Source: Amphirosellinia nigrospora (Eukaryota; Ascomycota; Sordariomycetes; Xylariales; Xylariaceae). Taken from it: DNA of 64,000 nucleotides. The notes under the pieces were generated by a model. It was not told the DNA's origin. It ran no database searches and saw only the letters and a program-made list of their open reading frames with translations. Position numbers and translations under genes: made by a program. Where the stretch lies: positions 558,001 to 622,000 of the forward strand of contig SCHM01000003.1 in the NCBI GenBank assembly GCA_004123355.1, read 5' to 3'. Shown here piece after piece: positions 1-64,000 of this stretch (its first letter is position 1; every line of letters begins with the position of its first letter).

Positions 1-330
1 CATGCCCCAGGCCTCCCCCGTGCGTGCCCATGTCCCATGCCCCATGCCGTCGCCATGAGCTGGGGGCGTCTCCATGTCCAGTCGATGTAACCACGCCATG
101 TACCTTTCTTCGAGGTCGCGAAGGGGTCTCTTTGTCGCGCGAGCATCCATCTATATAATACCATCCCGCCTGCCCCCTCGCCGTCCACGATACTCCCCCT
201 TCTTTGTGTTGGTTACCCCGTCTGCAACCCCAACTTCCCCGGTCTCCAGGGACAGGCACCAAGACATCTGGTCTGTTCAATAGGGTCGTGCTTTACCACA
301 TTCGAAAAGGAAAGACTTCAAACCGCCATC
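1..330 (+). promoter_or_regulatory. Upstream region of the hexose transporter
   Basis: This stretch precedes the transporter start codon at 331. A TATA-like element (TATATAATA) lies at about 152-160, followed by pyrimidine-rich sequence, a common fungal core promoter arrangement. The left part contains CATGCCCC/CCATGCC-type repeats at the window edge. I see no coding sequence. The promoter role is inferred from position and composition only. Confidence 0.4.
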
Positions 331-2118
331 ATGGCTGGAGGTGTCGCTGTCACGGGCACGACCGATGTCTCGCGTGTCGAGGCACCCGTCACCATCAAGG
401 CCTACCTGATCTGCGCTTTTGCCGCCTTTGGTGGTATCTTTTTCGGTTATGATACCGGTAAGACTCGATTGAATTGATTGTTTCTCGCTGTATGCGAGAA
501 GTCGAGTTTCAACCACTGACTCTCTCATAGGTTGGATGGGTGGCGTGCTTGCCATGCCCTACTTTATCCAGCTCTACACGGGCTATTCTTACGATTTCGA
601 CACCAAGATGCCCATCGGTGTGACCAAGGACCAGTTCGTCATCCCCGCGTCCACCGCCTCTCTCTTCACATCGATTCTGTCTCTCGGTACATTCATTGGT
701 GCGCTCGTCGGTGGTGATATTTCCGACTTCGTCGGTCGTCGCCCTACCATCATTGGCGGTTGCATAGTCTTCGCTATTGGCTGCATTCTTGAAATTTCCA
801 GCACCAACCAGGAGGTCCTCTTCGTTTTCGGTCGTCTCATTGCCGGTGCTGGTGTCGGTTTCATCTCCGCTGTCGTCATTCTATACATGTCCGAGATTGC
901 ACCCAAGAAGGTCCGTGGTGCTATGGTTTCTGGTTATCAGTTCTGCATTACCATTGGTATTCTGCTGGCCAACGTTGTCGTTTATACGACTCAAGACCGC
1001 AATGACACTGGCTCTTACCGTATCCCCATCGGTGTGCAATTCCTCTGGGCCATCATTCTCGGAGGCGGTCTTCTCATTCTCCCCGAATCACCTCGTTTCT
1101 TCGTTCGCAAGGGCGAGATCGAAAAGGCTGCCAAGGCTCTTGCCTTTGTTCGTGGCCAGCCCGAAGATTCGGCCTACATCAAGGATGAACTTGCCGAGAT
1201 CGTCGCCAACAACGAGTTTGAACAGGCCAACATTCCCCAGATGAGCTACGTGCAGTCTTGGTTGGCCTGCCTCAAGGGCTCCCTCTCCAAGGGTGACAGC
1301 CCGATCCGCCGAACGATTCTGGGTGCCGGTCTTCAGTGCGCCCAACAGTTCACTGGTATCAACTTCATCTTCTACTTCGGACCCCCATTCTTCAAGCAGC
1401 TTGGAACCATCTCCAACCCCTTCCTCATCTCCCTCATCACCACCCTTGTCAACGTGCTGTCTACCCTATCTCGTTCTTTACTATTGAGAAGTTTGGCCGT
1501 CGTGCCATTCTGATCTGTGGTGGTATCGGTATGGTCGTCTGCCAGTTCATCATTGCCATCATTGGCGTGACTGCTGGCAAGGAGGTGCCCACCAACACCA
1601 GTGCTGTGTCGGCCATGATTGCCTTCATCTCCATCAACATTGCCTTCTTCGCTAGCACGTGGGGTCCCACTGCCTGGGTCGTGGTTGGTGAGATCTTCCC
1701 TCTTCCCATCCGTTCTCGTGGTGTCGGTATCTCGACCGCCTCCAATTGGTTCTGGAACACCATCATCGGTAAGTGACTGCGCATATCCTTTTGGCTTCAT
1801 AATAGTACCGCTCGCTAACGCCGAACAGCTGTCATCACACCCTTCCTCGTCGGTGCCGATAAGGCCAACCTGGGTGCCAAGGTGTTCTTCCTCTGGGGCT
1901 CCCTCTGCATCTTCAGCACTCTGTTTGCCTACTTCCTGGTTCCCGAACTCAAGGGCCTGTCGCTCGAGCAGGTCGATATGTGCATGGCCGCTACCACTCC
2001 TCGCCAATCCGCCAAGTGGAGACCCGACCACACCTTCGCCGCCGAGATGCACCACACTGGCGAGGATGCGCTCGCCGAGAAGCCTCTCGCGTCTTCGGCC
2101 GTGGAGGAGAAGGTCTAA
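331..2118 (+). CDS. MFS hexose/monosaccharide transporter
   Basis: A plasma-membrane sugar/proton symporter of the major facilitator superfamily (sugar porter family, 12 membrane segments). Three exons fit: 331-457, 531-1768 and 1829-2118, with clean GTAAG donors. Family signatures are visible: GGIFFGYDTG in TM1, GRRP in loop 2-3, PESPRFF before the central loop, the GINFIFYFGPPFF quinone-like stretch in TM7, and PELKG after TM12. Near 1464-1466 one C is missing from a CCCC run: STLSRSLL should read STPISFFTIEKFGRR. With it restored the protein is 551 aa, normal for the family. It resembles fungal high-affinity glucose transporters, but the substrate cannot be fixed from sequence. The start MAGGVAVTG gives the usual short cytosolic N-terminus. 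Confidence 0.93.
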
Positions 2119-3126
2119 GCACGAGCGGGACTGCTGTAGATTGTTTATCTCTCACATATAGAGGATGGGCTCGCGAGTGTCTTCACTATGCTTGGAGCAT
2201 ATGTCCGGATTCATAATGGTTGCTAACTATTCTCGTTCTCGAGCTCAATGTCATTAGACTATATATATATGTCGATTTATGATACCTCCAAGATATCCCG
2301 GGTTCTCTCATGTTGAGCGACCCACTCGTATAATAATAAAAAACTATTACGTGGTTTTCTACACCCTGGTTCTTTCGTATCGAAGCCGTACCCAGCCAGA
2401 GGTAGGGGCCGAAGTGAGATAGATGTCTTGTTGAGTTTCCGTGCGTAGGATTAGGTACGTAAGTCTACTTTATTTAGGTGCTTACGTACCTCAGGTAAGT
2501 ATCGTACCCGTTAAGACACTCCCTTTCCCTTATTCAGCATGGTTGGCGAAGACATGGCGCTGGCCGGAACCGACTGTAGGAGGCATACGCCACGCAGAAG
2601 AATCAGAATCAAGCCCCATAGGCCAGCAACAACCAACAACCCCACCAAGACATGTGCCCGCTTGCCGCTCGCCGCTCCTACCTTTTTGCCCGGGGAGACA
2701 CGAGGAACGATGGTGGAATGGTGCGTGGTGCGTGGTTACACGAGGGACGGCGCGTCCGTTCGGCCGACTTGTGTTTCTCGTGCGACCAGACCGGGCCCAG
2801 AAGGCCATTTAAGAAATTAAGAATACGTTGAGTCTCACCACCCGGACGCAAGGTGGGTGTTACTTGAGTAACAATTTCGTCACAGATGGCCGCGCGAGGC
2901 TTGTTGTCTACCACACGACACGCCAAGTGCAATGCAATCGACGCAAGGGAGAGTTGTGCTATCACCGCCTCTCCATAGTTCATTTGTATCGAGTCATCTA
3001 GAGGCCAGTGTCGAGATACAGGCTCGTCCTAGTGGAACTACAGCAACTGCCCGCTAATGCAGATAGCTACGAATTAGTATCTATCCCCGCTGTGTCGGAG
3101 AGCGAGATTATCTCGAACCTTACCCC

Positions 3127-3158
3127 CTCACTCACTCACTCACTCACTCACTCACTCA
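3127..3158. repeat. (CTCA)8 microsatellite
   Basis: Eight perfect CTCA units in intergenic DNA. Confidence 0.95.
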
Positions 3159-4747
3159 CACGGCGGGTTGGCTCTGGCGATTCAAACAGTTCTACCTGGA
3201 CTCGCAAGCGGTGCTCGGTTATACGGGCCCGAAAAAAAGACGTCACGAGGCCGCGCTTTGAATAAGATGGTGCCCGGTGAACTCGCCTTGCCGCTTATTC
3301 ATAAGCTCATGCAAGGACAACTCGCTACCATGCACCAACCCCCCAGATTGGCGGCGTTCCTATGCATGTCGGCCAGCCGAATCGTGACCTGGCATCGTCT
3401 CTGACACTTGAGAGAGTTCGTGTACGCTCTGCCCTCGTGATCTCCTCAGATATAATATATGTGGCAAAATATGTAGTGTGAAGGGCTGCCTCGCTCAATT
3501 ACGCCATCGCCGGTTTCAAAAGCATTGCTTGATGTACACATCACTATTGCTCAGTGGGGTGGTTGGATGTGGTGGTCATATTACTTGCTACATGAGTAGG
3601 AGCTTCAGATTCAGCGCCGTCTTCATAGTTTGATACCTTATATAACTACTTACTCGTATTCTATATTCCCCCTTTGACCTTCCGCTGAAGTTTCACGTAT
3701 TCCGTCGTTTGAGCATGGCCGTCAGCGTTATAGTGGAAATAGTAAATGACGCCTCCGTCGTGAGGATAAGGCTCTAAGTTTCTGCTGAAGTAGTCTATGC
3801 CTTAGATGGCTATACCTCATATTTGAAGATCCTGTGTAAAACTCTATGGTGGCCTTTTTTCTTTGAGTACTACCTTAAATATTACTACATTTTGTACGTA
3901 AACTTATGATGCTAGGTCTGGTGATGCAGTTGGAACTAGAGAGGTACTCACATAACGTTCGTTAGGCGACTAGCAAACTGCTTTAGGGGCGTGCTATTGC
4001 ATCAAAGCCTGTTTCTCTACGGCTATGATCACGCAGATGAGTGTCACCGAAAAAGCGACACGCAATTCCATACACCTAGGACGGCGAAAGAACAACGTAC
4101 CAGTGTACGGAGCGCATTTGGGTCACTTCGTGCGCACACGTCGCCAGAGACTGGCTAGCTAACATCCTAAAGGGGAGCCCAAGCAGGGAAAGAAAGGTGT
4201 CGTCCTTTGTGACTGAGGCAGCTTCGAGTAACCCTGACCCGATGCCGTGGATTACAGGCCATATCGTGTCCCGAATTTCATATATTTGTTGACGTCTGAT
4301 GTCTTTGCGACACCCTGCACTATTATTGGCATTGTTGAGTCATTTACTATCTTGGCTAGGATTATAGATGGCCGAATTAACGTTTTTATGAACCTAGTGT
4401 ATGTATGTATAGTCTTGTTGCTATGGCCTTCGTGATCGCCTAGCAGTGCATCTCAGGGTTAATTATATGGACATTACATGCTGTTCCGACTGCAACGATG
4501 AGGGGCTATTAAACGACATCGCTATCGACGTCTATCTAACTATGTTAATATTATCTGAATCTAACTCCTTGGTCACCTATTCGCTGCTCTACGTATGCCG
4601 TGACAGGACTGTATGAAGAGTCAGTACGTATGTAGGACCTAATCCGCACTAAGATCTCGGATATGGGTGCTTTGTTGAATGTCAATCCACTCTATTACTG
4701 TAAACACACCAGCTGCGCTACGTTATGGTGCGGCGTTAGATCTTCTC

Positions 4748-4770
4748 GCCACCTAATAAATTTAGGTGGC
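4748..4770. repeat. Short perfect inverted repeat (hairpin)
   Basis: Nine-base arms GCCACCTAA and TTAGGTGGC flank a 5-nt loop. It lies in AT-rich intergenic sequence away from any gene. A function is not evident. Confidence 0.7.
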
Positions 4771-5348
4771 TTTGGTAGTTACACGTAATCGTGGAAACTA
4801 AGGGTTCAGGGCATGTGGTCTATGTGAGCGAGTACATAATGAGCCATCATATTCTCTATAAAAGATCCGCTAGAGTTGCAGTAGACTTGGATTAAATTAC
4901 CCAACAAAACTCCTTCCAGATAGTGTCGTTTCGTCTTCGTTACGTTGTGCGCACCAGTAGGTTGCTCCCCCTCAAGTCAATCAGGCATCCCAGAGACCAA
5001 ACCCTCCCTTTTCGGATGGAATCGAAGAAGTGATCCAAAAAACCTAACATACAAAGTGGGTATATTCCAAAAATTCAAAAATCAACTTATATATCTCGTA
5101 AATAAATATGTCAGCCTCGGCGGCCATAAGCTGCCAAGTGGTGAAAGAATAGACAATAAACAATATCAACTAGTCGTTCGCGATATTTAGGCCCGACTGT
5201 GTTCGGATGCAGAACATATGCGTATTTGTACTGAAGCGAATTGGGTCAAGTCGACCCCCTATTTGCAAAGTCCCCACGTTCTTTGCGCTGTAAAGAGCAG
5301 AACGCCCACCGTCCCAGCTGGAGACACCCGTGATGGCCGCCTCTGACT

Positions 5349-7000
5349 TTAGAGTAGATAGACAGCGGCCACGAATGCTACAATGAGGCCAGCGACGGCA
5401 GCCCCGTCTTGACGCCGGCCGGCGTTCTCAGTCTTGCTCGAGTCGGTGGAGGAGGATTCACTCTCACTCGTACCCCCGCTGCTACTTCCACTCTCGCTCT
5501 CGCTCGTGCTCCCTGGAGAAAGAGCTGACACTGCTGTTGGAGTGTGCGAAGACAAACCCGCGCTGTAAGTTCCGTTTTGGTGATATACGGCTCCTAAGAA
5601 ATAGCTCGTACTACTCGAGGTTGACTCCACGGAATATGTTAATATGCTGCTCGTTGTACTTTCGCTGCTCGATGTCGTCGGCACGTATGCCGAGGACGTC
5701 GACGTAGGGATAGAAGTGGATGTGGTTGACGGCACAGATGACGTCGTGGGCGTGCTCGTTGTTGAGGGTATGCTTGTTGTTGTTGTTGTTGTAGGAGTTG
5801 GGGTTGGCGTCGGTGTGGATGTAGAAGTGGATGTCGGTTCGGGGCTTGAGGTGCTTGCGCTATTATCATCACCATCGCCCCCGTCAGATCCACTCGATCC
5901 ATCTAGATTGAAGACGACGATATTGGCTTTACCGCCTTTCGAGACGGTCACAACGCAAAAGTCGGAACCCCCGGCGCCGGTTGCCTTTTCATTGCTAACG
6001 ACGCCGGTGCCATCAATCTCACAAGGTAGGCCGTTGCAATTCCCGTCACATTCGATCTTAAGACCGAAAGTGGGCTTCGTGCTCGCCAGGCCGCTGTCCT
6101 GCCACACAGGATTTAACCCAAGCTTGACAAAGGTGTTGCCGGTGCCATCGGTATTGGCCCAGCGACATAAGGGGCCCAGTTGCCAATGGGCTTCGACTCA
6201 TCTCCCCAAATACAGCCCTCGTCAGAGCCAACGCCGGGTGCATTGATGTAAAAGCTACTACCATTAGCGGCCTTTCGCAGTAGAATAAATCGAAAACTCA
6301 CTGAGATGCTGTAGAATCCCAATACGAAGGGTCTGGCACAGCCAAGGTAGCAGTATCCTGAACGTCGGTGGGAATTATCATATCTTCGTAACCAGGTAGT
6401 ACTGTTTGGCAGAAGGAAACAACATCGCCGGCTTTATTTACGGCAGCAACCGTACCAGTGCCATCTACACACCACGGGCTGTCTTCAAAGGGGACCTGGA
6501 GCTCGCCATTGTTGCAGTAAATACCGCCATACTAATTACCGTCCACCGTTAATATGCGCATATGCCTGGGAGAGGGTTATACGAACAGTAGACTCCGGGA
6601 AGGTATAAGTAGTGTCCGGCTTCCATTGAGCCATGACTTGGCCGGAGGGGCAAGCAATGGGACACCAAGTGCCATCGACACATTCCTTATCAGGGGCCAA
6701 AGCCCAGCCGCCATTCATAGCACTCGGGGTCACAGCGAACAGCCCCTTTGACGTCGGAAATTCACATTTACTGCCCCCTCGAGCCTGCAGTTTCTCCGGC
6801 CGACGAAAGGCATAGCGGAAATTGACCGTGGCATTACCGAAGTGGTAATTATCCCTTTTAGCCGGGTGGTGGTGGTGTTGGTGGTGAAGTTCTCGATGTT
6901 GGTGTTGGTGGTGGTGGTGTTGAGCGCTGGCATAGCATGGTTGAGTCGCCAAGAGCAGCATAGCCGACCCTATGGTGGCTTGCAGCGTCGTGGTTTTCAT
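5349..7000 (-). CDS. SUN-family (GH132) secreted GPI-anchored wall protein
   Basis: Members of the SUN family (yeast SIM1/SUN4, Aspergillus Sun1, CAZy GH132) are wall glucan-modifying proteins. Exons fit at 7000-6587, 6531-6302 and 6257-5349. The start at 7000 gives a signal peptide (MKTTTLQATIGSAMLLLAT). A His-rich propeptide ending in a dibasic KR comes next, then the SUN domain with its C-x5-C-x3-C cluster (CVDGTWCPIAC), SFCQTVLPG, CIWGDESKPIGNWAPYVAG and NGLPC. A long Ser/Thr/Pro linker leads to a hydrophobic tail (AAVAGLIVAFVAAVYLL) typical of a GPI signal. One G is missing near 6156-6160, so the AGANTDGTGN stretch changes frame. Restoring it gives 517 aa. Intron 1 would use an unusual GTTCGT donor, and intron 2 is only 44 nt. 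Confidence 0.88.
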
Positions 7001-8900
7001 TTTTCGCGTTGGACTCTCACCGTACATATGGGAGCTCAGCTTAGATTAGTTCACTTGCTGACGTGGTAGGCGATCACGGCAGTCGGAGGACGATCAGACG
7101 GAGGATGAGCAACAAGCAATGGGATCGGCAAAACGCTCGATATGTACTCTTTGCGGGTAGACGAGTACGTATTTTAGGTATAAACGAGTGGAATAGGAGA
7201 TTATCTCCAAGGTAGTAACGATTGTGATGGTATCAAACGAACGTGATAGAAAGGAACGAAACCCACGACGAGACGACTCCAGCGCAACGAACGACGAAGA
7301 GAGTGAGCGAAAAAGAAGAAGCGATTCCAAAAGGAGGGTTGGGGAGTGAAGACATTATAGCTCCAACCATACGTGGTTTAGCCAGCGCCGCTAACGCGAC
7401 GAACAGGGAAGTGAGCCGCCAAGCTGATCGGTCCAGGCCTCACGAGCCTTCTTTTGCCAGCCCGCCATTCGATTTGACACCAAGAGGGCTTAGTCGATAG
7501 ATTGTACACAACACTAGAGAAGATGGGCCAGGGGGCCCCGCAAGCCGTCGGGCCATAAGCTGTCATGGGTTGCCGTGACTCCTGAGCAAAATACCTGCAC
7601 CGGCTGAGGGATGGAATTTCTGATGGTCGAAAAGGGAAATATGGGAGAAGGGAGGTGAAGACGCGTAGCGGGTGATTGGTTCACGCCACTCTCGTGCGCG
7701 CGATATTGGGCCAATGGGAAGAGCCGTTGGAGATAAACGAAATGAACACACAACCAATTAATACTACTATCAGATAGAGTGTGAACTAGTCTAGACACAC
7801 TGCAGCCCGTAGGTACTAACCCCATCACGACGACTAGGCGCGCGATATATGCATATATAATATACCTAGCAAACACTTGTTCAGTAGACGGGCACCTATA
7901 TAGTATTACCATGGAAATATTCCAATTCAGTTTTTATTTTCACTGCTGGTCAGGTATACATTAGCCGCACCACATAAGTACTTATGTAGTATTACAGGGA
8001 TTCTAGAAAACTTGAATAGCCCCTTATGCAGGTGGCTGATCTAAGTCCGCCCTACTGCAGGAACAAAGAGATAAGAAATGACCGACGATCTTCGCTTATA
8101 GTAGTAAGTCTTATTTATATGTGTACCTTTTACATCAGTTGGCCATCGATGATTGCATACCAACACTTCACTTACTGGCAATGGACGGTGACCCACGATA
8201 TTCGAAGTATTGGCTTGTTACGTGGTCATTGTCATTGATTCCACGTAGTAATAGACACAATGCTACAGTACTATCACGTACCTACCAGAAACAGCCATTC
8301 ACACCCTTGCAGAGATGTACCGGTTGGGTCAGCTGCACTGTGACAGCCAAACCCAATTCCAAGACACTTGGGCTAAGCTCTCATGTTCATTTCCACAATG
8401 TCAAAGTAGGGTGCTGGCGGTGTCCATTGTAGCTGTATGATATTCGCGACTAGTTGGATAATTCGAAAAGCTTGACATCTCACGGAATACCCAGGAGCCT
8501 CACCTCAGTAAGGAGGTATGCAGACATGAGCACGGCGGCAGTTGATATCATGGGCATGCGGTACCTTGTTCAGAATATTTGGAGGATTGGATATCTTACT
8601 CAAGAGGCTGAACACTGTTTTAGCTAGGGTTGCTCACGGAGATATATTTGGCTGTACGTCATAGAAATTTCAGCTAGAAGCAGCCTTCAAGAAAAAGCCA
8701 CGGCGTCGGTCTCCGTAATGATAAGACACCTGTAATGTATTGCAAGGCCAAGACATGACATAATAACTTGTCAATCAGTCTTAGATTTCTGCCATCTACA
8801 TCATGAATGCGATACGCGGTCTAGCCTAGTATGAAGTTGAAACCGTGGCGCTTCGTGACCGCGACAGCCTATATCCGCACACGAAGAGAGGGGACGAGCT
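7001..8900. other. Intergenic, no gene recognised
   Basis: Upstream of the SUN gene and downstream of the pectinesterase stop. The segment at about 7240-7340 is purine-rich. Only short unsupported reading frames are present and I recognise no RNA gene or mobile element. Confidence 0.55.
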
Positions 8901-10476
8901 CTAGTTCGGGTAGCTACCATCGTACCAGGCACCACTCGTATATCCACTACCGAGAACGTCGGTCTGGCTAACAGCAGAGCTCAGCTTCTTCGACCACGAA
9001 ACACGAGTCCCGCTGGCACCCGAGCCCGAGTTGGAGTATTCAGCATAATAGATATTGCCAACGTCGGTATCGCCATTCCAATCGTGCCATCCGGCGCCAT
9101 TAATAACTATTGATAACAAGAGTTAGTCAATAAATTCACTTCTTCTTAAGACAGGTTACTCAACCGAATCGAAGAGTGTAGGGCTCCTATCTAAGGTAAA
9201 GCCGAAACAAGGGATTTTATGCCTGCAGTGGCTATGTGGGAAGAGACGCTTACCGGAACTCAATGATGTGCTCTGGAACACAACGCGCGAGTACGTTCGC
9301 CACGGCCGGCCTAGGTAGTACGAAGCACTCGATACAGACTCGCCCGAAGCGGCGGCGACATCGCAGTTATTAAACAGATAGTAAGAAGGATTGGAAGACG
9401 AATCGCGGCCGTTTGCTGTGGGCCAAAAATGCTCAGGTGTCGCTCATTTGCGTTTTGAGTTTATTCGAATGGGAATAGGGGTGATGAGCCCGGATGGGAA
9501 ATACTGACCTGTTATATAGTACCCGCCATTACGGACGCGGATATCGCAATCCTCGAACCATGCCTGAGCTTTCTGGCCAAAGATGAAGTCGGTGGCGCCA
9601 GTGATGAGGCAACCGCTGTAATACTGCTTGCCCTCGTTCGCTAGAAGTGTATCTTGAAAGCCATAGAGCTGGCAGCCGTAATACCCGCTGTCCGCTTGAG
9701 CGCTGAGGGCTATGGCCTGGCTGCCTTGGCCATCTATGCGTTCGATGTCCGGTTAATCTACTATACCCACCCGAGAGATGCCACGCCATGTATTGATTGC
9801 CATTTTTCTAGAGAGGCCGATACCGTTGAAAGAAAGAAAGGAAGGAAGAAAGAAAGGGGGATAGGGAGAGAGAGCTGGAGAAGGAAGGGGGGGGGGGGAA
9901 TAACGTACAAGAATTGACAATGTTCACATTCTTCAAAGTCAAGTGTTAGCAAGTTTTTTGTGACAGGTTCTAGGATGGAATAGTATCTCATGACTTTACT
10001 TACGTAGACTTTAACGTTGGCAGCATGGACTCTCAGCGTGCCAGACGCATCATTGCTCCCAGCGGTCGAAGCGGGCGAATTGTAGGTGATGATAGCCTTG
10101 TTATTCGTGTACGAGGTACTGTCGCTTGTATACCCGTAGATGGTGAGTTTAGCAGCGCGCGAGTCGATGTACTACGACACTCAGCGTCAGTTATCGTCTT
10201 GTTTCAGAAAGGAAACCTGGTGCTCTAGAAGTTGCTAAAAATAATAACAAAAATGTTTCCGGAGTTTACGCACAACCTGCTCAGTGTAGGTGCCCTGGTT
10301 GATGAAGACACACTGGTCGGTTGTTGAGGTCGTTGAGAGAGAGTCGATGGCTGACTGGACTGTCGTAAAAGAGCCGCCGCTCTTGGCAACGTGGAGGCAA
10401 CCCGAGGGGGGCTTGTGCGGCTGACGGCGAGGGCGAGCGATGCACTGTTCAGGAGCAAGGCGAGCAACTTCATCAT
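8901..10476 (-). CDS. Pectin methylesterase (pectinesterase, CE8)
   Basis: A secreted carbohydrate esterase family 8 enzyme that removes methyl groups from plant homogalacturonan. Six exons fit: 10476-10274, 10171-10004, 9930-9909 (22 nt), 9733-9509, 9415-9254 and 9106-8901. A signal peptide begins MMKLLALLL. All family motifs are present in order: GTYTEQV, SQAIALSAQ, GFQDTL, TDFIFG with the catalytic Asp, and LGRPW. One C is missing in the poly-C run near 10405-10411, just after the signal peptide; with it the exons total 987 nt, a 328-aa protein, the usual size. A second Met three bases inside is an equally possible start. This gene suggests a lifestyle in contact with plant material. Confidence 0.92.
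9824..9898. repeat. Near-homopurine tract with (GAAA)n and G12
   Basis: Inside a pectinesterase intron. GAAA/GGAA units from about 9827 are followed by GA-rich sequence and a run of 12 G at 9887-9898. On the coding strand this is a long pyrimidine tract close to the donor side of the intron. Confidence 0.85.
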
Positions 10477-11297
10477 GGCGTGTTCGTATGTACAGGCTAT
10501 ATATACTTGTCCGAGGCCTTGATGTGATCGGTTGGTGGTGGTCGCAGCGTTGTCGATTTCGATAGACCCCGCGATAAACTCACAGGACGCTTGCTACCTT
10601 CATTATGATGGGGGCGCTGGATAAACCATTATACCGATTAAATAGTCCGGAGGGATCTATCTTTCGATGTTGCCGGATGCTTGTTTCTTTCCGGATTCGC
10701 CACGGAAGCTGGCGACTTGGGGAATATGGGGAACCCCTGCTCTTGAGGTCAAGCTTCTCAACCGAAAATCAATTCCCCGTGCCGCAGATTATCCTAAGGT
10801 AGACGGACAAATCCAATGCCATCTTGGCATGACTAAGGCATGAGTCGCAAATAGACTGAACGTGGTGTAGAACTGTTGAACGTATATCTGCATTGGTTGG
10901 TGGAGAAACTTACGACAATGCGAAACTGCGGAAGTTTTTGGTGCGGGAAAGTCAATATAGACCGTGCTCATTATTGTTATTGGCCCGTAACTTGCCCCTA
11001 GTGCCGGGAAATAATCCATGATATTTGGCCATCTGCGATAAATGTAGTGCAAATGACCTAGATACAAATTGTAAACTTTGGATTATCATTTCTATATACC
11101 CTATCATTCTTTCCCGTAAAAAGTTTAAGCCGCTGATCAGTAGGCACATTAACACCGGGTATCATTTCATTCGTATAGATCATTACACCCAACTACAGCT
11201 GGGTTCACACTAGTCTTTGTATACAATATATAGTAGAATGATGAGTCGCGGATGTGGAATAATCGACACGCCGTAGTAGTGTCGGTAGCAGCTTAGT
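10477..11297. other. Intergenic, no gene recognised
   Basis: Upstream of the pectinesterase and downstream of the PCI-domain gene. A TATATATA stretch at about 10498-10505 lies too close to the start codon at 10476 to be a confident TATA box. I see nothing else. Confidence 0.5.
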
Positions 11298-12949
11298 TCA
11301 CTGGTCTTTAACCCAGCCAGGTATCTCGTCGTCCGGCCGAGTGAGAACCTCATAGACGGGGGGCCAGCCTGCGCCTACAGCACTGCCTTTCTGCTTCGCA
11401 CCCATAATGGCAAACCGACCCTGGGAATGTGCAAGGTATCCATGAAGAAGGCCTTGCGCACAAAGGGAAGCGACCATGGATTCAACGTGCTCTGCTGTAA
11501 TGGCCATGTTTCCCCATATTAAACCTTCATTCGGCCGAAGGAGCTTGGGGCCGCCAGGGGGTGGCGCGAGCGTTGATACGCCAATTCCGGACCCAGCGCT
11601 TTAGAAACAGCCTTTAGAAACATATTATTTATGTGCGGCTGTCTTCTCTTAGCCGTAGGGTTGGAAGGCAAATACCCTTCCAGCCGTTGTTGGATGTACC
11701 CAGCAGTCACAAGAAGGTGGGACAATTCCAGTGTTGCGGCTTTGCGTGAATCAGCCTCCGTTGGTGCGACATAGGTAAGCAGGAATGTTCGTCGCGAGAG
11801 AGAGCGCCAGAGTAATGGGCGTAGGCGATAAGTAAGAGTAAGCAGCAAACCCTTGCGGAATAGCCAGTCCTCGTGTGACTCGAGAGCTTGCTGGAAAAAG
11901 AGATAGTTTCCCGTACGAATGGCTAGAGCGAATTGTGAGAAGATTGGCGCCATCGGTTGCATCTCTGGCCTTTGCAGAAGAGTCTGAGAAGGGAGACGCC
12001 CGAGCAACATGTTACAAGGTACCAGATGAGTTAGAATTAGCCGGCGATGCTTTTGGAACCTTGGCGGGGTTTCAAGATAAGCCTCTTCAAGACACCGAGA
12101 AGCCCTCGTGAAGTGATTGTTGATGAAATGGAAGCGCCCTAGATAGTACAGGTACGTGACCCTCTGAGCCGCAGGGTAGAACGATAGTGGTGGAGCCTTG
12201 GCGCTGACATTAGTGAAAAGCTGCTTTGCCAAATGAGTCTTGCGGCAGGCGAATAAAAGCTTGAGTGTCAGGTTTGCAAAAATGTACACGCCGACCTTTT
12301 TGCCCTCTGGATGCGCATATCGTTGGCTGGATCGATCTGTAAGACATGTTGTGAATATCTTCTGTATCACTTCTGCTGTCGTGCCAACAATTGAAGTTTG
12401 ATCATCCTCCCCCGTGTCTAACGTATCAAGCTTCTTGGTTAAATCTGGGCGCTTGTTCAAGGTCATCGACAGCTTGGATAAGGAGCCGCATAACGAGATG
12501 CTCGTCTGGAGCATAATAGTCCCGTAGGTCGGGTGGTTCAGCGCTGTGGTGCAGGAGCTGACGGCATGCTCGTTAGTATATAATTGAATTGTTGACACGA
12601 GGGCCAGAGAAACCACGTACTTGGTCAAGCCCATGAGCAACTGGTGTGCGCCGAGCAGGTCGTCGAAGTTGACATCTCGCCAATATTCGAAGTAGTCTTT
12701 GACGAAGGCGATGAATCCAGGCCATGCAGTGCCCTGGTCTTCGGGAAGATCATCCTCCTCTGGCAAGCACTTCTCAATGAGCTTTGCTACGGCATTCGAA
12801 TCTCGATAGCCCGTCTTGAGTTCTGCGGCGAGGTCGAGATACTGTTGGGGTAAAGGGGGTTCAACACGAAGCCAGTCGCGGAGGCCAATGCCGTTGCGGG
12901 CTTTCAGAAAGCCCCGAATGCTAGTCAGAAACTGAATAGCTAAAGACAT
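11298..12949 (-). CDS. csn12: PCI-domain protein, CSN12/Thp1/PCID2 family
   Basis: Proteins of this family join PCI-type complexes (COP9 signalosome-associated Csn12, or Thp1 of the TREX-2 mRNA export complex). The N-terminal GLRDWLRVEPPLPQQY and GTAWPGF blocks, TCLTDRS, EGKKVGVY.FANL, CRKTHLAKQ, FYPAAQRVTYLYYLGR and LLWRSLSRR are typical of the fungal homologues. A 63-nt intron (12620-12558; GTACGT donor, ACTAAC branch site, CAG acceptor) is in frame and stop-free, so it reads as if coding. One G is missing near 11524; restoring it joins the main frame to the C-terminal winged-helix part (EHVESMVASLCAQGLLHGYLAHS). I chose the Met at 12949 because homologues begin just before the RGFLKARNG block; the frame stays open upstream to a Met at 13216. 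Confidence 0.85.
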
Positions 12950-13588
12950 GGCGTATAATTGCAGAGAAGAGTCCTCGCTATCGCCAAGGTCGGCGCATGC
13001 TGTGGTGTAGACGGACGTCCTAGTATACCGGTCGTCGGTTTCGTAGCAAGGCGTTATTGAGATTGGTTCGAGGGTTGTCGCCAGGCCAGCCGGCACGTTA
13101 GTTTCTATGCATTCTTCTTTAATAGGGTGTGGTGGTTGAAGCGGGTTAGCACCTAAATAATCAATATTGGGTCGCAAAAGGCGTTGAGAGTTTTTGACAA
13201 TGGAGTGAATGAGCATGCGTAGGTACTTAGTAAACAGCCTGTGCAGAAGTTCCCCACTTGGACCCAGCCTCGAATGGGACAGGGTAGGTACCTAGGTACT
13301 GTATGCAGCTAAATAGCTTTGAGGTCACACATGCAATAATATGAGTTGGAGTGACATCATGCATGTGCCCAATTATCACATGCATAACAAGGACCTACCT
13401 AACTACCTATCCATGAGGTAGAGTTTCTTAACTCAATGTCAATACCTATTCCGAACGATGAGGTACCTACCTAGTAGGTGTGCCTCTAGGTAGGCTTACC
13501 AGTGTTTCTAGCTACAAGACATACAGTAGTGATTGATGAGATGCTCAAAGATGCAATGTTGTCGTTGATAATATACACAGATTTGGTT
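12950..13588. other. Intergenic with GGTAGGTACC-type repeats
   Basis: Between the CSN12-like and thiolase genes. It contains two clusters of AGGTAGGTACCTAGGTAC-type sequence at about 13282-13300 and 13461-13500, part of a motif dispersed through the window. The 12950-13216 part could instead be an N-terminal extension of the CSN12-like frame. Confidence 0.5.
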
Positions 13589-15005
13589 TCAGACTTTCTC
13601 GATACGCTGTACAACCATGGCTGTTGCGGCCCCGCCGCCGTTGCAGATAGCAGCGACTCCGTATTCACCAGGCTTAAGTTGATGAAGTAATGTGGTCAGA
13701 ATCCGAGATCCCGAGCTGCCTAGAGCATGACCTAGGGATACGGCACCGCCTAGTGGATTCACTCGAGCAGTTTCCAGACCCAAAATCTGCCAGATGCTAT
13801 TAATTATCGTGTCCTAAACGCGGCGTTATAAGACGAGTGGAAACATACCTGTTCGTTGGCCAAGACGACAGCTGCAAATGCTTCATTGAATTCCCAAATA
13901 GCCACCTGGTCTTTGGTTATTCCAGCGCGTTCGAGCGCAAGAGGGACGGCTTTAGCTGGAGCTACAGGAAAGTCGATAGGGTTTACGGCAGCGTCTGCTG
14001 AACTGCATATTCGGGCTAATACCCTCGAACCCGACCCAAATTCTTGGGCAACTGACTTGTTGCCGAGCACCAAGGCGCTAGCGCCATCGTTGAGTGATGA
14101 TGCGTTAGCTGCTGTAATAGTGCCTGTCCCATCGCTATTAAATATTGGCTTGAGAGTCGGTACACGCTCTAGTTTGAAGTGCATATATCCCTCATCGGTA
14201 TCGACGATCACGTTCCCATTCCTGGTGAGGACAGTAACGGGCGCGATCTCTTCGGCGAAAACCTTGTCCTTCCAAGCAGCTTGCGCACGCTGGTATGATC
14301 GAATCGCGTATGCGTCTTGCATTTCGCGGGTAATGTTGTGTGTCTTAGCAGTCGATTCGGCGCACATTGCCATGTGAATTTTATCGTAGGCATCAGTGAG
14401 ACCATCTTTCAGTAGACCATCCTCCATCTTGCTGTGGCCGAAAGCGGGCAAACCACTTGCTCTGGGTATGTAATACGGGACTTGGGACATATTTTCCATG
14501 CCGCCAGCTATTTGCGCCTCACTCAGGCCGAGTTGGATATTCTGGGCTGCGAAGACGACCGCTTTCAAGCCAGAGGCGCAAACCTTGTTAATTGTAATAG
14601 CCTCGACGCTGCTGGGCAGCCCAGCGGCTATGGAGGCTTGTCTAGCTGGCGATTGGCCAACTGACGCCTGCAGCACATTTCCCATATAAACATCGGTAAT
14701 CTTGTCGACAGGTACTTTGGATTTCTCGAGGGCTGACTTTATGGCAATAGAGCCAAGTTTTGGTGCCGATACGGAGAGAAATGCGCCGTTGAAACTAATA
14801 GCGACGGGCTTGTTAACCCTGACATGACAAAAACAGCGACTGTTGTTCCGAGTGCTTACTTTACCGGTAGGTGTTCTAGAAGCACTCAAATATAAGCATC
14901 TTGAATCTCCTGTCGAAGTGCACTTTGCACCGAGAAATAACGAGCAAGAGTATGCCGAGGTCTGACATGCAAAGCGGCCCGGGAGAGCCTGGCTGTTTGC
15001 AACAT
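13589..15005 (-). CDS. erg10: Acetyl-CoA C-acetyltransferase, mitochondrial (thiolase)
   Basis: Condenses or cleaves acetoacetyl-CoA / two acetyl-CoA. Exons fit at 15005-14860, 14794-13849 and 13786-13589, giving 429 aa. The thiolase landmarks are all visible: nucleophilic Cys in [40 protein letters not shown] and the second catalytic Cys in [13 protein letters not shown]. Reading upstream of the [10 protein letters not shown]-like block reveals a start at 15005 with an Arg- and Ala-rich, acid-free leader ([18 protein letters not shown]...), a good mitochondrial presequence. Two single-base problems affect the 5' part: one T missing near 14889-14892 and one surplus T at the exon 2 border. It lies divergent from RAD6. 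The erg10 symbol follows the family; the mitochondrial paralogue is an inference from the leader. Confidence 0.88.
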
Positions 15006-15585
15006 CGTGTTGGCAACGTCGGGTGTGTCCTAAATAGAGTGGGAGCGAGCTATATAGTGAAAAGAATTAAGACCAAACAGGAATCAAAACAAATGTTCGC
15101 CCCGAGAAAATTACACATAGCTGTGTTTAAAGACAGTACCTAGGTAGAGCTCGGCTTGTGACGGGACTGGAGGTGGATCACAGGTAAGATACCCGATTCC
15201 CCGCTCACCCCCACATTTGAATGTACCTACTTACCTAGGTAGGTACCTTAGCACTAGCAATGACTCTTTATAGGTTAGGTAGTGTGCACATGCAGACATT
15301 ACCTATCTGTATTACCTGTATAACCTATGTGGGTCCGATATCTAGCCCGGCCGTGGTCGCCGTCCGTTCGTCTTCTACAACACATGTCGCTTTCATCACG
15401 CATACAAACATACCATCATCTTCTACTGCGCCTGAAATATCGGCATATCAGTTCAGTCCATCATCCCTCGACGATTTACGTTCCTTGAGATTTCGCAACG
15501 CCAGTTTCATCCAAGAGCCTAAGGCTTCCCCCTCTTCTTTGCTTTATCGACACTTGGTTCTGGCAATCAAGCCCGTTTAGTCACC
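15006..15585. promoter_or_regulatory. Divergent promoter region between thiolase and RAD6
   Basis: About 580 bp separate two divergently transcribed genes. The segment contains CTTACCTAGGTAGGTACC at about 15230-15248 and a CT-rich stretch just before the RAD6 start. Shared regulation is inferred only from the head-to-head arrangement. Confidence 0.4.
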
Positions 15586-16223
15586 ATGTCAACCGCCGCC
15601 CGTCGCCGTTTGATGCGAGACTTCAAGGTATGGCCAGCTACTTTAAGACATCGGTGATATTTCCGGCACTCTTGGCTAATGAGGCTTCACGTCTAGCGGA
15701 TGCAGACAGACCCTCCCGCCGGCGTCTCTGCATCCCCCGTGCCTGACAACGTTATGACCTGGTAAGGACAATGCTTCGAGCTCCAGCTACGCGCGATGGC
15801 CAGAGACTCACCTTTGCGTACAGGAATGCCGTCATTATCGGCCCTGCCGACACCCCGTTCGAGGATGGCACTTTTCGCCTGGTGATGCATTTCGAGGAAC
15901 AGTACCCGAAAAACCCCCGCTGTAAAGTTCATTAGTCAGATGTTCCACCCCAACGTATATGCCACCGGAGAGCTTTGCCTGGACATCCTGCAGAACCGAT
16001 GGAGTCCTACATACGACGTGGCTGCAGTCTTGACCAGCATACAAAGGTACATATAGCCGACGACAATATGCCGCGGGCGATACTGATTGCAGAGTTATAG
16101 TTTATTAAATGATCCAAACACGGGATCGCCGGCGAACGTCGAGGCTTCCAATCTCTATAAGGATACCGGAAAGAATATACCAAACGGGTACGCGAGACGG
16201 TGGAGAAGAGCTGGGAAGATTAA
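15586..16223 (+). CDS. rad6: Ubiquitin-conjugating enzyme E2 RAD6/UBC2
   Basis: The E2 that works with RAD18 (PCNA, post-replication repair) and BRE1 (histone H2B), called mus-8 in Neurospora. Four exons fit: 15586-15627, 15697-15761, 15824-16046 and 16101-16223. The start [17 protein letters not shown], the catalytic Cys in [18 protein letters not shown], and [16 protein letters not shown] are near-invariant RAD6 sequence. Three single bases are missing: an A and a C in the AAAAACCCCC run near 15908-15917, and an A in GATACCGG near 16162. The exons total 453 nt; with three bases back they give exactly 151 aa ending in SWED, the length of filamentous-fungal RAD6 lacking the yeast acidic tail. 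Losing RAD6 should be severely harmful, so these look like sequence errors. Confidence 0.95.
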
Positions 16224-17620
16224 TTACACGCATGCGTTTAGGTTGAACGAAGCACGGCCTAGGAGTGGGAGCTCACTACGAGGAGCTGGCGTTTTGGTAG
16301 GCTGAGGGAGGCATTACACCATGGTAGCAAAAGACGGGCGTCATGGCACGGCCGCACCCACATGCCAATGGCGGGAAAGGACTAGCCACTCGGCCAGTCT
16401 TTTCGTATCAGTATGCGTGCTTGGTGCACGGAGTCTTGCCGGGTTTGTTTACTACCTAATCATATTATGGCTTCGAGGTTCACTTGGCATGGAAGCGGCG
16501 TTTATCGCAAATCATCTCGATCCACTTATTCTCAAGACGACGCTATTCGGTTTACACGATGTATGAATTTCAACGTTGAACGCTCTTTTCATCCGTCTGC
16601 TTCACTTCGCATGAATGGTTGAATAGATTCGCTAGTAAGCTAGTGAAGGTTAGAAGGACATACGCGGATTGGAACTTGCTTATGGAGTAATGGTGGTGCA
16701 TAAATGCGCAATTTCACTACTAAGTACTTCGCATGAAACCAAGACATGGCACTTATAGTGTACAGAGTGGGCCGTGATAGTTGTCTCTTTTCAGACTTCT
16801 TCGACAAGTGCCCTTGCCACATATCCAAATGATATTACTTCCCTCTTCAATGAGTTGTCGTGCATAGTATCCGGTGCCTTAGGCATGTTGGGTTTTACCG
16901 CATGAGAGGTCTCGATGATATGTCGTCCTTAGGTAATAACTTTACCTACAGGTCAGTAAATAGTTGGGTAGGGTATTGTAGTGCCCGCAAGTGGGGTAGA
17001 CGGACTGGAGGGGTCCCAGAACCCCATACCTAACCTAACCTACCTGCTAAGAGGTAGCCACACAGGCCACACAAGTACCTACACACAGGTACCTACAGCA
17101 ACCTATCTAGGGATGCCAGTCTCCAGGCGGCCCTAGGGGGGGTTTACTCAGGCACCATGGATGAAACTGGCCTAAAAAACGGCCATCAACCAACCCTGCC
17201 CTTTTGCCCAGCCAGTCATCTCAGCTTATCACAAGGCATTGATTGTATTGTATTGTATACATACCTACTTGCATACACAGGCTTGCCTCGCACACAAAAC
17301 GCGACTCGAGACTATTGGGGCAGTTTCGGCTACGTCGTCAACCTTGGAGCCTGTGTTATTGCTACCGACCCAACACACTCTTGCTTTGGCCTGTTCGCCG
17401 TCCAGGCGGTCGAACTGTGTCAGAGTCACCATCCGCCATCGCTTCATCGGGCTATGCGTAATATGAGCTAGACTGTCCGCCCGCCCGTCCGTCCGCCTCC
17501 TCTCTCCCACCTCGCAGGTCGCCGGCCGTACTTTGATTGCATATTGCACATCGCACATCGCTCTCGCTCTCGCACAACCTATACTCGCCGCTTGCTGCGC
17601 TCGCCGCGAGTCCACGCGCC
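16224..17620. other. Intergenic, upstream of kinesin
   Basis: No gene recognised. The part at 16920-17115 is rich in ACCTAACCTACC and AGGTACCTAC repeats. The last 150 bp before the kinesin start are strongly pyrimidine-rich, as in many fungal core promoters. Confidence 0.5.
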
Positions 17621-20555
17621 ATGTCGAGCGCAAACAGCATCAAGGTCGTGGCCCGCTTTCGCCCACAGAACAAGATCGAACTCGAATCAGGCGGTGAACC
17701 TATCGTGAGCTTCGATGGCAACGACACCTGTAGCATCAACGTGCGCCTACCCCATCCTGTCCCCCGTCTCCCCGTCTCCCCCTCCCCGGTCCAACGCCCC
17801 CCGTCTTTGCTCGTTCCCTGACTGACTGACTCGTGCTATAGTCGGCCGAGGCCGCCGGTTCTTTCACCTTCGACCGTGTGTTTGATATGAAGGTGAAGCA
17901 GCACCAGATCTTTGATTATTCTATCAAGCCGACTGTGGATGACATCCTCAACGGATACAATGGCACTGTCTTCGCTTACGGCCAGACTGGTGCTGGAAAA
18001 TCTTACACCATGATGGGAACTAGCATAGAAGATGACAACGGCAAGGGAATCACGCCCCGTATCGTCGAACAGATATTCACCAGCATTCTGTCCAGTCCTC
18101 CCACCATCGAATACACCGTCCGAGTTAGCTATATGGAAATTTATATGGAGCGTATCCGTGACCTGCTGGCACCGCAAAACGACAACTTACCGTCCACGAG
18201 GAGAAGAACAGGGGGTGTATGTTAAAGGCCTTTTGGAAATCTATGTCTCGAGCGTGGAAGAGGTCTTTGAAGTTATGAACGGGGTGGCAACGCCCGTGCC
18301 GTCGCTGCAACCAACATGAACCAAGAGTCATCCCGCTCGCATTCCATCTTCGTCATCACCGTCACTCAGAAGAATCTCGAAACGGGATCGATGAAAAGTG
18401 GTCAGCTCTTCCTGGTCGATCTTGCCGGTAGTGAAAAGGTCGGCAAGACTGGCGCAAGTGGCCAGACGCTTGAGGAGGCAAAGAAGATCAATAAGAGCTT
18501 GAGCGCCCTCGGCATGGTTATCAACGCCCTCACAGATGGCAAATCTTCACATGTGCCCTACCGTGACTCCAAGTTAACCAGAATCTTGCAAGAATCATTG
18601 GGAGGCAACAGCAGAACTACCTTGATCATCAACTGCTCGCCGAGTAGTTACAATGATGCCGAGACGCTAAGCACGTTACGATTCGGTATGAGGGCCAAGT
18701 CGATCAAGAACAAAGCAAAGGTCAACGCCGAACTCAGCCCGGCAGAGCTCAAGGCCATGCTGGCAAAGGCCAAGTCCAACATCACAAACTTCGAAAATTA
18801 TATCGCAACACTGGAAGGCGAAGTGCAGCTTTGGCGTGCTGGCGAGTCGGTTCCGAAGGACCGGTGGGTGCCTCCACTGTCTGACGGCGTTCCTATCGCA
18901 AAGACCGATGCCAAAGGTGTGCGGCCATCTACACCGTCGAGGCTGATCCCGGAGAGCCGCTCAGAAACACCTGCCCTGACGGATCGCTCTGGCACTCCCA
19001 GTCTCCCCATGGATAAGGACGAGAGGGAAGAGTTTCTGCGTAGAGAAAACGAACTTCAGGATCAGCTAGCAGAGAGGGAGTCTGCTGTGGCAGCTGCTGA
19101 AAAGTCATTCCAGGAGTCTAAAGATGAATTGACATTCCTTAAGGAGCATGACAGCAAAGTTGGGAAGGAGAATGAGAGGCTAACGACAGAGGTGAACGAG
19201 GCCAAGATGCAACTCGAACGTTTAACATTTGAGAGCAAAGAGGCCCAGATCACTATGGATGCCCTAAAAGAAGCAAATTCCGAACTCACTTCCGAGATAG
19301 ACGACGTCAAGCAGCAACTCCTAGATGTGAAGATGAGTGCGAAGGAGACGAGTGCAGTTCTAGATGAGAAGGAAAGAAAAAAGGCCGAAAAGATGGCGAA
19401 AATGATGGCTGGTTTCGATTTGGGAAGCGACGTGTTTAGTGCTAATGAGCAAGCCATCGCCAAAGCCATAGAACAGGCCGAGGCTTTATACCAGCAAAGT
19501 TATGAGGGGAATCCCATACCCTCGGAGGATTTGCAGGAGCTTAAAGTAAAGCTTGTGGAGACGCAAGGTATCGTTCGGCAAGCCGAGCTCTCCCTCTATA
19601 GTGGTGTTTCCGGTGACGCCGAAGCACGTAGGCGGATAGAACTAGAGAGCCGTCTGGAAACTTTACAACAGGAATATGAGGATCTCCTCGCCCGCAATCT
19701 TGGAGATGCTGACATTGAAGAAGTCAAGGACCGGCTACAGAAGGCATATGCCAATAAGCAAACCACACAGATGGAACTGGTGGATGAGCTCAAGGCCGAT
19801 ATTGCTCAAAAGTCTTCCGAGAATGCCCGAATGAAGACTCTGATCGAAGAATTACAATCTCGCATCAAGTCGGGGACTGTGGCGGCGCCTGGTCTCGCCA
19901 ATGGCAAGACTATCCAACAGCAAATTGCCGAGTTCGACGTTATGAAGAAGAGTCTGATGCGAGACCTACAAAACCGCTGCGAACGCGTCGTTGAGCTCGA
20001 AATTTCTCTAGATGAAACCCGAGAACAGTACAATAATGTTTTGCGATCATCAAACAATCGCGCGCAACAGAAGAAGATGGCGTTCCTTGAGCGCAATCTT
20101 GAGCAGCTAACTCAAGTCCAGCGCCAGCTCGTCGAGCAAAACAGCAGTCTCAAGAAGGAAGTGGCTATCGCCGAGAGGAAACTCATTGCGAGGAATGAAC
20201 GCATCTCGAGCCTGGAATCCTTGTTGCAAGACAGCCAAGACAAATTGGTTGCGGCGAATCATCGGTTTGTTACCCTTATAGCTCGAGGGAACTGACGCAT
20301 GCTAACAAATACTATAGCTTTGACACTCAACTCACAGCCGTTAAGGAGCGCTTGGAAGCAGCCAAGGCAGGCTCCACCCGTGGCTTAAATATGGCATCTG
20401 GCGCCGGTGGCTTCAGCTTTGCCAATGCCGGCAGCCGTATCGCGAAACCGCTTCGAGGAGGCGGCGGCGACGCGCCTGCTCAAGTCCCTACGATCGCAAA
20501 TCTCCAGAACGAAGGCAATGCGGGTAAGAGAAGCAGTTGGTTTTTCCAGAAATAA
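17621..20555 (+). CDS. Kinesin-1 heavy chain (conventional kinesin)
   Basis: The plus-end microtubule motor that carries vesicles to hyphal tips (NKIN/kin-1 type). Exons fit at 17621-17740, 17842-20264 and 20318-20555. The motor domain has the P-loop GQTGAGKS at about residues 87-94, switch [10 protein letters not shown], switch [12 protein letters not shown] and [13 protein letters not shown] hinge and long coiled coils follow, and the tail holds the autoinhibitory IAK motif ([11 protein letters not shown]). Three G residues are missing from short G runs at about 18191, 18211-18215 and 18281-18284, all within the motor. Restoring them gives [22 protein letters not shown], broken otherwise, and 927 aa, matching the Neurospora protein length. 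A homologue pseudogene is very unlikely given this exact fit. Confidence 0.95.
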
Positions 20556-21930
20556 AAGCGATAAGCAATAACCACGCCGAACCCGTGAAACCCCAACGGG
20601 TACCCTGAAATAGACATCGTGTGCTGTTGCAGGGATCTTATGACCTGCTGCTACTCATTTTTTTGGTTGTTTTATCTTAGAATTGACAGCAGGAAGCTTT
20701 TTTTTCTCTCGAATAACAGGCCTATTGGGGAAGAAATGGCGGACCTTCCAACCTGTTGAGAGGAAGATGATGACCAGGCCACTACAAGATCGTGGCTTCA
20801 TTGAGTGAACGTAGAGCAGACAACTATTCGAACAGGACTATGAATGGGTCATGCGATACGCTTCACGGAGTTTTTTTTTTTCTTCCCTGGGATACCACCA
20901 TACAGACAGACATACATCAGGGATAGGGAGTTTGAGTAACTAGATTACGACGAGAACCACGCTGGACGGACACTTCTGAACGGATTGTATGGGTAGAAGA
21001 GTCATATGAGTGAACAGCATGTCAATAGAAAGACACAAATCCTACGGTATCCTGCCAGTTCCTTCTGCTCTTGATATCCTTCGCCACTGCAGAGGTCGTT
21101 TATTGGTAGAGAAAAGTGAAGGGCCGGTGTCTCGAAGTCATCCATCCCCACTAAATCGGCTACCATGGTGTCTATTTGACTATTTTGGGGGTAACGAGAA
21201 CAGAATTGACGTTTCAAAGCGATCAGATGTCAAGGTAGTCAAGTGTCCCTGGGAGAAATTGCTAGGAATATCAACAACGTAGGCAGGGCACATCGTAGTA
21301 ACCTGGTTGAATTGTGGAACTGTCGAGGAAGAATTCAGATGCCTTACTAAAAACAAAGAAGGTAGATGATGTCCAGGCTCGAATGCGAAAGCAGTACCGA
21401 CTGCCTTAGCCACGGCCATCGTCTGTCTCGATTCACCACAATTCAGATGCCCAGGGAAGGGTTAGCAGTACGGCTGTCTGTGCTTCTACATCTCTCAAAC
21501 ACGGCCATTCACAAAGCAGTGCCACTGTCGGCTATTTTCTCTTCTAGTTTTAATATTGAAGATGGAATACGGTAGATAAAAGTCTTGGGGGCATGCTCGA
21601 TTGAGTTTTACCCCTCCAATTTTCAATAGATTTGAAAGAATCAAAGAGTATCTAGGGTATATAGCGATACTACGACAGGAACCGACAGTTTGCGTGTAGT
21701 GGCGTTCCCATGTGTGTACGCAGATGACTCGCCCGTCGTTCATTCGTTTGTCGAACATCCTTCTTGTCGACCGCGTCACAGATCAATGCCTTCCTTCCGC
21801 CCATCTCTCCCTTTCACACAGCATCTCGATTTTCGTCCGGTAAGGAAGAAACGCTGGGAGTGTGTGTGCATAAAAGGTCCTTCGTCTTATCGTGAAGTTG
21901 AGTATATATATTCATCCGCCAACAGCCACC
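20556..21930. other. Intergenic, no gene recognised
   Basis: The 3' flank of kinesin, converging on the zinc-finger gene. It contains T-runs near 20699-20706 and 20871-20881, fitting 3' untranslated sequence. The remaining reading frames are short and unrecognised. Confidence 0.5.
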
Positions 21931-24900
21931 TCAGTCACCCCTATCGGAGTCCACATCCATCTTTTCCGTCGTTTCTCTTGCATTTTCCGCCGACTCTGCC
22001 GTCGAGCTCGCTTCCGCGCTTCTCCTTCCGTCCCGGCCACCAGTAAATTCGATTTTCACATCACCTTCTCCCATATTGGACAACACGGTCCTCTGGTCAC
22101 CCTTCTGGGGTGTGGATGTCTGGTCTCTTGAAGCCTTAGGGGTCGTGGGGACAATAACATTGAGGACACAGTCGTCCAGATGCTCATAAAATTCCTGCGC
22201 CGTGGAGAACCGTGTCTGGCAAATGGAGCATTTGGCGTCTCCACCGTTGCGAGAACTACTCCCAGTGATGATCATCTTCCGGCTATTCGGGGCGTCTGTT
22301 CGACATTGTGGACAGCTGTTAGGTGTCGCTTGAAGACGTCGGCACGGTTAAAAGCCTTCTCATACGCTGTTCCCGGGCCTGGACAAAATGGACAGACCAT
22401 GGTCCCTTTATAATGCGTCAAAGCATGTCTGTTCTTGTCATACTTCCGCGCAAATCCCTTGGTATGGTATTCGCAAGTCTCTATCGGACACTTCTCCGGT
22501 CTTTCTTCTTGGTGGGTGAGCATATGTGCCGTAAGGTCTTTGAAAACTCGGCCGCAGTCAGGGTGTGGACACCGATTCCGATTATCCTCAGCCTTAGAAA
22601 TACTAGGGCTACTATGAACAGTGCTCTCGAGTGAGGGGGCCACCGATGGGGCCAATATAGGCCCCTGAGGCGGCGCAGGAGCAAGCCGCGGGGCTTCCAG
22701 AAATGAAGGCTGTCGTGGCAGTGTGTACTCCTCTATCATCCGAACTTCATTTTCGTCTTCCCCACTAGAAGTATCGTGCTCATTGATATCGATTGATTGT
22801 CGTACCTCCCGCATCCAGTCTTTTAGGATAGTCATCGGGGGCCAATCGCCACTCGCCTTACCACTCCTATGAGGATGGAAGTGTGCCCGTCGTAAGTGAG
22901 CTGCAGCATTGTAATATGCGCCATATTTCTTTTGAGTGACACATGCTTTACATTTAGATAGGGGAATGAGTGGCTGCGGCGCGTTCGGGCTCGGGTTGGG
23001 TGGTTCAGTGCAAACCCATCGCTTTACCATAGCGGCGTGCTTGGCGTCGGTATGCCGACGAAGCTCGTGTTCGCCGCGGAAGCCTTCAGGATATTCATTG
23101 CACTTTGTGCAGAACACTCTCCGGAGAGGGGACGTTGATACGAGGTCCTTAGTTTCGTAGGAGAACTGAGACCTCGGGCAATAGCACGCGTAAAGGCAGG
23201 GCTTTCCGCTACAGTGTGCCTCCTTTCCTGTTGCATTCCGAAGGCAGATGGTAACATGTCTTGATCACCTCTGTTTGCCCAAGGGTCAATAGGTCGCCAT
23301 TCAGAGATGGACCTGCGAGGCTCCCCGGCCTCACCAACAGCGGCCGGTTGTGTATAGGAAATATGACGGTAAATAGGTGTTCGCTGTCGGAAAAATCCGT
23401 TAAACCCGACATTATCAACCAAATATCCACTCCCTAGTCCTAGCAAGAAGTCTTTGGTCGAGCGAATACCCCATGTAATCCATTCCTCCTTTCGAACCGC
23501 CAACAGTGTCGTCGCGAATAGAGCCCGGTCGTTTGCATCCATTTCCAGAGCCGGGTTATCGAGGATCACCGGAGTAGACCAAGCGAACACGTGCACAAGC
23601 GCTTTGTACACGCTGTGCATCGCCATAGCCCCCGGAGATAGGCAGTCCGTTTTGAGCCTGAGAAGAAATACTTCGTGAAGGCGTCGAAATTAGATCAGCT
23701 AGTATTGTCCTCACGATGCTAAATATGCAAAGTGAAATAAATATAGCCAGCCAGCCCTTTGGCTCGGATACAACTCTTCGCATAGTCACACCCTCGAAAG
23801 ATTGTAAGAACTGAGCCATGCAGTTGTAAATTAGTCGATTACGGCTGTCGTAGTCCATGTCGTCGGGAAGAAGCTGAGCATTCGAGACATTAACTTCTGT
23901 TCGTATCGACGGCTCCGGCTGTTGTAAGTCGTAGAAAAGTATTTCTCGGAGGAGTAATTTAGCACGGTACAAAACGGGATATTGTACCGCTTCCGACTCC
24001 CTGCTCTCCGACATGAAGCCTGTTAGTCTAAAAAGCTCCCAAAACAGAAAAGGGACGCCTTCGGTATTCCAGCTCGCCGCAAGTACTTTCAGTACGGGCG
24101 GCGGATAGTCCTTTGGCTCTTTAGAATAGGTTGCCAGCGTAGGGTTTGGCATGGGTAAAGTTGCCAGGTCCTCGGTCCACCAAAAACCGTCATTGAAATC
24201 AAGATGAGTTTTGACTAGGTCTACCATGCTTTGACTAACAAGATACGTCCTCTCAAGGTATTCATTCATATTCCGTCGTCTTGCCATTGGAGACGTAACG
24301 GGGGTGTGCGTTTGCCTCGGAGAAAGAGCCTCTGTTTCACACAGTCAAAAAGGACACCAATAGCACTATGGAATAAGAGCCTACCTGGTAACATATAATC
24401 GGCGAAGTTAGCCAGAGGTCCGCGGTGGCACCCCAGGACGGCCCATGGTTCATCACCACCAGTATTTGGATCCTCGGAGCAAAATGCGCAATCATCTCTC
24501 GAATCACACTACAATCTGTCAGCGCATGGCAGATGCACCTAGTAACAACGACTGGCTTACTGGTTTAGCCTGAACTTTACAACGAAGACAAGGCCCTGTG
24601 TCGCGGGGCAGTCTTAGCTCTCCGATAGACTCCAGCCTAGAATGGCCAACTCGACTTCGCTTAAGCGGTGGAAGCATGGGGTCAACTTCCGCCTCTAATT
24701 GTAATGAACCCCGATGCTGGGAAGGGAATTCATTAGTAAGAGGATAACCCTGCACTGAGCCTCGGCGATCTCTAACTTGGTTCATCGCGACCAAGCCTGG
24801 TAAAGTGGATGGCACTGATAGACGTGGTAAAGGAGCAGGAGAGCCTTGTTTGAGGTGATCTGCACCGAAGACCCGAGGCTGCGATGGATCCGAGAATGCA

Positions 24901-25712
24901 ATTGGCAATACGCTGCTAACTAGTGGTCCTGACTCCCTCTTCGGAGGTTTCGCGTGCCGCTTCATATGCTCGTCCCGATCCTCGGCCGTTGAAAATCCGT
25001 AAATTTGATAAATGCATTCATCATTCCAACATTTAAAAGAAACCTGGCGCCTGGAGATCAACGGCGCCGAGCCCCTCGTTCTCCATCCCCGAAACACGGG
25101 ATCGTAATATGAGATATTCTGATCCAGCCATGAAGCATAGCCCGGGGGGGCCTCGCCGGGGGCAGCATGCTCCAAGAGGTCGAGGAATCTTGCATCGTAA
25201 AGGTCGAGGCCTATAATTGCGAGGTGAGAGGATGAACCGAGATTCCCGAATCGCGGGAACGTACCTTCATCTATTAGGTAGCTCTCGATACATTCGCATC
25301 GATATTGAAGCGACCGCGCTTCCTCAATTTCACAGAGAACAGGGACATTGCCAGATAAGTCTTGGCAGATTGCTTCTCGTCAGTATCACAAAGCTAGTGC
25401 ATGATGTGTTGATGCATCCATAGGTGCAACTAAGGAAGAATAAAAAGGAGGGAACATACTTTGACTGCGCGCATATGCCTCCAGAGAACGGAGTTTATGT
25501 CGCAGCATATCCAGCTCGCGTCGGCCATTGGGAGTAGACCTGGCTGGCAGCAGGGCGGCCAATTTCGCCTGGATTTCAGCTTGCTGCTCGAACAGGAGTC
25601 GGATCGTGGGGTCCAGCGACGGGTCAACGCCCGGCGCCGCCACCGACGTCTCTCGGGTATCCAAGATGGAGCCACGACGGTCTTGTCGCGGCTCAAATCG
25701 GTCAGTGGCCAT
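21931..25712 (-). CDS. Large fungal C2H2-type zinc-finger protein
   Basis: A probable nuclear DNA- or RNA-binding protein of about 1,142 aa; no named orthologue is recognised. Exons fit at 25712-25460, 25210-24561, 24508-24385 and 24331-21931, all spliced in frame. From the N-terminus: a coiled LLFEQQAEIQAKLAALL segment, an atypical C2H2 finger (FKCWNDEC...HMKRH), and a split Cys cluster (GPCLRCK, then CDSRDDCAFC across an intron) with a GCHRGPL block. A long fungal-specific middle region follows, then at least five Cys/His fingers including RCPHPDCGRVF..H..H, KCPIETCEYH, VCPFCPGPGT..FNRADVFKRHLTAVH and a last KCSICQTRF...H..DDC. Three single-base frame problems lie near 22289 (C missing), 23121 (C missing) and 23630 (G run). 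Without repair it would be split into several false genes. Confidence 0.82.
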
Positions 25713-26410
25713 CCTTCATAAAAATTTATATTATAAATAAGGGCTCGGTCTTTTTTCTTGCCGTTTCCTGTTCGCCTCCTCCCCGATCCCCGCCGTCACG
25801 GGTCCACTCAGGCCGGTTCAATCGGCGTGAGAAAGCCTCTCACCAGCCGTATGCGAGGTGAAAAGACTTAGACCGCACTCCAGATGGTTGCGCCTCGTGA
25901 ACGGAGGCGTGGATGGCTTCTGGGCCCTCCACCTCGCCGAGCTCGCTCTCACGTCCCAGACGTACTCTTACTAAAGACATCAAATGCGGCTACAAGGCTA
26001 ACAACAACCAAAAACCACGATTTGGGATTGAGCGTTGGTGTTCTGGGGGCGCTATGCGAAGTGTAAAAAGAGGATGAGAGTTGTTATTGGGATCGAATAG
26101 TCTTCATCCCGACCTAGACCAATGACAAGCTCGGGAACTCAATTGGCCTAGGTTTTATGTTCTTCTTTTCTTTGGGGTAGGGGAAGAGAATGAGATGAAC
26201 TTAGGCCAGCTGGGCTATCCCGGTCGAGGAAGAAGCCGCGCTGAATGAAACAATGGAGTAATGGCTGTCTTATTTTTCTAAGTTGTTTTGCAATCCGGTA
26301 CAGGTGACTTAGTACCAGGTAATGAAGCAACCAGGTAGGTAGTGGCACTGGGATCAGATATTAGGTATTAGGTATCAAGGAAGGAGGGAAGAAAGACCGA
26401 TCCGAGAGAT

Positions 26411-26559
26411 GCTGGGCGAGGGCGAGGGCGAGGGCGAGAGCAAATGGAAATGCAAATGCAAATGCAAATTGGCTAATAGCTAATAGCTAATAGCTGATAC
26501 TTCGGCCGTCACGACCGATGAGGGCGGAGAAGACCTCTCAGACAGGTCAGGTAGATAGA

Positions 26560-26604
<45 letters not shown>
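26411..26604. repeat. Cluster of five different tandem repeats
   Basis: Within 200 bp stand four copies of GAGGGC (about 26415-26438), about four copies of AAATGC (26446-26468), three copies of TAATAGC (26473-26493), seven of GATA (26552-26579) and six to seven of GACA (26578-26604). Confidence 0.9.
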
Positions 26605-26799
26605 GGTTGGGTCGTAGCCGGCGGTAGATTGACAAAAAGCGTACAGACAGTTGTGTCGGCGCTGAAGTACATAATCTATCTCATGTGCGACTGAGGAACA
26701 GAATGGAATGGAGGTAGACAGCTATCACAGAAACACGCTGCATCGCGCGAGCATGAGCTAAGAGGTTACTTGCAAGGTTGGAGCTACCTTGTGCATTCT

Positions 26800-26961
26800 T
26801 GCCCTCTTGCCTCTTGCCTCTTGCCCCCCAGGCCCCAGGTCCAGCGCACCAAGCATCACAAGTGGGTAGCCGTGCAGGGCAGCACCGGACAGAACGGGGC
26901 AGGGCATGGCAACACAAGACAGGACAGGACAGGGCAGGGCAGGCTGGGGCAGGGCAGGGCT
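26800..26961. repeat. GGACA/GGGCA and TTGCCTC short tandem repeats
   Basis: TTGCCTC units at about 26806-26827 are followed, from about 26886, by degenerate GGACA and GGGCA pentamers running to about 26961. The strand asymmetry (G-rich plus strand) is marked. Confidence 0.75.
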
Positions 26962-29900
26962 AGAAGCCGTCAACGGCCTACCTTAATGGTGGACCCGACC
27001 TGCCTCCTCAAGTACCCAATACCTGGCATCTTTTTACTTAAGGTAATTAGTGCGCTCCTCCGACAGGACAGGACAGCTGGACATTGGGGTGGGCCAGTAC
27101 CTAAACAGATCCCTGATCCAGCGTAGCCTGTTATCGTAGAGCAGTGGAACTGTCAAGAAGAAAAAATAAAATAAAACAAAAAAAACCCCTGCTCCTGGAC
27201 TACCTACTGGTGCTATAGGTACTACCTACCTACTCCCAAATTCCCAGCAGAAAGCAATCAGCTGTTATTCGTTATAGTCAGGAGGTCAGCGCGCGGATTA
27301 TAGTACATGTGATGGGAGTCTATATCCATGATGCATGCATGAGTAAGGTGTGCATATTATGTAGCTGCAAACCATGTCGGGTATAGGTAGTTTGGACCCG
27401 GCTGAAAATACTGATAGATATATATACTAAGTATGATTTACGTGCTTACAATATTTTCCATCCTATGACCAGTCCTCGAAGCATCGTACCTAGACTGATG
27501 GTTACATATACCCAGCAATCCGTACCCAAGGCCCACGGTATACCATCTGCTGTCGTAGCGTTCGTCATGCGATATACATAGTACCGCGGTGGGCCACCAT
27601 TAATCAGAAAGCATCAACGGTTTTATCCTGCCATCTATATGTACAGTACCATGGGAAGGGGGGACACAGAGGACCGTTCGGCCATGAACCGGGTATTACA
27701 CGACGCTAGAACACTTCGGGCGCCCTCGAGCCAACGACAGCGAGAGACAGAAGGCTGGGTAGCAGCGATAGAAAGTAGGGCGCATGGTTCACTCGGCTGT
27801 AAGATGGCTTGCAATTAATACAGTCGGGTTGGGAAATATGGAGACGTGGATCGTGGAGTGCCTACTTACATACTTAGTATGCACTGCGGACCAGAGACCG
27901 ATTAGCCCAAGAAAGGGAGTACATATAAGTGGCAGCTCGAACTATGGACGCCATAATATTCAATATCTGATCGATAGAGTAGCTGAGTTTCTGTTTAGTT
28001 TTTTGTCTCAGTGTAAGTCGAGGAGGTAGCCCTCATTTCAGACACAGACAATTCGTTCATTATGTGGCTAGATGCACCTATACTGTGCCCAAGTACAACA
28101 CGTGTCGTGCGGTTGCAACACCATACATGCGAAACACACACAGCTATGGCACGGACCTACCATCGAGTGTTTCGTCAAGGTTCTTATACATGGTAAGAGT
28201 CTCACAACCAAGTCCCTGGTGGCGGCATCACACACGATATAAGTGTCGAGACAGCAGCGTCGTACTACTGCTGTACTGCCGGTCGAGGTCGAGCTGTTGG
28301 GTTATAGACGCCTGACCGTTGGAATAAGGAGGACGTATAGTCGGATGGGGCAAAAGGGCCATCATTTGTCGCGGCACCTTCTCCACACGCGTAGGTCTCG
28401 CTCGCTTGCTTCATGCAGAGTTAAGGCTGCTAAGCTTACAGTAGCTGAATGCTTAAGGCAGGTAGATAAATGTGTAGCGGCGATAAGTACCTACATGCGC
28501 ACGTCGCTTGACGGGCTGAGAGAAGTACTCGGTGATCATCACAATCTTGATTGGCGTGTCACTCTCCACCGACCGACTGCACAAAGTGCTACGGTACATG
28601 ATGGCGTACGGTAGGTACGTCGGCTCTCTGACTTTTGATGCTTCACAGCTTCTCATTGGACTGATAAGGCTCGATCGAGATATTGCTCGCCTACGGCGTA
28701 CGTTGTATTGTCGCTGGGCTGGCATCAGCTCGGCATCCAGGACCTATAGTGGCGGATCATGCCGTGATAACACGGCACAACTCAAGCCAACCCATATAGA
28801 TATATTGTTTAATATGCAACTATAATCAAAGTGAGCTGTGAATAGATTGTATGTGGAAGGCCTATCCAACAATGTCGTCTGTCAAGTCGACAGACTGACA
28901 CGCCGGAGATATCTGTCTTCCTGCAATTATCTATGTCCTACCGTATATTGCAAGATCGTTGAACAGCTTACAAGCAGTTAGCTCCGAAGTTGAAGTTGCT
29001 ACTTTTAAGTTGGTCCGTACATAATAGCGTAACGGTACCAAGTGTAGCCGTCACTTGTCGGTTAATAATTGCCTCAGGCTCTAGTATCCAGCCCCCAGTC
29101 CCCCGTTTTCATGTGCAGTAAGATGCTCCCCAAAGACTGTCAATCATTCTTAATCTCTGCTCAGATATACCCTAGGATGACCGAGGTTCATCTAACTAGG
29201 TTTCATCTACCTGACTTGTCGAGGGAGACAAATCGCTCCTCGAACCTGCTCGAACATGGCGATGATAGATACTTAGATATTATCAACCTAGCCGCTGACT
29301 GTATTAGCGGCCCGCCGCACTCCGAGTGTGATGATATTTTTTCTAGTGCATCTCCAGAAAGGGCGATCTCCTCAAGCCGTGGTTTCATGGACCGAGAATG
29401 GACACGTAGGCAGGCAGCTGGAGTGGTTTGCTGGATTATGCCGTCCCAGACAGCACAACAGTGCGGCACATATCAGACGGACAGCTCGCACAAAGACACC
29501 TTTCTGTCTGTTCCCCTCGGTCCAACCATTCCACCCACCCATGGGTCCCCCATCAGCTCAGCTGTGCGCGTTGATCGCTCGTTGGATTGGGAGAGATGGT
29601 GCGTTACACTGAGCCGGTAGACACGCCGAACGCTTTGGGGCGCTGATCCCTTCCTCGTCTGGAGCCTCGCAGCTTTCTCAACGGCATTGATAAACCTGAA
29701 AGTGCCGAGGGAAGCTTACCGGCCCGCCCTGGCGAGATGAGCCCATTTTGTCTCTCGCTGGGGCGCCGAGAGGACTTGACAGGGGTCAAATATTCATCTC
29801 CTCGTGGGGTCATTGGGCAAGGCAAGGCAAGGCGAATTTTTTCTTTCTTTTTTTTTTCCTTTGTTCTTACTATTTCCACCCTTCCCCCACCCTTCTCCGG

Positions 29901-32900
29901 TTTGTTCACCCCGTTTCCCCTCTAATCAGCTGCACGTCCATCATGAGTAGGTAGTGAAGAGCTAGGAAGTTTACAGCTTCTCCTTATGATTCTTCAACTA
30001 CCGATATAGCTGTTTTTTTTTTTTTTCAGCCGCTTCAGCTCCGCATCTTGGTACGCCAAGGACACATACTGTTTTCAGCCAAGCATTCAAGCCTCTGGAA
30101 ACCAATCCCGCGGATTTTAGAAAGCTACATTTTCATTACACGTAGCAATCATCATATCGTAATAGATATGTAGTGTAGATAGGCAGAACTGGTCACAATC
30201 GCACACAAGTCACCATCTTAAAGCAGCAAGCGTGCATGGGGAAACATGCAAAGCATGCACGGCGAGGGGTCCAGGACACTTGAGCATAATAACGCCGCAG
30301 CTGGGGTCTTAAGTGCGAAGAGTCCTGCGGACAGATCCCGCCGCACGATCCATCCCATCGTAAAGCGGTCAAATGTCAGGACTGCTCCGATCTAGCTGGA
30401 TCGATAGAGATTCTATCTCGCTCTTCGGCGGCAACGAGTTGACGTGCTTGAAGTGTGCCCCGACGCATACGGCTCATGCCTTCGCTACGCTTCCCTTCGA
30501 ATCAACGTCCGAGAATCAGCTCGTCACATCCGGGATCGCGCGTCGCCAAGACACAGGGTAATATAGGTGCGAACCGACGTGTGGAGTTGCTAGGTACACT
30601 CTCTGATTTCCCAGACGTCTACTGTACCTTAGTGTAGTGTATGTATATGTATGTAGGTAGTGTATAGTCATCACCATTCAACCCAATACAAGAAACCTAC
30701 AGGAGGTTAGTGTAGTCGTCAGGAAGCGCCCTCCCCCGCCCCCGGTCTGCTTTTGGAAAGGCCCTTTTCTTGTCATATGCCATTTCCGCTTTGCTCACGG
30801 GTCGACTGCCGTGCCCGTCATTGGACATGGTCAGAGTGACCGCCTATTCTGGTGAAGGAGCCGGCAGCATTAGTTCGACCAGTCTGCGCGTTGCCGATCC
30901 GTTCAGCTTTCCGGCCGGGGCTGTGTAGCCCAACGCTCACCCAGGCGCACTTTCGGTTAGTGAGTACCGTCCCTTCTTTGCCTTGCCTTCAGCTGGCCCC
31001 CAACGAAGACATCATGTAGGTATCGGCGCTCCGGATCTACACTACATCAGCATACCCTGATACTCGACGCGTATATCACTCGGTTACAAAGCTCCAAGAA
31101 AGCGGCCAGAACCTCAACATCTCGGGCAACCTTTTGAGGCGATGGGGAGAGACCCTTGTCAGGACCTAAAATCACGAACGATGCCATGCCCATACAGGTA
31201 GGTAACGTATTCGGCTGACGTATGTACCTGGGCTACTGTTGACGAGTCAAGGCCTCATGCATGCCGATGTCTGTTACCCCGAAAGGCGCTAACTTAATTA
31301 ACCATGCTCATTCTCCAGCCTCGAAACCTTGTTACCCAATACCTCAGAGAGTCCGAGCCCAATTAGGCCACCAATATTTCCCATGAGAGAATATAATGCT
31401 TTGAAGGTAGTCTCTTACAGTCTATCGGCGATTGCGGTAGGACAGAGTCCATACCAATGACTCACATCTTCTATACTTTGCATCGATCCTAGACTTTTGC
31501 AAATCCGAGGGGTGAGAATGACGCGAAAGTCACACGTCCTACATTGTAGCATCCCTCATGGCCTTCCAATAAATAGCCCATCGCCTTAGACTTTAACGTA
31601 CACGTATATATAATGATTAAAATAAAGGATTTACCGATCAACATATGCTACCAGCCGTATCAGCTGAGATATTAGACGTGGCGAGAATAGCCTCAAAAAG
31701 CGGCATAGTATCTACTACGAAACACTCAACATGGAAATGAGACCATCCCTTTCTACATCCAGCCGTCACACCCATTCATTTCAGATGGTGGTCACCTCAT
31801 TGTACAACGTGATGTTGTCCGCGTAGTTACACCAGTTTGATATCCTTCAGATTAATATGAGAAAACATAAGGATACGGAAATAAAGACGTAGTTCTGGAT
31901 TTATAATAAGGACCAAGTCTGAGATCATAAGAATCTAAATTAAAATAATTATAATCAAGGTATAGTTACTCTAGTTTGCGTGTGACACCATCGGAGACCG
32001 TCGTACTCGACTGAACTTGTACAAATACAATTCCGCAGTCGCTTTCTGAGCGTCGTTTGCGTTCGAGTTGGAAAAAACGAGATATCCGTCCGGCACGGTC
32101 TGCGTACTGAGTTGGTTCAGAATCTAGTATATAACTAAAGACAACTATCATGAAGTGTTGAACCAAACCCAAGTAGGCATACAGACCAGGAATATCCCAC
32201 TCTCCCCAACCATGTGAGGATTTTGGTATATAACGGCATGTGATAACAATTGTCGATATCTCCATACAATATATACCGCCTCTAGGGCACGTAGCAGCAG
32301 GAGATAAAATTATTATATAATAGCCCGAGTTCGTAGGACATCTGAGTAGCAGGAGCGAATCTCCTACAATTTCAAATCCGAACATCATCAAATAATCCTC
32401 TAAGATCTTATAGAATCTTGCATTTCTAGTGATAAGTAAGTAAACATAATGGAAGGCCTACTTGGTAAGGGGTGAAAATAAACGATAATAATTCCGATAC
32501 TGGCAAATACCAGGAGGATTATAATTTCAATAAGAACGCAAAGTCGCACACGCGGTAGAGACCTCAATACCGACATTGGTTCATAGATTTATCAACCAAG
32601 CAGTGACTATTCCCATGAAACAAGACTATATTGAAATCCAACTATTAAGCTACGTCACGTATCACTCACGCCCAAACCCTTGGTCCTATGAGCCTGATTG
32701 CCAGGTCAGTATTAATAGCAGTCTACTTGTATATCACGAAACTGAGCGGCTTTCCGGGCCACCGCCAACTCCGAGTTAAACATCATGCCATAAGTAGCGT
32801 CCCCTTTCAATCGCCTCTGTACTTCACACTATAAGTAGTCTAATTCATGATGCCTATCTCGCTCAGCTGCCTAACAAACGTGACTTCCTCTTCCATCAAG

Positions 32901-32995
32901 TAGTTCACCTGCGAGGCAAGAATCCATAGATCTAGAATCTCTATCATTAAATTGCAGTTATAAAGATGTTATTACCTCCTGTCTCTTCTATCCCT

Positions 32996-34394
32996 TCACT
33001 CTAGCTGTGCCCATCTCTTTTCCCGCGGCGTCACTTCTTTCCCCGCGGCGTCGCGCGGCCCATTCATCTCGTCTCGCCAGGCCCAGTACTCACCCAGCCG
33101 GACCTCGGCATATTGAGCATAATCAAAATCGATATGAGAGATGGTGGCCTGGATCAGAGCCCATATGCCCCAGTAGAAGCCCGGCACGCCCCGGAACATG
33201 TCCACCTCGGCATGCAACTTCTGCGCCTCGAGTTCCTCATCGATGCCCTCGCCGCCTTCAGATCTCTCTACGAGGCTAAAGTAAGTGTGCGTATACTCGC
33301 GGATGAATTCGAGTCGCTGCGCTTGCGTCGGCAGCACACTATAGTCGCACTCGAAGCCACCCCACTCAGCAAAGTGGTTCGCAAGGTCGAAGGCAGCAGG
33401 TGAAGGCGTCGCATACTCGTAGTCGATGAAGCTCACCGAGGGTTGTTGTTGGCAGATAGGCTGGCCTTCGTCAAGACGATGGCCAACCCCATTTGTCCCC
33501 GGTCCTTTCGGCTCGATAATAACGTTCCCGCTTAACAGGTCGCAGTGCGCGAAAACAAGCTAGTCGGCAACATCAAGTCAGTATCTTAGTCAAAACAAGT
33601 AGAGGCCACCCGATCTTTTACATGGGTTCGTCCGTTCTCCGAAGTTCAAAGAGGTCATAACTCACACCATTCTTTCCCAGCCCAGGGCGCTGGCTTAACT
33701 TTTCAACGAGCCATGCAAGCTCCTTTTGAAGTTCGGACTGCCGAGCGCGCTGAGCTTCTGTCTTGGTGGGCAATGCCTTGATCCACTTCTGCATAACGGT
33801 CCATACGTTTGGTGCTGGCTTCCCGGGTGCAACAAGGTCGAGGGATGACTCATGAGAGTTGTTGCCGGTGACCCCGTTGTTTCCCGAACTCGTTTCGTGC
33901 AGGCAAGGCACGGTGGCATGCCACTGGGCTATGCGCCGTGCCACGGCAAGGTATATAGAGGAGTCGCGCAGGTCGGCAGGCTGACAGGGCTTGCCCCTAA
34001 TAAAACGGTACATCATGCCATTCTTAAACCGAGCCAACAATGTCGGAGCCAGACCGTGCTTCATGAGCAGTTCATGGTTCTGGGTTTCACGTTGGCGGTC
34101 TATGATGACGTCGGTGCCATGGCCGTAGGCTCGCAGCAAGATGGCCTCGTTGTCGATCTGCTCCTTGGATAAGCCTGGCGTGCGGTTCACGGCCTTGAGC
34201 AACGTGTTTGTAATGCCGTCGGTGAAGCGCACGAAGTCGAGATTCGAATCTGGGCTTGACCATTCAGGTCTTAGGGCGAGGATGAGTTGTCGAGCGGATG
34301 AATCATCGTTGGTAGAATCGTATGAGAGAGGAATGTGCTGGATCTGAGCCGCGTGGTGGCCATTGGCAGCCCCTTTTGGCAATTTTGAGGACAT
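32996..34394 (-). CDS. eki1: Ethanolamine (choline/ethanolamine) kinase
   Basis: Phosphorylates ethanolamine in the first step of the CDP-ethanolamine (Kennedy) route to phosphatidylethanolamine. Two exons fit: 34394-33666 and 33559-32996, with a GTGAGT donor and a CTAG acceptor, giving 430 aa. The kinase features are clear: RFTDGITNTLLKA near the N-terminus, the Brenner motif FAHCDLLSGNVI (His248, Asp250, Asn255) and SFIDYEYATPSPAAFDLANHFAEWGG. The start MSSKLPKG at 34394 is chosen because the open frame upstream of it is of low quality. This is the only gene in the window that reads through without any single-base correction. The residue pattern favours ethanolamine over choline kinase, but the substrate is inferred. 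Confidence 0.92.
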
Positions 34395-35895
34395 GATGTT
34401 GTACAACCGACCGTCGTCTCCCTCCCTTCGTCGTCGTTCTCCAATATTGTCGGGGTGAGCGTTGTCGCCGTTACGCTGACGTATTTGCCGAGCCAGCAAT
34501 GGTTCTCCAAAGGAATCAGGGCGTCGATGGCAGGTGCCGGGGATATGCAAAATGCCTACTCTAACGGCCTTTAATACACTGGCCGTGAATCGTTTCTATC
34601 GTTCTGTGCAATTCCAGGAGTGTAGGTATCTGGAGATTGCAAATGCGCCCTCGACCACAAAGTCCAAAGATGCCAAAAAACGGCACGTGCCGAAGTGGAT
34701 TGTGGTTTGTGTGTGATGGGCGATGGTTGACGGATATAGCCCAATAGGAATAATATATTTGGATAAATAAGGTGCTGAAGAGGTTTCCTGTTGGAGAATC
34801 AATGGTCGGTCTCAAGTTCTTCGGCTCCGCCCCAAATATGCGGTGCAAATCAACGTCATAAAGGCCAGGTGAACGGATCAAAAATTGGCTACGAAGGAGG
34901 ACAATGATCAGCAGCAGTCGGTCGGCTGCCGACGGCATGTCGTAGATAAATTGAAGCTAGCCAGTCAAAAGCTCGCTGCTAGGCGGCGGCGTGCCTGCCC
35001 ATTAGCAATTTCAGGGGTAGCTGCAGGCATGATGAATCCATGAATCAGAACATCCTGGCTCCCTGCGGACCCGCGTCATTGGTAGTGAAGTGTACCGTAG
35101 GTCCTCTAGCCTCGGGGCTAGCATTGTACCTAGGTAGGTAATTGTGTAAGCCGCGATAGTCGCTGAACTCGCAGCTTAAGATTCAATTGTTCATTTCGAC
35201 AACGAAAAGGGAAAACAAAGCTGCTAACATAATCTCACAGCACTACTCATTTAGCCATCTATTTACGTAAGTAGCGTGGTTTTCAGGGTAGGCGTCTGGT
35301 GGAATCTGTGCCTCCTTTTTGAAGTTGGGTTCCGCGCTGAATACACTAAACTCTAGAGCGGGATGGCACACGAATTGTGATCCTCACGTATCACGAATGT
35401 CGCGCGACCACTTACCTCATTCGGATGTCATGCATCATGAACCAACTTGCCCAGTAAACAAACGGGAGCCGAATATGCCACGATAGCATGCGTCGCCGCC
35501 TTTTACTATTATCAAACTGGATGAGTGATGGTCTCCGTCAGAACGACTCTCCCTTTATCTGGGCCTGTGAAGGTGTCGCGATGGCTTATATGGGAAGGAT
35601 TTGCGTCTGGCCCTAGCAAAACCAGTTGTGCGCCGTTGTCTAGTTCTCGTTGCCTTTTGCATCACCTCAATCTGGCTTGAAATGAGACAACTCGATTTTA
35701 AGCCATAGGCATCAGCGGTTTGATTATTTTGTTGTTGTAAAGTGCACACATTTACATCCGTGTCATTTCTCATCATGTCATACCTACCGACCCCCTTCCA
35801 TCAATAACCCGGCATAAGTCGCTATAGATAGTATCTAAATTCCAAAAAGGAAGAGAAGGAGGGAATCTAAGGCTGGCCTATCGCTCTCCAAAGAT
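34395..35895. other. Intergenic, no gene recognised
   Basis: Between the ethanolamine kinase start and the stop of the CorA-like gene. A TACCTAGGTAGGTAAT element lies at about 35128-35143. No supported reading frame is seen. Confidence 0.5.
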
Positions 35896-38004
35896 TCATT
35901 CATCCTCTTCTGGTATCTTGAACCCCAAAGCCCGCGAAAACTTGCGGAACCACTGCATAATCTGGGAAGCCCACTCGTCTAGCGTGTCGCTGGCGAACAT
36001 GAGCAGCCTGCTGAAGAAGAACAGACAGAGAAAGGACACGCTAGCTATAACGGCGAACGAATACCAATAGTCAGTGCCATGCCAATACGTGTACAGGTCC
36101 TCGATCTGTATCGAGAAGTAACTCGTGAGAAAGCTGATGGGCAAGAAGAAGACGCTCAACTTGGCCAGCAGCGTAGCGCTTCTGGTGAGCCTAGCCGTGG
36201 CTTCCGAGTCCTTTTGTTGCGTCAAGTTGAAGTACTGCGCGCGCACTTGTGTCAGTTTCGGGATAAATGGGAAGACGGCAAGCATAGATAGACCTCGGGA
36301 GTCTTACCGTGCTCGAAACCGCACTGATTTCTCCTAAGTATCCTTCGATCGAGTTCAGCATCAGATATTGTAGCCGATCGGCTAACCCTGTCGAATCGGC
36401 TCAAGGCCGTATTTGTCAACATTACCCTGCGGGCATCATCGGCGTGGCCGCTGGGCGCCTGGGCCTCAGGTCTGCTGAGTGCCGTGATCTTGCTGATGAG
36501 ATTCTTGTAGTTCTCGAATAGGTGTTTTAGTTCCCGAAGATCTTTGCTGAGATAGTGCAGTGTGGGGATGATATCGATGCTCTTCCTTCGGATTTTGGGG
36601 CGCTATAGTAGTTAATATCATTGCATCGAAGATTGCCATAGAATAAGGCAAGGAGAAGAGCAAGAACTTACTACGCTCTCGAGTACTTTGTTGGTCTTGT
36701 TCATAGTCAGCGCCTCGTCTAACGCATAGCTTCAGCCACGCGACTTACCATCTGCTCCAGCTTCTTCTCGGCCGTTTTCAGGGGCCCAGCGGCCACGTAG
36801 TCTTCGAATAAGTAATAGAAGAGATTACTGGTGCCTTCGTCGGCCAGGCTCACTGGCTCGCCCCGCTGACAAATGACATGCCCGTTTCATGTCGATTGAT
36901 GCTCGGTCTGTCACGAGTATGCCATTTACTCAGTGGTCGCCGAACCGAGTTAATCGAAAGAGGCTTCTTTTTATATAAGTCGAAGCCATTCTGGGAGAGC
37001 TGTAGGAGGACGTCGAGGGTATTAGCCCTCATATTCTTGAGCTCCTCTTTCTCCCAAGTATTGCGATCTTCCCTATCCGGCACAGGCTCAAACGTTGGCT
37101 GTTCGTGTATTGATAGTACGGTATCTAATGATGGGGTTAGTATCGAGACAGGCGATTCCCTAATAGCCATGGCGACGTACGATCATTGCATAGTGTCAAC
37201 CATTGCCAATGCTTGGGAGGCATCATGCTTTTGTTGTGATGTTCGTGCTGACCCGTTGGCCGCTTATGTAACCAATGGGCCCCGATACATAAGGCTTTTC
37301 AGGGCAGGTCAGTAATTGTCTTTGCGATTCCCAGGAAATATAACTACCTTTTTGTGTCTGGTCGGTTGAAAAATAATTCACAGTACTCTTAACTTGTAGG
37401 TATAGTTCCATACTGTCATCATCCACATCTTCCATTGACTCGTCATCATTTTTCTGGAGCTGAAGACTCGAATGCGACTCGGTGGGATGGCTGCTACTCG
37501 CAGCATGACCGACATCCCCAAGCTCAACATCCCATGACGATGAAAATGCTTAGCGAAAGTATGCCTATCTCTAGCCCGGCGCGAGGAATTTGTCGTCTGT
37601 CGTTGCGCGGACAAACACATCAAGCGGACCAATCTCTCAGAGAACTCATAATGGTTTCCGATGGCTTTTACAGCCGTCGGCTGAGTGCTGGGATTCCATA
37701 TATTTCTTGAGACTAGATTAGTGTACTTGCACGCGACGTCACCTCTCGAGGGCGGGGGCGATACCTACATCCATCGGATTGGATATTGATTTGTGTCTCT
37801 TCGACTTGTTAGTAGCCTCTCGATGTCGGCGGCGTCGAGATCGAAGGCGATGCGTGCTCGCTCGGGCCCAAATTCGACTACAAAATTCTGGCTGGCAGGG
37901 TTTATGGCATGTGGCTCAGCTTTTCGAAAGACGTCGTCGAGATCGAAATCTTCGAACTTAGCGGTTGGGCTGTTCGGTGCCTCGGGTGGGCCAGGAGAAG
38001 CCAT
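35896..38004 (-). CDS. CorA-like Mg2+ transporter-family membrane protein
   Basis: A fungal member of the CorA-like superfamily. The first exons fit at 38004-37769, 37705-37348, 37294-37181 and 37124-36749; further short exons follow. The N-terminal half has RWINIWNPSTQPTAVKAIGNHY, the LCIGAHWLH block and WLTLCNDHTVLSIHEQP, the usual soluble alpha/beta part. The C-terminus has the long helix (IDIIPTLHYLSKDLRELKH, LQYLMLNSIEGYL) and two membrane segments (LSVFFLPISFLTSYFSIQ and YSFAVIASVSFLCLFFFS). The GMN loop motif of true CorA channels is absent, replaced by SYFSIQ, so magnesium transport is not assured. Frame problems lie near 37531 (G missing), 36881 (G missing) and 36385 (extra G). It is divergent from the acetyltransferase gene. 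Confidence 0.85.
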
Positions 38005-38777
38005 AGACAAACCACAACGATGATGTCGCGTCTATTGATGCACACTTAGATATCTATCAAATTCTAATAGCAGACTCGAGTCGTATTGGAACCTTCTTCG
38101 TGCAAGAGAAGGAAATTAAAGTGAAGAGAAGTCGAGCTTGTTAGCGACTGTCATATGTTTAAAGCTGATGTGACGTTCAGCTGTCCAGCCCCAACCAACA
38201 CAATAGAAGCCCACCTGCAGGCTGCAGGGATCGCTCTGGCCAGCGTCACGCGCGCGGCTCCAGATATATAAGTAAGTACATATGATGATATAAGTGCTGT
38301 GTCGCCCAATAGCTATAGTCCATCCTGTGCCGCCACAGCCATTCAAATCCACGGCAAGGCTGGGAATCTATGGCAAGTAAATTGTCTCAGCCATAGCAGA
38401 AAAAACAAGCCGCGATGCGATTTGCTTTTTAAAGACGACAAGGTCCGATATCACGGCGCACCCGCTGTAGGTGACTCTTAGCTTTCTGACTCATTTGAAG
38501 ACACCGTCAGACATTGTCACTATACATGCTGTAACAACTCGCCTATAAAAATACGAGGCATTGAATTTTAAGGCGATAGAAAATGCCTTCTTAATTAGTG
38601 CAACGCTTGTTGATCTGCTCGTGATCGTTGTATTTCATACTAAGGGATACCGAGCAAGCGCTAGCGAGTTAGACGTCAAAAGGTGCAAAACCCATGACTC
38701 TCTCGACGATGTTGGTCGACCTGTCAGCAGACTCGCCTCGATTATCTCTTAATTTGAGCAGCACACTTTCCAACAAA
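38005..38777. promoter_or_regulatory. Divergent promoter region, CorA-like / GNAT
   Basis: About 770 bp between two head-to-head genes. I see no specific binding site that I can support and no coding sequence. Confidence 0.35.
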
Positions 38778-39568
38778 ATGTCAGTAGAAGACAGAGTGGC
38801 AGGGGATACGAGTGTCACACCCAAGTTTAGGATCGCCATCATCCCCGCTGACGAGGAGGGGTGCCGTTTTGTTCTCGAGAAATACAAGCCCTTCAGGCTT
38901 GCATCACTCCAACAAGATGCCGACGGTACGTTGCACCACCAAGTGTCTTGGTCACGGCATTTATGCGTCACTCATGATGCTTAACCCACCACAAGCTGAC
39001 ACTATGTCAAAATTTCTGGTTCAACAGCATTCGGTTCCACTTACGCACGAGAGATCGCATTCGATGATGCGGCATGGTTCGGCCGTATCAAGAACCCTCT
39101 AGCCACCACTTTCGTCGCCGTCAAGTCGGACGACGACAACCAGGTCGTGGCCTCGACCGCGCTGATCGGCCCGTTACCGAATGCGAACCCGGCAAGCAAT
39201 CCCTACCAGATCGTTTCCAACGCGATACCACAAAGCGATGCAGCTAAGGAGGACAATGAAAACCATCATGCGAACAGCGAGCCACTGTGCTTCCAGATGT
39301 CTGCCGTCTACACGATTCCCGAGGCTCGGGGCAGGGGCTCGCCAAGTCCCTAATCAAGGCGGCGACAGAAGAGGCACACAACCGGGCCCGAGGACAAGGG
39401 AGACCTCTAATGCTCAGTATAGTTGTCTACGCAAACAATAATGCCGCGATATCAGTCTACGAGCGCTGTGGATTTGCGACGAGTGCAGAAGAGCCTAAGC
39501 TCGTGTTCAATCCCCTCAAGAACGTGTCCGAAAAGCAGCTGAACATGTACTATCAAGGATTGTTATAA
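38778..39568 (+). CDS. GNAT-family N-acetyltransferase
   Basis: An acetyl-CoA-dependent transferase; the acceptor is unknown. Two exons fit: 38778-38925 and 39028-39568. The acetyl-CoA pyrophosphate-binding motif A is ARGQGLAKSLIKAATEEA, preceded by beta-strand FQMSAVYTIPEARG, and the C-terminal motif B is NNNAAISVYERCGF. One G is missing in the GGGG run at about 39328-39331, exactly inside motif A. Restoring it gives 229 aa, a normal size. The AAWFGRIKNP element suggests a fungus-specific subfamily. The start at 38778 is the Met nearest the FRIAIIPADEEGC block; an upstream in-frame extension to 38694 is possible but unlike a conserved start. Confidence 0.85.
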
Positions 39569-40438
39569 TATTTGACGCATGTTACCAATTTAACATGTAT
39601 GACCTTTATATTAACTAACTCTCAGGTACACACTACTGAGCAGATACACGCGACATATAAGTAGCATGGACAATCAAGAGGTGTAGCAGGGCGGCCGGAT
39701 TCCGAGTGCCGTCGTTCGTGGAAATGAGGAGGGATCGTGAAGACCGCTAGCAAACCTCATCGCCGTCTGTGGTTTGCTACCATGTAGCGAAGGTAGATGA
39801 ACACGATGGGGAACGCCAAGACCACGGCCACCGCAATCAAATCCTGCAGGGGTCCCCTTTTCAAAATTATTCCACAATTGGCAGCTTGTGACGTCGTTTC
39901 CGCACCCATCGTCCAACGAGAATGCTGCTGCGCAAGGAGATTGCCCATCCCTATTGAAGCAGTCCACTACCATGCCCGATCATTCCCCCATTTACTATGT
40001 TTCAGACCACGCCAATCCTCTGGGTCAATGATGATCCTGGCAATCCTTTCCGTTGACACGCTACTAATAGACCACCGAGCGTAAAAGTAAATTTGAGCGG
40101 ACACTGGACCCTGGATATTTAGAGAGGAAGGCTACCGAGATGGGAAAATGGGGACTTATACATAACGGTAGAGAAATCCTACCTGTAAAGCATGCCTATC
40201 CTAACTTCCATTCTTTTGCTCGTCGTCCATCCTAACTCACCTTCATTCGTTCCTTACGTGAAACAGTTGACTATACAGTATAGTCTGAAGGCGACAGCGT
40301 TGACAAGCCGGCCTTCGTTCCATTCATTTCATACAGATTTATTACCAATTCTGGTATACCACGCTCTTTACCCTTTACACGGGAAGCAAAAATCCATCGC
40401 AATACACCACAACGAGAGTTATAGGACAAGAAAGAAAG
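39569..40438. other. Intergenic, upstream of the CFEM gene
   Basis: No supported gene. A 63-codon frame on the minus strand (39948-39757) starts with ATG and ends with a hydrophobic segment (LIAVAVVLAFPIVFIYL); I do not annotate it as a gene. Confidence 0.45.
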
Positions 40439-41193
40439 ATGCCTTCCATGCAATCAACCGTCATCCTAGCCACGGCCCTTCTGGGTTCGCTGCTTCAGCA
40501 TGCCGCCGCAGCCCCGGAGGCTGTTAGCAAACGCGCCGATATACAGTTTCCGGATTGCATTGCGACTTGCATGCGTAACTCGGGCTGCTTTGACTCCAAG
40601 TGTATCTGCAAGAAGGCTGACGACGGCATCTTGTCCGACATTGTCATCTGCATGAACCAGTGGTGCCCGGCTGATATCACGGCCAAGGATTTGATATCGC
40701 CCCTGGAGGGCGAATGCAACCTGCCCAAGTCGGCCGTCCAAGATGCTGAGAAGAAGGGTGGTGTTATAGCGAACACCGGCGATGAGACGTCGTCCGCAAA
40801 GCCGACAGCTACCCCTACCCGAGCAGCAAGGGTGGCAAGGATGGCGGCAAGGACGACGAGATTACCATGACCTATGATCTGGGCAAGCCAGTGACTGCCG
40901 CCGCTGAGACCACCACGGCCGTGACGCCCGCTATCTCTGGCACTCTAACTGTTCCTACCGACGCCGCTGAGACTGGTCTATTGACTGACGGCGACAACGT
41001 GTCAACGGCTGCCGTGACTGGTTCGCTGGGTGCAGCAACGAGCACTCATGCCACAGCTACACCTTCGTCTAGCCCTACCGCTGGCGGCTCCACTAGCTCA
41101 GACGATCACGGCAGCGCTGCCGGTCTTTCGAGCCAATCCTCCATCTTCGGTATTGTCGCTGCTGTAGGTGTTGCGTTAGCTCTGGGTTTCTAA
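40439..41193 (+). CDS. CFEM-domain GPI-anchored protein
   Basis: CFEM proteins are fungal surface proteins, some of which bind heme or act in host contact. A signal peptide (MPSMQSTVILATALLGSLLQ) is followed by the CFEM domain with all eight cysteines (PDCIATC, SGC, SKCIC, VIC, QWC, GEC) and the Asp in KKADDG. A Lys/Gly/Asp linker, a Ser/Thr/Ala-rich stalk and a C-terminal hydrophobic tail (IFGIVAAVGVALALGF) point to GPI anchoring. One C is missing in the CCCC run at 40812-40815; with it the linker reads YPSSKGGKDGGKDDE and the protein is 251 aa in a single exon. A membrane role in iron uptake or as an effector is possible but not shown. Confidence 0.9.
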
Positions 41194-41689
41194 ATGGATC
41201 AAGCACGCCCCCTCGGCTATACCAGTTCATATAGCCGGGTGATTAAATGGTGTTGTGTCGAATAGGAGAAACGCGGCCGCTTACTAGGCAAGGCTACAGC
41301 ACAACCACACCTAATTTCATTGTATATAACCGAATGTGTTTTCTATGAGCATAACCATTTGCTGTTGAATTAGCGGTCATGATACCAGAGCATTAGCAAA
41401 GTTAACTTGTGTTCAAAAACAAGACTTAATATCACTTTTTATCGCGAGCACACTCGACCACGGGTGAATGGGATCAGTCTCTAGGAACAAACTGCGACCG
41501 AGCCACCTAACATAATGACGGCCCGTCTGCTTCTTCGATTTGAGATTGCGATTTATTACAGCCGATGATAACTTGATGTTTTTCATAATATCTTCTATCA
41601 GCCATAAGCTCAACCTAAGGAGTGTGCAGTGAATACCAAGGCTAACTGTCTCACTTCTCTGACCATACACTTTTACATGTTCAATGAGA
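41194..41689. other. 3' flanks of the CFEM gene and MSH5
   Basis: The two genes converge here. AT-rich sequence without a supported gene. An open frame on the minus strand (41736-41413) overlaps the MSH5 end but shows no family features. Confidence 0.45.
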
Positions 41690-44600
41690 TCAGGTATAAT
41701 GCGCCATATCAAATTTAGCACAAGTCTCCCCGTCACGATCCAAGTTCCTGTAACGACTCAGAAGCACTAACGATAAGATGTTCTCAAGCTTGCGCCGGAA
41801 CCAGGTCTTAGTCTCAAGCCTTGGGATCGGTTCTGGGGGTTGTGCAAAGTCCTCCTTAAGAAATTGTCGGGTGACTGCCTCGGCTCTCCTTAAATTTCGT
41901 ACGTCATCCTCTGATAGTTTTGAGCATACAACTTCCAAATCTTCGTGATGCGCCATTTGAAGTATGATTGATTCGCCCTTTTTACGATTGCCTGGTCAAC
42001 CCCGTTCATTGCAGCACAACGACTGCGCTAGAGATGCTTTTGCCGGGTGCAAGCTGGTACAAATGTCACCTGGTCCTCCATTGTTGGAGCGTCGAGGTGT
42101 ATGTGGATTTCCATGTGGGCAAACACTAACTCGTCACTTTCTGTGAGAAACGGTTGTCCAGGATCTCATGGAAGTGGGTTGCAACTAGGACCTTCGGCCG
42201 TTCACGGTCGAGGCCAGCGAAATGATTAATGGCAGCAGTTACCAGGCCTGCGCCATCTTGGCTGTTTGTCCCTTTCCCAAATTCGTCAATGATAATCAAA
42301 CTTCGTCGGGTTGCGAAGTTCATAGTAAACGCGACTTGGCGTAAGTCGGTAGCAAATGCGCTCTCGGAGCGAGCCACGCTTTCTCGCGTTGCAATCCGTG
42401 TTAAGATGCGATCTGTTAGGCCTATTTGAGCATAGTCTGCTGGTACGAAGCACCCAATGTGCGCCAGATAGACAATAATTGCAACCTGTTTAAGATATAC
42501 ACTCTTTCCAGAATGATTAGGGCCCGTAATAATGATTGTACTTGGCGATTTTAGAGAGCCATCAGCCACCTCGAAAGTTGAAGTGTCCTCATGTTCGTGC
42601 ATGTGCTCGCCCGTTCCTCCAGCCATGAAGCAGTCATTGGGAATGAAAGATGGCGTGACTAGTTCTTGTAAAATGTGACGGCCACCTTCGATGTGTATAA
42701 TATTTGTGTTGGTCATCTTGGGTGCTGTCCACTTGTTTTGACCGCAGAAAGTGGCCAGGGCGAGCAGACTATCAAGTTCACCAAGCACATCTGATGCTGC
42801 TAATATTGCTGCTTCTCGATCGAGGATTGTGACCGCGAGCTGGTGGGTAATTTCTATCTCCCGATCTGCAAGAAATAAGCTTATGGGAAAAACAGCTTCC
42901 ACAGTGTACGTACCTATGATCATGCAATATGGGTCACCAAGTTCCTCGTCCATCTCCTTCATCCGCCTGTTTTTATAGTAGGCATATCCATCCACAATAA
43001 ACATGCAGTCCCATGTATCATGCAATCCTTCTCCATCGTAATTGCCTTTACCAGTCTGTGAGTTGACTGATACTGTAGTCAAAAACCCGAGTTGGGGGAG
43101 GAAAATGCAGGCTTGTACATACTTCCTGGCCCATTCCGGAATGCCACTCCGTAGTTTAGCATTCACGTTAGCAAGCAAATGTTCCATGCCATCGTAGATT
43201 CTCTTACGTTCATCCAAATCAGCGTCAATGCCTTGTTTTACGGCTGTTCTGCCTCGATCCACGGACTGGTCGAAGTCAATTGTTTCGGTAATCAGTTCTC
43301 CAATTTGACGAATCTGGAACAGGTCGACAACTTGGATTACCTTACAAGTTTTATATTAGTGAGACACCTTGAGAAATAGGTCGCCAGCAACTACCTTTTT
43401 CACTATGTCTACCTTCTCTGCATCTGGCAGTGTTTGAAGTGATTCTCTTAACCGTAGGCTGTAAGCAGCAAACTTTTGGAGAACGGCCCAAACACTGTTT
43501 ACCACAGATATCTTTCGGCCAAGGCTATCGATCCCTTTTCGTAAAAGTAATACGATGGATTTCATGTCTTTAATTTTCCTTAGATCTTTGCTGATGCTAC
43601 ACAGCGCATCGGCGTTACCGGGGCGAAGAAAAAAAGCGATTGTCCATTGTCTCTCACGAATGACGTCGATATCAATGCTTGGTTGCAAGAACATACGACG
43701 CAGTTTTAATCTGCCCTGAGGCGTGACGGCTAGGTGAGAGAAGAGACCGTAGAGCGAGAGACCCTCTTTCGCGCCTGACGTAGAGCCTGTAGGGCCACGC
43801 TGAAGACTATTGGGATGGTACTCCGGTTGCATAATCTGCAATGAAACGAGGGTGTCGGCATTGATAAACATCGAGTTGAATAAAGAAAACATTTCCACAG
43901 ACCGGACTCTAAATGCGACTAGAGCATCAGGATCGTTTGGTAGATACTGCGTCGTTCTCCTGCGCTGAATGTCATTTAGCACTGCACCGGCGCAGCCAAT
44001 CTGGATATTGTTAGACTTGAATTTCAAGACACACGGCTGAAAGGGTCCTAACAGTGAGGCGGCTGTCTAGATTGATATATGTCGCCAACCGCATGAGTTG
44101 CCCCTGCCTAGATTCTCGGGTCTGGGAATCATCATCCTCGAGCACAGCATCATCCACAACTGTGGTATATATCATGCTCTGTGGACCATTCATTCCCAGA
44201 TGAAGGTCGAGTAATCTGTTTCTGCCTGTTTCATAACGAAAGTCTGTCGAATTCAAATTTCTTAGGATATAAGCGCCTGGGAAATCCCCTAGAGGGAGTT
44301 TAGCGTTCGCACAATGACGATGGCTTAGAACGATACCTTACCCCGACTACCGTTGACGTCTTGTGAGCCCTTGTAAGGAATTGAGACAGAGACTCGGGCG
44401 CCCTCGCAGATATGAGTACCGAGGTAGGCTGCACGTGAAGAAGTAAAGTCTCAACAAGGTCGATACCGGCCATTGCCACATCTTCAAGCAGGTACAGAGC
44501 TTCTTCCAGAACAACATAGTACGCACATCCTAGAGTAGAGCCTCGAGGGCCACGGTCTCTCATATCAATCGCCATGATAATTTCATTCATTGCATCAGCG

Positions 44601-44976
44601 CTCTCGTCCTCGAGAGCCTTATTGTCCTGTCCGCTCGACTCAAACCCATAGTTCCGGCCCACAGCCGGTGGAAGCCCAGGAGGTGAACATGATGAGTATG
44701 TTGGCCCATGGGCCCGTGTAAGAAACAAGGGCGAAGACTCACGAATTGGCGTATCAGAACGACGGCCGACAGTGTTTGTAGCCCCGACAAATGACTAACA
44801 GGGCGCGCTTGGTGGAAACCTTGCCCGTGTCTGGATATGACTGAGGAGGGACGACGTTCTGTGGGATACGGTGTTTGTGATCGTGACACCATTCTTCTTC
44901 CAACTCTCCGGAAAGAAGTAGATGTGGCAGAGGACGACCTAAGGGAGGCCTGCGAATCTCGCGGATAGGATGCCAT
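41690..44976 (-). CDS. msh5: MutS homologue MSH5 (meiotic crossover factor)
   Basis: MSH5 pairs with MSH4 as a sliding clamp that stabilises meiotic crossover intermediates; it has no mismatch-recognition domain. The C-terminal ATPase has Walker A GPNHSGKSVYLKQVA, IGCFVPADYAQIGLTDRILTRI, the MSH5-typical TRESVARSESAF, Walker B IIIDEFGKGTNSQDGAG and VLVATHFHEI. Upstream are IIMAIDMRDRG, the core domain (AVTPQGRLKLRRMFLQP) and the clamp helices, spread over several exons. At least four single bases are missing at the 3' end alone (between about 41950 and 42150), where the frame otherwise changes repeatedly. MSH4 was considered and rejected on the Walker and TRES motifs. The start at 44976 (MASYPRDSQ) is tentative; 45003 is the alternative. 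Exon borders are approximate. Confidence 0.9.
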
Positions 44977-45519
44977 TTTGTTGAGGTTACTGTAACTTTC
45001 CATATAAACCCTTAGTTCTGGGCTCCCTACAATCTAAGCCGAAGAGAATGCAAGCAGTCAGGCGATCCCGCTGAATGTTGGAATTGCAGGGTGGTTGCAC
45101 CCTCGACAGGAATACGCTTAGACCCAGGAGATGTTTATTTAGAACTACCTCTCACCTGTACATTTAGCATTGCAGAAGGAGAAAGTGCGCCATGTGCCAC
45201 CTAAGTAGATAGCAATGCACTCATTGAAAGGTTGTAGGAGCGAGAAGGCAGGAGCCCGGGTTTCCATGGGAGGAAGGAATGAGCATATATGGGCTGAGCG
45301 TGAACTATGGGCAACTGCCTACCTAGATGCCGGTGGCACCACGCCCTTCGTTTCATATGTGGTAGCTTCCGTTGATTACTTATCTATGATGTCTGTAATC
45401 AATGTTTCTATGTTAGGGTCGTCACTACATCGATCTCATCTTCTCCACCAGAGGTGGATTGTAAAGACGCCCTACGCAGATAACAAGTAGGTAATGGATC
45501 CTATCGTTTGTAGCGTGTA
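44977..45519. other. Intergenic between MSH5 and EMC5
   Basis: Upstream of MSH5 and downstream of EMC5, both on the minus strand. No supported gene or motif. Confidence 0.5.
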
Positions 45520-46016
45520 TTATGTTCCGGTTGGTTTCTCTTTCACCCATGTAGCAAACTCTTTCCTTTGCTGTCGAATATCAACAAACCCTGGACGACT
45601 CTCCAGTAGACGAAAGGGGTTTCCGACAAAGTCTTTCTCGACTTCTCCACTGCTATTCTTGAACCCCGCCTCTCCTTCCCGCTCTATCTTGCCGGCCCAA
45701 ACGCGCCATTGTATAGGGCGGAGCTGAGATGTCCCTGTTACGAGCCCCAACAGACAATCAAAGTTGCGAGAATAGTCTCGATTGTAATGTCGATGGGAAG
45801 TGAGGAGACGGCACTTGATTGGGCCGAGGCTAGGGAAGAAAGCGACGCAGCCCGGTGGGATTGGAGAGCAGAATGTTCGTGCGCCGAGTAGCAGCTATAC
45901 GTGAAGGCTGGTCAGTAGCCGAAGCTTTCTTGTCTGTAATATCGGAAGCATTGGTGCATACGCATGGGTTAACAGGATCAGCCCAAAGGTGGTGGTACTC
46001 TTAGAAGCCACGTCAT
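45520..46016 (-). CDS. emc5: ER membrane complex subunit 5 (EMC5/MMgT family)
   Basis: EMC5 is a small two-span subunit of the ER membrane protein complex that inserts membrane proteins; the family is also called membrane magnesium transporter. Two exons fit: 46016-45962 and 45894-45520. The reading is FGLILLTHACYSAHEHSAL across the splice, then LPIDITIETILATLIVCWGLVTG (second span) and the diagnostic LRPIQWRVWAGKIEREG, NPFRLLESRPGFVDIR and QRKEFATWVKEK. Two single bases are missing: a G in the GGGG run at 45745-45748 and one base near 46002. With both, the protein is 143 aa, the family size. Because of its size and the two breaks it is easy to overlook. The start at 46016 is inferred. Confidence 0.8.
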
Positions 46017-46671
46017 GTCGTCCTTTCTTCTACACGAGTCTGCCTATGGCGTGGCGATGATGTGGCAAGTAAGCCGAGAGAGGTATTCTAGCAAGTACCT
46101 AGGTAATTCAGGTATACACCCTCTATGATGACTTTGACACACAATGTCTGGATGTGGATTCATGCCCGGAGGCAATCACTTAAAGTCTAGCTAAATGAAT
46201 TATCTTCCAAGTATAATATGTTCAATTGACTAACAGAGAAACCGAAGTTATTCATATACAAGGTTTGTACGGCCTTCGGTGTCCAGGTGGGCAATACCTG
46301 GGTTTTGATTGGTCCCTCTGAGCGGGATTTAAACTGAAGGTGCAGCTCAACGGTCGCCGTAGCCCACCTTTCTGAGACCTTTACAGGCAGAACAGCCCAC
46401 CAAAATTAACCCGCGTCAAAATCCCGCAACACCAGTTGTTTAGTGTAGCTATTAAAAGCAGACGGAGGGGCACTCTCTCCTCTGGGCAACTCCACCTCTC
46501 GACACTACCAACACAAACACAGTTGACTAAACTAGTTCATCATCGATCCACTTGGGCTATTCGAGGCTCCTAGATCACACACTTCCATTGACTCGTCGTC
46601 ATCTTGAGCAGACGTGCACGCATCAATTGCTTCAGTCGTTGATTCTTTCTCGGAATCACTCACTCTCCACC
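46017..46671. promoter_or_regulatory. Divergent promoter region, EMC5 / HAD phosphatase
   Basis: About 655 bp between head-to-head genes. An inverted CCAAT box (GATTGG) lies near 46307, and CCTAGGTAATTCAGG is at about 46099-46113. The part close to the HAD gene is CT- and CA-rich. Control of both genes from here is inferred from layout. Confidence 0.4.
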
Positions 46672-47495
46672 ATGCCTCGTGTAAGTCTCCAAGCTCGTCG
46701 TGAACACGAAACCACCGTCAAACATCTAGATTACTTACTTACAATTGACTCTATGTAGGTCAAGTATATCCTGCTCGACTGTGACAACACCCTCTGCTTG
46801 TCAGAGCGTCTGGCTTTCGAGGCCTGCACCGACTTGACCAACGAGGTCCTTGGAAAATGGGGCAAGTCCGACCGCTACACTGTTGATCAGCTTCTTGAGG
46901 ACTTCGTCGGCCACAATTTCCGTGGCATGCTCGTTGGCCTCCAGAAGAAGCATGGTTTCACAATGACCCCCGAGGAGGTTGATGCTTATGTCGACCGTGA
47001 GCTTGGTGCCGTCACTGCGAAGCTGAGCGAGAAGTGCACATCATGCCCTGGTGTGCCTGAGCAGCTCGAGGCCCTCAAGCAGCAAGGTTACCCCATGTCC
47101 GTTGTCAGTACATCTGCCAAACCCCGTGTCGTCGCCTCTCTGAAGAAGACTGGCATCGACAAATACTTCCCAGACGAGCATGTCTACAGCGCCGCCACCA
47201 GTTTGACCCCTCCATCAAGCAAGCCTGACCCTGCTATCTACAACTACGCCTGCCAGCAGTTGGGAGTGAAGAACTCCGAGTGCGTTACCGTTGAAGACAG
47301 CAAGAGTGGTGCTACCGCTGCTATGCGTGCTGGCATCCCTCTTATCGGTTATGTCGGTGTCTATGGCATCGAGGAGGGACCGGAGAAGATGGAGCAGATG
47401 GCCAAGCTTCTCAAGGAGCAGTGCAACGCCAACGTCATCATGTACGACTGGAAGGAGTTCCCGAGTGCCTGAAGAAGATCGAGGAGGGTTTGTAA
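46672..47495 (+). CDS. HAD-superfamily phosphatase-like hydrolase
   Basis: A haloacid-dehalogenase-fold hydrolase, probably a small-molecule phosphatase or phosphoglucomutase-like enzyme; substrate unknown. Exon 1 is only nine bases (46672-46680, Met-Pro-Arg) and exon 2 runs 46759-47495. The four HAD motifs are in order: LLDCDNTLC (Asp10 and Asp12), VVSTSAKPR, the Lys of SSKPDPAIY, and VEDSKSGATAA. An all-helical cap sits between motifs I and II. One G is missing at about 47462; with it the end reads WKEFPECLKKIEEGL and the protein is 248 aa. Without the tiny first exon there would be no start codon before motif I. Confidence 0.9.
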
Positions 47496-49974
47496 GTCGC
47501 CCACCAACCCTGGTACCTATGTAGGGTCTGGACCTTGAAGAGTACCACAAGCAGGGCTGAAATAATGAGTGATGATGACCAGGATTCACGAGCCTTCCCT
47601 GTCGGTTAGACTCTAGTTGCCATTGCGCACGAATTACCTTAAGAGAAAAAAAGATAACCTAGAGGCAGAACTAGATGATTCGCGGAGAACAATGAGCTTA
47701 GCAATAGAGATCTTCTAGACAAAAACCATGATTAGTGCCGAGATGCCAGAAAATGAGAAAATGAGAAAATGAGAATGTGCATGCGTCGTCGCGACCCTCT
47801 TCGACGATACCGGTTAATTGAGGTCAGCCCAAGCCTTGGTATGGCTGCTCACCGCTTCTGCATTCTATGAGATGTCATCTAATACACAGTGAGACATATG
47901 CACCGCCTGACCTCGGGCATCTGGATTGGCTACGTGAATTCTAATCAGCAGACCAAGGTGCTGTTAAGGGGCACCCCAACGAAATCTGGACAATTAGCTC
48001 ACCAAAACCTAAGTTTCCTAAAATATCACCGTTTTGAGCGTCTGCTTTACTTGATGTGTTGGCGTGGTGCTAAGACATCTATGACAGTCTTGTACTGCGT
48101 AGCCGTCTACTGTGATGAATCCTGTCTCACTATAGTTACCTGGACTGAATGCGAACTGTCTGAAAAGGGGGCCAAGAAGAGAAGCTGAAATGTATCCCTT
48201 CCCAGTAGAAATTATATATCCCTTTCTGGATCTTTGGATGTGCAGTTCAGGGCTCCTCTCTGTGCGTTTTCGTCATTGGTGTGCATGACCTACATCTATG
48301 GATATGGAAACGAGTGGGTGTGAAATAGAGGCGGATCGTACAACCTCTGACAGTCTGCTCTGACCTGTCCAAAAAGTACTCTCGGCGGGAATTATATATG
48401 GTAATAGTGGAACATTGTTTCCACATTAGGCGATTCGATTGGAGCATGGCCACAGTTCGCAACTCGTATTCTTACCCTCCAACAACGGCGCGTGAGCCTC
48501 TGATTGGAGGCGGGATGCCAACGAGAAAGTGTAGGCGCTCCGCACGGCTTGCATGCATGATCGTCTCTGTGCAACGAAGACCGAGAGAATTGCGCTGGTC
48601 AGTTAGTAGCAAGACCAAACAACGACGATAAACACACAGCTCGATGCATGTAAGTGTCTATGTTGTTAGGCAACTTGAAGCGGCGGCTGTGCGGCACATT
48701 TCCAAGTTTACCGGCTGCAGTTCAACGCTAGCAGCACGTAGACTGGGGCATGTGATTCCGAGATGTTTGAGATGATGCAAGGGCTAACAATAGCCACTAA
48801 GCACAACATCAGTTGCAATATTGGTTTCTACACAGTAGGGCCTTAGATCAAATATCGTGGATATTACCAGTTTCTGAGGTTGTGTACGAACACATGAGGG
48901 CCCTGACACAACCAACGCCTGCCAGAGCAGGTAACTGGACACTTACTTGCTGTTGTGTGGTATTGGACTAATACAGAACCGAAAATCGACATGGAAACCT
49001 AGTCCTCTACAATTGTTTGGTAAAAACATAAGTAATCATCTCTGCAGCAGACAGCTATCACAACTCTAATAGAAAACAGGCACGCGCATTAGTTGATGCT
49101 ACATCTGTCAGGTCTTTCATTCAGCACAGTACAGTACAGTATATTGCATGATAATCCCCACCTGACCAGCATCCAGTGTAGCGGCCAATCTCATAACAAC
49201 AGCTGAAATGGGGGCGCATAGCCGTGGCTTGGGATTAAAATTACGAGCTTTCATGATAGGTGGGGCGATGCAATGCTAGCGCACACGGACAAAACGCCCC
49301 AAGCTTCTGACTTCAAGCCCCGGCCAGACCCGGCGGGCCAATGACAGTGACGGGACGTGGTCGTATTAGGCAAAGACACGGATCGAAGACCAGCGCTACG
49401 ACGTCTAGCGCCACGCCTAAGCCCAGCAACCAATTCCCTGTCATAGAGATCTGCTTTTCTCATTTTTTTCTTGGGCCAGCTTCCCCGGACGGGAAGCAGG
49501 AAGAATCCTTGGATGAGCTAGGACCAATTCCGCGTAGTCCCCTTGACTCCCAAGCCAGAGGGATGCCTTCTTGAACGCGACCAAGTACTGGCTCCGGCAC
49601 GACTACATCAAAGGTGGGAGGTGGAAACTAGAAAAATGAGGTACTCTTGCTCTCACGATACCTCGCATTTATACAGTATAATTTCATCTTTTATAAGTGA
49701 TCCGCTGGCACGCTACAGTGTAGTTTCTTACCTTGATTTTTTTTCCGCTTGTGTCCCTCCCCTTGACGTCCACTGTGCCTTAAAGCGTAATTCTCTCCGC
49801 CCTCGCATTTTCTCTCCCAGGTTCCCTCCTGTTTATAAAGAATTAATACGAAGTAGTTTTCCTGTTAATATAGTTACTCGCTCAAGAACAACTCTTCCCG
49901 ACACTCGTTTGAAAAAAAGTTTTGTGCTGTTATTTACATACTTTATATCTCACCATAATAGTTTAATCGTCAAT
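47496..49974. other. 2.5 kb intergenic, no gene recognised
   Basis: Contains three copies of AAAATGAG at 47751-47774 and a CAGTA repeat at about 49126-49142. The last 250 bp before the next gene are pyrimidine-rich with a T-run near 49737, as in a fungal promoter/leader. No supported coding sequence. Confidence 0.5.
47751..47774. repeat. (AAAATGAG)3 short tandem repeat
   Basis: Three perfect 8-bp units in the 3' flank of the HAD gene. Confidence 0.9.
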
Positions 49975-50695
49975 ATGCGTTTCACTTCCTTCATCGTCGC
50001 CGGCCTTTGCGCCGTTGCTGCCAGCGCCCAGTCCTCTACCACTACTGTTGCCGCCTCCTCCAGTGTCAGCAGCGACCCGGCCCAGTCCTCCGCTGCTTCG
50101 CAGATTGAGATGTGCCTCAAGGCTTGTAAGTAGAATAACTTGAACCTTGAGGACCCGGGGGAATAAGAAATGGCTTGAATACACGCGAGCCGTAATAGAG
50201 AGGGGGAATGGTGGAAACAACGTGCAATGAGCCTCGAGATCATGATCTAACCTACCTTCTCAATATAGGCGACCCTAGCGATACCGCGTGCCGCGCCCAC
50301 TGCATTGCTGTCCCCAGCCCTGACAACCAGAACGTGAACGCGACCACGTCTTGCGTGGCTAACTGCCCGCAAGGCAACGGCACGGCTGCCGACAACCAGG
50401 CCTACGCCAACTGCGTTCAGGGCTGTATCGGCCAATACTACTTCACCAACACCGGCACACCGAACCTAGCTACCAGCAAGGCCGGCAACGGCGGCAGCAG
50501 CGCCTCCGTCACCCAGGTCCCCACGACTATCGTCAGCGACGGCTCAACCATTGTTACCTCTGTTCCCAAAACCGTCTCCAGCAGCGCTAATGGCCCAGCG
50601 GCTACCACCTCGACTGACTCTGGAGCCATGGTCTACGGTCCGTTGGTACCGGTCTGACTCTGTTCGGTCTACTCGCTGGCTTCATTGCCTTGTAG
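49975..50695 (+). CDS. Cys-rich secreted GPI-anchored protein, unknown function
   Basis: Not assignable to a named family with confidence. Two exons fit: 49975-50125 and 50269-50695. A signal peptide (MRFTSFIVAGLCAVAASA) precedes a Ser/Thr-rich stretch, then about eight cysteines in C-x3-C style pairs (MCLKAC, CRAHC, CVANC, CVQGC), then NGTAADNQAYANC and a Ser/Thr stalk. One C is missing near 50640; with it the tail reads GPVGTGLTLFGLLAGFIAL, a convincing GPI signal, and the protein is 192 aa. Without it the tail would be lost and the protein would appear freely secreted. This layout is common among fungal surface proteins induced in development or host contact. Confidence 0.8.
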
Positions 50696-51045
50696 ATTAT
50701 ATCGTATACCAATCACACCCAGCATAAAAAACGGGGTGCATAATTGGCGATTTTGGGGGGAGGGGGGGGAATCGGATAGGTTTGGTTGGATGAGCGACGC
50801 GTTTATTTATATGTTTATTCGGCAGGAAGAGGATAAAGAGTAATGTTACAAGTCCAAGTCTGCATGATAAATGCCTTGGGTTCTTGGAGACGAGGATGGT
50901 TAGGTTGTATAAAGCATGTCAGCCGAGACGGAGCTAATAATGCGAGCTTAATTGGCCACTATTTGAATTCCTCATTCGTGTGGTCAAACTTCTGATGGTG
51001 ATTCATTCATCCTAATCATGTGGCATTGAACTAAATTTCCGTCTA
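50696..51045. other. Converging 3' flanks
   Basis: The 3' flank of the Cys-rich protein gene and of MDE1. A G-run (GGGGGGAGGGGGGG) lies at about 50755-50768. Nothing else is seen. Confidence 0.5.
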
Positions 51046-52027
51046 CTACTTGGTAGCTAACTTCCCACTTGGCAGGGTCTCCGGGATGTCACTCAACCAA
51101 GGAATACCGAGATGCTTCATCTGTACTGCCAACTGAAACAAGTAGTCCAAACTGTATGATGCAGAACATGTCAGTTGCTTATGTAAACCCATATGATATA
51201 ACGTGGTGAATTTCACTTACCTCTCACACATGGTCTTCGCCTTGTGTACGTTATCACCCCATACATAAACACCGTGTCGACGGACGAGGACGGCATACGT
51301 GTCGGGATGCTTGTCCATAGCTTCCTCGAGGAACTCGGTAAGATCCTCTTCATGGGCCGTGTTCTCGATCACCGGGATGCGCAACGTGTCATGATACCCC
51401 AGGTTCCCCGACTTCTGAAACCCACGGCCGAACCCCTTGATCTGCTCGATGTTGTTGATCTCGAACAACTTGTCACGGCCCGGGCCCTGCGTCTCGAGCA
51501 GCAGCGTCACCAACACCGCCACTGAGAGTGAGTATGGATGCAGCATCCAGCTCCGCGCCGCGTGAAGGCAGCGAGGAATAATGGAGTGCATTGAGAGGGC
51601 CTACCGTGCGGAGGCGAGCGCACGTAGGTCCGATTCTTTAGGTCAGGCTGCTGTTGCTGGAGGGACAAGACGTAGAGATCATCCGCTTTCATCAGCTCCT
51701 TCTGTACACCTGAGGGCGCGATGTAGACCAAGTCCCTAAAGCGTAGACGTGTGAGTAGGTGAAACTCATCCAGGAATTTTATAACTAATCAGATGATGTG
51801 ACGTCACAGAAGAAAGTGAAGAAAGTGAATGTGATATTTTTTGCTTGCGACTTGGAAGAGGTGGTGTCTCACCCGTCTCGAATCGAGCATCCACCTCCTG
51901 TCCCCGTAACCCAGCCCAAGTTCCAAAATTTAGCACATAATGAAGGGATCAGATTCGCTGGGTGGTCCTGGTCTTCGGATTTGACGAGGTGGTGATTGTT
52001 CTCGGGCTCTTGTTGGGTACTCATCAT
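51046..52027 (-). CDS. mde1: Methylthioribulose-1-phosphate dehydratase (MDE1/MtnB)
   Basis: A zinc-dependent class II aldolase-fold enzyme of the methionine salvage pathway. Exons fit at 52027-51873, 51735-51221 and 51151-51046. Family blocks are [56 protein letters not shown] (the His-x-His zinc ligands), [11 protein letters not shown] and [10 protein letters not shown] (third zinc His). One G is missing at about 51519, changing the frame right after HTHSQW; restoring it gives 258 aa, normal for fungi. The start could be either of two adjacent Met codons. It is divergent from calnexin, about 1.4 kb away. Confidence 0.93.
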
Positions 52028-53454
52028 TTCACCCTGCTAGGGCCGTAACTGGTTACCTAAGCCGAGTTGTTTGACAGGTGTCTTTTGAGCGTCTGTTAAA
52101 ATCCCGGCGACTTAACGCTGGTTCAGGAAAGGGTGTAATATCGGCTGTGACTGAAAGGGTGCTGTGAGAGGCGGCGGGTTTTTGGACGTTTAGAACCTGA
52201 TGAGGCTAAAGTCGATGGTTGTGCGGCATGAACGCTGATTGATCCATAATTGCTGCTTCTGCCTCGATTCCCCACTCTAGCGCTCGACGTTCTATTTCTC
52301 CAAAATGGCATCACCGGATTAGAGAGAGATCCACGCTCGCTCCATTCTGTATATATCATCACTACGTGCCTCACCCATTCTGAGGGGCCTCTTATTAGAT
52401 TTTGGCAAGATCGTGCGTTCTTATCACGAACAAAACGTAAGTAATCGTTCGACTCTTCGGGGTTGGAAAAAACCATATCTGCTGTTCCTAAGTATCTGCC
52501 GTTTCTTGAAGGCCGAGGGAGTTAATAACGGAATGGAATGAAAAGCCCTAGACAGTCTATATTCCCGGGGCTATACGGCCCTGTAAAGAGAACTGTAGAT
52601 AATTGCGGCATGATTCTTCAAACTGCCATGGTATCAGGAGTATTAGGTATCTAGGTAGTTAGATCAATGTCACCACCTCAACTCACAAAAGATAGCAATA
52701 GACGAAGCTAGAGGTTCACTCCATTGAGGCATTCTAATTGTTATATTAAATTTACGGGAAACGGTCAAGGGGAGTCATGGTTGAATACCTTTTTAGTAAG
52801 CTTACCAAAGGTAGCCCAGTGTTCAACCAATCGAAGCCGTCAATTGGTATGATGATGGTGGTGTTTGAAGAAAACAGATGGCCCCAGAGTCTGCTAAATA
52901 CGGTGCTCTTGGCAGATAATAGTGCTCCGCATCAACGCATTGACGGGGATTTATAGAAATAGAGGCTTTCCGGTGTGGGGCGCAGCCAATCAGAGCTTGG
53001 CAATACAGCGAAGCCACGGGGTCCTGTGTCCCAATAGACACCCCTGTCCCTGCCTGCCTGCACCTTGCTAGAATACCTGCTAGAATACAGGTCCCTAACC
53101 GTAGCCCGTAGCTTGCCGTGGCCCCCGATTGCGCCTCCCCCAAAAAGGCCACGTTGTGGTGTTCTACCAAGGTGGAAAAGGTTCTAGCAAGTTCGCAGAT
53201 AATAAATTTCCAATTCATCATCTGCCACCTTCCCTTCATTGTCTCTCTTCTTCTTCCGACTGACTCTCGCGGAGAATTTCTTTTTCCTCGTCGGCTCTGG
53301 GAGCAATCAATCAATCATCCTTTCCCATCAACCTCGCCCGTCGTTGCCGCGGCATACTGGCACCAGGCTGCTATTGATTGATACATTGATAGGTAGCCCA
53401 GCTTCTTAGTTCATCTTTTTACCTGTGTGCCATCCGTCCTCGACTCCCGCCGCC
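52028..53454. promoter_or_regulatory. Divergent region between MDE1 and calnexin
   Basis: Contains a CCAAT box at about 52986-52990 with a CCACG 23 bp downstream; this spacing is wrong for a canonical ER-stress element (9 bp). TCTTCTTCC-type pyrimidine sequence lies before the calnexin start. No supported gene. Confidence 0.35.
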
Positions 53455-55391
53455 ATGCACCTAAACTCAGCCGTGGCCGCTGCCTTACTGGCAAGCGGTG
53501 CTCAGGCACATGGCTTCCACGGAAACCCTCACGGTTTCCCTGGCCAAGATCACGTCCCAGGTGCCGCCGCCCCAAGCAGTGCTACTGTCTCCTACACTAT
53601 GCCTGCTGAGCTCCCTACGTTTACCGTGAGTCCATTCACCCCCAGCTCCTCGGCCTATTGTATAGCAGAGAACGTCGCTCTTGCTAACTCCCTGTCTCTC
53701 TTCGCAGCCTTCTACCATCAAAGCCCCGTTCCTTGAGCAGTTCACCGGTGGATGGGACTCGCGATGGAAAGCCTCGCACGCCAAAAAGGACACCGCGGGC
53801 TCAGAGGAGGAGTGGGCCTACGTTGGTGAATGGGCGGTCGAGGAGCCTTACATCTACAATGGGCAGGTCGGCAGCAAGAACCTCGTCGCCAAAACGCTGC
53901 CGCCCACCACGCCATCTCGGCAAAGTTCCCTAAGAAGATCGACCCCAAGGGCAAGACCCTCGTCGTACAGTACGAAGTCAAGCTACAGAGTACGTTCCCC
54001 TATGTCCCAAACTCAACGCTCTGCTACATATGCTGATACCTCTATTCAGAGGGCCTTGAATGCGGTGGTGCATACATGAAGCTCTTGCGTGACACCAAGG
54101 CGCTTCACCAGGAGGAGTTCAGCAACGCTTCTCCTTATGTCATCATGTTTGGTCCCGACAAGTGCGGCCACACCAACAAGGTTCACTTCATCTTTAACCA
54201 CAAGAACCCAAGACGGGTGAATACGAAGAGAAGCACCTTTCCGCCCCCCTCAGGCCGATATTGACAAGGTCTCGCACCTCTACACTCTGATCGTCCAACC
54301 CAACAACACCTTTACCATCCAGAAAGATGGTGATACTGTCCGTGAGGGCAGCCTTCTAGACCAATTCGCGCCGTCTGTCAACCCTGAGAAGGAGATTGAC
54401 GATCCTAAGGACACCAAACCCGAGGATTGGGTAGACGACGCCCGTATCCCTGATCCTGAGGCCAAGAAGCCTGAAGACTGGGATGAAGATGCGCCATTCG
54501 AGATTGTCGATGAGGAAGCCACGAAGCCTGAGGATTGGCTTGAGAATGAGCCCTCAACTGTCCCTGACCCAGAGGCCCAGAAGCCCGAGGACTGGGATGA
54601 CGAAGAGGATGGTGACTGGGTTGCCCCTATTGTACCCAACCCCAAGTGCGCCGAGGTCTCTGGCTGTGGTCCCTGGACTAAGCCCATGATCAAAAACCCT
54701 GATTACAAGGGACCTTGGACTGCACCGTACATCGACAACCCTGCCTACAAAGGTGTCTGGGCTCCTCGCAAGATCGCCAACCCTGACTACTTTGAGGACA
54801 AGACTCCTGCTAACTTCGAGCCTATGGGTGCTGTAAGTTGACTTATCTAGCTTCATCGAAGGTGCGTGTCACTAACTTAAGAACTAGATTGGATTTGAGC
54901 TTTGGACTATGCAAGCCGATGTTTCGTTCGACAACATTTACATTGGTCACTCCGTTGATGACGCCAAGAAGCTGGCCGATGAGACTTTCTTCCTGAAGTT
55001 CCCCGTCGAGAAGGCTCTTGAGCAAGGCAGAGAAGCCCAAGGAGTCCGCTAAGCCCAAGTCCCATCTGATTTGAAGTTCTTGGATGATCCCGTTACCTAC
55101 ATCAAGGAGAAGCTCGACCTTTTCTTGACCCTTGCCGCCAAGGACCCTATTGAGGCGATCAAGTTTGTCCCTGAGGTTCCCACTGCTATCGGTGGGCTTC
55201 TCGTCACTCTCATCGCTCTCGCTGGTATCCTTACTTCTGGAGGCAGCGCCCCTGAGCCTGTCAAGAAGGCTGCCGCTGATGTGAAGGAGAAGGCTAAAGT
55301 TGCCAAGGACAAGGCTGCGGAGGCCATCTCTACCGGTGCTGAGAATGTGAAGGCAGAGGCCAACAAGCGGGCCACCCGGGGCTCGTCGTAA
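53455..55391 (+). CDS. cnx1: Calnexin, ER lectin chaperone
   Basis: A type I ER membrane protein that binds monoglucosylated glycoproteins during folding. Exons fit at 53455-53625, 53708-53989, 54050-54832 and 54888-55391. A signal peptide is followed by the lectin domain ([29 protein letters not shown] with its Cys pair, [10 protein letters not shown]), the P-domain with repeated KPEDW units and the [13 protein letters not shown] / [13 protein letters not shown] repeats, then [22 protein letters not shown] single membrane span ([15 protein letters not shown]) and a Lys/Ala-rich tail close it. Five single-base problems occur: A missing near 53893, C missing near 54209 and 54246, a surplus G near 55026 and C missing near 55059. 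Corrected, it is 580 aa. Confidence 0.93.
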
Positions 55392-56499
55392 AAATGCTAG
55401 CTGATGTAGGAATTCCAGCGAGACGTAAAAGCGATACCTATCCGTGGTGTGAGGTTGGGCAGAAAAAGGCCAAGGCCTGTAATACTATGTCACAAGTATA
55501 GGGTCTTCCGTTGAACTACTATCGGTTATTTGCATGGCGTAGGTGTGTATTTCTACTCGTTTACAATAAAGTACTCCAGTTTACATATCGTTAAAACCAA
55601 TCTTGTGTGAATTCTATTGTTACGTGTATGTCATGGACATCTTACTGTAATAGGTTCACGGTCAAACCCGGCTTCTATGACCTGATGCCTCGTAAATCCA
55701 GTCACCAACTCCCCAGAAGCCATCCGCCATGATGAAAACTTGATGTACGCGAGTTGAAACCTCAATTTTCAAAAGGGATCACCGGGTCACTGAGGTATTG
55801 GTCGAATGCATGTAGAGTTTTCGTTTCGACAGTTAGCACAATTCATTGCTTAAGCCGGTAGCCTGAGCTGCTAGGCGTTTACTGAGCAACTTATTGTATT
55901 GTAGCCAGCAGCGGATTTAGTGACTGGGCATTTAATATATCTCTACCCGATCTACAGCAAGAGCAAACTATAATAAACAAGACTCCATGTTTAGTTCGAT
56001 AAGTCTAGAAGCTCTTTCTCTGTCCTCGTTGCTCTACGAGATAATAGAAACACTAAAAACTCTAATGTCCCTCGCAGTCATATCAAACGAGAGAAAGAAG
56101 TGAAATACCTCTTATAATTACACGCAATCATTGCAACATCCATGAAGTCGGGAACAAAAAAGCGTTTTTTTTGTTTTATTTTGTAAGGGGGGGTTTAACT
56201 GTTTCTTATTTATTCCTTCTCCATATCTGACTTCGGGTATCATCAACACTGCTGCCTAACCGGGCGCCGCCGTTCGTAGATCTCACTAACTCATAACGCA
56301 GCCTCATAATTCACTCAACGTAAACTAGACATTATTCAAACTCATGTCGTTTGTGTTCCCGAGTCCCACCAAACAAAAGAAAAAAGTGCTGTTTGCAATG
56401 ACAGAGGTTCGCCCTCAACTCTCGTGTTTTGATCGTCTTCTTCGCTTTCCTTCTAGACAACAGCTCGTCTCTCATCCCTCGGCTTCCTCGCGAAACCGT
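55392..56499. other. Intergenic, converging 3' flanks
   Basis: The 3' flank of calnexin and of the methyltransferase gene. AT-rich with T- and G-runs near 56167-56192. No gene recognised. Confidence 0.5.
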
Positions 56500-59371
56500 T
56501 CAACATCCTGTAGCCCGCGCCACAGCTTCTCCCCTCCTCGACGACCTCATGCACACCTCGAGGCACTTGCCTGCCTCGCGCACCTCAGCAGCGTCGAGCC
56601 AGAGCCGGCCCTCGCCCGCCACCTTCTCCATCTCGCAGCGGAGGAGCCAGCGCTCCCACGCCCAGCCACCGGCAAGCCCAGCGATGCCGGCGGCACCCTC
56701 GGTCGACCCCTGTAGAATGGCCTTGACTTCGAGGGACCTGTCGACGCCGTTGCTGTCGCGCACGACTGGCAGTGGCTTCTCTCCGGCCGGAAGCTTAGTG
56801 TGGCCCATCGGGAGACACATCCAAGCGCGGCGGACCTCTTCAAAGCCGGCTCGGCCCAGGCGCCCAAGGAAGAGACGGGTGGGGCTCGGGTCGTAACCTA
56901 GAGTCTTGAGCGAGAAACCGAACTCGACCGACTTAGCGAGACCGAGCGGGCCCGCATTCATGATATCTGAGTCGATTACTGAAAAGTCGAGGTAGCCGCC
57001 GGGTTTTAACACTCGCATCACCTCGGTCAGACAGCCCTCCCACTCATCCGTGCCATTTTCTCCAATAAATTTGATGATGGAATGAAGCTCACGCGCCGAC
57101 ACGAGATCAAAGTGCGCATCGGGGAAGGGTAGTTTCGTAAGGCGTTCAACAGCGACCTGTCGGTGGTTGGGGGGGCCCCGGATATTGCAATTGGACAGTT
57201 GACGGATCGCCTTGGTGGTCACTGAGTAGACCTTTGTGTTGGGGTATGCGATGGCACAGTGCCAGGCCCATTCACATGTCGCCTGGCCACCCAGATCGAG
57301 AATGCGCGTGCGGTCTTGCGCGCCACCGATGCGAGAGAGCCTCGCCAGCTGCTTAGCGATGGGGGCGGAGAAGAGTTTCCCACCGTTCAGAGCCTTGGTT
57401 GCACTTACGTGCCAGTTGGCTGTGGCCATTTGAGCTAACGCTTCGTCCTCCTTTTCGCGCTTGAGTCTCTCTGGGTCATCTACGATAACATCGTCACCAC
57501 GAACAACATTGGCGCTCATGCGCTTTTTAGCTGACTGTGGCACCACTGATAGTTGATACTTGCCAAGGAGCTGGTTGCGATGCGCCTCGCGTAAAGAAAC
57601 CCGTTGCGCCTGGAGAGCTTCAAAACGGGGGAGTCGGTGAACAAAGGTGTCCTGTGGGCGAGATCGAATGATATAGTCCTGGAAAGCTCGGTAATATGCG
57701 GATTCCTTGCGAGCAAATGCAGATGGAAGAGTTCGCGGAATGTTTGTCCTGAATGGCAAATTCTGAAAATCGAACGGCCTTCTTCTTTTGCGTGATCGGT
57801 GACTCGTCGACTTCTGTCTCCTTTTCCTTGGTTTCATCCTCTATATGGATTTCGAGGGTCTGTGACTCTGACTCGGAATTTGACTGTGCTTCTTCCTCAA
57901 CATGGACGCCTTGGAGGTAGACCTTCTGAGCCATAAGCCAAAGTTCCGTGCGGTCTAGGTTTGAGAGAGCCACTGCCTGCTGTTTCTTTGCATACTCAGG
58001 GTCGTACACTGTTACAATCTCCGTGGCTACTAAATCCTCGCTTGGGGACATCGGGTCGACTGCGGCAGTGGGTGACGTAAGTGGGCTTCTCTGTTCAACC
58101 CGTCGTGCAGTTAGAGGGTCCTCCGGAAAAGTGTGCCTGGATTCTACGACCTGCTCGATTATAATGGGCCTGGCGGTGGGCATGCCATCCGACATAGTAC
58201 CCCTGATTTCGACAACATGCTCGACTGGCGCTGAAGAGGCAAGCCATGGTAAACGATAAAACTGCTCAGCAGTAGTCGATGTGGGCGGGACAATGTCTTC
58301 AGGGGCGACGGAAGGCAGATGCCACGTGTGTCTTGCTCGCGGTGAAAGCCCAGAAAAGAAACCTCCTGGAGATGGTATTTCGAGACTTGGCAAGCCAGGT
58401 TGCTGTAGCCCAGTTGCTAGCCTCAATAATGGCCTAGGACCAGTAGTAAACAGTTGGCGACTTTGTTGTGTCATTTCGGGGACCCTATCTTCTGGAACTT
58501 CAATCACCTGCTCAGACTGATATTCATCATCGGTATCCTCGCTTCCGGATAAGGCTTGTAGCGTTTCTAGGGCAGCCGGTTGTAGTTGAACACCAGACCA
58601 GTCTCCCAGAGGAACCTCATCGCCTAATGCCATAACTGGCGTTACCGGTGCAGACATAGCAGCCATCTGATCAGACGTGAAGCTGCCATCTAAAGAAGGC
58701 GGTGCTGAGATTGTGGGCACTACTTGAGCTTGCTGGGATTGTAGGTAAGAAATCACTGCTGGGGACATCTCAACCTTTGCGGGCGGTGTCGGAGGTATCG
58801 GCGAGGTGAACTTCCTGAGATTTGATCTTGCAGACCAGTTTTCCGGATTAGGGTCTCGCTGAGTCGGGATGACTAAGGGTGGCAGGCCACGATGAGATGC
58901 CGAAGACATGGTTCTCGAGTGCTTCATGGGAGCAGCGCGTGAGCTACCATGGCGCCTCTGCAACGACGAAGTAGTTGTCATCTTTGGTCGGGTCTCTTCG
59001 TCATCTGATACATCGTATATATCGTCAAACTCTGTGACATCAGTACTAACACTCGTCCGGTTCCACGGATTCGAGGATGATGACGGTGAATTGCTCTCGT
59101 CAAAAGACGCGGTCGAGGGAGAGTCAGGTAGTATCGGTGCCGACATGTAGTGAAAGCCACGCGGGGTCGGGAAGTCGTCAATACGCGGCGACAGCCATTG
59201 TACTATCTTATCATTTGACTGGCGAGCCTGAATCCTGCGTTGGCCCTGGGAAGCCCGCTTACGTTGTGAATCCTCAGGCTCTTCCATTATGGTATTAAGT
59301 GGCCTTCGAGCCAGCGAAGGTGACGGGGGTTGTTGGTAGGTGGTCGACGGTAAGAAAACTAATTCAGACAT
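56500..59371 (-). CDS. Large SAM-dependent methyltransferase domain protein
   Basis: About 957 aa: a long low-complexity N-terminal half (Ser/Pro/Glu-rich, beginning MSELVFLPSTTYQQPP) followed by a class I methyltransferase domain. Domain signs are motif I RILDLGGQATCEWAWHCA, the acidic position in VYSVTTKAIR, FDLVSARELHSIIKF and the post-motif VMRVLKPGGYLDFSVID. This arrangement is a known fungal family without an established substrate; LaeA-type function should not be assumed. The two halves lie in different frames; the switch is near 57735-57765, between KKAVRFSEF and ARKESAYYRAFQDY, and needs one extra or two missing bases. The Met at 59371 is chosen; the frame stays open upstream but lacks an ATG. 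Confidence 0.82.
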
Positions 59372-60900
59372 TTTGATGCGAAATATGCGGCAGAAATTCG
59401 AACCAAAAATGAGGGAGTGGATCACGAGAATGAGGAAAAACGCTATATCGGCTACGAAAAAAAGACGTCCAGCGTCATAGAAAGTAAGGAAGATAAGAAG
59501 AAACGTCCCAACGACTGGAATGCCCCGGTCAACGAAGCGAAGCAGAAAATGAGGCAACCTAAAGGAAGCTTGAAGAGAAGAGAATAGGAAGAACGTGACC
59601 TACCGAGCGCCTGGGTGCGAGTAGTTTTATTCCCTTGGGCTATGAACCTCAAGCGGCTAAGGTGAAGCGCTTCCACGATGAGAGGACAAGCGGAGTCACA
59701 CGAATGCACATAAGCCCGCATTGGGACTGCAGGTTTACCCAGAACGCACACTGGCGCGAGCCCATTTCGGGCATGAGGGCGTGAAAAGCCATGGAAGAAG
59801 CGCCGGCGAGGGACATTCGCGGCCGTCGCTGGCGGTCGATAGTCTGCAGTGGGATCGGACACAATCCAATCACGCCCACCCGGGTAGTCGGTCTGGCGGG
59901 ATAATTTTAGAAACCCATGTCGGCGCAGCCAATGATATGGCTGGCACGGCGTGGTGGGGGGCTCGTCCGATCGATGATTGGGACGAGGTGCATTTCCCCC
60001 AACACTTTGCTACATCGGGCGCTTAATAGCACAACGTCGCTTCGTGACAGCACGCGCGATAACCCGTGATTGGATATACGATGTTCACGACGAGATGGCA
60101 ATTGTCCGCAAAGGGTGAGTTGATAACGTCATGATCGGTTGCTGTTCCCTAGATGGGTACGGGCCTGGCCAGGTCTGGCAGTGGTTTTGTTGCGTGGTCT
60201 AGAAGAATTGCCATAGCATATATAAGTATCATCGGCGGCAACCGTTTTGTATACTCAAGCCGTAAGAGTCGACGTGCTGGGGTGAGATCGTGGAGGCAGT
60301 GCATAATACCCTCAATTATATCTCTCAACGTGAGGCGGGTGTGAGGAGTCTTAGAAACATGACTGAAGCCATGTACTCTCGAGACGGTCGGAAAAGAGCG
60401 CTATAGAGCCAGACCGCAGCGAGAGGGAGAAGTAAAACTATCTGTCGGCATTGACATGAGAATGGTAATGCCCAATTCCAATTTCCGATTTAGTAGATAC
60501 TAGATAAGTCAGAGGACTCGAATGATTGAATCGAAACCTACCTACCTACATTTCTAAGTAAGTACCTACTAAGGTGGCACAACTTGTGTGCTGTACATCT
60601 GCAGGTTAGTCCAGGGCTCGAAGGCGGGAACTCGGGAAGATCCATTGGCACCCACTATTCATTTACACTTAAAAAAACCATGCTTTACGATGGATGGATA
60701 AGAGATACAAGAAAGTGGGCCACCGTTTAAGCTTGAACCAATCTACCCCACCATCCGATCGTGAACGACCCCGCCATTCTGCAACGAGAAACGGGAAAAA
60801 CTCGCCGACGTCGTGACACCTTATTACTGCTAATAATATAAATTGCGAACGCGACGAACCGAGCACTGTTCTGACGTCGTTTGATACAATTGATTAGGCC
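59372..60900. promoter_or_regulatory. Divergent region, methyltransferase / TMA22
   Basis: About 1.5 kb between head-to-head genes. ACCTACCTACCTAC and AAGTAAGTACCTAC elements lie at about 60536-60570. A CAAT-rich sequence lies just before the TMA22 start. No supported gene. Confidence 0.4.
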
Positions 60901-61748
60901 ATGGCAGATACCGAGCAGCCAGAAGTTCCGAGTGAACCTCAAAGTCGCCATATCACTTATTGCGGCGGTACGTCCAACGCATTTCTGCTACGCGACCTAC
61001 ATTATAGGTGGAAAACCATTTGCTAATAAACAACATTTGGGCAGTGTGTACGCTACCCCCAGAGGTACAGGGTTCTTCTTACTATCATACGAGCCTAGTG
61101 ACCGGATTCTATAGTCGACCAGACGCGCCACCGAACAAGAGAGGCTAATCCTACCCGAACAGTACTGCGAATATGGCGGCACCGTCAAGAAATGCCAGGA
61201 CTGGCTACAGAAAGCACATCCTGCCATGTATGAGCATATATGGTCTCCTGGTACGTGGGCTTCTCTTCCCACTACACTATGGTCGTTGAGCCATAATTAC
61301 GGTACCGACACTTGCTGATGAGCCGACCGTGTGTTACAGAAGCCCTAGAAGCCGCCACAGCATCATTATCCGTCGAGGCCCAGAAGCGAGCCGCCAAAGA
61401 CGCCCAGAAGAAGGCCGCCCAGGCCGAGAAGGCCGAGCAGAAGCAGGCCGACAAGATGGCCAACAGCGTCGTCACGATAAAACGCGTCGAGAGGAATAAG
61501 AGGAAGTACGTCACCGCCGTATCGGGCTTGGAGGCTTTCGGCCTCGAGCTGAAGAAGGTCGCCAAAGAGTTTGGCAAGAAGTTTGCTACTGGCTCTTCGG
61601 TGACCAAGGTGCCCAGCGGCGGCGAGGAGATTGTGGTCCAGGGCGATGTGAGCGACGAGATTGAGGAGTTCCTGCTTGAGAAGTACAAGGAATACCAGAG
61701 GACAACATTGAGTTAGTGGATGACAAGAAGAAGAAATCGTCGTCATAG
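60901..61748 (+). CDS. tma22: Translation machinery-associated protein 22 (DENR family)
   Basis: The DENR orthologue; with Tma20/MCT-1 it recycles 40S subunits and assists re-initiation. Exons fit at 60901-60967, 61045-61064 (20 nt), 61163-61250 and 61340-61748. The N-terminus has the Cys-rich zinc-binding part (YCGVCTLPPEYCEYGG, KKC) and the HPAMYEHIW block. A Lys/Ala/Gln linker leads to the SUI1/eIF1-like domain (VTIKRVERNKRKYVTAVSG, FGKKFATGSSV, IVVQGDVSDEIEEFL). One A is missing near 61691; restoring it turns EYQRTTLS-stop into EIPEDNIELVDDKKKK and gives 194 aa, the expected length and end. All introns have GTACG/GTACA donors. Confidence 0.93.
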
Positions 61749-61928
61749 TGTTCCAGCTCGGCATGGTCACGCTGAGAGCATCAAAGATATTCGAGGGTTG
61801 GATAAACATTAATTCCCGATACCCGAGCCAATACGATGCGCTGTTAGTTTACCCGGAGCCCTGTGACCACCTCTAAGCGCCATACGCCAGTTCCTGTCCA
61901 TGTATAAATACAGTTTGCCGTTTATCCT

Positions 61929-63107
61929 CTAGGCCCGTTTCCTCAGTATCCTCCCTGTCCTCGGTGCCGTTGCTGTTGTTGCCGGCGCTGCTTTTGTAGC
62001 AGGGGCTTTCTTGGTTGTGGCTGATTTGATTGTGTTCATGACTGTCCTTTTCGCGGCAGGCGGCGCCTTTGTGGTTCTCGATGTAGCCGCCGTCTTCTTA
62101 ACCACAGTCGTCGTGCTTCCCTCACTCGATTCGCTGGTCACGCTAACTTTGCGTCTGCCCCGGGTGGTGGCAGTAGATGGCGGGGGTGCTGCGGCTTTGC
62201 GCGTTCGGCCGGTCGCTGTGGTTGCTGTGGTCGCCGTGTTAGAACTTGCCGTCGAGGAAGTGGTGGTTTTTCTCGTAACAGCCGCAGGTCGTGTGGCTTT
62301 CGCCCTCTCTACTATGCTCGAAATAATATTCGAAGAAGTCTTACTCGTCGAGGTTTTCATTGGTGACATAGGCCGGCCGACCAGAGATTTTGTGGGTGAC
62401 ACTGGCCGGTCTCTAGGCAGAACGCGTGTGTTGGAGGATGTTGGGGATAGCACCTGTGATGCCGCGATAGGCGCCTTTCCTGGGAGGGGCACGGCCCGTA
62501 ACCTCTTCTTGGGATTGTCTATATCGCCGTGGTTTTCTTTATCCGCACCGGAAATCTCGTTACTACACCTTGTTAGCCTGTATGCGGAAATTTCACGCTG
62601 CAAGCCGCACCTCAACCGCTTGTGCCCGCGAGCCTGGCTGGCCGCGGGCAATGGTTTCCGGGGATGGGTTTGGGCTTGGGCTTAGGCGACGTTCCGTCCT
62701 TTGGCGGCACGGGTGGAGGCTTGGAAACGTACTGAGACCTGGGTGCGTGCCGAGGATACTGTGGTTGATAGGACCTCGTAGGGAGTTCGCGCATCTTGAG
62801 CTTTCGTAATGTTGTTGGTATGCGGTTGACGCGCATCTCTACGCGTGACCGCAGTTGTTGTGCTTGGATATTGTACTGAGCCCTTAGCCGTCGCGCGCGT
62901 TCGGTGACTGTTTTCCATTGTTAAATGCCACTCCGTGGGGACAACTACTGCTAAATGACACGTACTCTCGAGTTGGAGGTTATCAATCAATGCTTGCTTC
63001 TGAGCAAGCGTGACGCCTAACTTGCGCCTCTTGATGGGACTCCTCTGCGGCGACGACGTGCTTGGCGACGATTCGGACTTGCGTTTTCGTGATCGTACGG
63101 GTGCCAT
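61929..63107 (-). CDS. nbl1: Borealin/Nbl1-like chromosomal passenger complex protein
   Basis: Borealin-type proteins hold INCENP and survivin (Bir1) together in the Aurora B complex. Exons fit at 63107-62966, 62907-62617 and 62568-61929, giving 357 aa. After a basic N-terminus (MAPVRSRKRKSE, SPIKRRK) comes the diagnostic helix: LAQKQALIDNLQLE, ITERARRLRAQYNIQAQQL and SRVEMRVNRIPTTLRKLKM. The second half is disordered and rich in Ser/Thr/Ala/Lys, with SGADKENHGD, repeated SPTKS/SPMKT sites that could be Cdk or Aurora targets, and TGRILRKRA at the end. One C is missing near 62660 in PIPGNHCP, which should read PIPRKPLPAAS. Yeast Nbl1 has only the helix, so the long tail is the filamentous-fungal form. 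Confidence 0.82.
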
Positions 63108-64000
63108 GATGACTGGTCTTATCCTGCTGGTATATTTTGTCTAGTTTGTTCAAATAATCGTGTTCAGAGTCGATAACTTGGGTGTGTTATGGTGTTCTGT
63201 TTGTTCGAATTCTAGGATTGAGCAAGTTCCAGCAATGTAGAGATACGCGACTGGGGGTAGGCGGCGTAGGCGTGTCTTAAAGTGTTCTTGTTTACGTTCA
63301 ACCCCATTTCCCTGCTAAATTTGGTTAGACCGTAAATGATGCCCCTCCTGCATGCACTACATTCTCGCTGGACAGTACCCACTTACGTGAACCTAGGTAG
63401 GTACCTATGTACTATAGCTTCAAGTGTGTAGTGATTTGACTAATGAACAAAAGTTCAGCTCTGCCAATCTCTTTGGTAGGGCAGTATTTCAACATTGACG
63501 TCGGGCTAATAATCCTCAATTGCGTAGTTTTTTCCCGTACCAATTTTATATAAAAAATCCTTGAGGAAATAATAGATGAAGACGTCAATGGTATATTGAA
63601 ACCTCTAGGTTCGGAGCCTCTTTACGGCGCGTCGACGTATAGTCGTCTGGGGCCACGTTCCTCGCCTTGGCATCATCCCAAACTACTCCAACCTCATGTA
63701 GCTGGTCGGCTATTTCCCGGATCTGCGATGTCCAATTCTATCTGGTTGTCACCAACGTCACCAAAGGCCAAGATGTGCGAGACGAATTCCTGGCGCCCAT
63801 TCGCTGAAGACTCCAATCATGTACCCATGTCTAAAGTATCCCAGAGGCTGTTCGCATCTCCTACCAATGGCCCAATTCGCGTTTCAGTTCAAACTAAGCA
63901 GCCTCTTTGCTAAGCTTTGCAAGATACTTCTTAGACGTTGACCAGCACTCCTCTAATGAAAGTCCTATGCTTTATATAAATGTATCTACAATGATGATTT
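63108..64000. other. Right edge, no complete gene recognised
   Basis: A CCTAGGTAGGTACCTA element lies at about 63392-63407. Beyond it, apart from the kinase-like fragment listed separately, only short unsupported frames are seen. Confidence 0.45.
63634..63729 (-). pseudogene. Fragment resembling fungal protein-kinase catalytic loop
   Basis: On the minus strand the reading SQIREIADQLHEVGVVW followed by DDAKARNV resembles the catalytic-loop region of fungal Ser/Thr kinases (family pattern LH..GVVWGDAK..NV). The next conserved part (LIDFGGG-like) is not found, a stop precedes the match closely, and Gly is replaced by Asp in WDDAK. It could be a decayed copy or part of an error-broken gene running off the window. 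The match is short, so confidence is low. Confidence 0.3.

Follow-up and report, generated by a model that had tools for sequence, protein, structure and literature searches.

Conserved genes of the window (the whole 64,000-nucleotide stretch of DNA that was analysed, contig C5:558001-622000) and of other parts of the genome change reading frame where no intron can be accommodated. We attribute these breaks, with high confidence, to base losses in a near-chromosome-scale assembly that was built from error-prone long reads with incomplete correction or none. The losses themselves, their spread over the genome, their mostly one-base size, their bias towards deletion and their presence in RNA genes were all demonstrated here, and we infer both that long reads were used and that the missing bases would be found in accurate reads. 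An uncorrected long-read consensus is indicated by the fact that single-base losses occur at many sites, in RNA genes and in genes of essential families, with sister copies in the same genome that retain the base. The original prediction of an unpolished long-read assembly is supported by losses that occur genome-wide, in families with essential members and in untranslated tRNA and 5S genes. The broken genes are almost certainly a data-quality problem rather than a biological phenomenon; the artefact is of an ordinary kind and involves no new biology.

Frame breaks in conserved genes of the window

The genome, whose gene content marks it as fungal, amounts to 48.1 Mb in 11 contigs, the largest seen being 13.8 Mb, and the window has a GC content of approximately 50%. 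Parts of the window were translated frame by frame, with an X at each stop, and submitted to a Pfam scan or to matching against PDB entries. On the plus strand between 2400 and 15580 and between 40190 and 45000, and on the minus strand between 15100 and 25300 and between 45000 and 54800, the Pfam scan was restricted to single open frames. For neighbouring fragments of a given gene, we defined the offset as the DNA distance minus the profile distance. Gene ends are approximate where they were taken from a rough codon-model gene finder, as for the sugar transporter.

The sugar transporter gene (331..2118, plus strand; Pfam Sugar_tr) changes frame around positions 1465-1471. Profile positions 16-306 end at 1471 and positions 305-449 start at 1465 in another frame, an overlap of 7 nt with an offset of -1. 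A similar situation is found in the gene of a ubiquitin-conjugating (E2) enzyme, which we take to be of the RAD6 type, as proposed earlier (15825..16050, plus strand). Its UQ_con positions 31-61 end at 15917, and positions 60-107 start at 15910 in a second frame, with an offset of -2. The DNA is two bases short at 15910-15917; three lost bases had been proposed for this gene. In the calnexin gene (53729..54838, plus strand), whose product has calnexins as its best PDB matches, successive pieces correspond to positions 1-56, 55-89, 87-151 and 148-352 of the Calreticulin profile. A frame change at 53890-53896 leaves the DNA one base short (offset -1), and another at 54227-54240 leaves it two bases short (offset -2); between these two breaks, an intron-sized junction separates the second piece from the third. 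Of the five losses announced for calnexin, at least three missing bases were observed, which confirms base loss in this gene but not the full number. No intron is possible at the sugar transporter, E2 and calnexin breaks, because the adjoining matches leave no gap in the profile and overlap in the DNA by 7-14 bases.

The motor domain of kinesin-1 (17842..18700, plus strand) uses three frames in turn around 18190-18284. Residues 42 to ~158 of 1goj_A, presumably a fungal kinesin, are found in the frame of position 17842. The match then moves to the frame of 18203 for residues 163-188, which lie two bases early, and to that of 18271 for residues 188-328, which lie three bases early. The DNA coding for residues 42-188 is three bases short. 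The Pfam Kinesin match (positions 36-327) reads through two in-frame stops in this gene. Altogether, the claim that conserved genes shift frame inside their domains holds for the sugar transporter, the RAD6-type E2, kinesin-1 and calnexin genes, with one to three bases missing in each.

The more general statement that 20 of 21 genes are affected could not be reproduced by our tests, which covered part of the genes, since the thiolase, HAD hydrolase and methyltransferase domains were found without a break. In the thiolase gene (13600..14796, minus strand, ends approximate), the frame-by-frame Pfam analysis revealed no base loss. The matches correspond to Thiolase_N positions 13-259 and Thiolase_C positions 2-61 and 60-123, and the sole junction, from 13846 to 13789, is intron-sized with an offset of 62. 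The HAD hydrolase (46759..47472, plus strand) has its domain intact in one frame (HAD_2 positions 1-177 of 178), as does the methyltransferase (56503..57840, minus strand; Methyltransf_11 positions 31-93 of 95). The MutS-family protein, identified as MSH5 in the original prediction, which proposed at least four losses in it (42126..44794, minus strand), harbours MutS_III and MutS_V in one frame; this is the only one of its three frames that matched, the search of the other two against solved structures having yielded no match. The junctions between the listed pieces of the choline kinase and SUN-family genes are intron-sized, and only partial pieces were matched for GNAT, TMA22 and borealin. 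Of note, the SUN-family gene and a pectinesterase gene are located on the minus strand, at approximately 6301-6775 and 9524-9728.

A gene finder that relies on codon usage instead of references, and that includes frameshift states, was also applied to the window, using clean Escherichia coli K-12 DNA for comparison (approximately 20-21 kb of predicted coding DNA in the window versus 36-37 kb in E. coli). At a frameshift penalty of -6, it called 15 losses and 6 gains in the window, versus 8 and 7 in E. coli when introns were allowed and 12 and 14 when they were not. The corresponding numbers at a penalty of -8 are 6 and 3 in the window, versus 5 and 4 or 7 and 8, and at -10 they are 4 and 0, versus 5 and 2 or 5 and 6. 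Given similar counts of frame changes in clean DNA, the approach was rejected as a test of the 20-of-21 claim; as the codon model cannot tell errors from noise, it was used for approximate gene ends only.

Coding junctions across the genome

Seven conserved families were searched genome-wide, namely Cpn60/TCP-1, HSP70, kinesin, sugar transporters, E2 enzymes, the actin family and ATP synthase. Because these searches scored the best candidates only (e.g., the best 9 of 272 for sugar transporters), the count for every family is a lower bound. Altogether, 60,963 bp were covered at 76 gene places, where neighbouring fragments on the same strand formed 59 junctions. Junctions that change frame with an offset between -8 and +8 were classified as leaving no room for an intron. 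They represent 20 of the 59 and are found at 15 places; one is that of the E2 gene described above, and the other 19 are outside the window. Ten of the 20 are on contig C1, and C4, C5, C6, C7 and C8 have two each. One-base indels are therefore spread over the whole genome, on six contigs, rather than restricted to one locus.

The offset of these no-intron junctions is -1 in 14 cases and -2 in three, with single instances of -4, +5 and +8; none of the 20 has an offset of +1. In 17 of them, the frame shifts in the way that loss of one base would produce. The weak member of the class is an actin-family junction on C6, with a gap of 35 nt and the offset of +8. Intron-sized junctions form a group apart (17 of 59), ranging from 38 to 152 nt, with 13 of the 17 between 52 and 74 nt. 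As for the remaining junctions, 13 with wide fragment overlaps or with fragments far apart in the profile were set aside, five fall between the no-intron and intron-sized groups, and four are in the same frame. At 61 of the 76 gene places, many of which are partial, no no-intron junction was present. The loss rate is at least ~1 per 3 kb of matched coding DNA in the seven families, a lower bound because clusters of losses such as that of kinesin are bridged by one continuous match.

We also determined the longest homopolymer run near 11 coding junctions, including a TCP-1 junction on the minus strand of C4 that belongs to the five between-group cases. These runs are two to five bases long and involve all four letters. 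Their mean length is 3.27, a value reached in 6.7% of 5000 random draws, versus 2.87 by chance.

Untranslated RNA genes and the origin of the losses

Genes whose products are not translated are affected as well. We found 58 tRNA genes and took 51 of them; 38 have a near-identical sister and constitute the basis of the count. Compared with these sisters, one base is missing in 4 of the 38: the losses shorten G4 to G3 in a tRNA-Ala gene, G2 to G1 in a tRNA-Asn gene and G3 to G2 in a tRNA-Thr gene, and a tRNA-Glu gene lacks one T outside a run. Two tRNA-Asn genes (L097:101-173 and 1255-1328) have four G residues in the 3' acceptor stem versus five in L046. This difference, present in two of three genes and left out of the count, is possibly a further base loss. 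In addition, two tRNA-Ser genes with the anticodon GCT face each other within approximately 250 bases (L087:137-389), and their 3' halves differ.

The 5S genes (L002-L031 and L105) are dispersed over many contigs. From 33 copies found, 31 were aligned; 14 of the latter were excluded because of divergence or more extensive damage, some of them probably being relics, and 17 are near-identical. Bases are missing in eight of these 17 copies: a run is one base shorter in nine instances, distributed over three sites (C5, G4 and C3), and there is one two-base loss. The C5-to-C4 difference is common to six copies and is therefore possibly a real variant.

These data bear on the other explanations that could be offered for the breaks. 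In one of them, the mutations are real and the window corresponds to a segment that has decayed or been duplicated and is filled with pseudogenes. In favour of this view, the frame breaks are present in the sequence, and numerous substitutions clearly set some 5S copies apart. However, 19 no-intron breaks are located beyond the window, and the breaks are distributed over six contigs and affect families that include essential genes (HSP70, TCP-1, actin), as well as kinesin genes, rather than being confined to dispensable ones. Moreover, the protein is nearly intact on either side of the breaks, the kinesin remaining close to 1goj_A in all three frames. Decay of one segment is thus excluded by the spread of the breaks over the genome, and we consider genuine pseudogenes a very improbable origin.

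Programmed or tolerant frameshifting by ribosome slippage, with a correct genome sequence, would be consistent with breaks in translated conserved genes, 17 of 20 of which go in one direction. However, tRNA and 5S genes lose bases too, and the 11 junctions share neither a run length nor a letter that might serve as a common slip signal. Because untranslated RNA genes are also affected, translational recoding is excluded as the cause, and the likelihood left to it is negligible. An insertional RNA editing process that restores, in messenger, transfer and ribosomal RNAs, bases truly absent from nuclear DNA would account for losses in protein-coding and RNA genes alike, and most losses are of one base, but sister tRNA and 5S copies of the same genome have those bases in their DNA. 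To our knowledge, no nuclear insertional RNA editing system of this kind exists, and we regard editing as only remotely conceivable.

In the favoured explanation of an uncorrected long-read consensus, single bases would be dropped from coding, tRNA and 5S genes alike, at the above rate of approximately one per 3 kb of matched coding DNA or higher. As every lost base shifts the reading frame, conserved genes look broken; the organism's own genes would be intact, and only their consensus copies would appear damaged. Gene models, pseudogene counts, claims of gene loss and selection tests based on the uncorrected assembly would be erroneous in numerous genes, and other 'frameshift' or 'broken gene' findings in the same genome should be discounted.

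There are published precedents for such artefacts. Of 305 conserved single-exon genes in a nanopore-only assembly of Drechmeria coniospora, less than one sixth were reported to be full length before polishing, and short-read polishing recovered all 305 (PMC7500977). As in the present case, this is a chromosome-scale fungal assembly in which small indels, described there as mostly in homopolymers, break conserved genes. The D. coniospora errors were proven with Illumina reads, whereas ours were judged from the assembly sequence alone, and long-read polishing is reported to have added more insertions than deletions there, whereas nearly all events here are losses (PMC7500977). The description of Kastor similarly indicates that genes in long-read assemblies are split by small indels, most of which are linked to homopolymers, with an example in which 23.3% of genes were counted as pseudogenes before correction; unlike ours, these assemblies are bacterial, and detection relied on reference genomes and raw reads (PMC12007338).

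Run lengths and ribosomal DNA

The losses had been proposed to occur almost always in runs of two or more identical bases. Run shortening is supported by the RNA genes, in which six of the seven single-base loss sites are in runs of at least two bases and five in runs of at least three, compared with 43.7% and 14.9%, respectively, of the bases of the window; the six sites within runs all consist of G or C. The coding junctions add little to this, in view of the proportion of random draws that reach their mean run length. For breaks located through protein matches, finding two or more identical bases in a row is hardly informative, because any stretch of at least 13 bases nearly always contains such a run.

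Run-length spectra of the window and of a 239-kb sample (72 loci, a few of which overlap) were compared with an order-2 Markov model. No general truncation of A/T runs was found in either set. Long runs are kept, with A/T runs of up to 16 bases in the sample and T14 and G12 in the window; a base caller that caps all runs does not fit the untruncated long A/T runs. C runs of at least six bases are below expectation in the sample (14 versus ~29), and G runs are not (22 versus ~23). With C runs depleted, G runs not and A/T runs untruncated, the spectrum was dropped as a diagnostic.

Three rDNA copies compared over 1200 bp have no substitution, and they differ by a G run that has three lengths and by one four-base difference. 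The ITS region of this genome appears to resemble those of Xylariales. Contig C10 starts within rDNA, and the 5.8S matches listed on it, from the best 39 of 1190 candidates scored, are at positions 104-257, 43832-43985 and 58339-58492. Their spacing is uneven, and the C10 array may be collapsed or misassembled.
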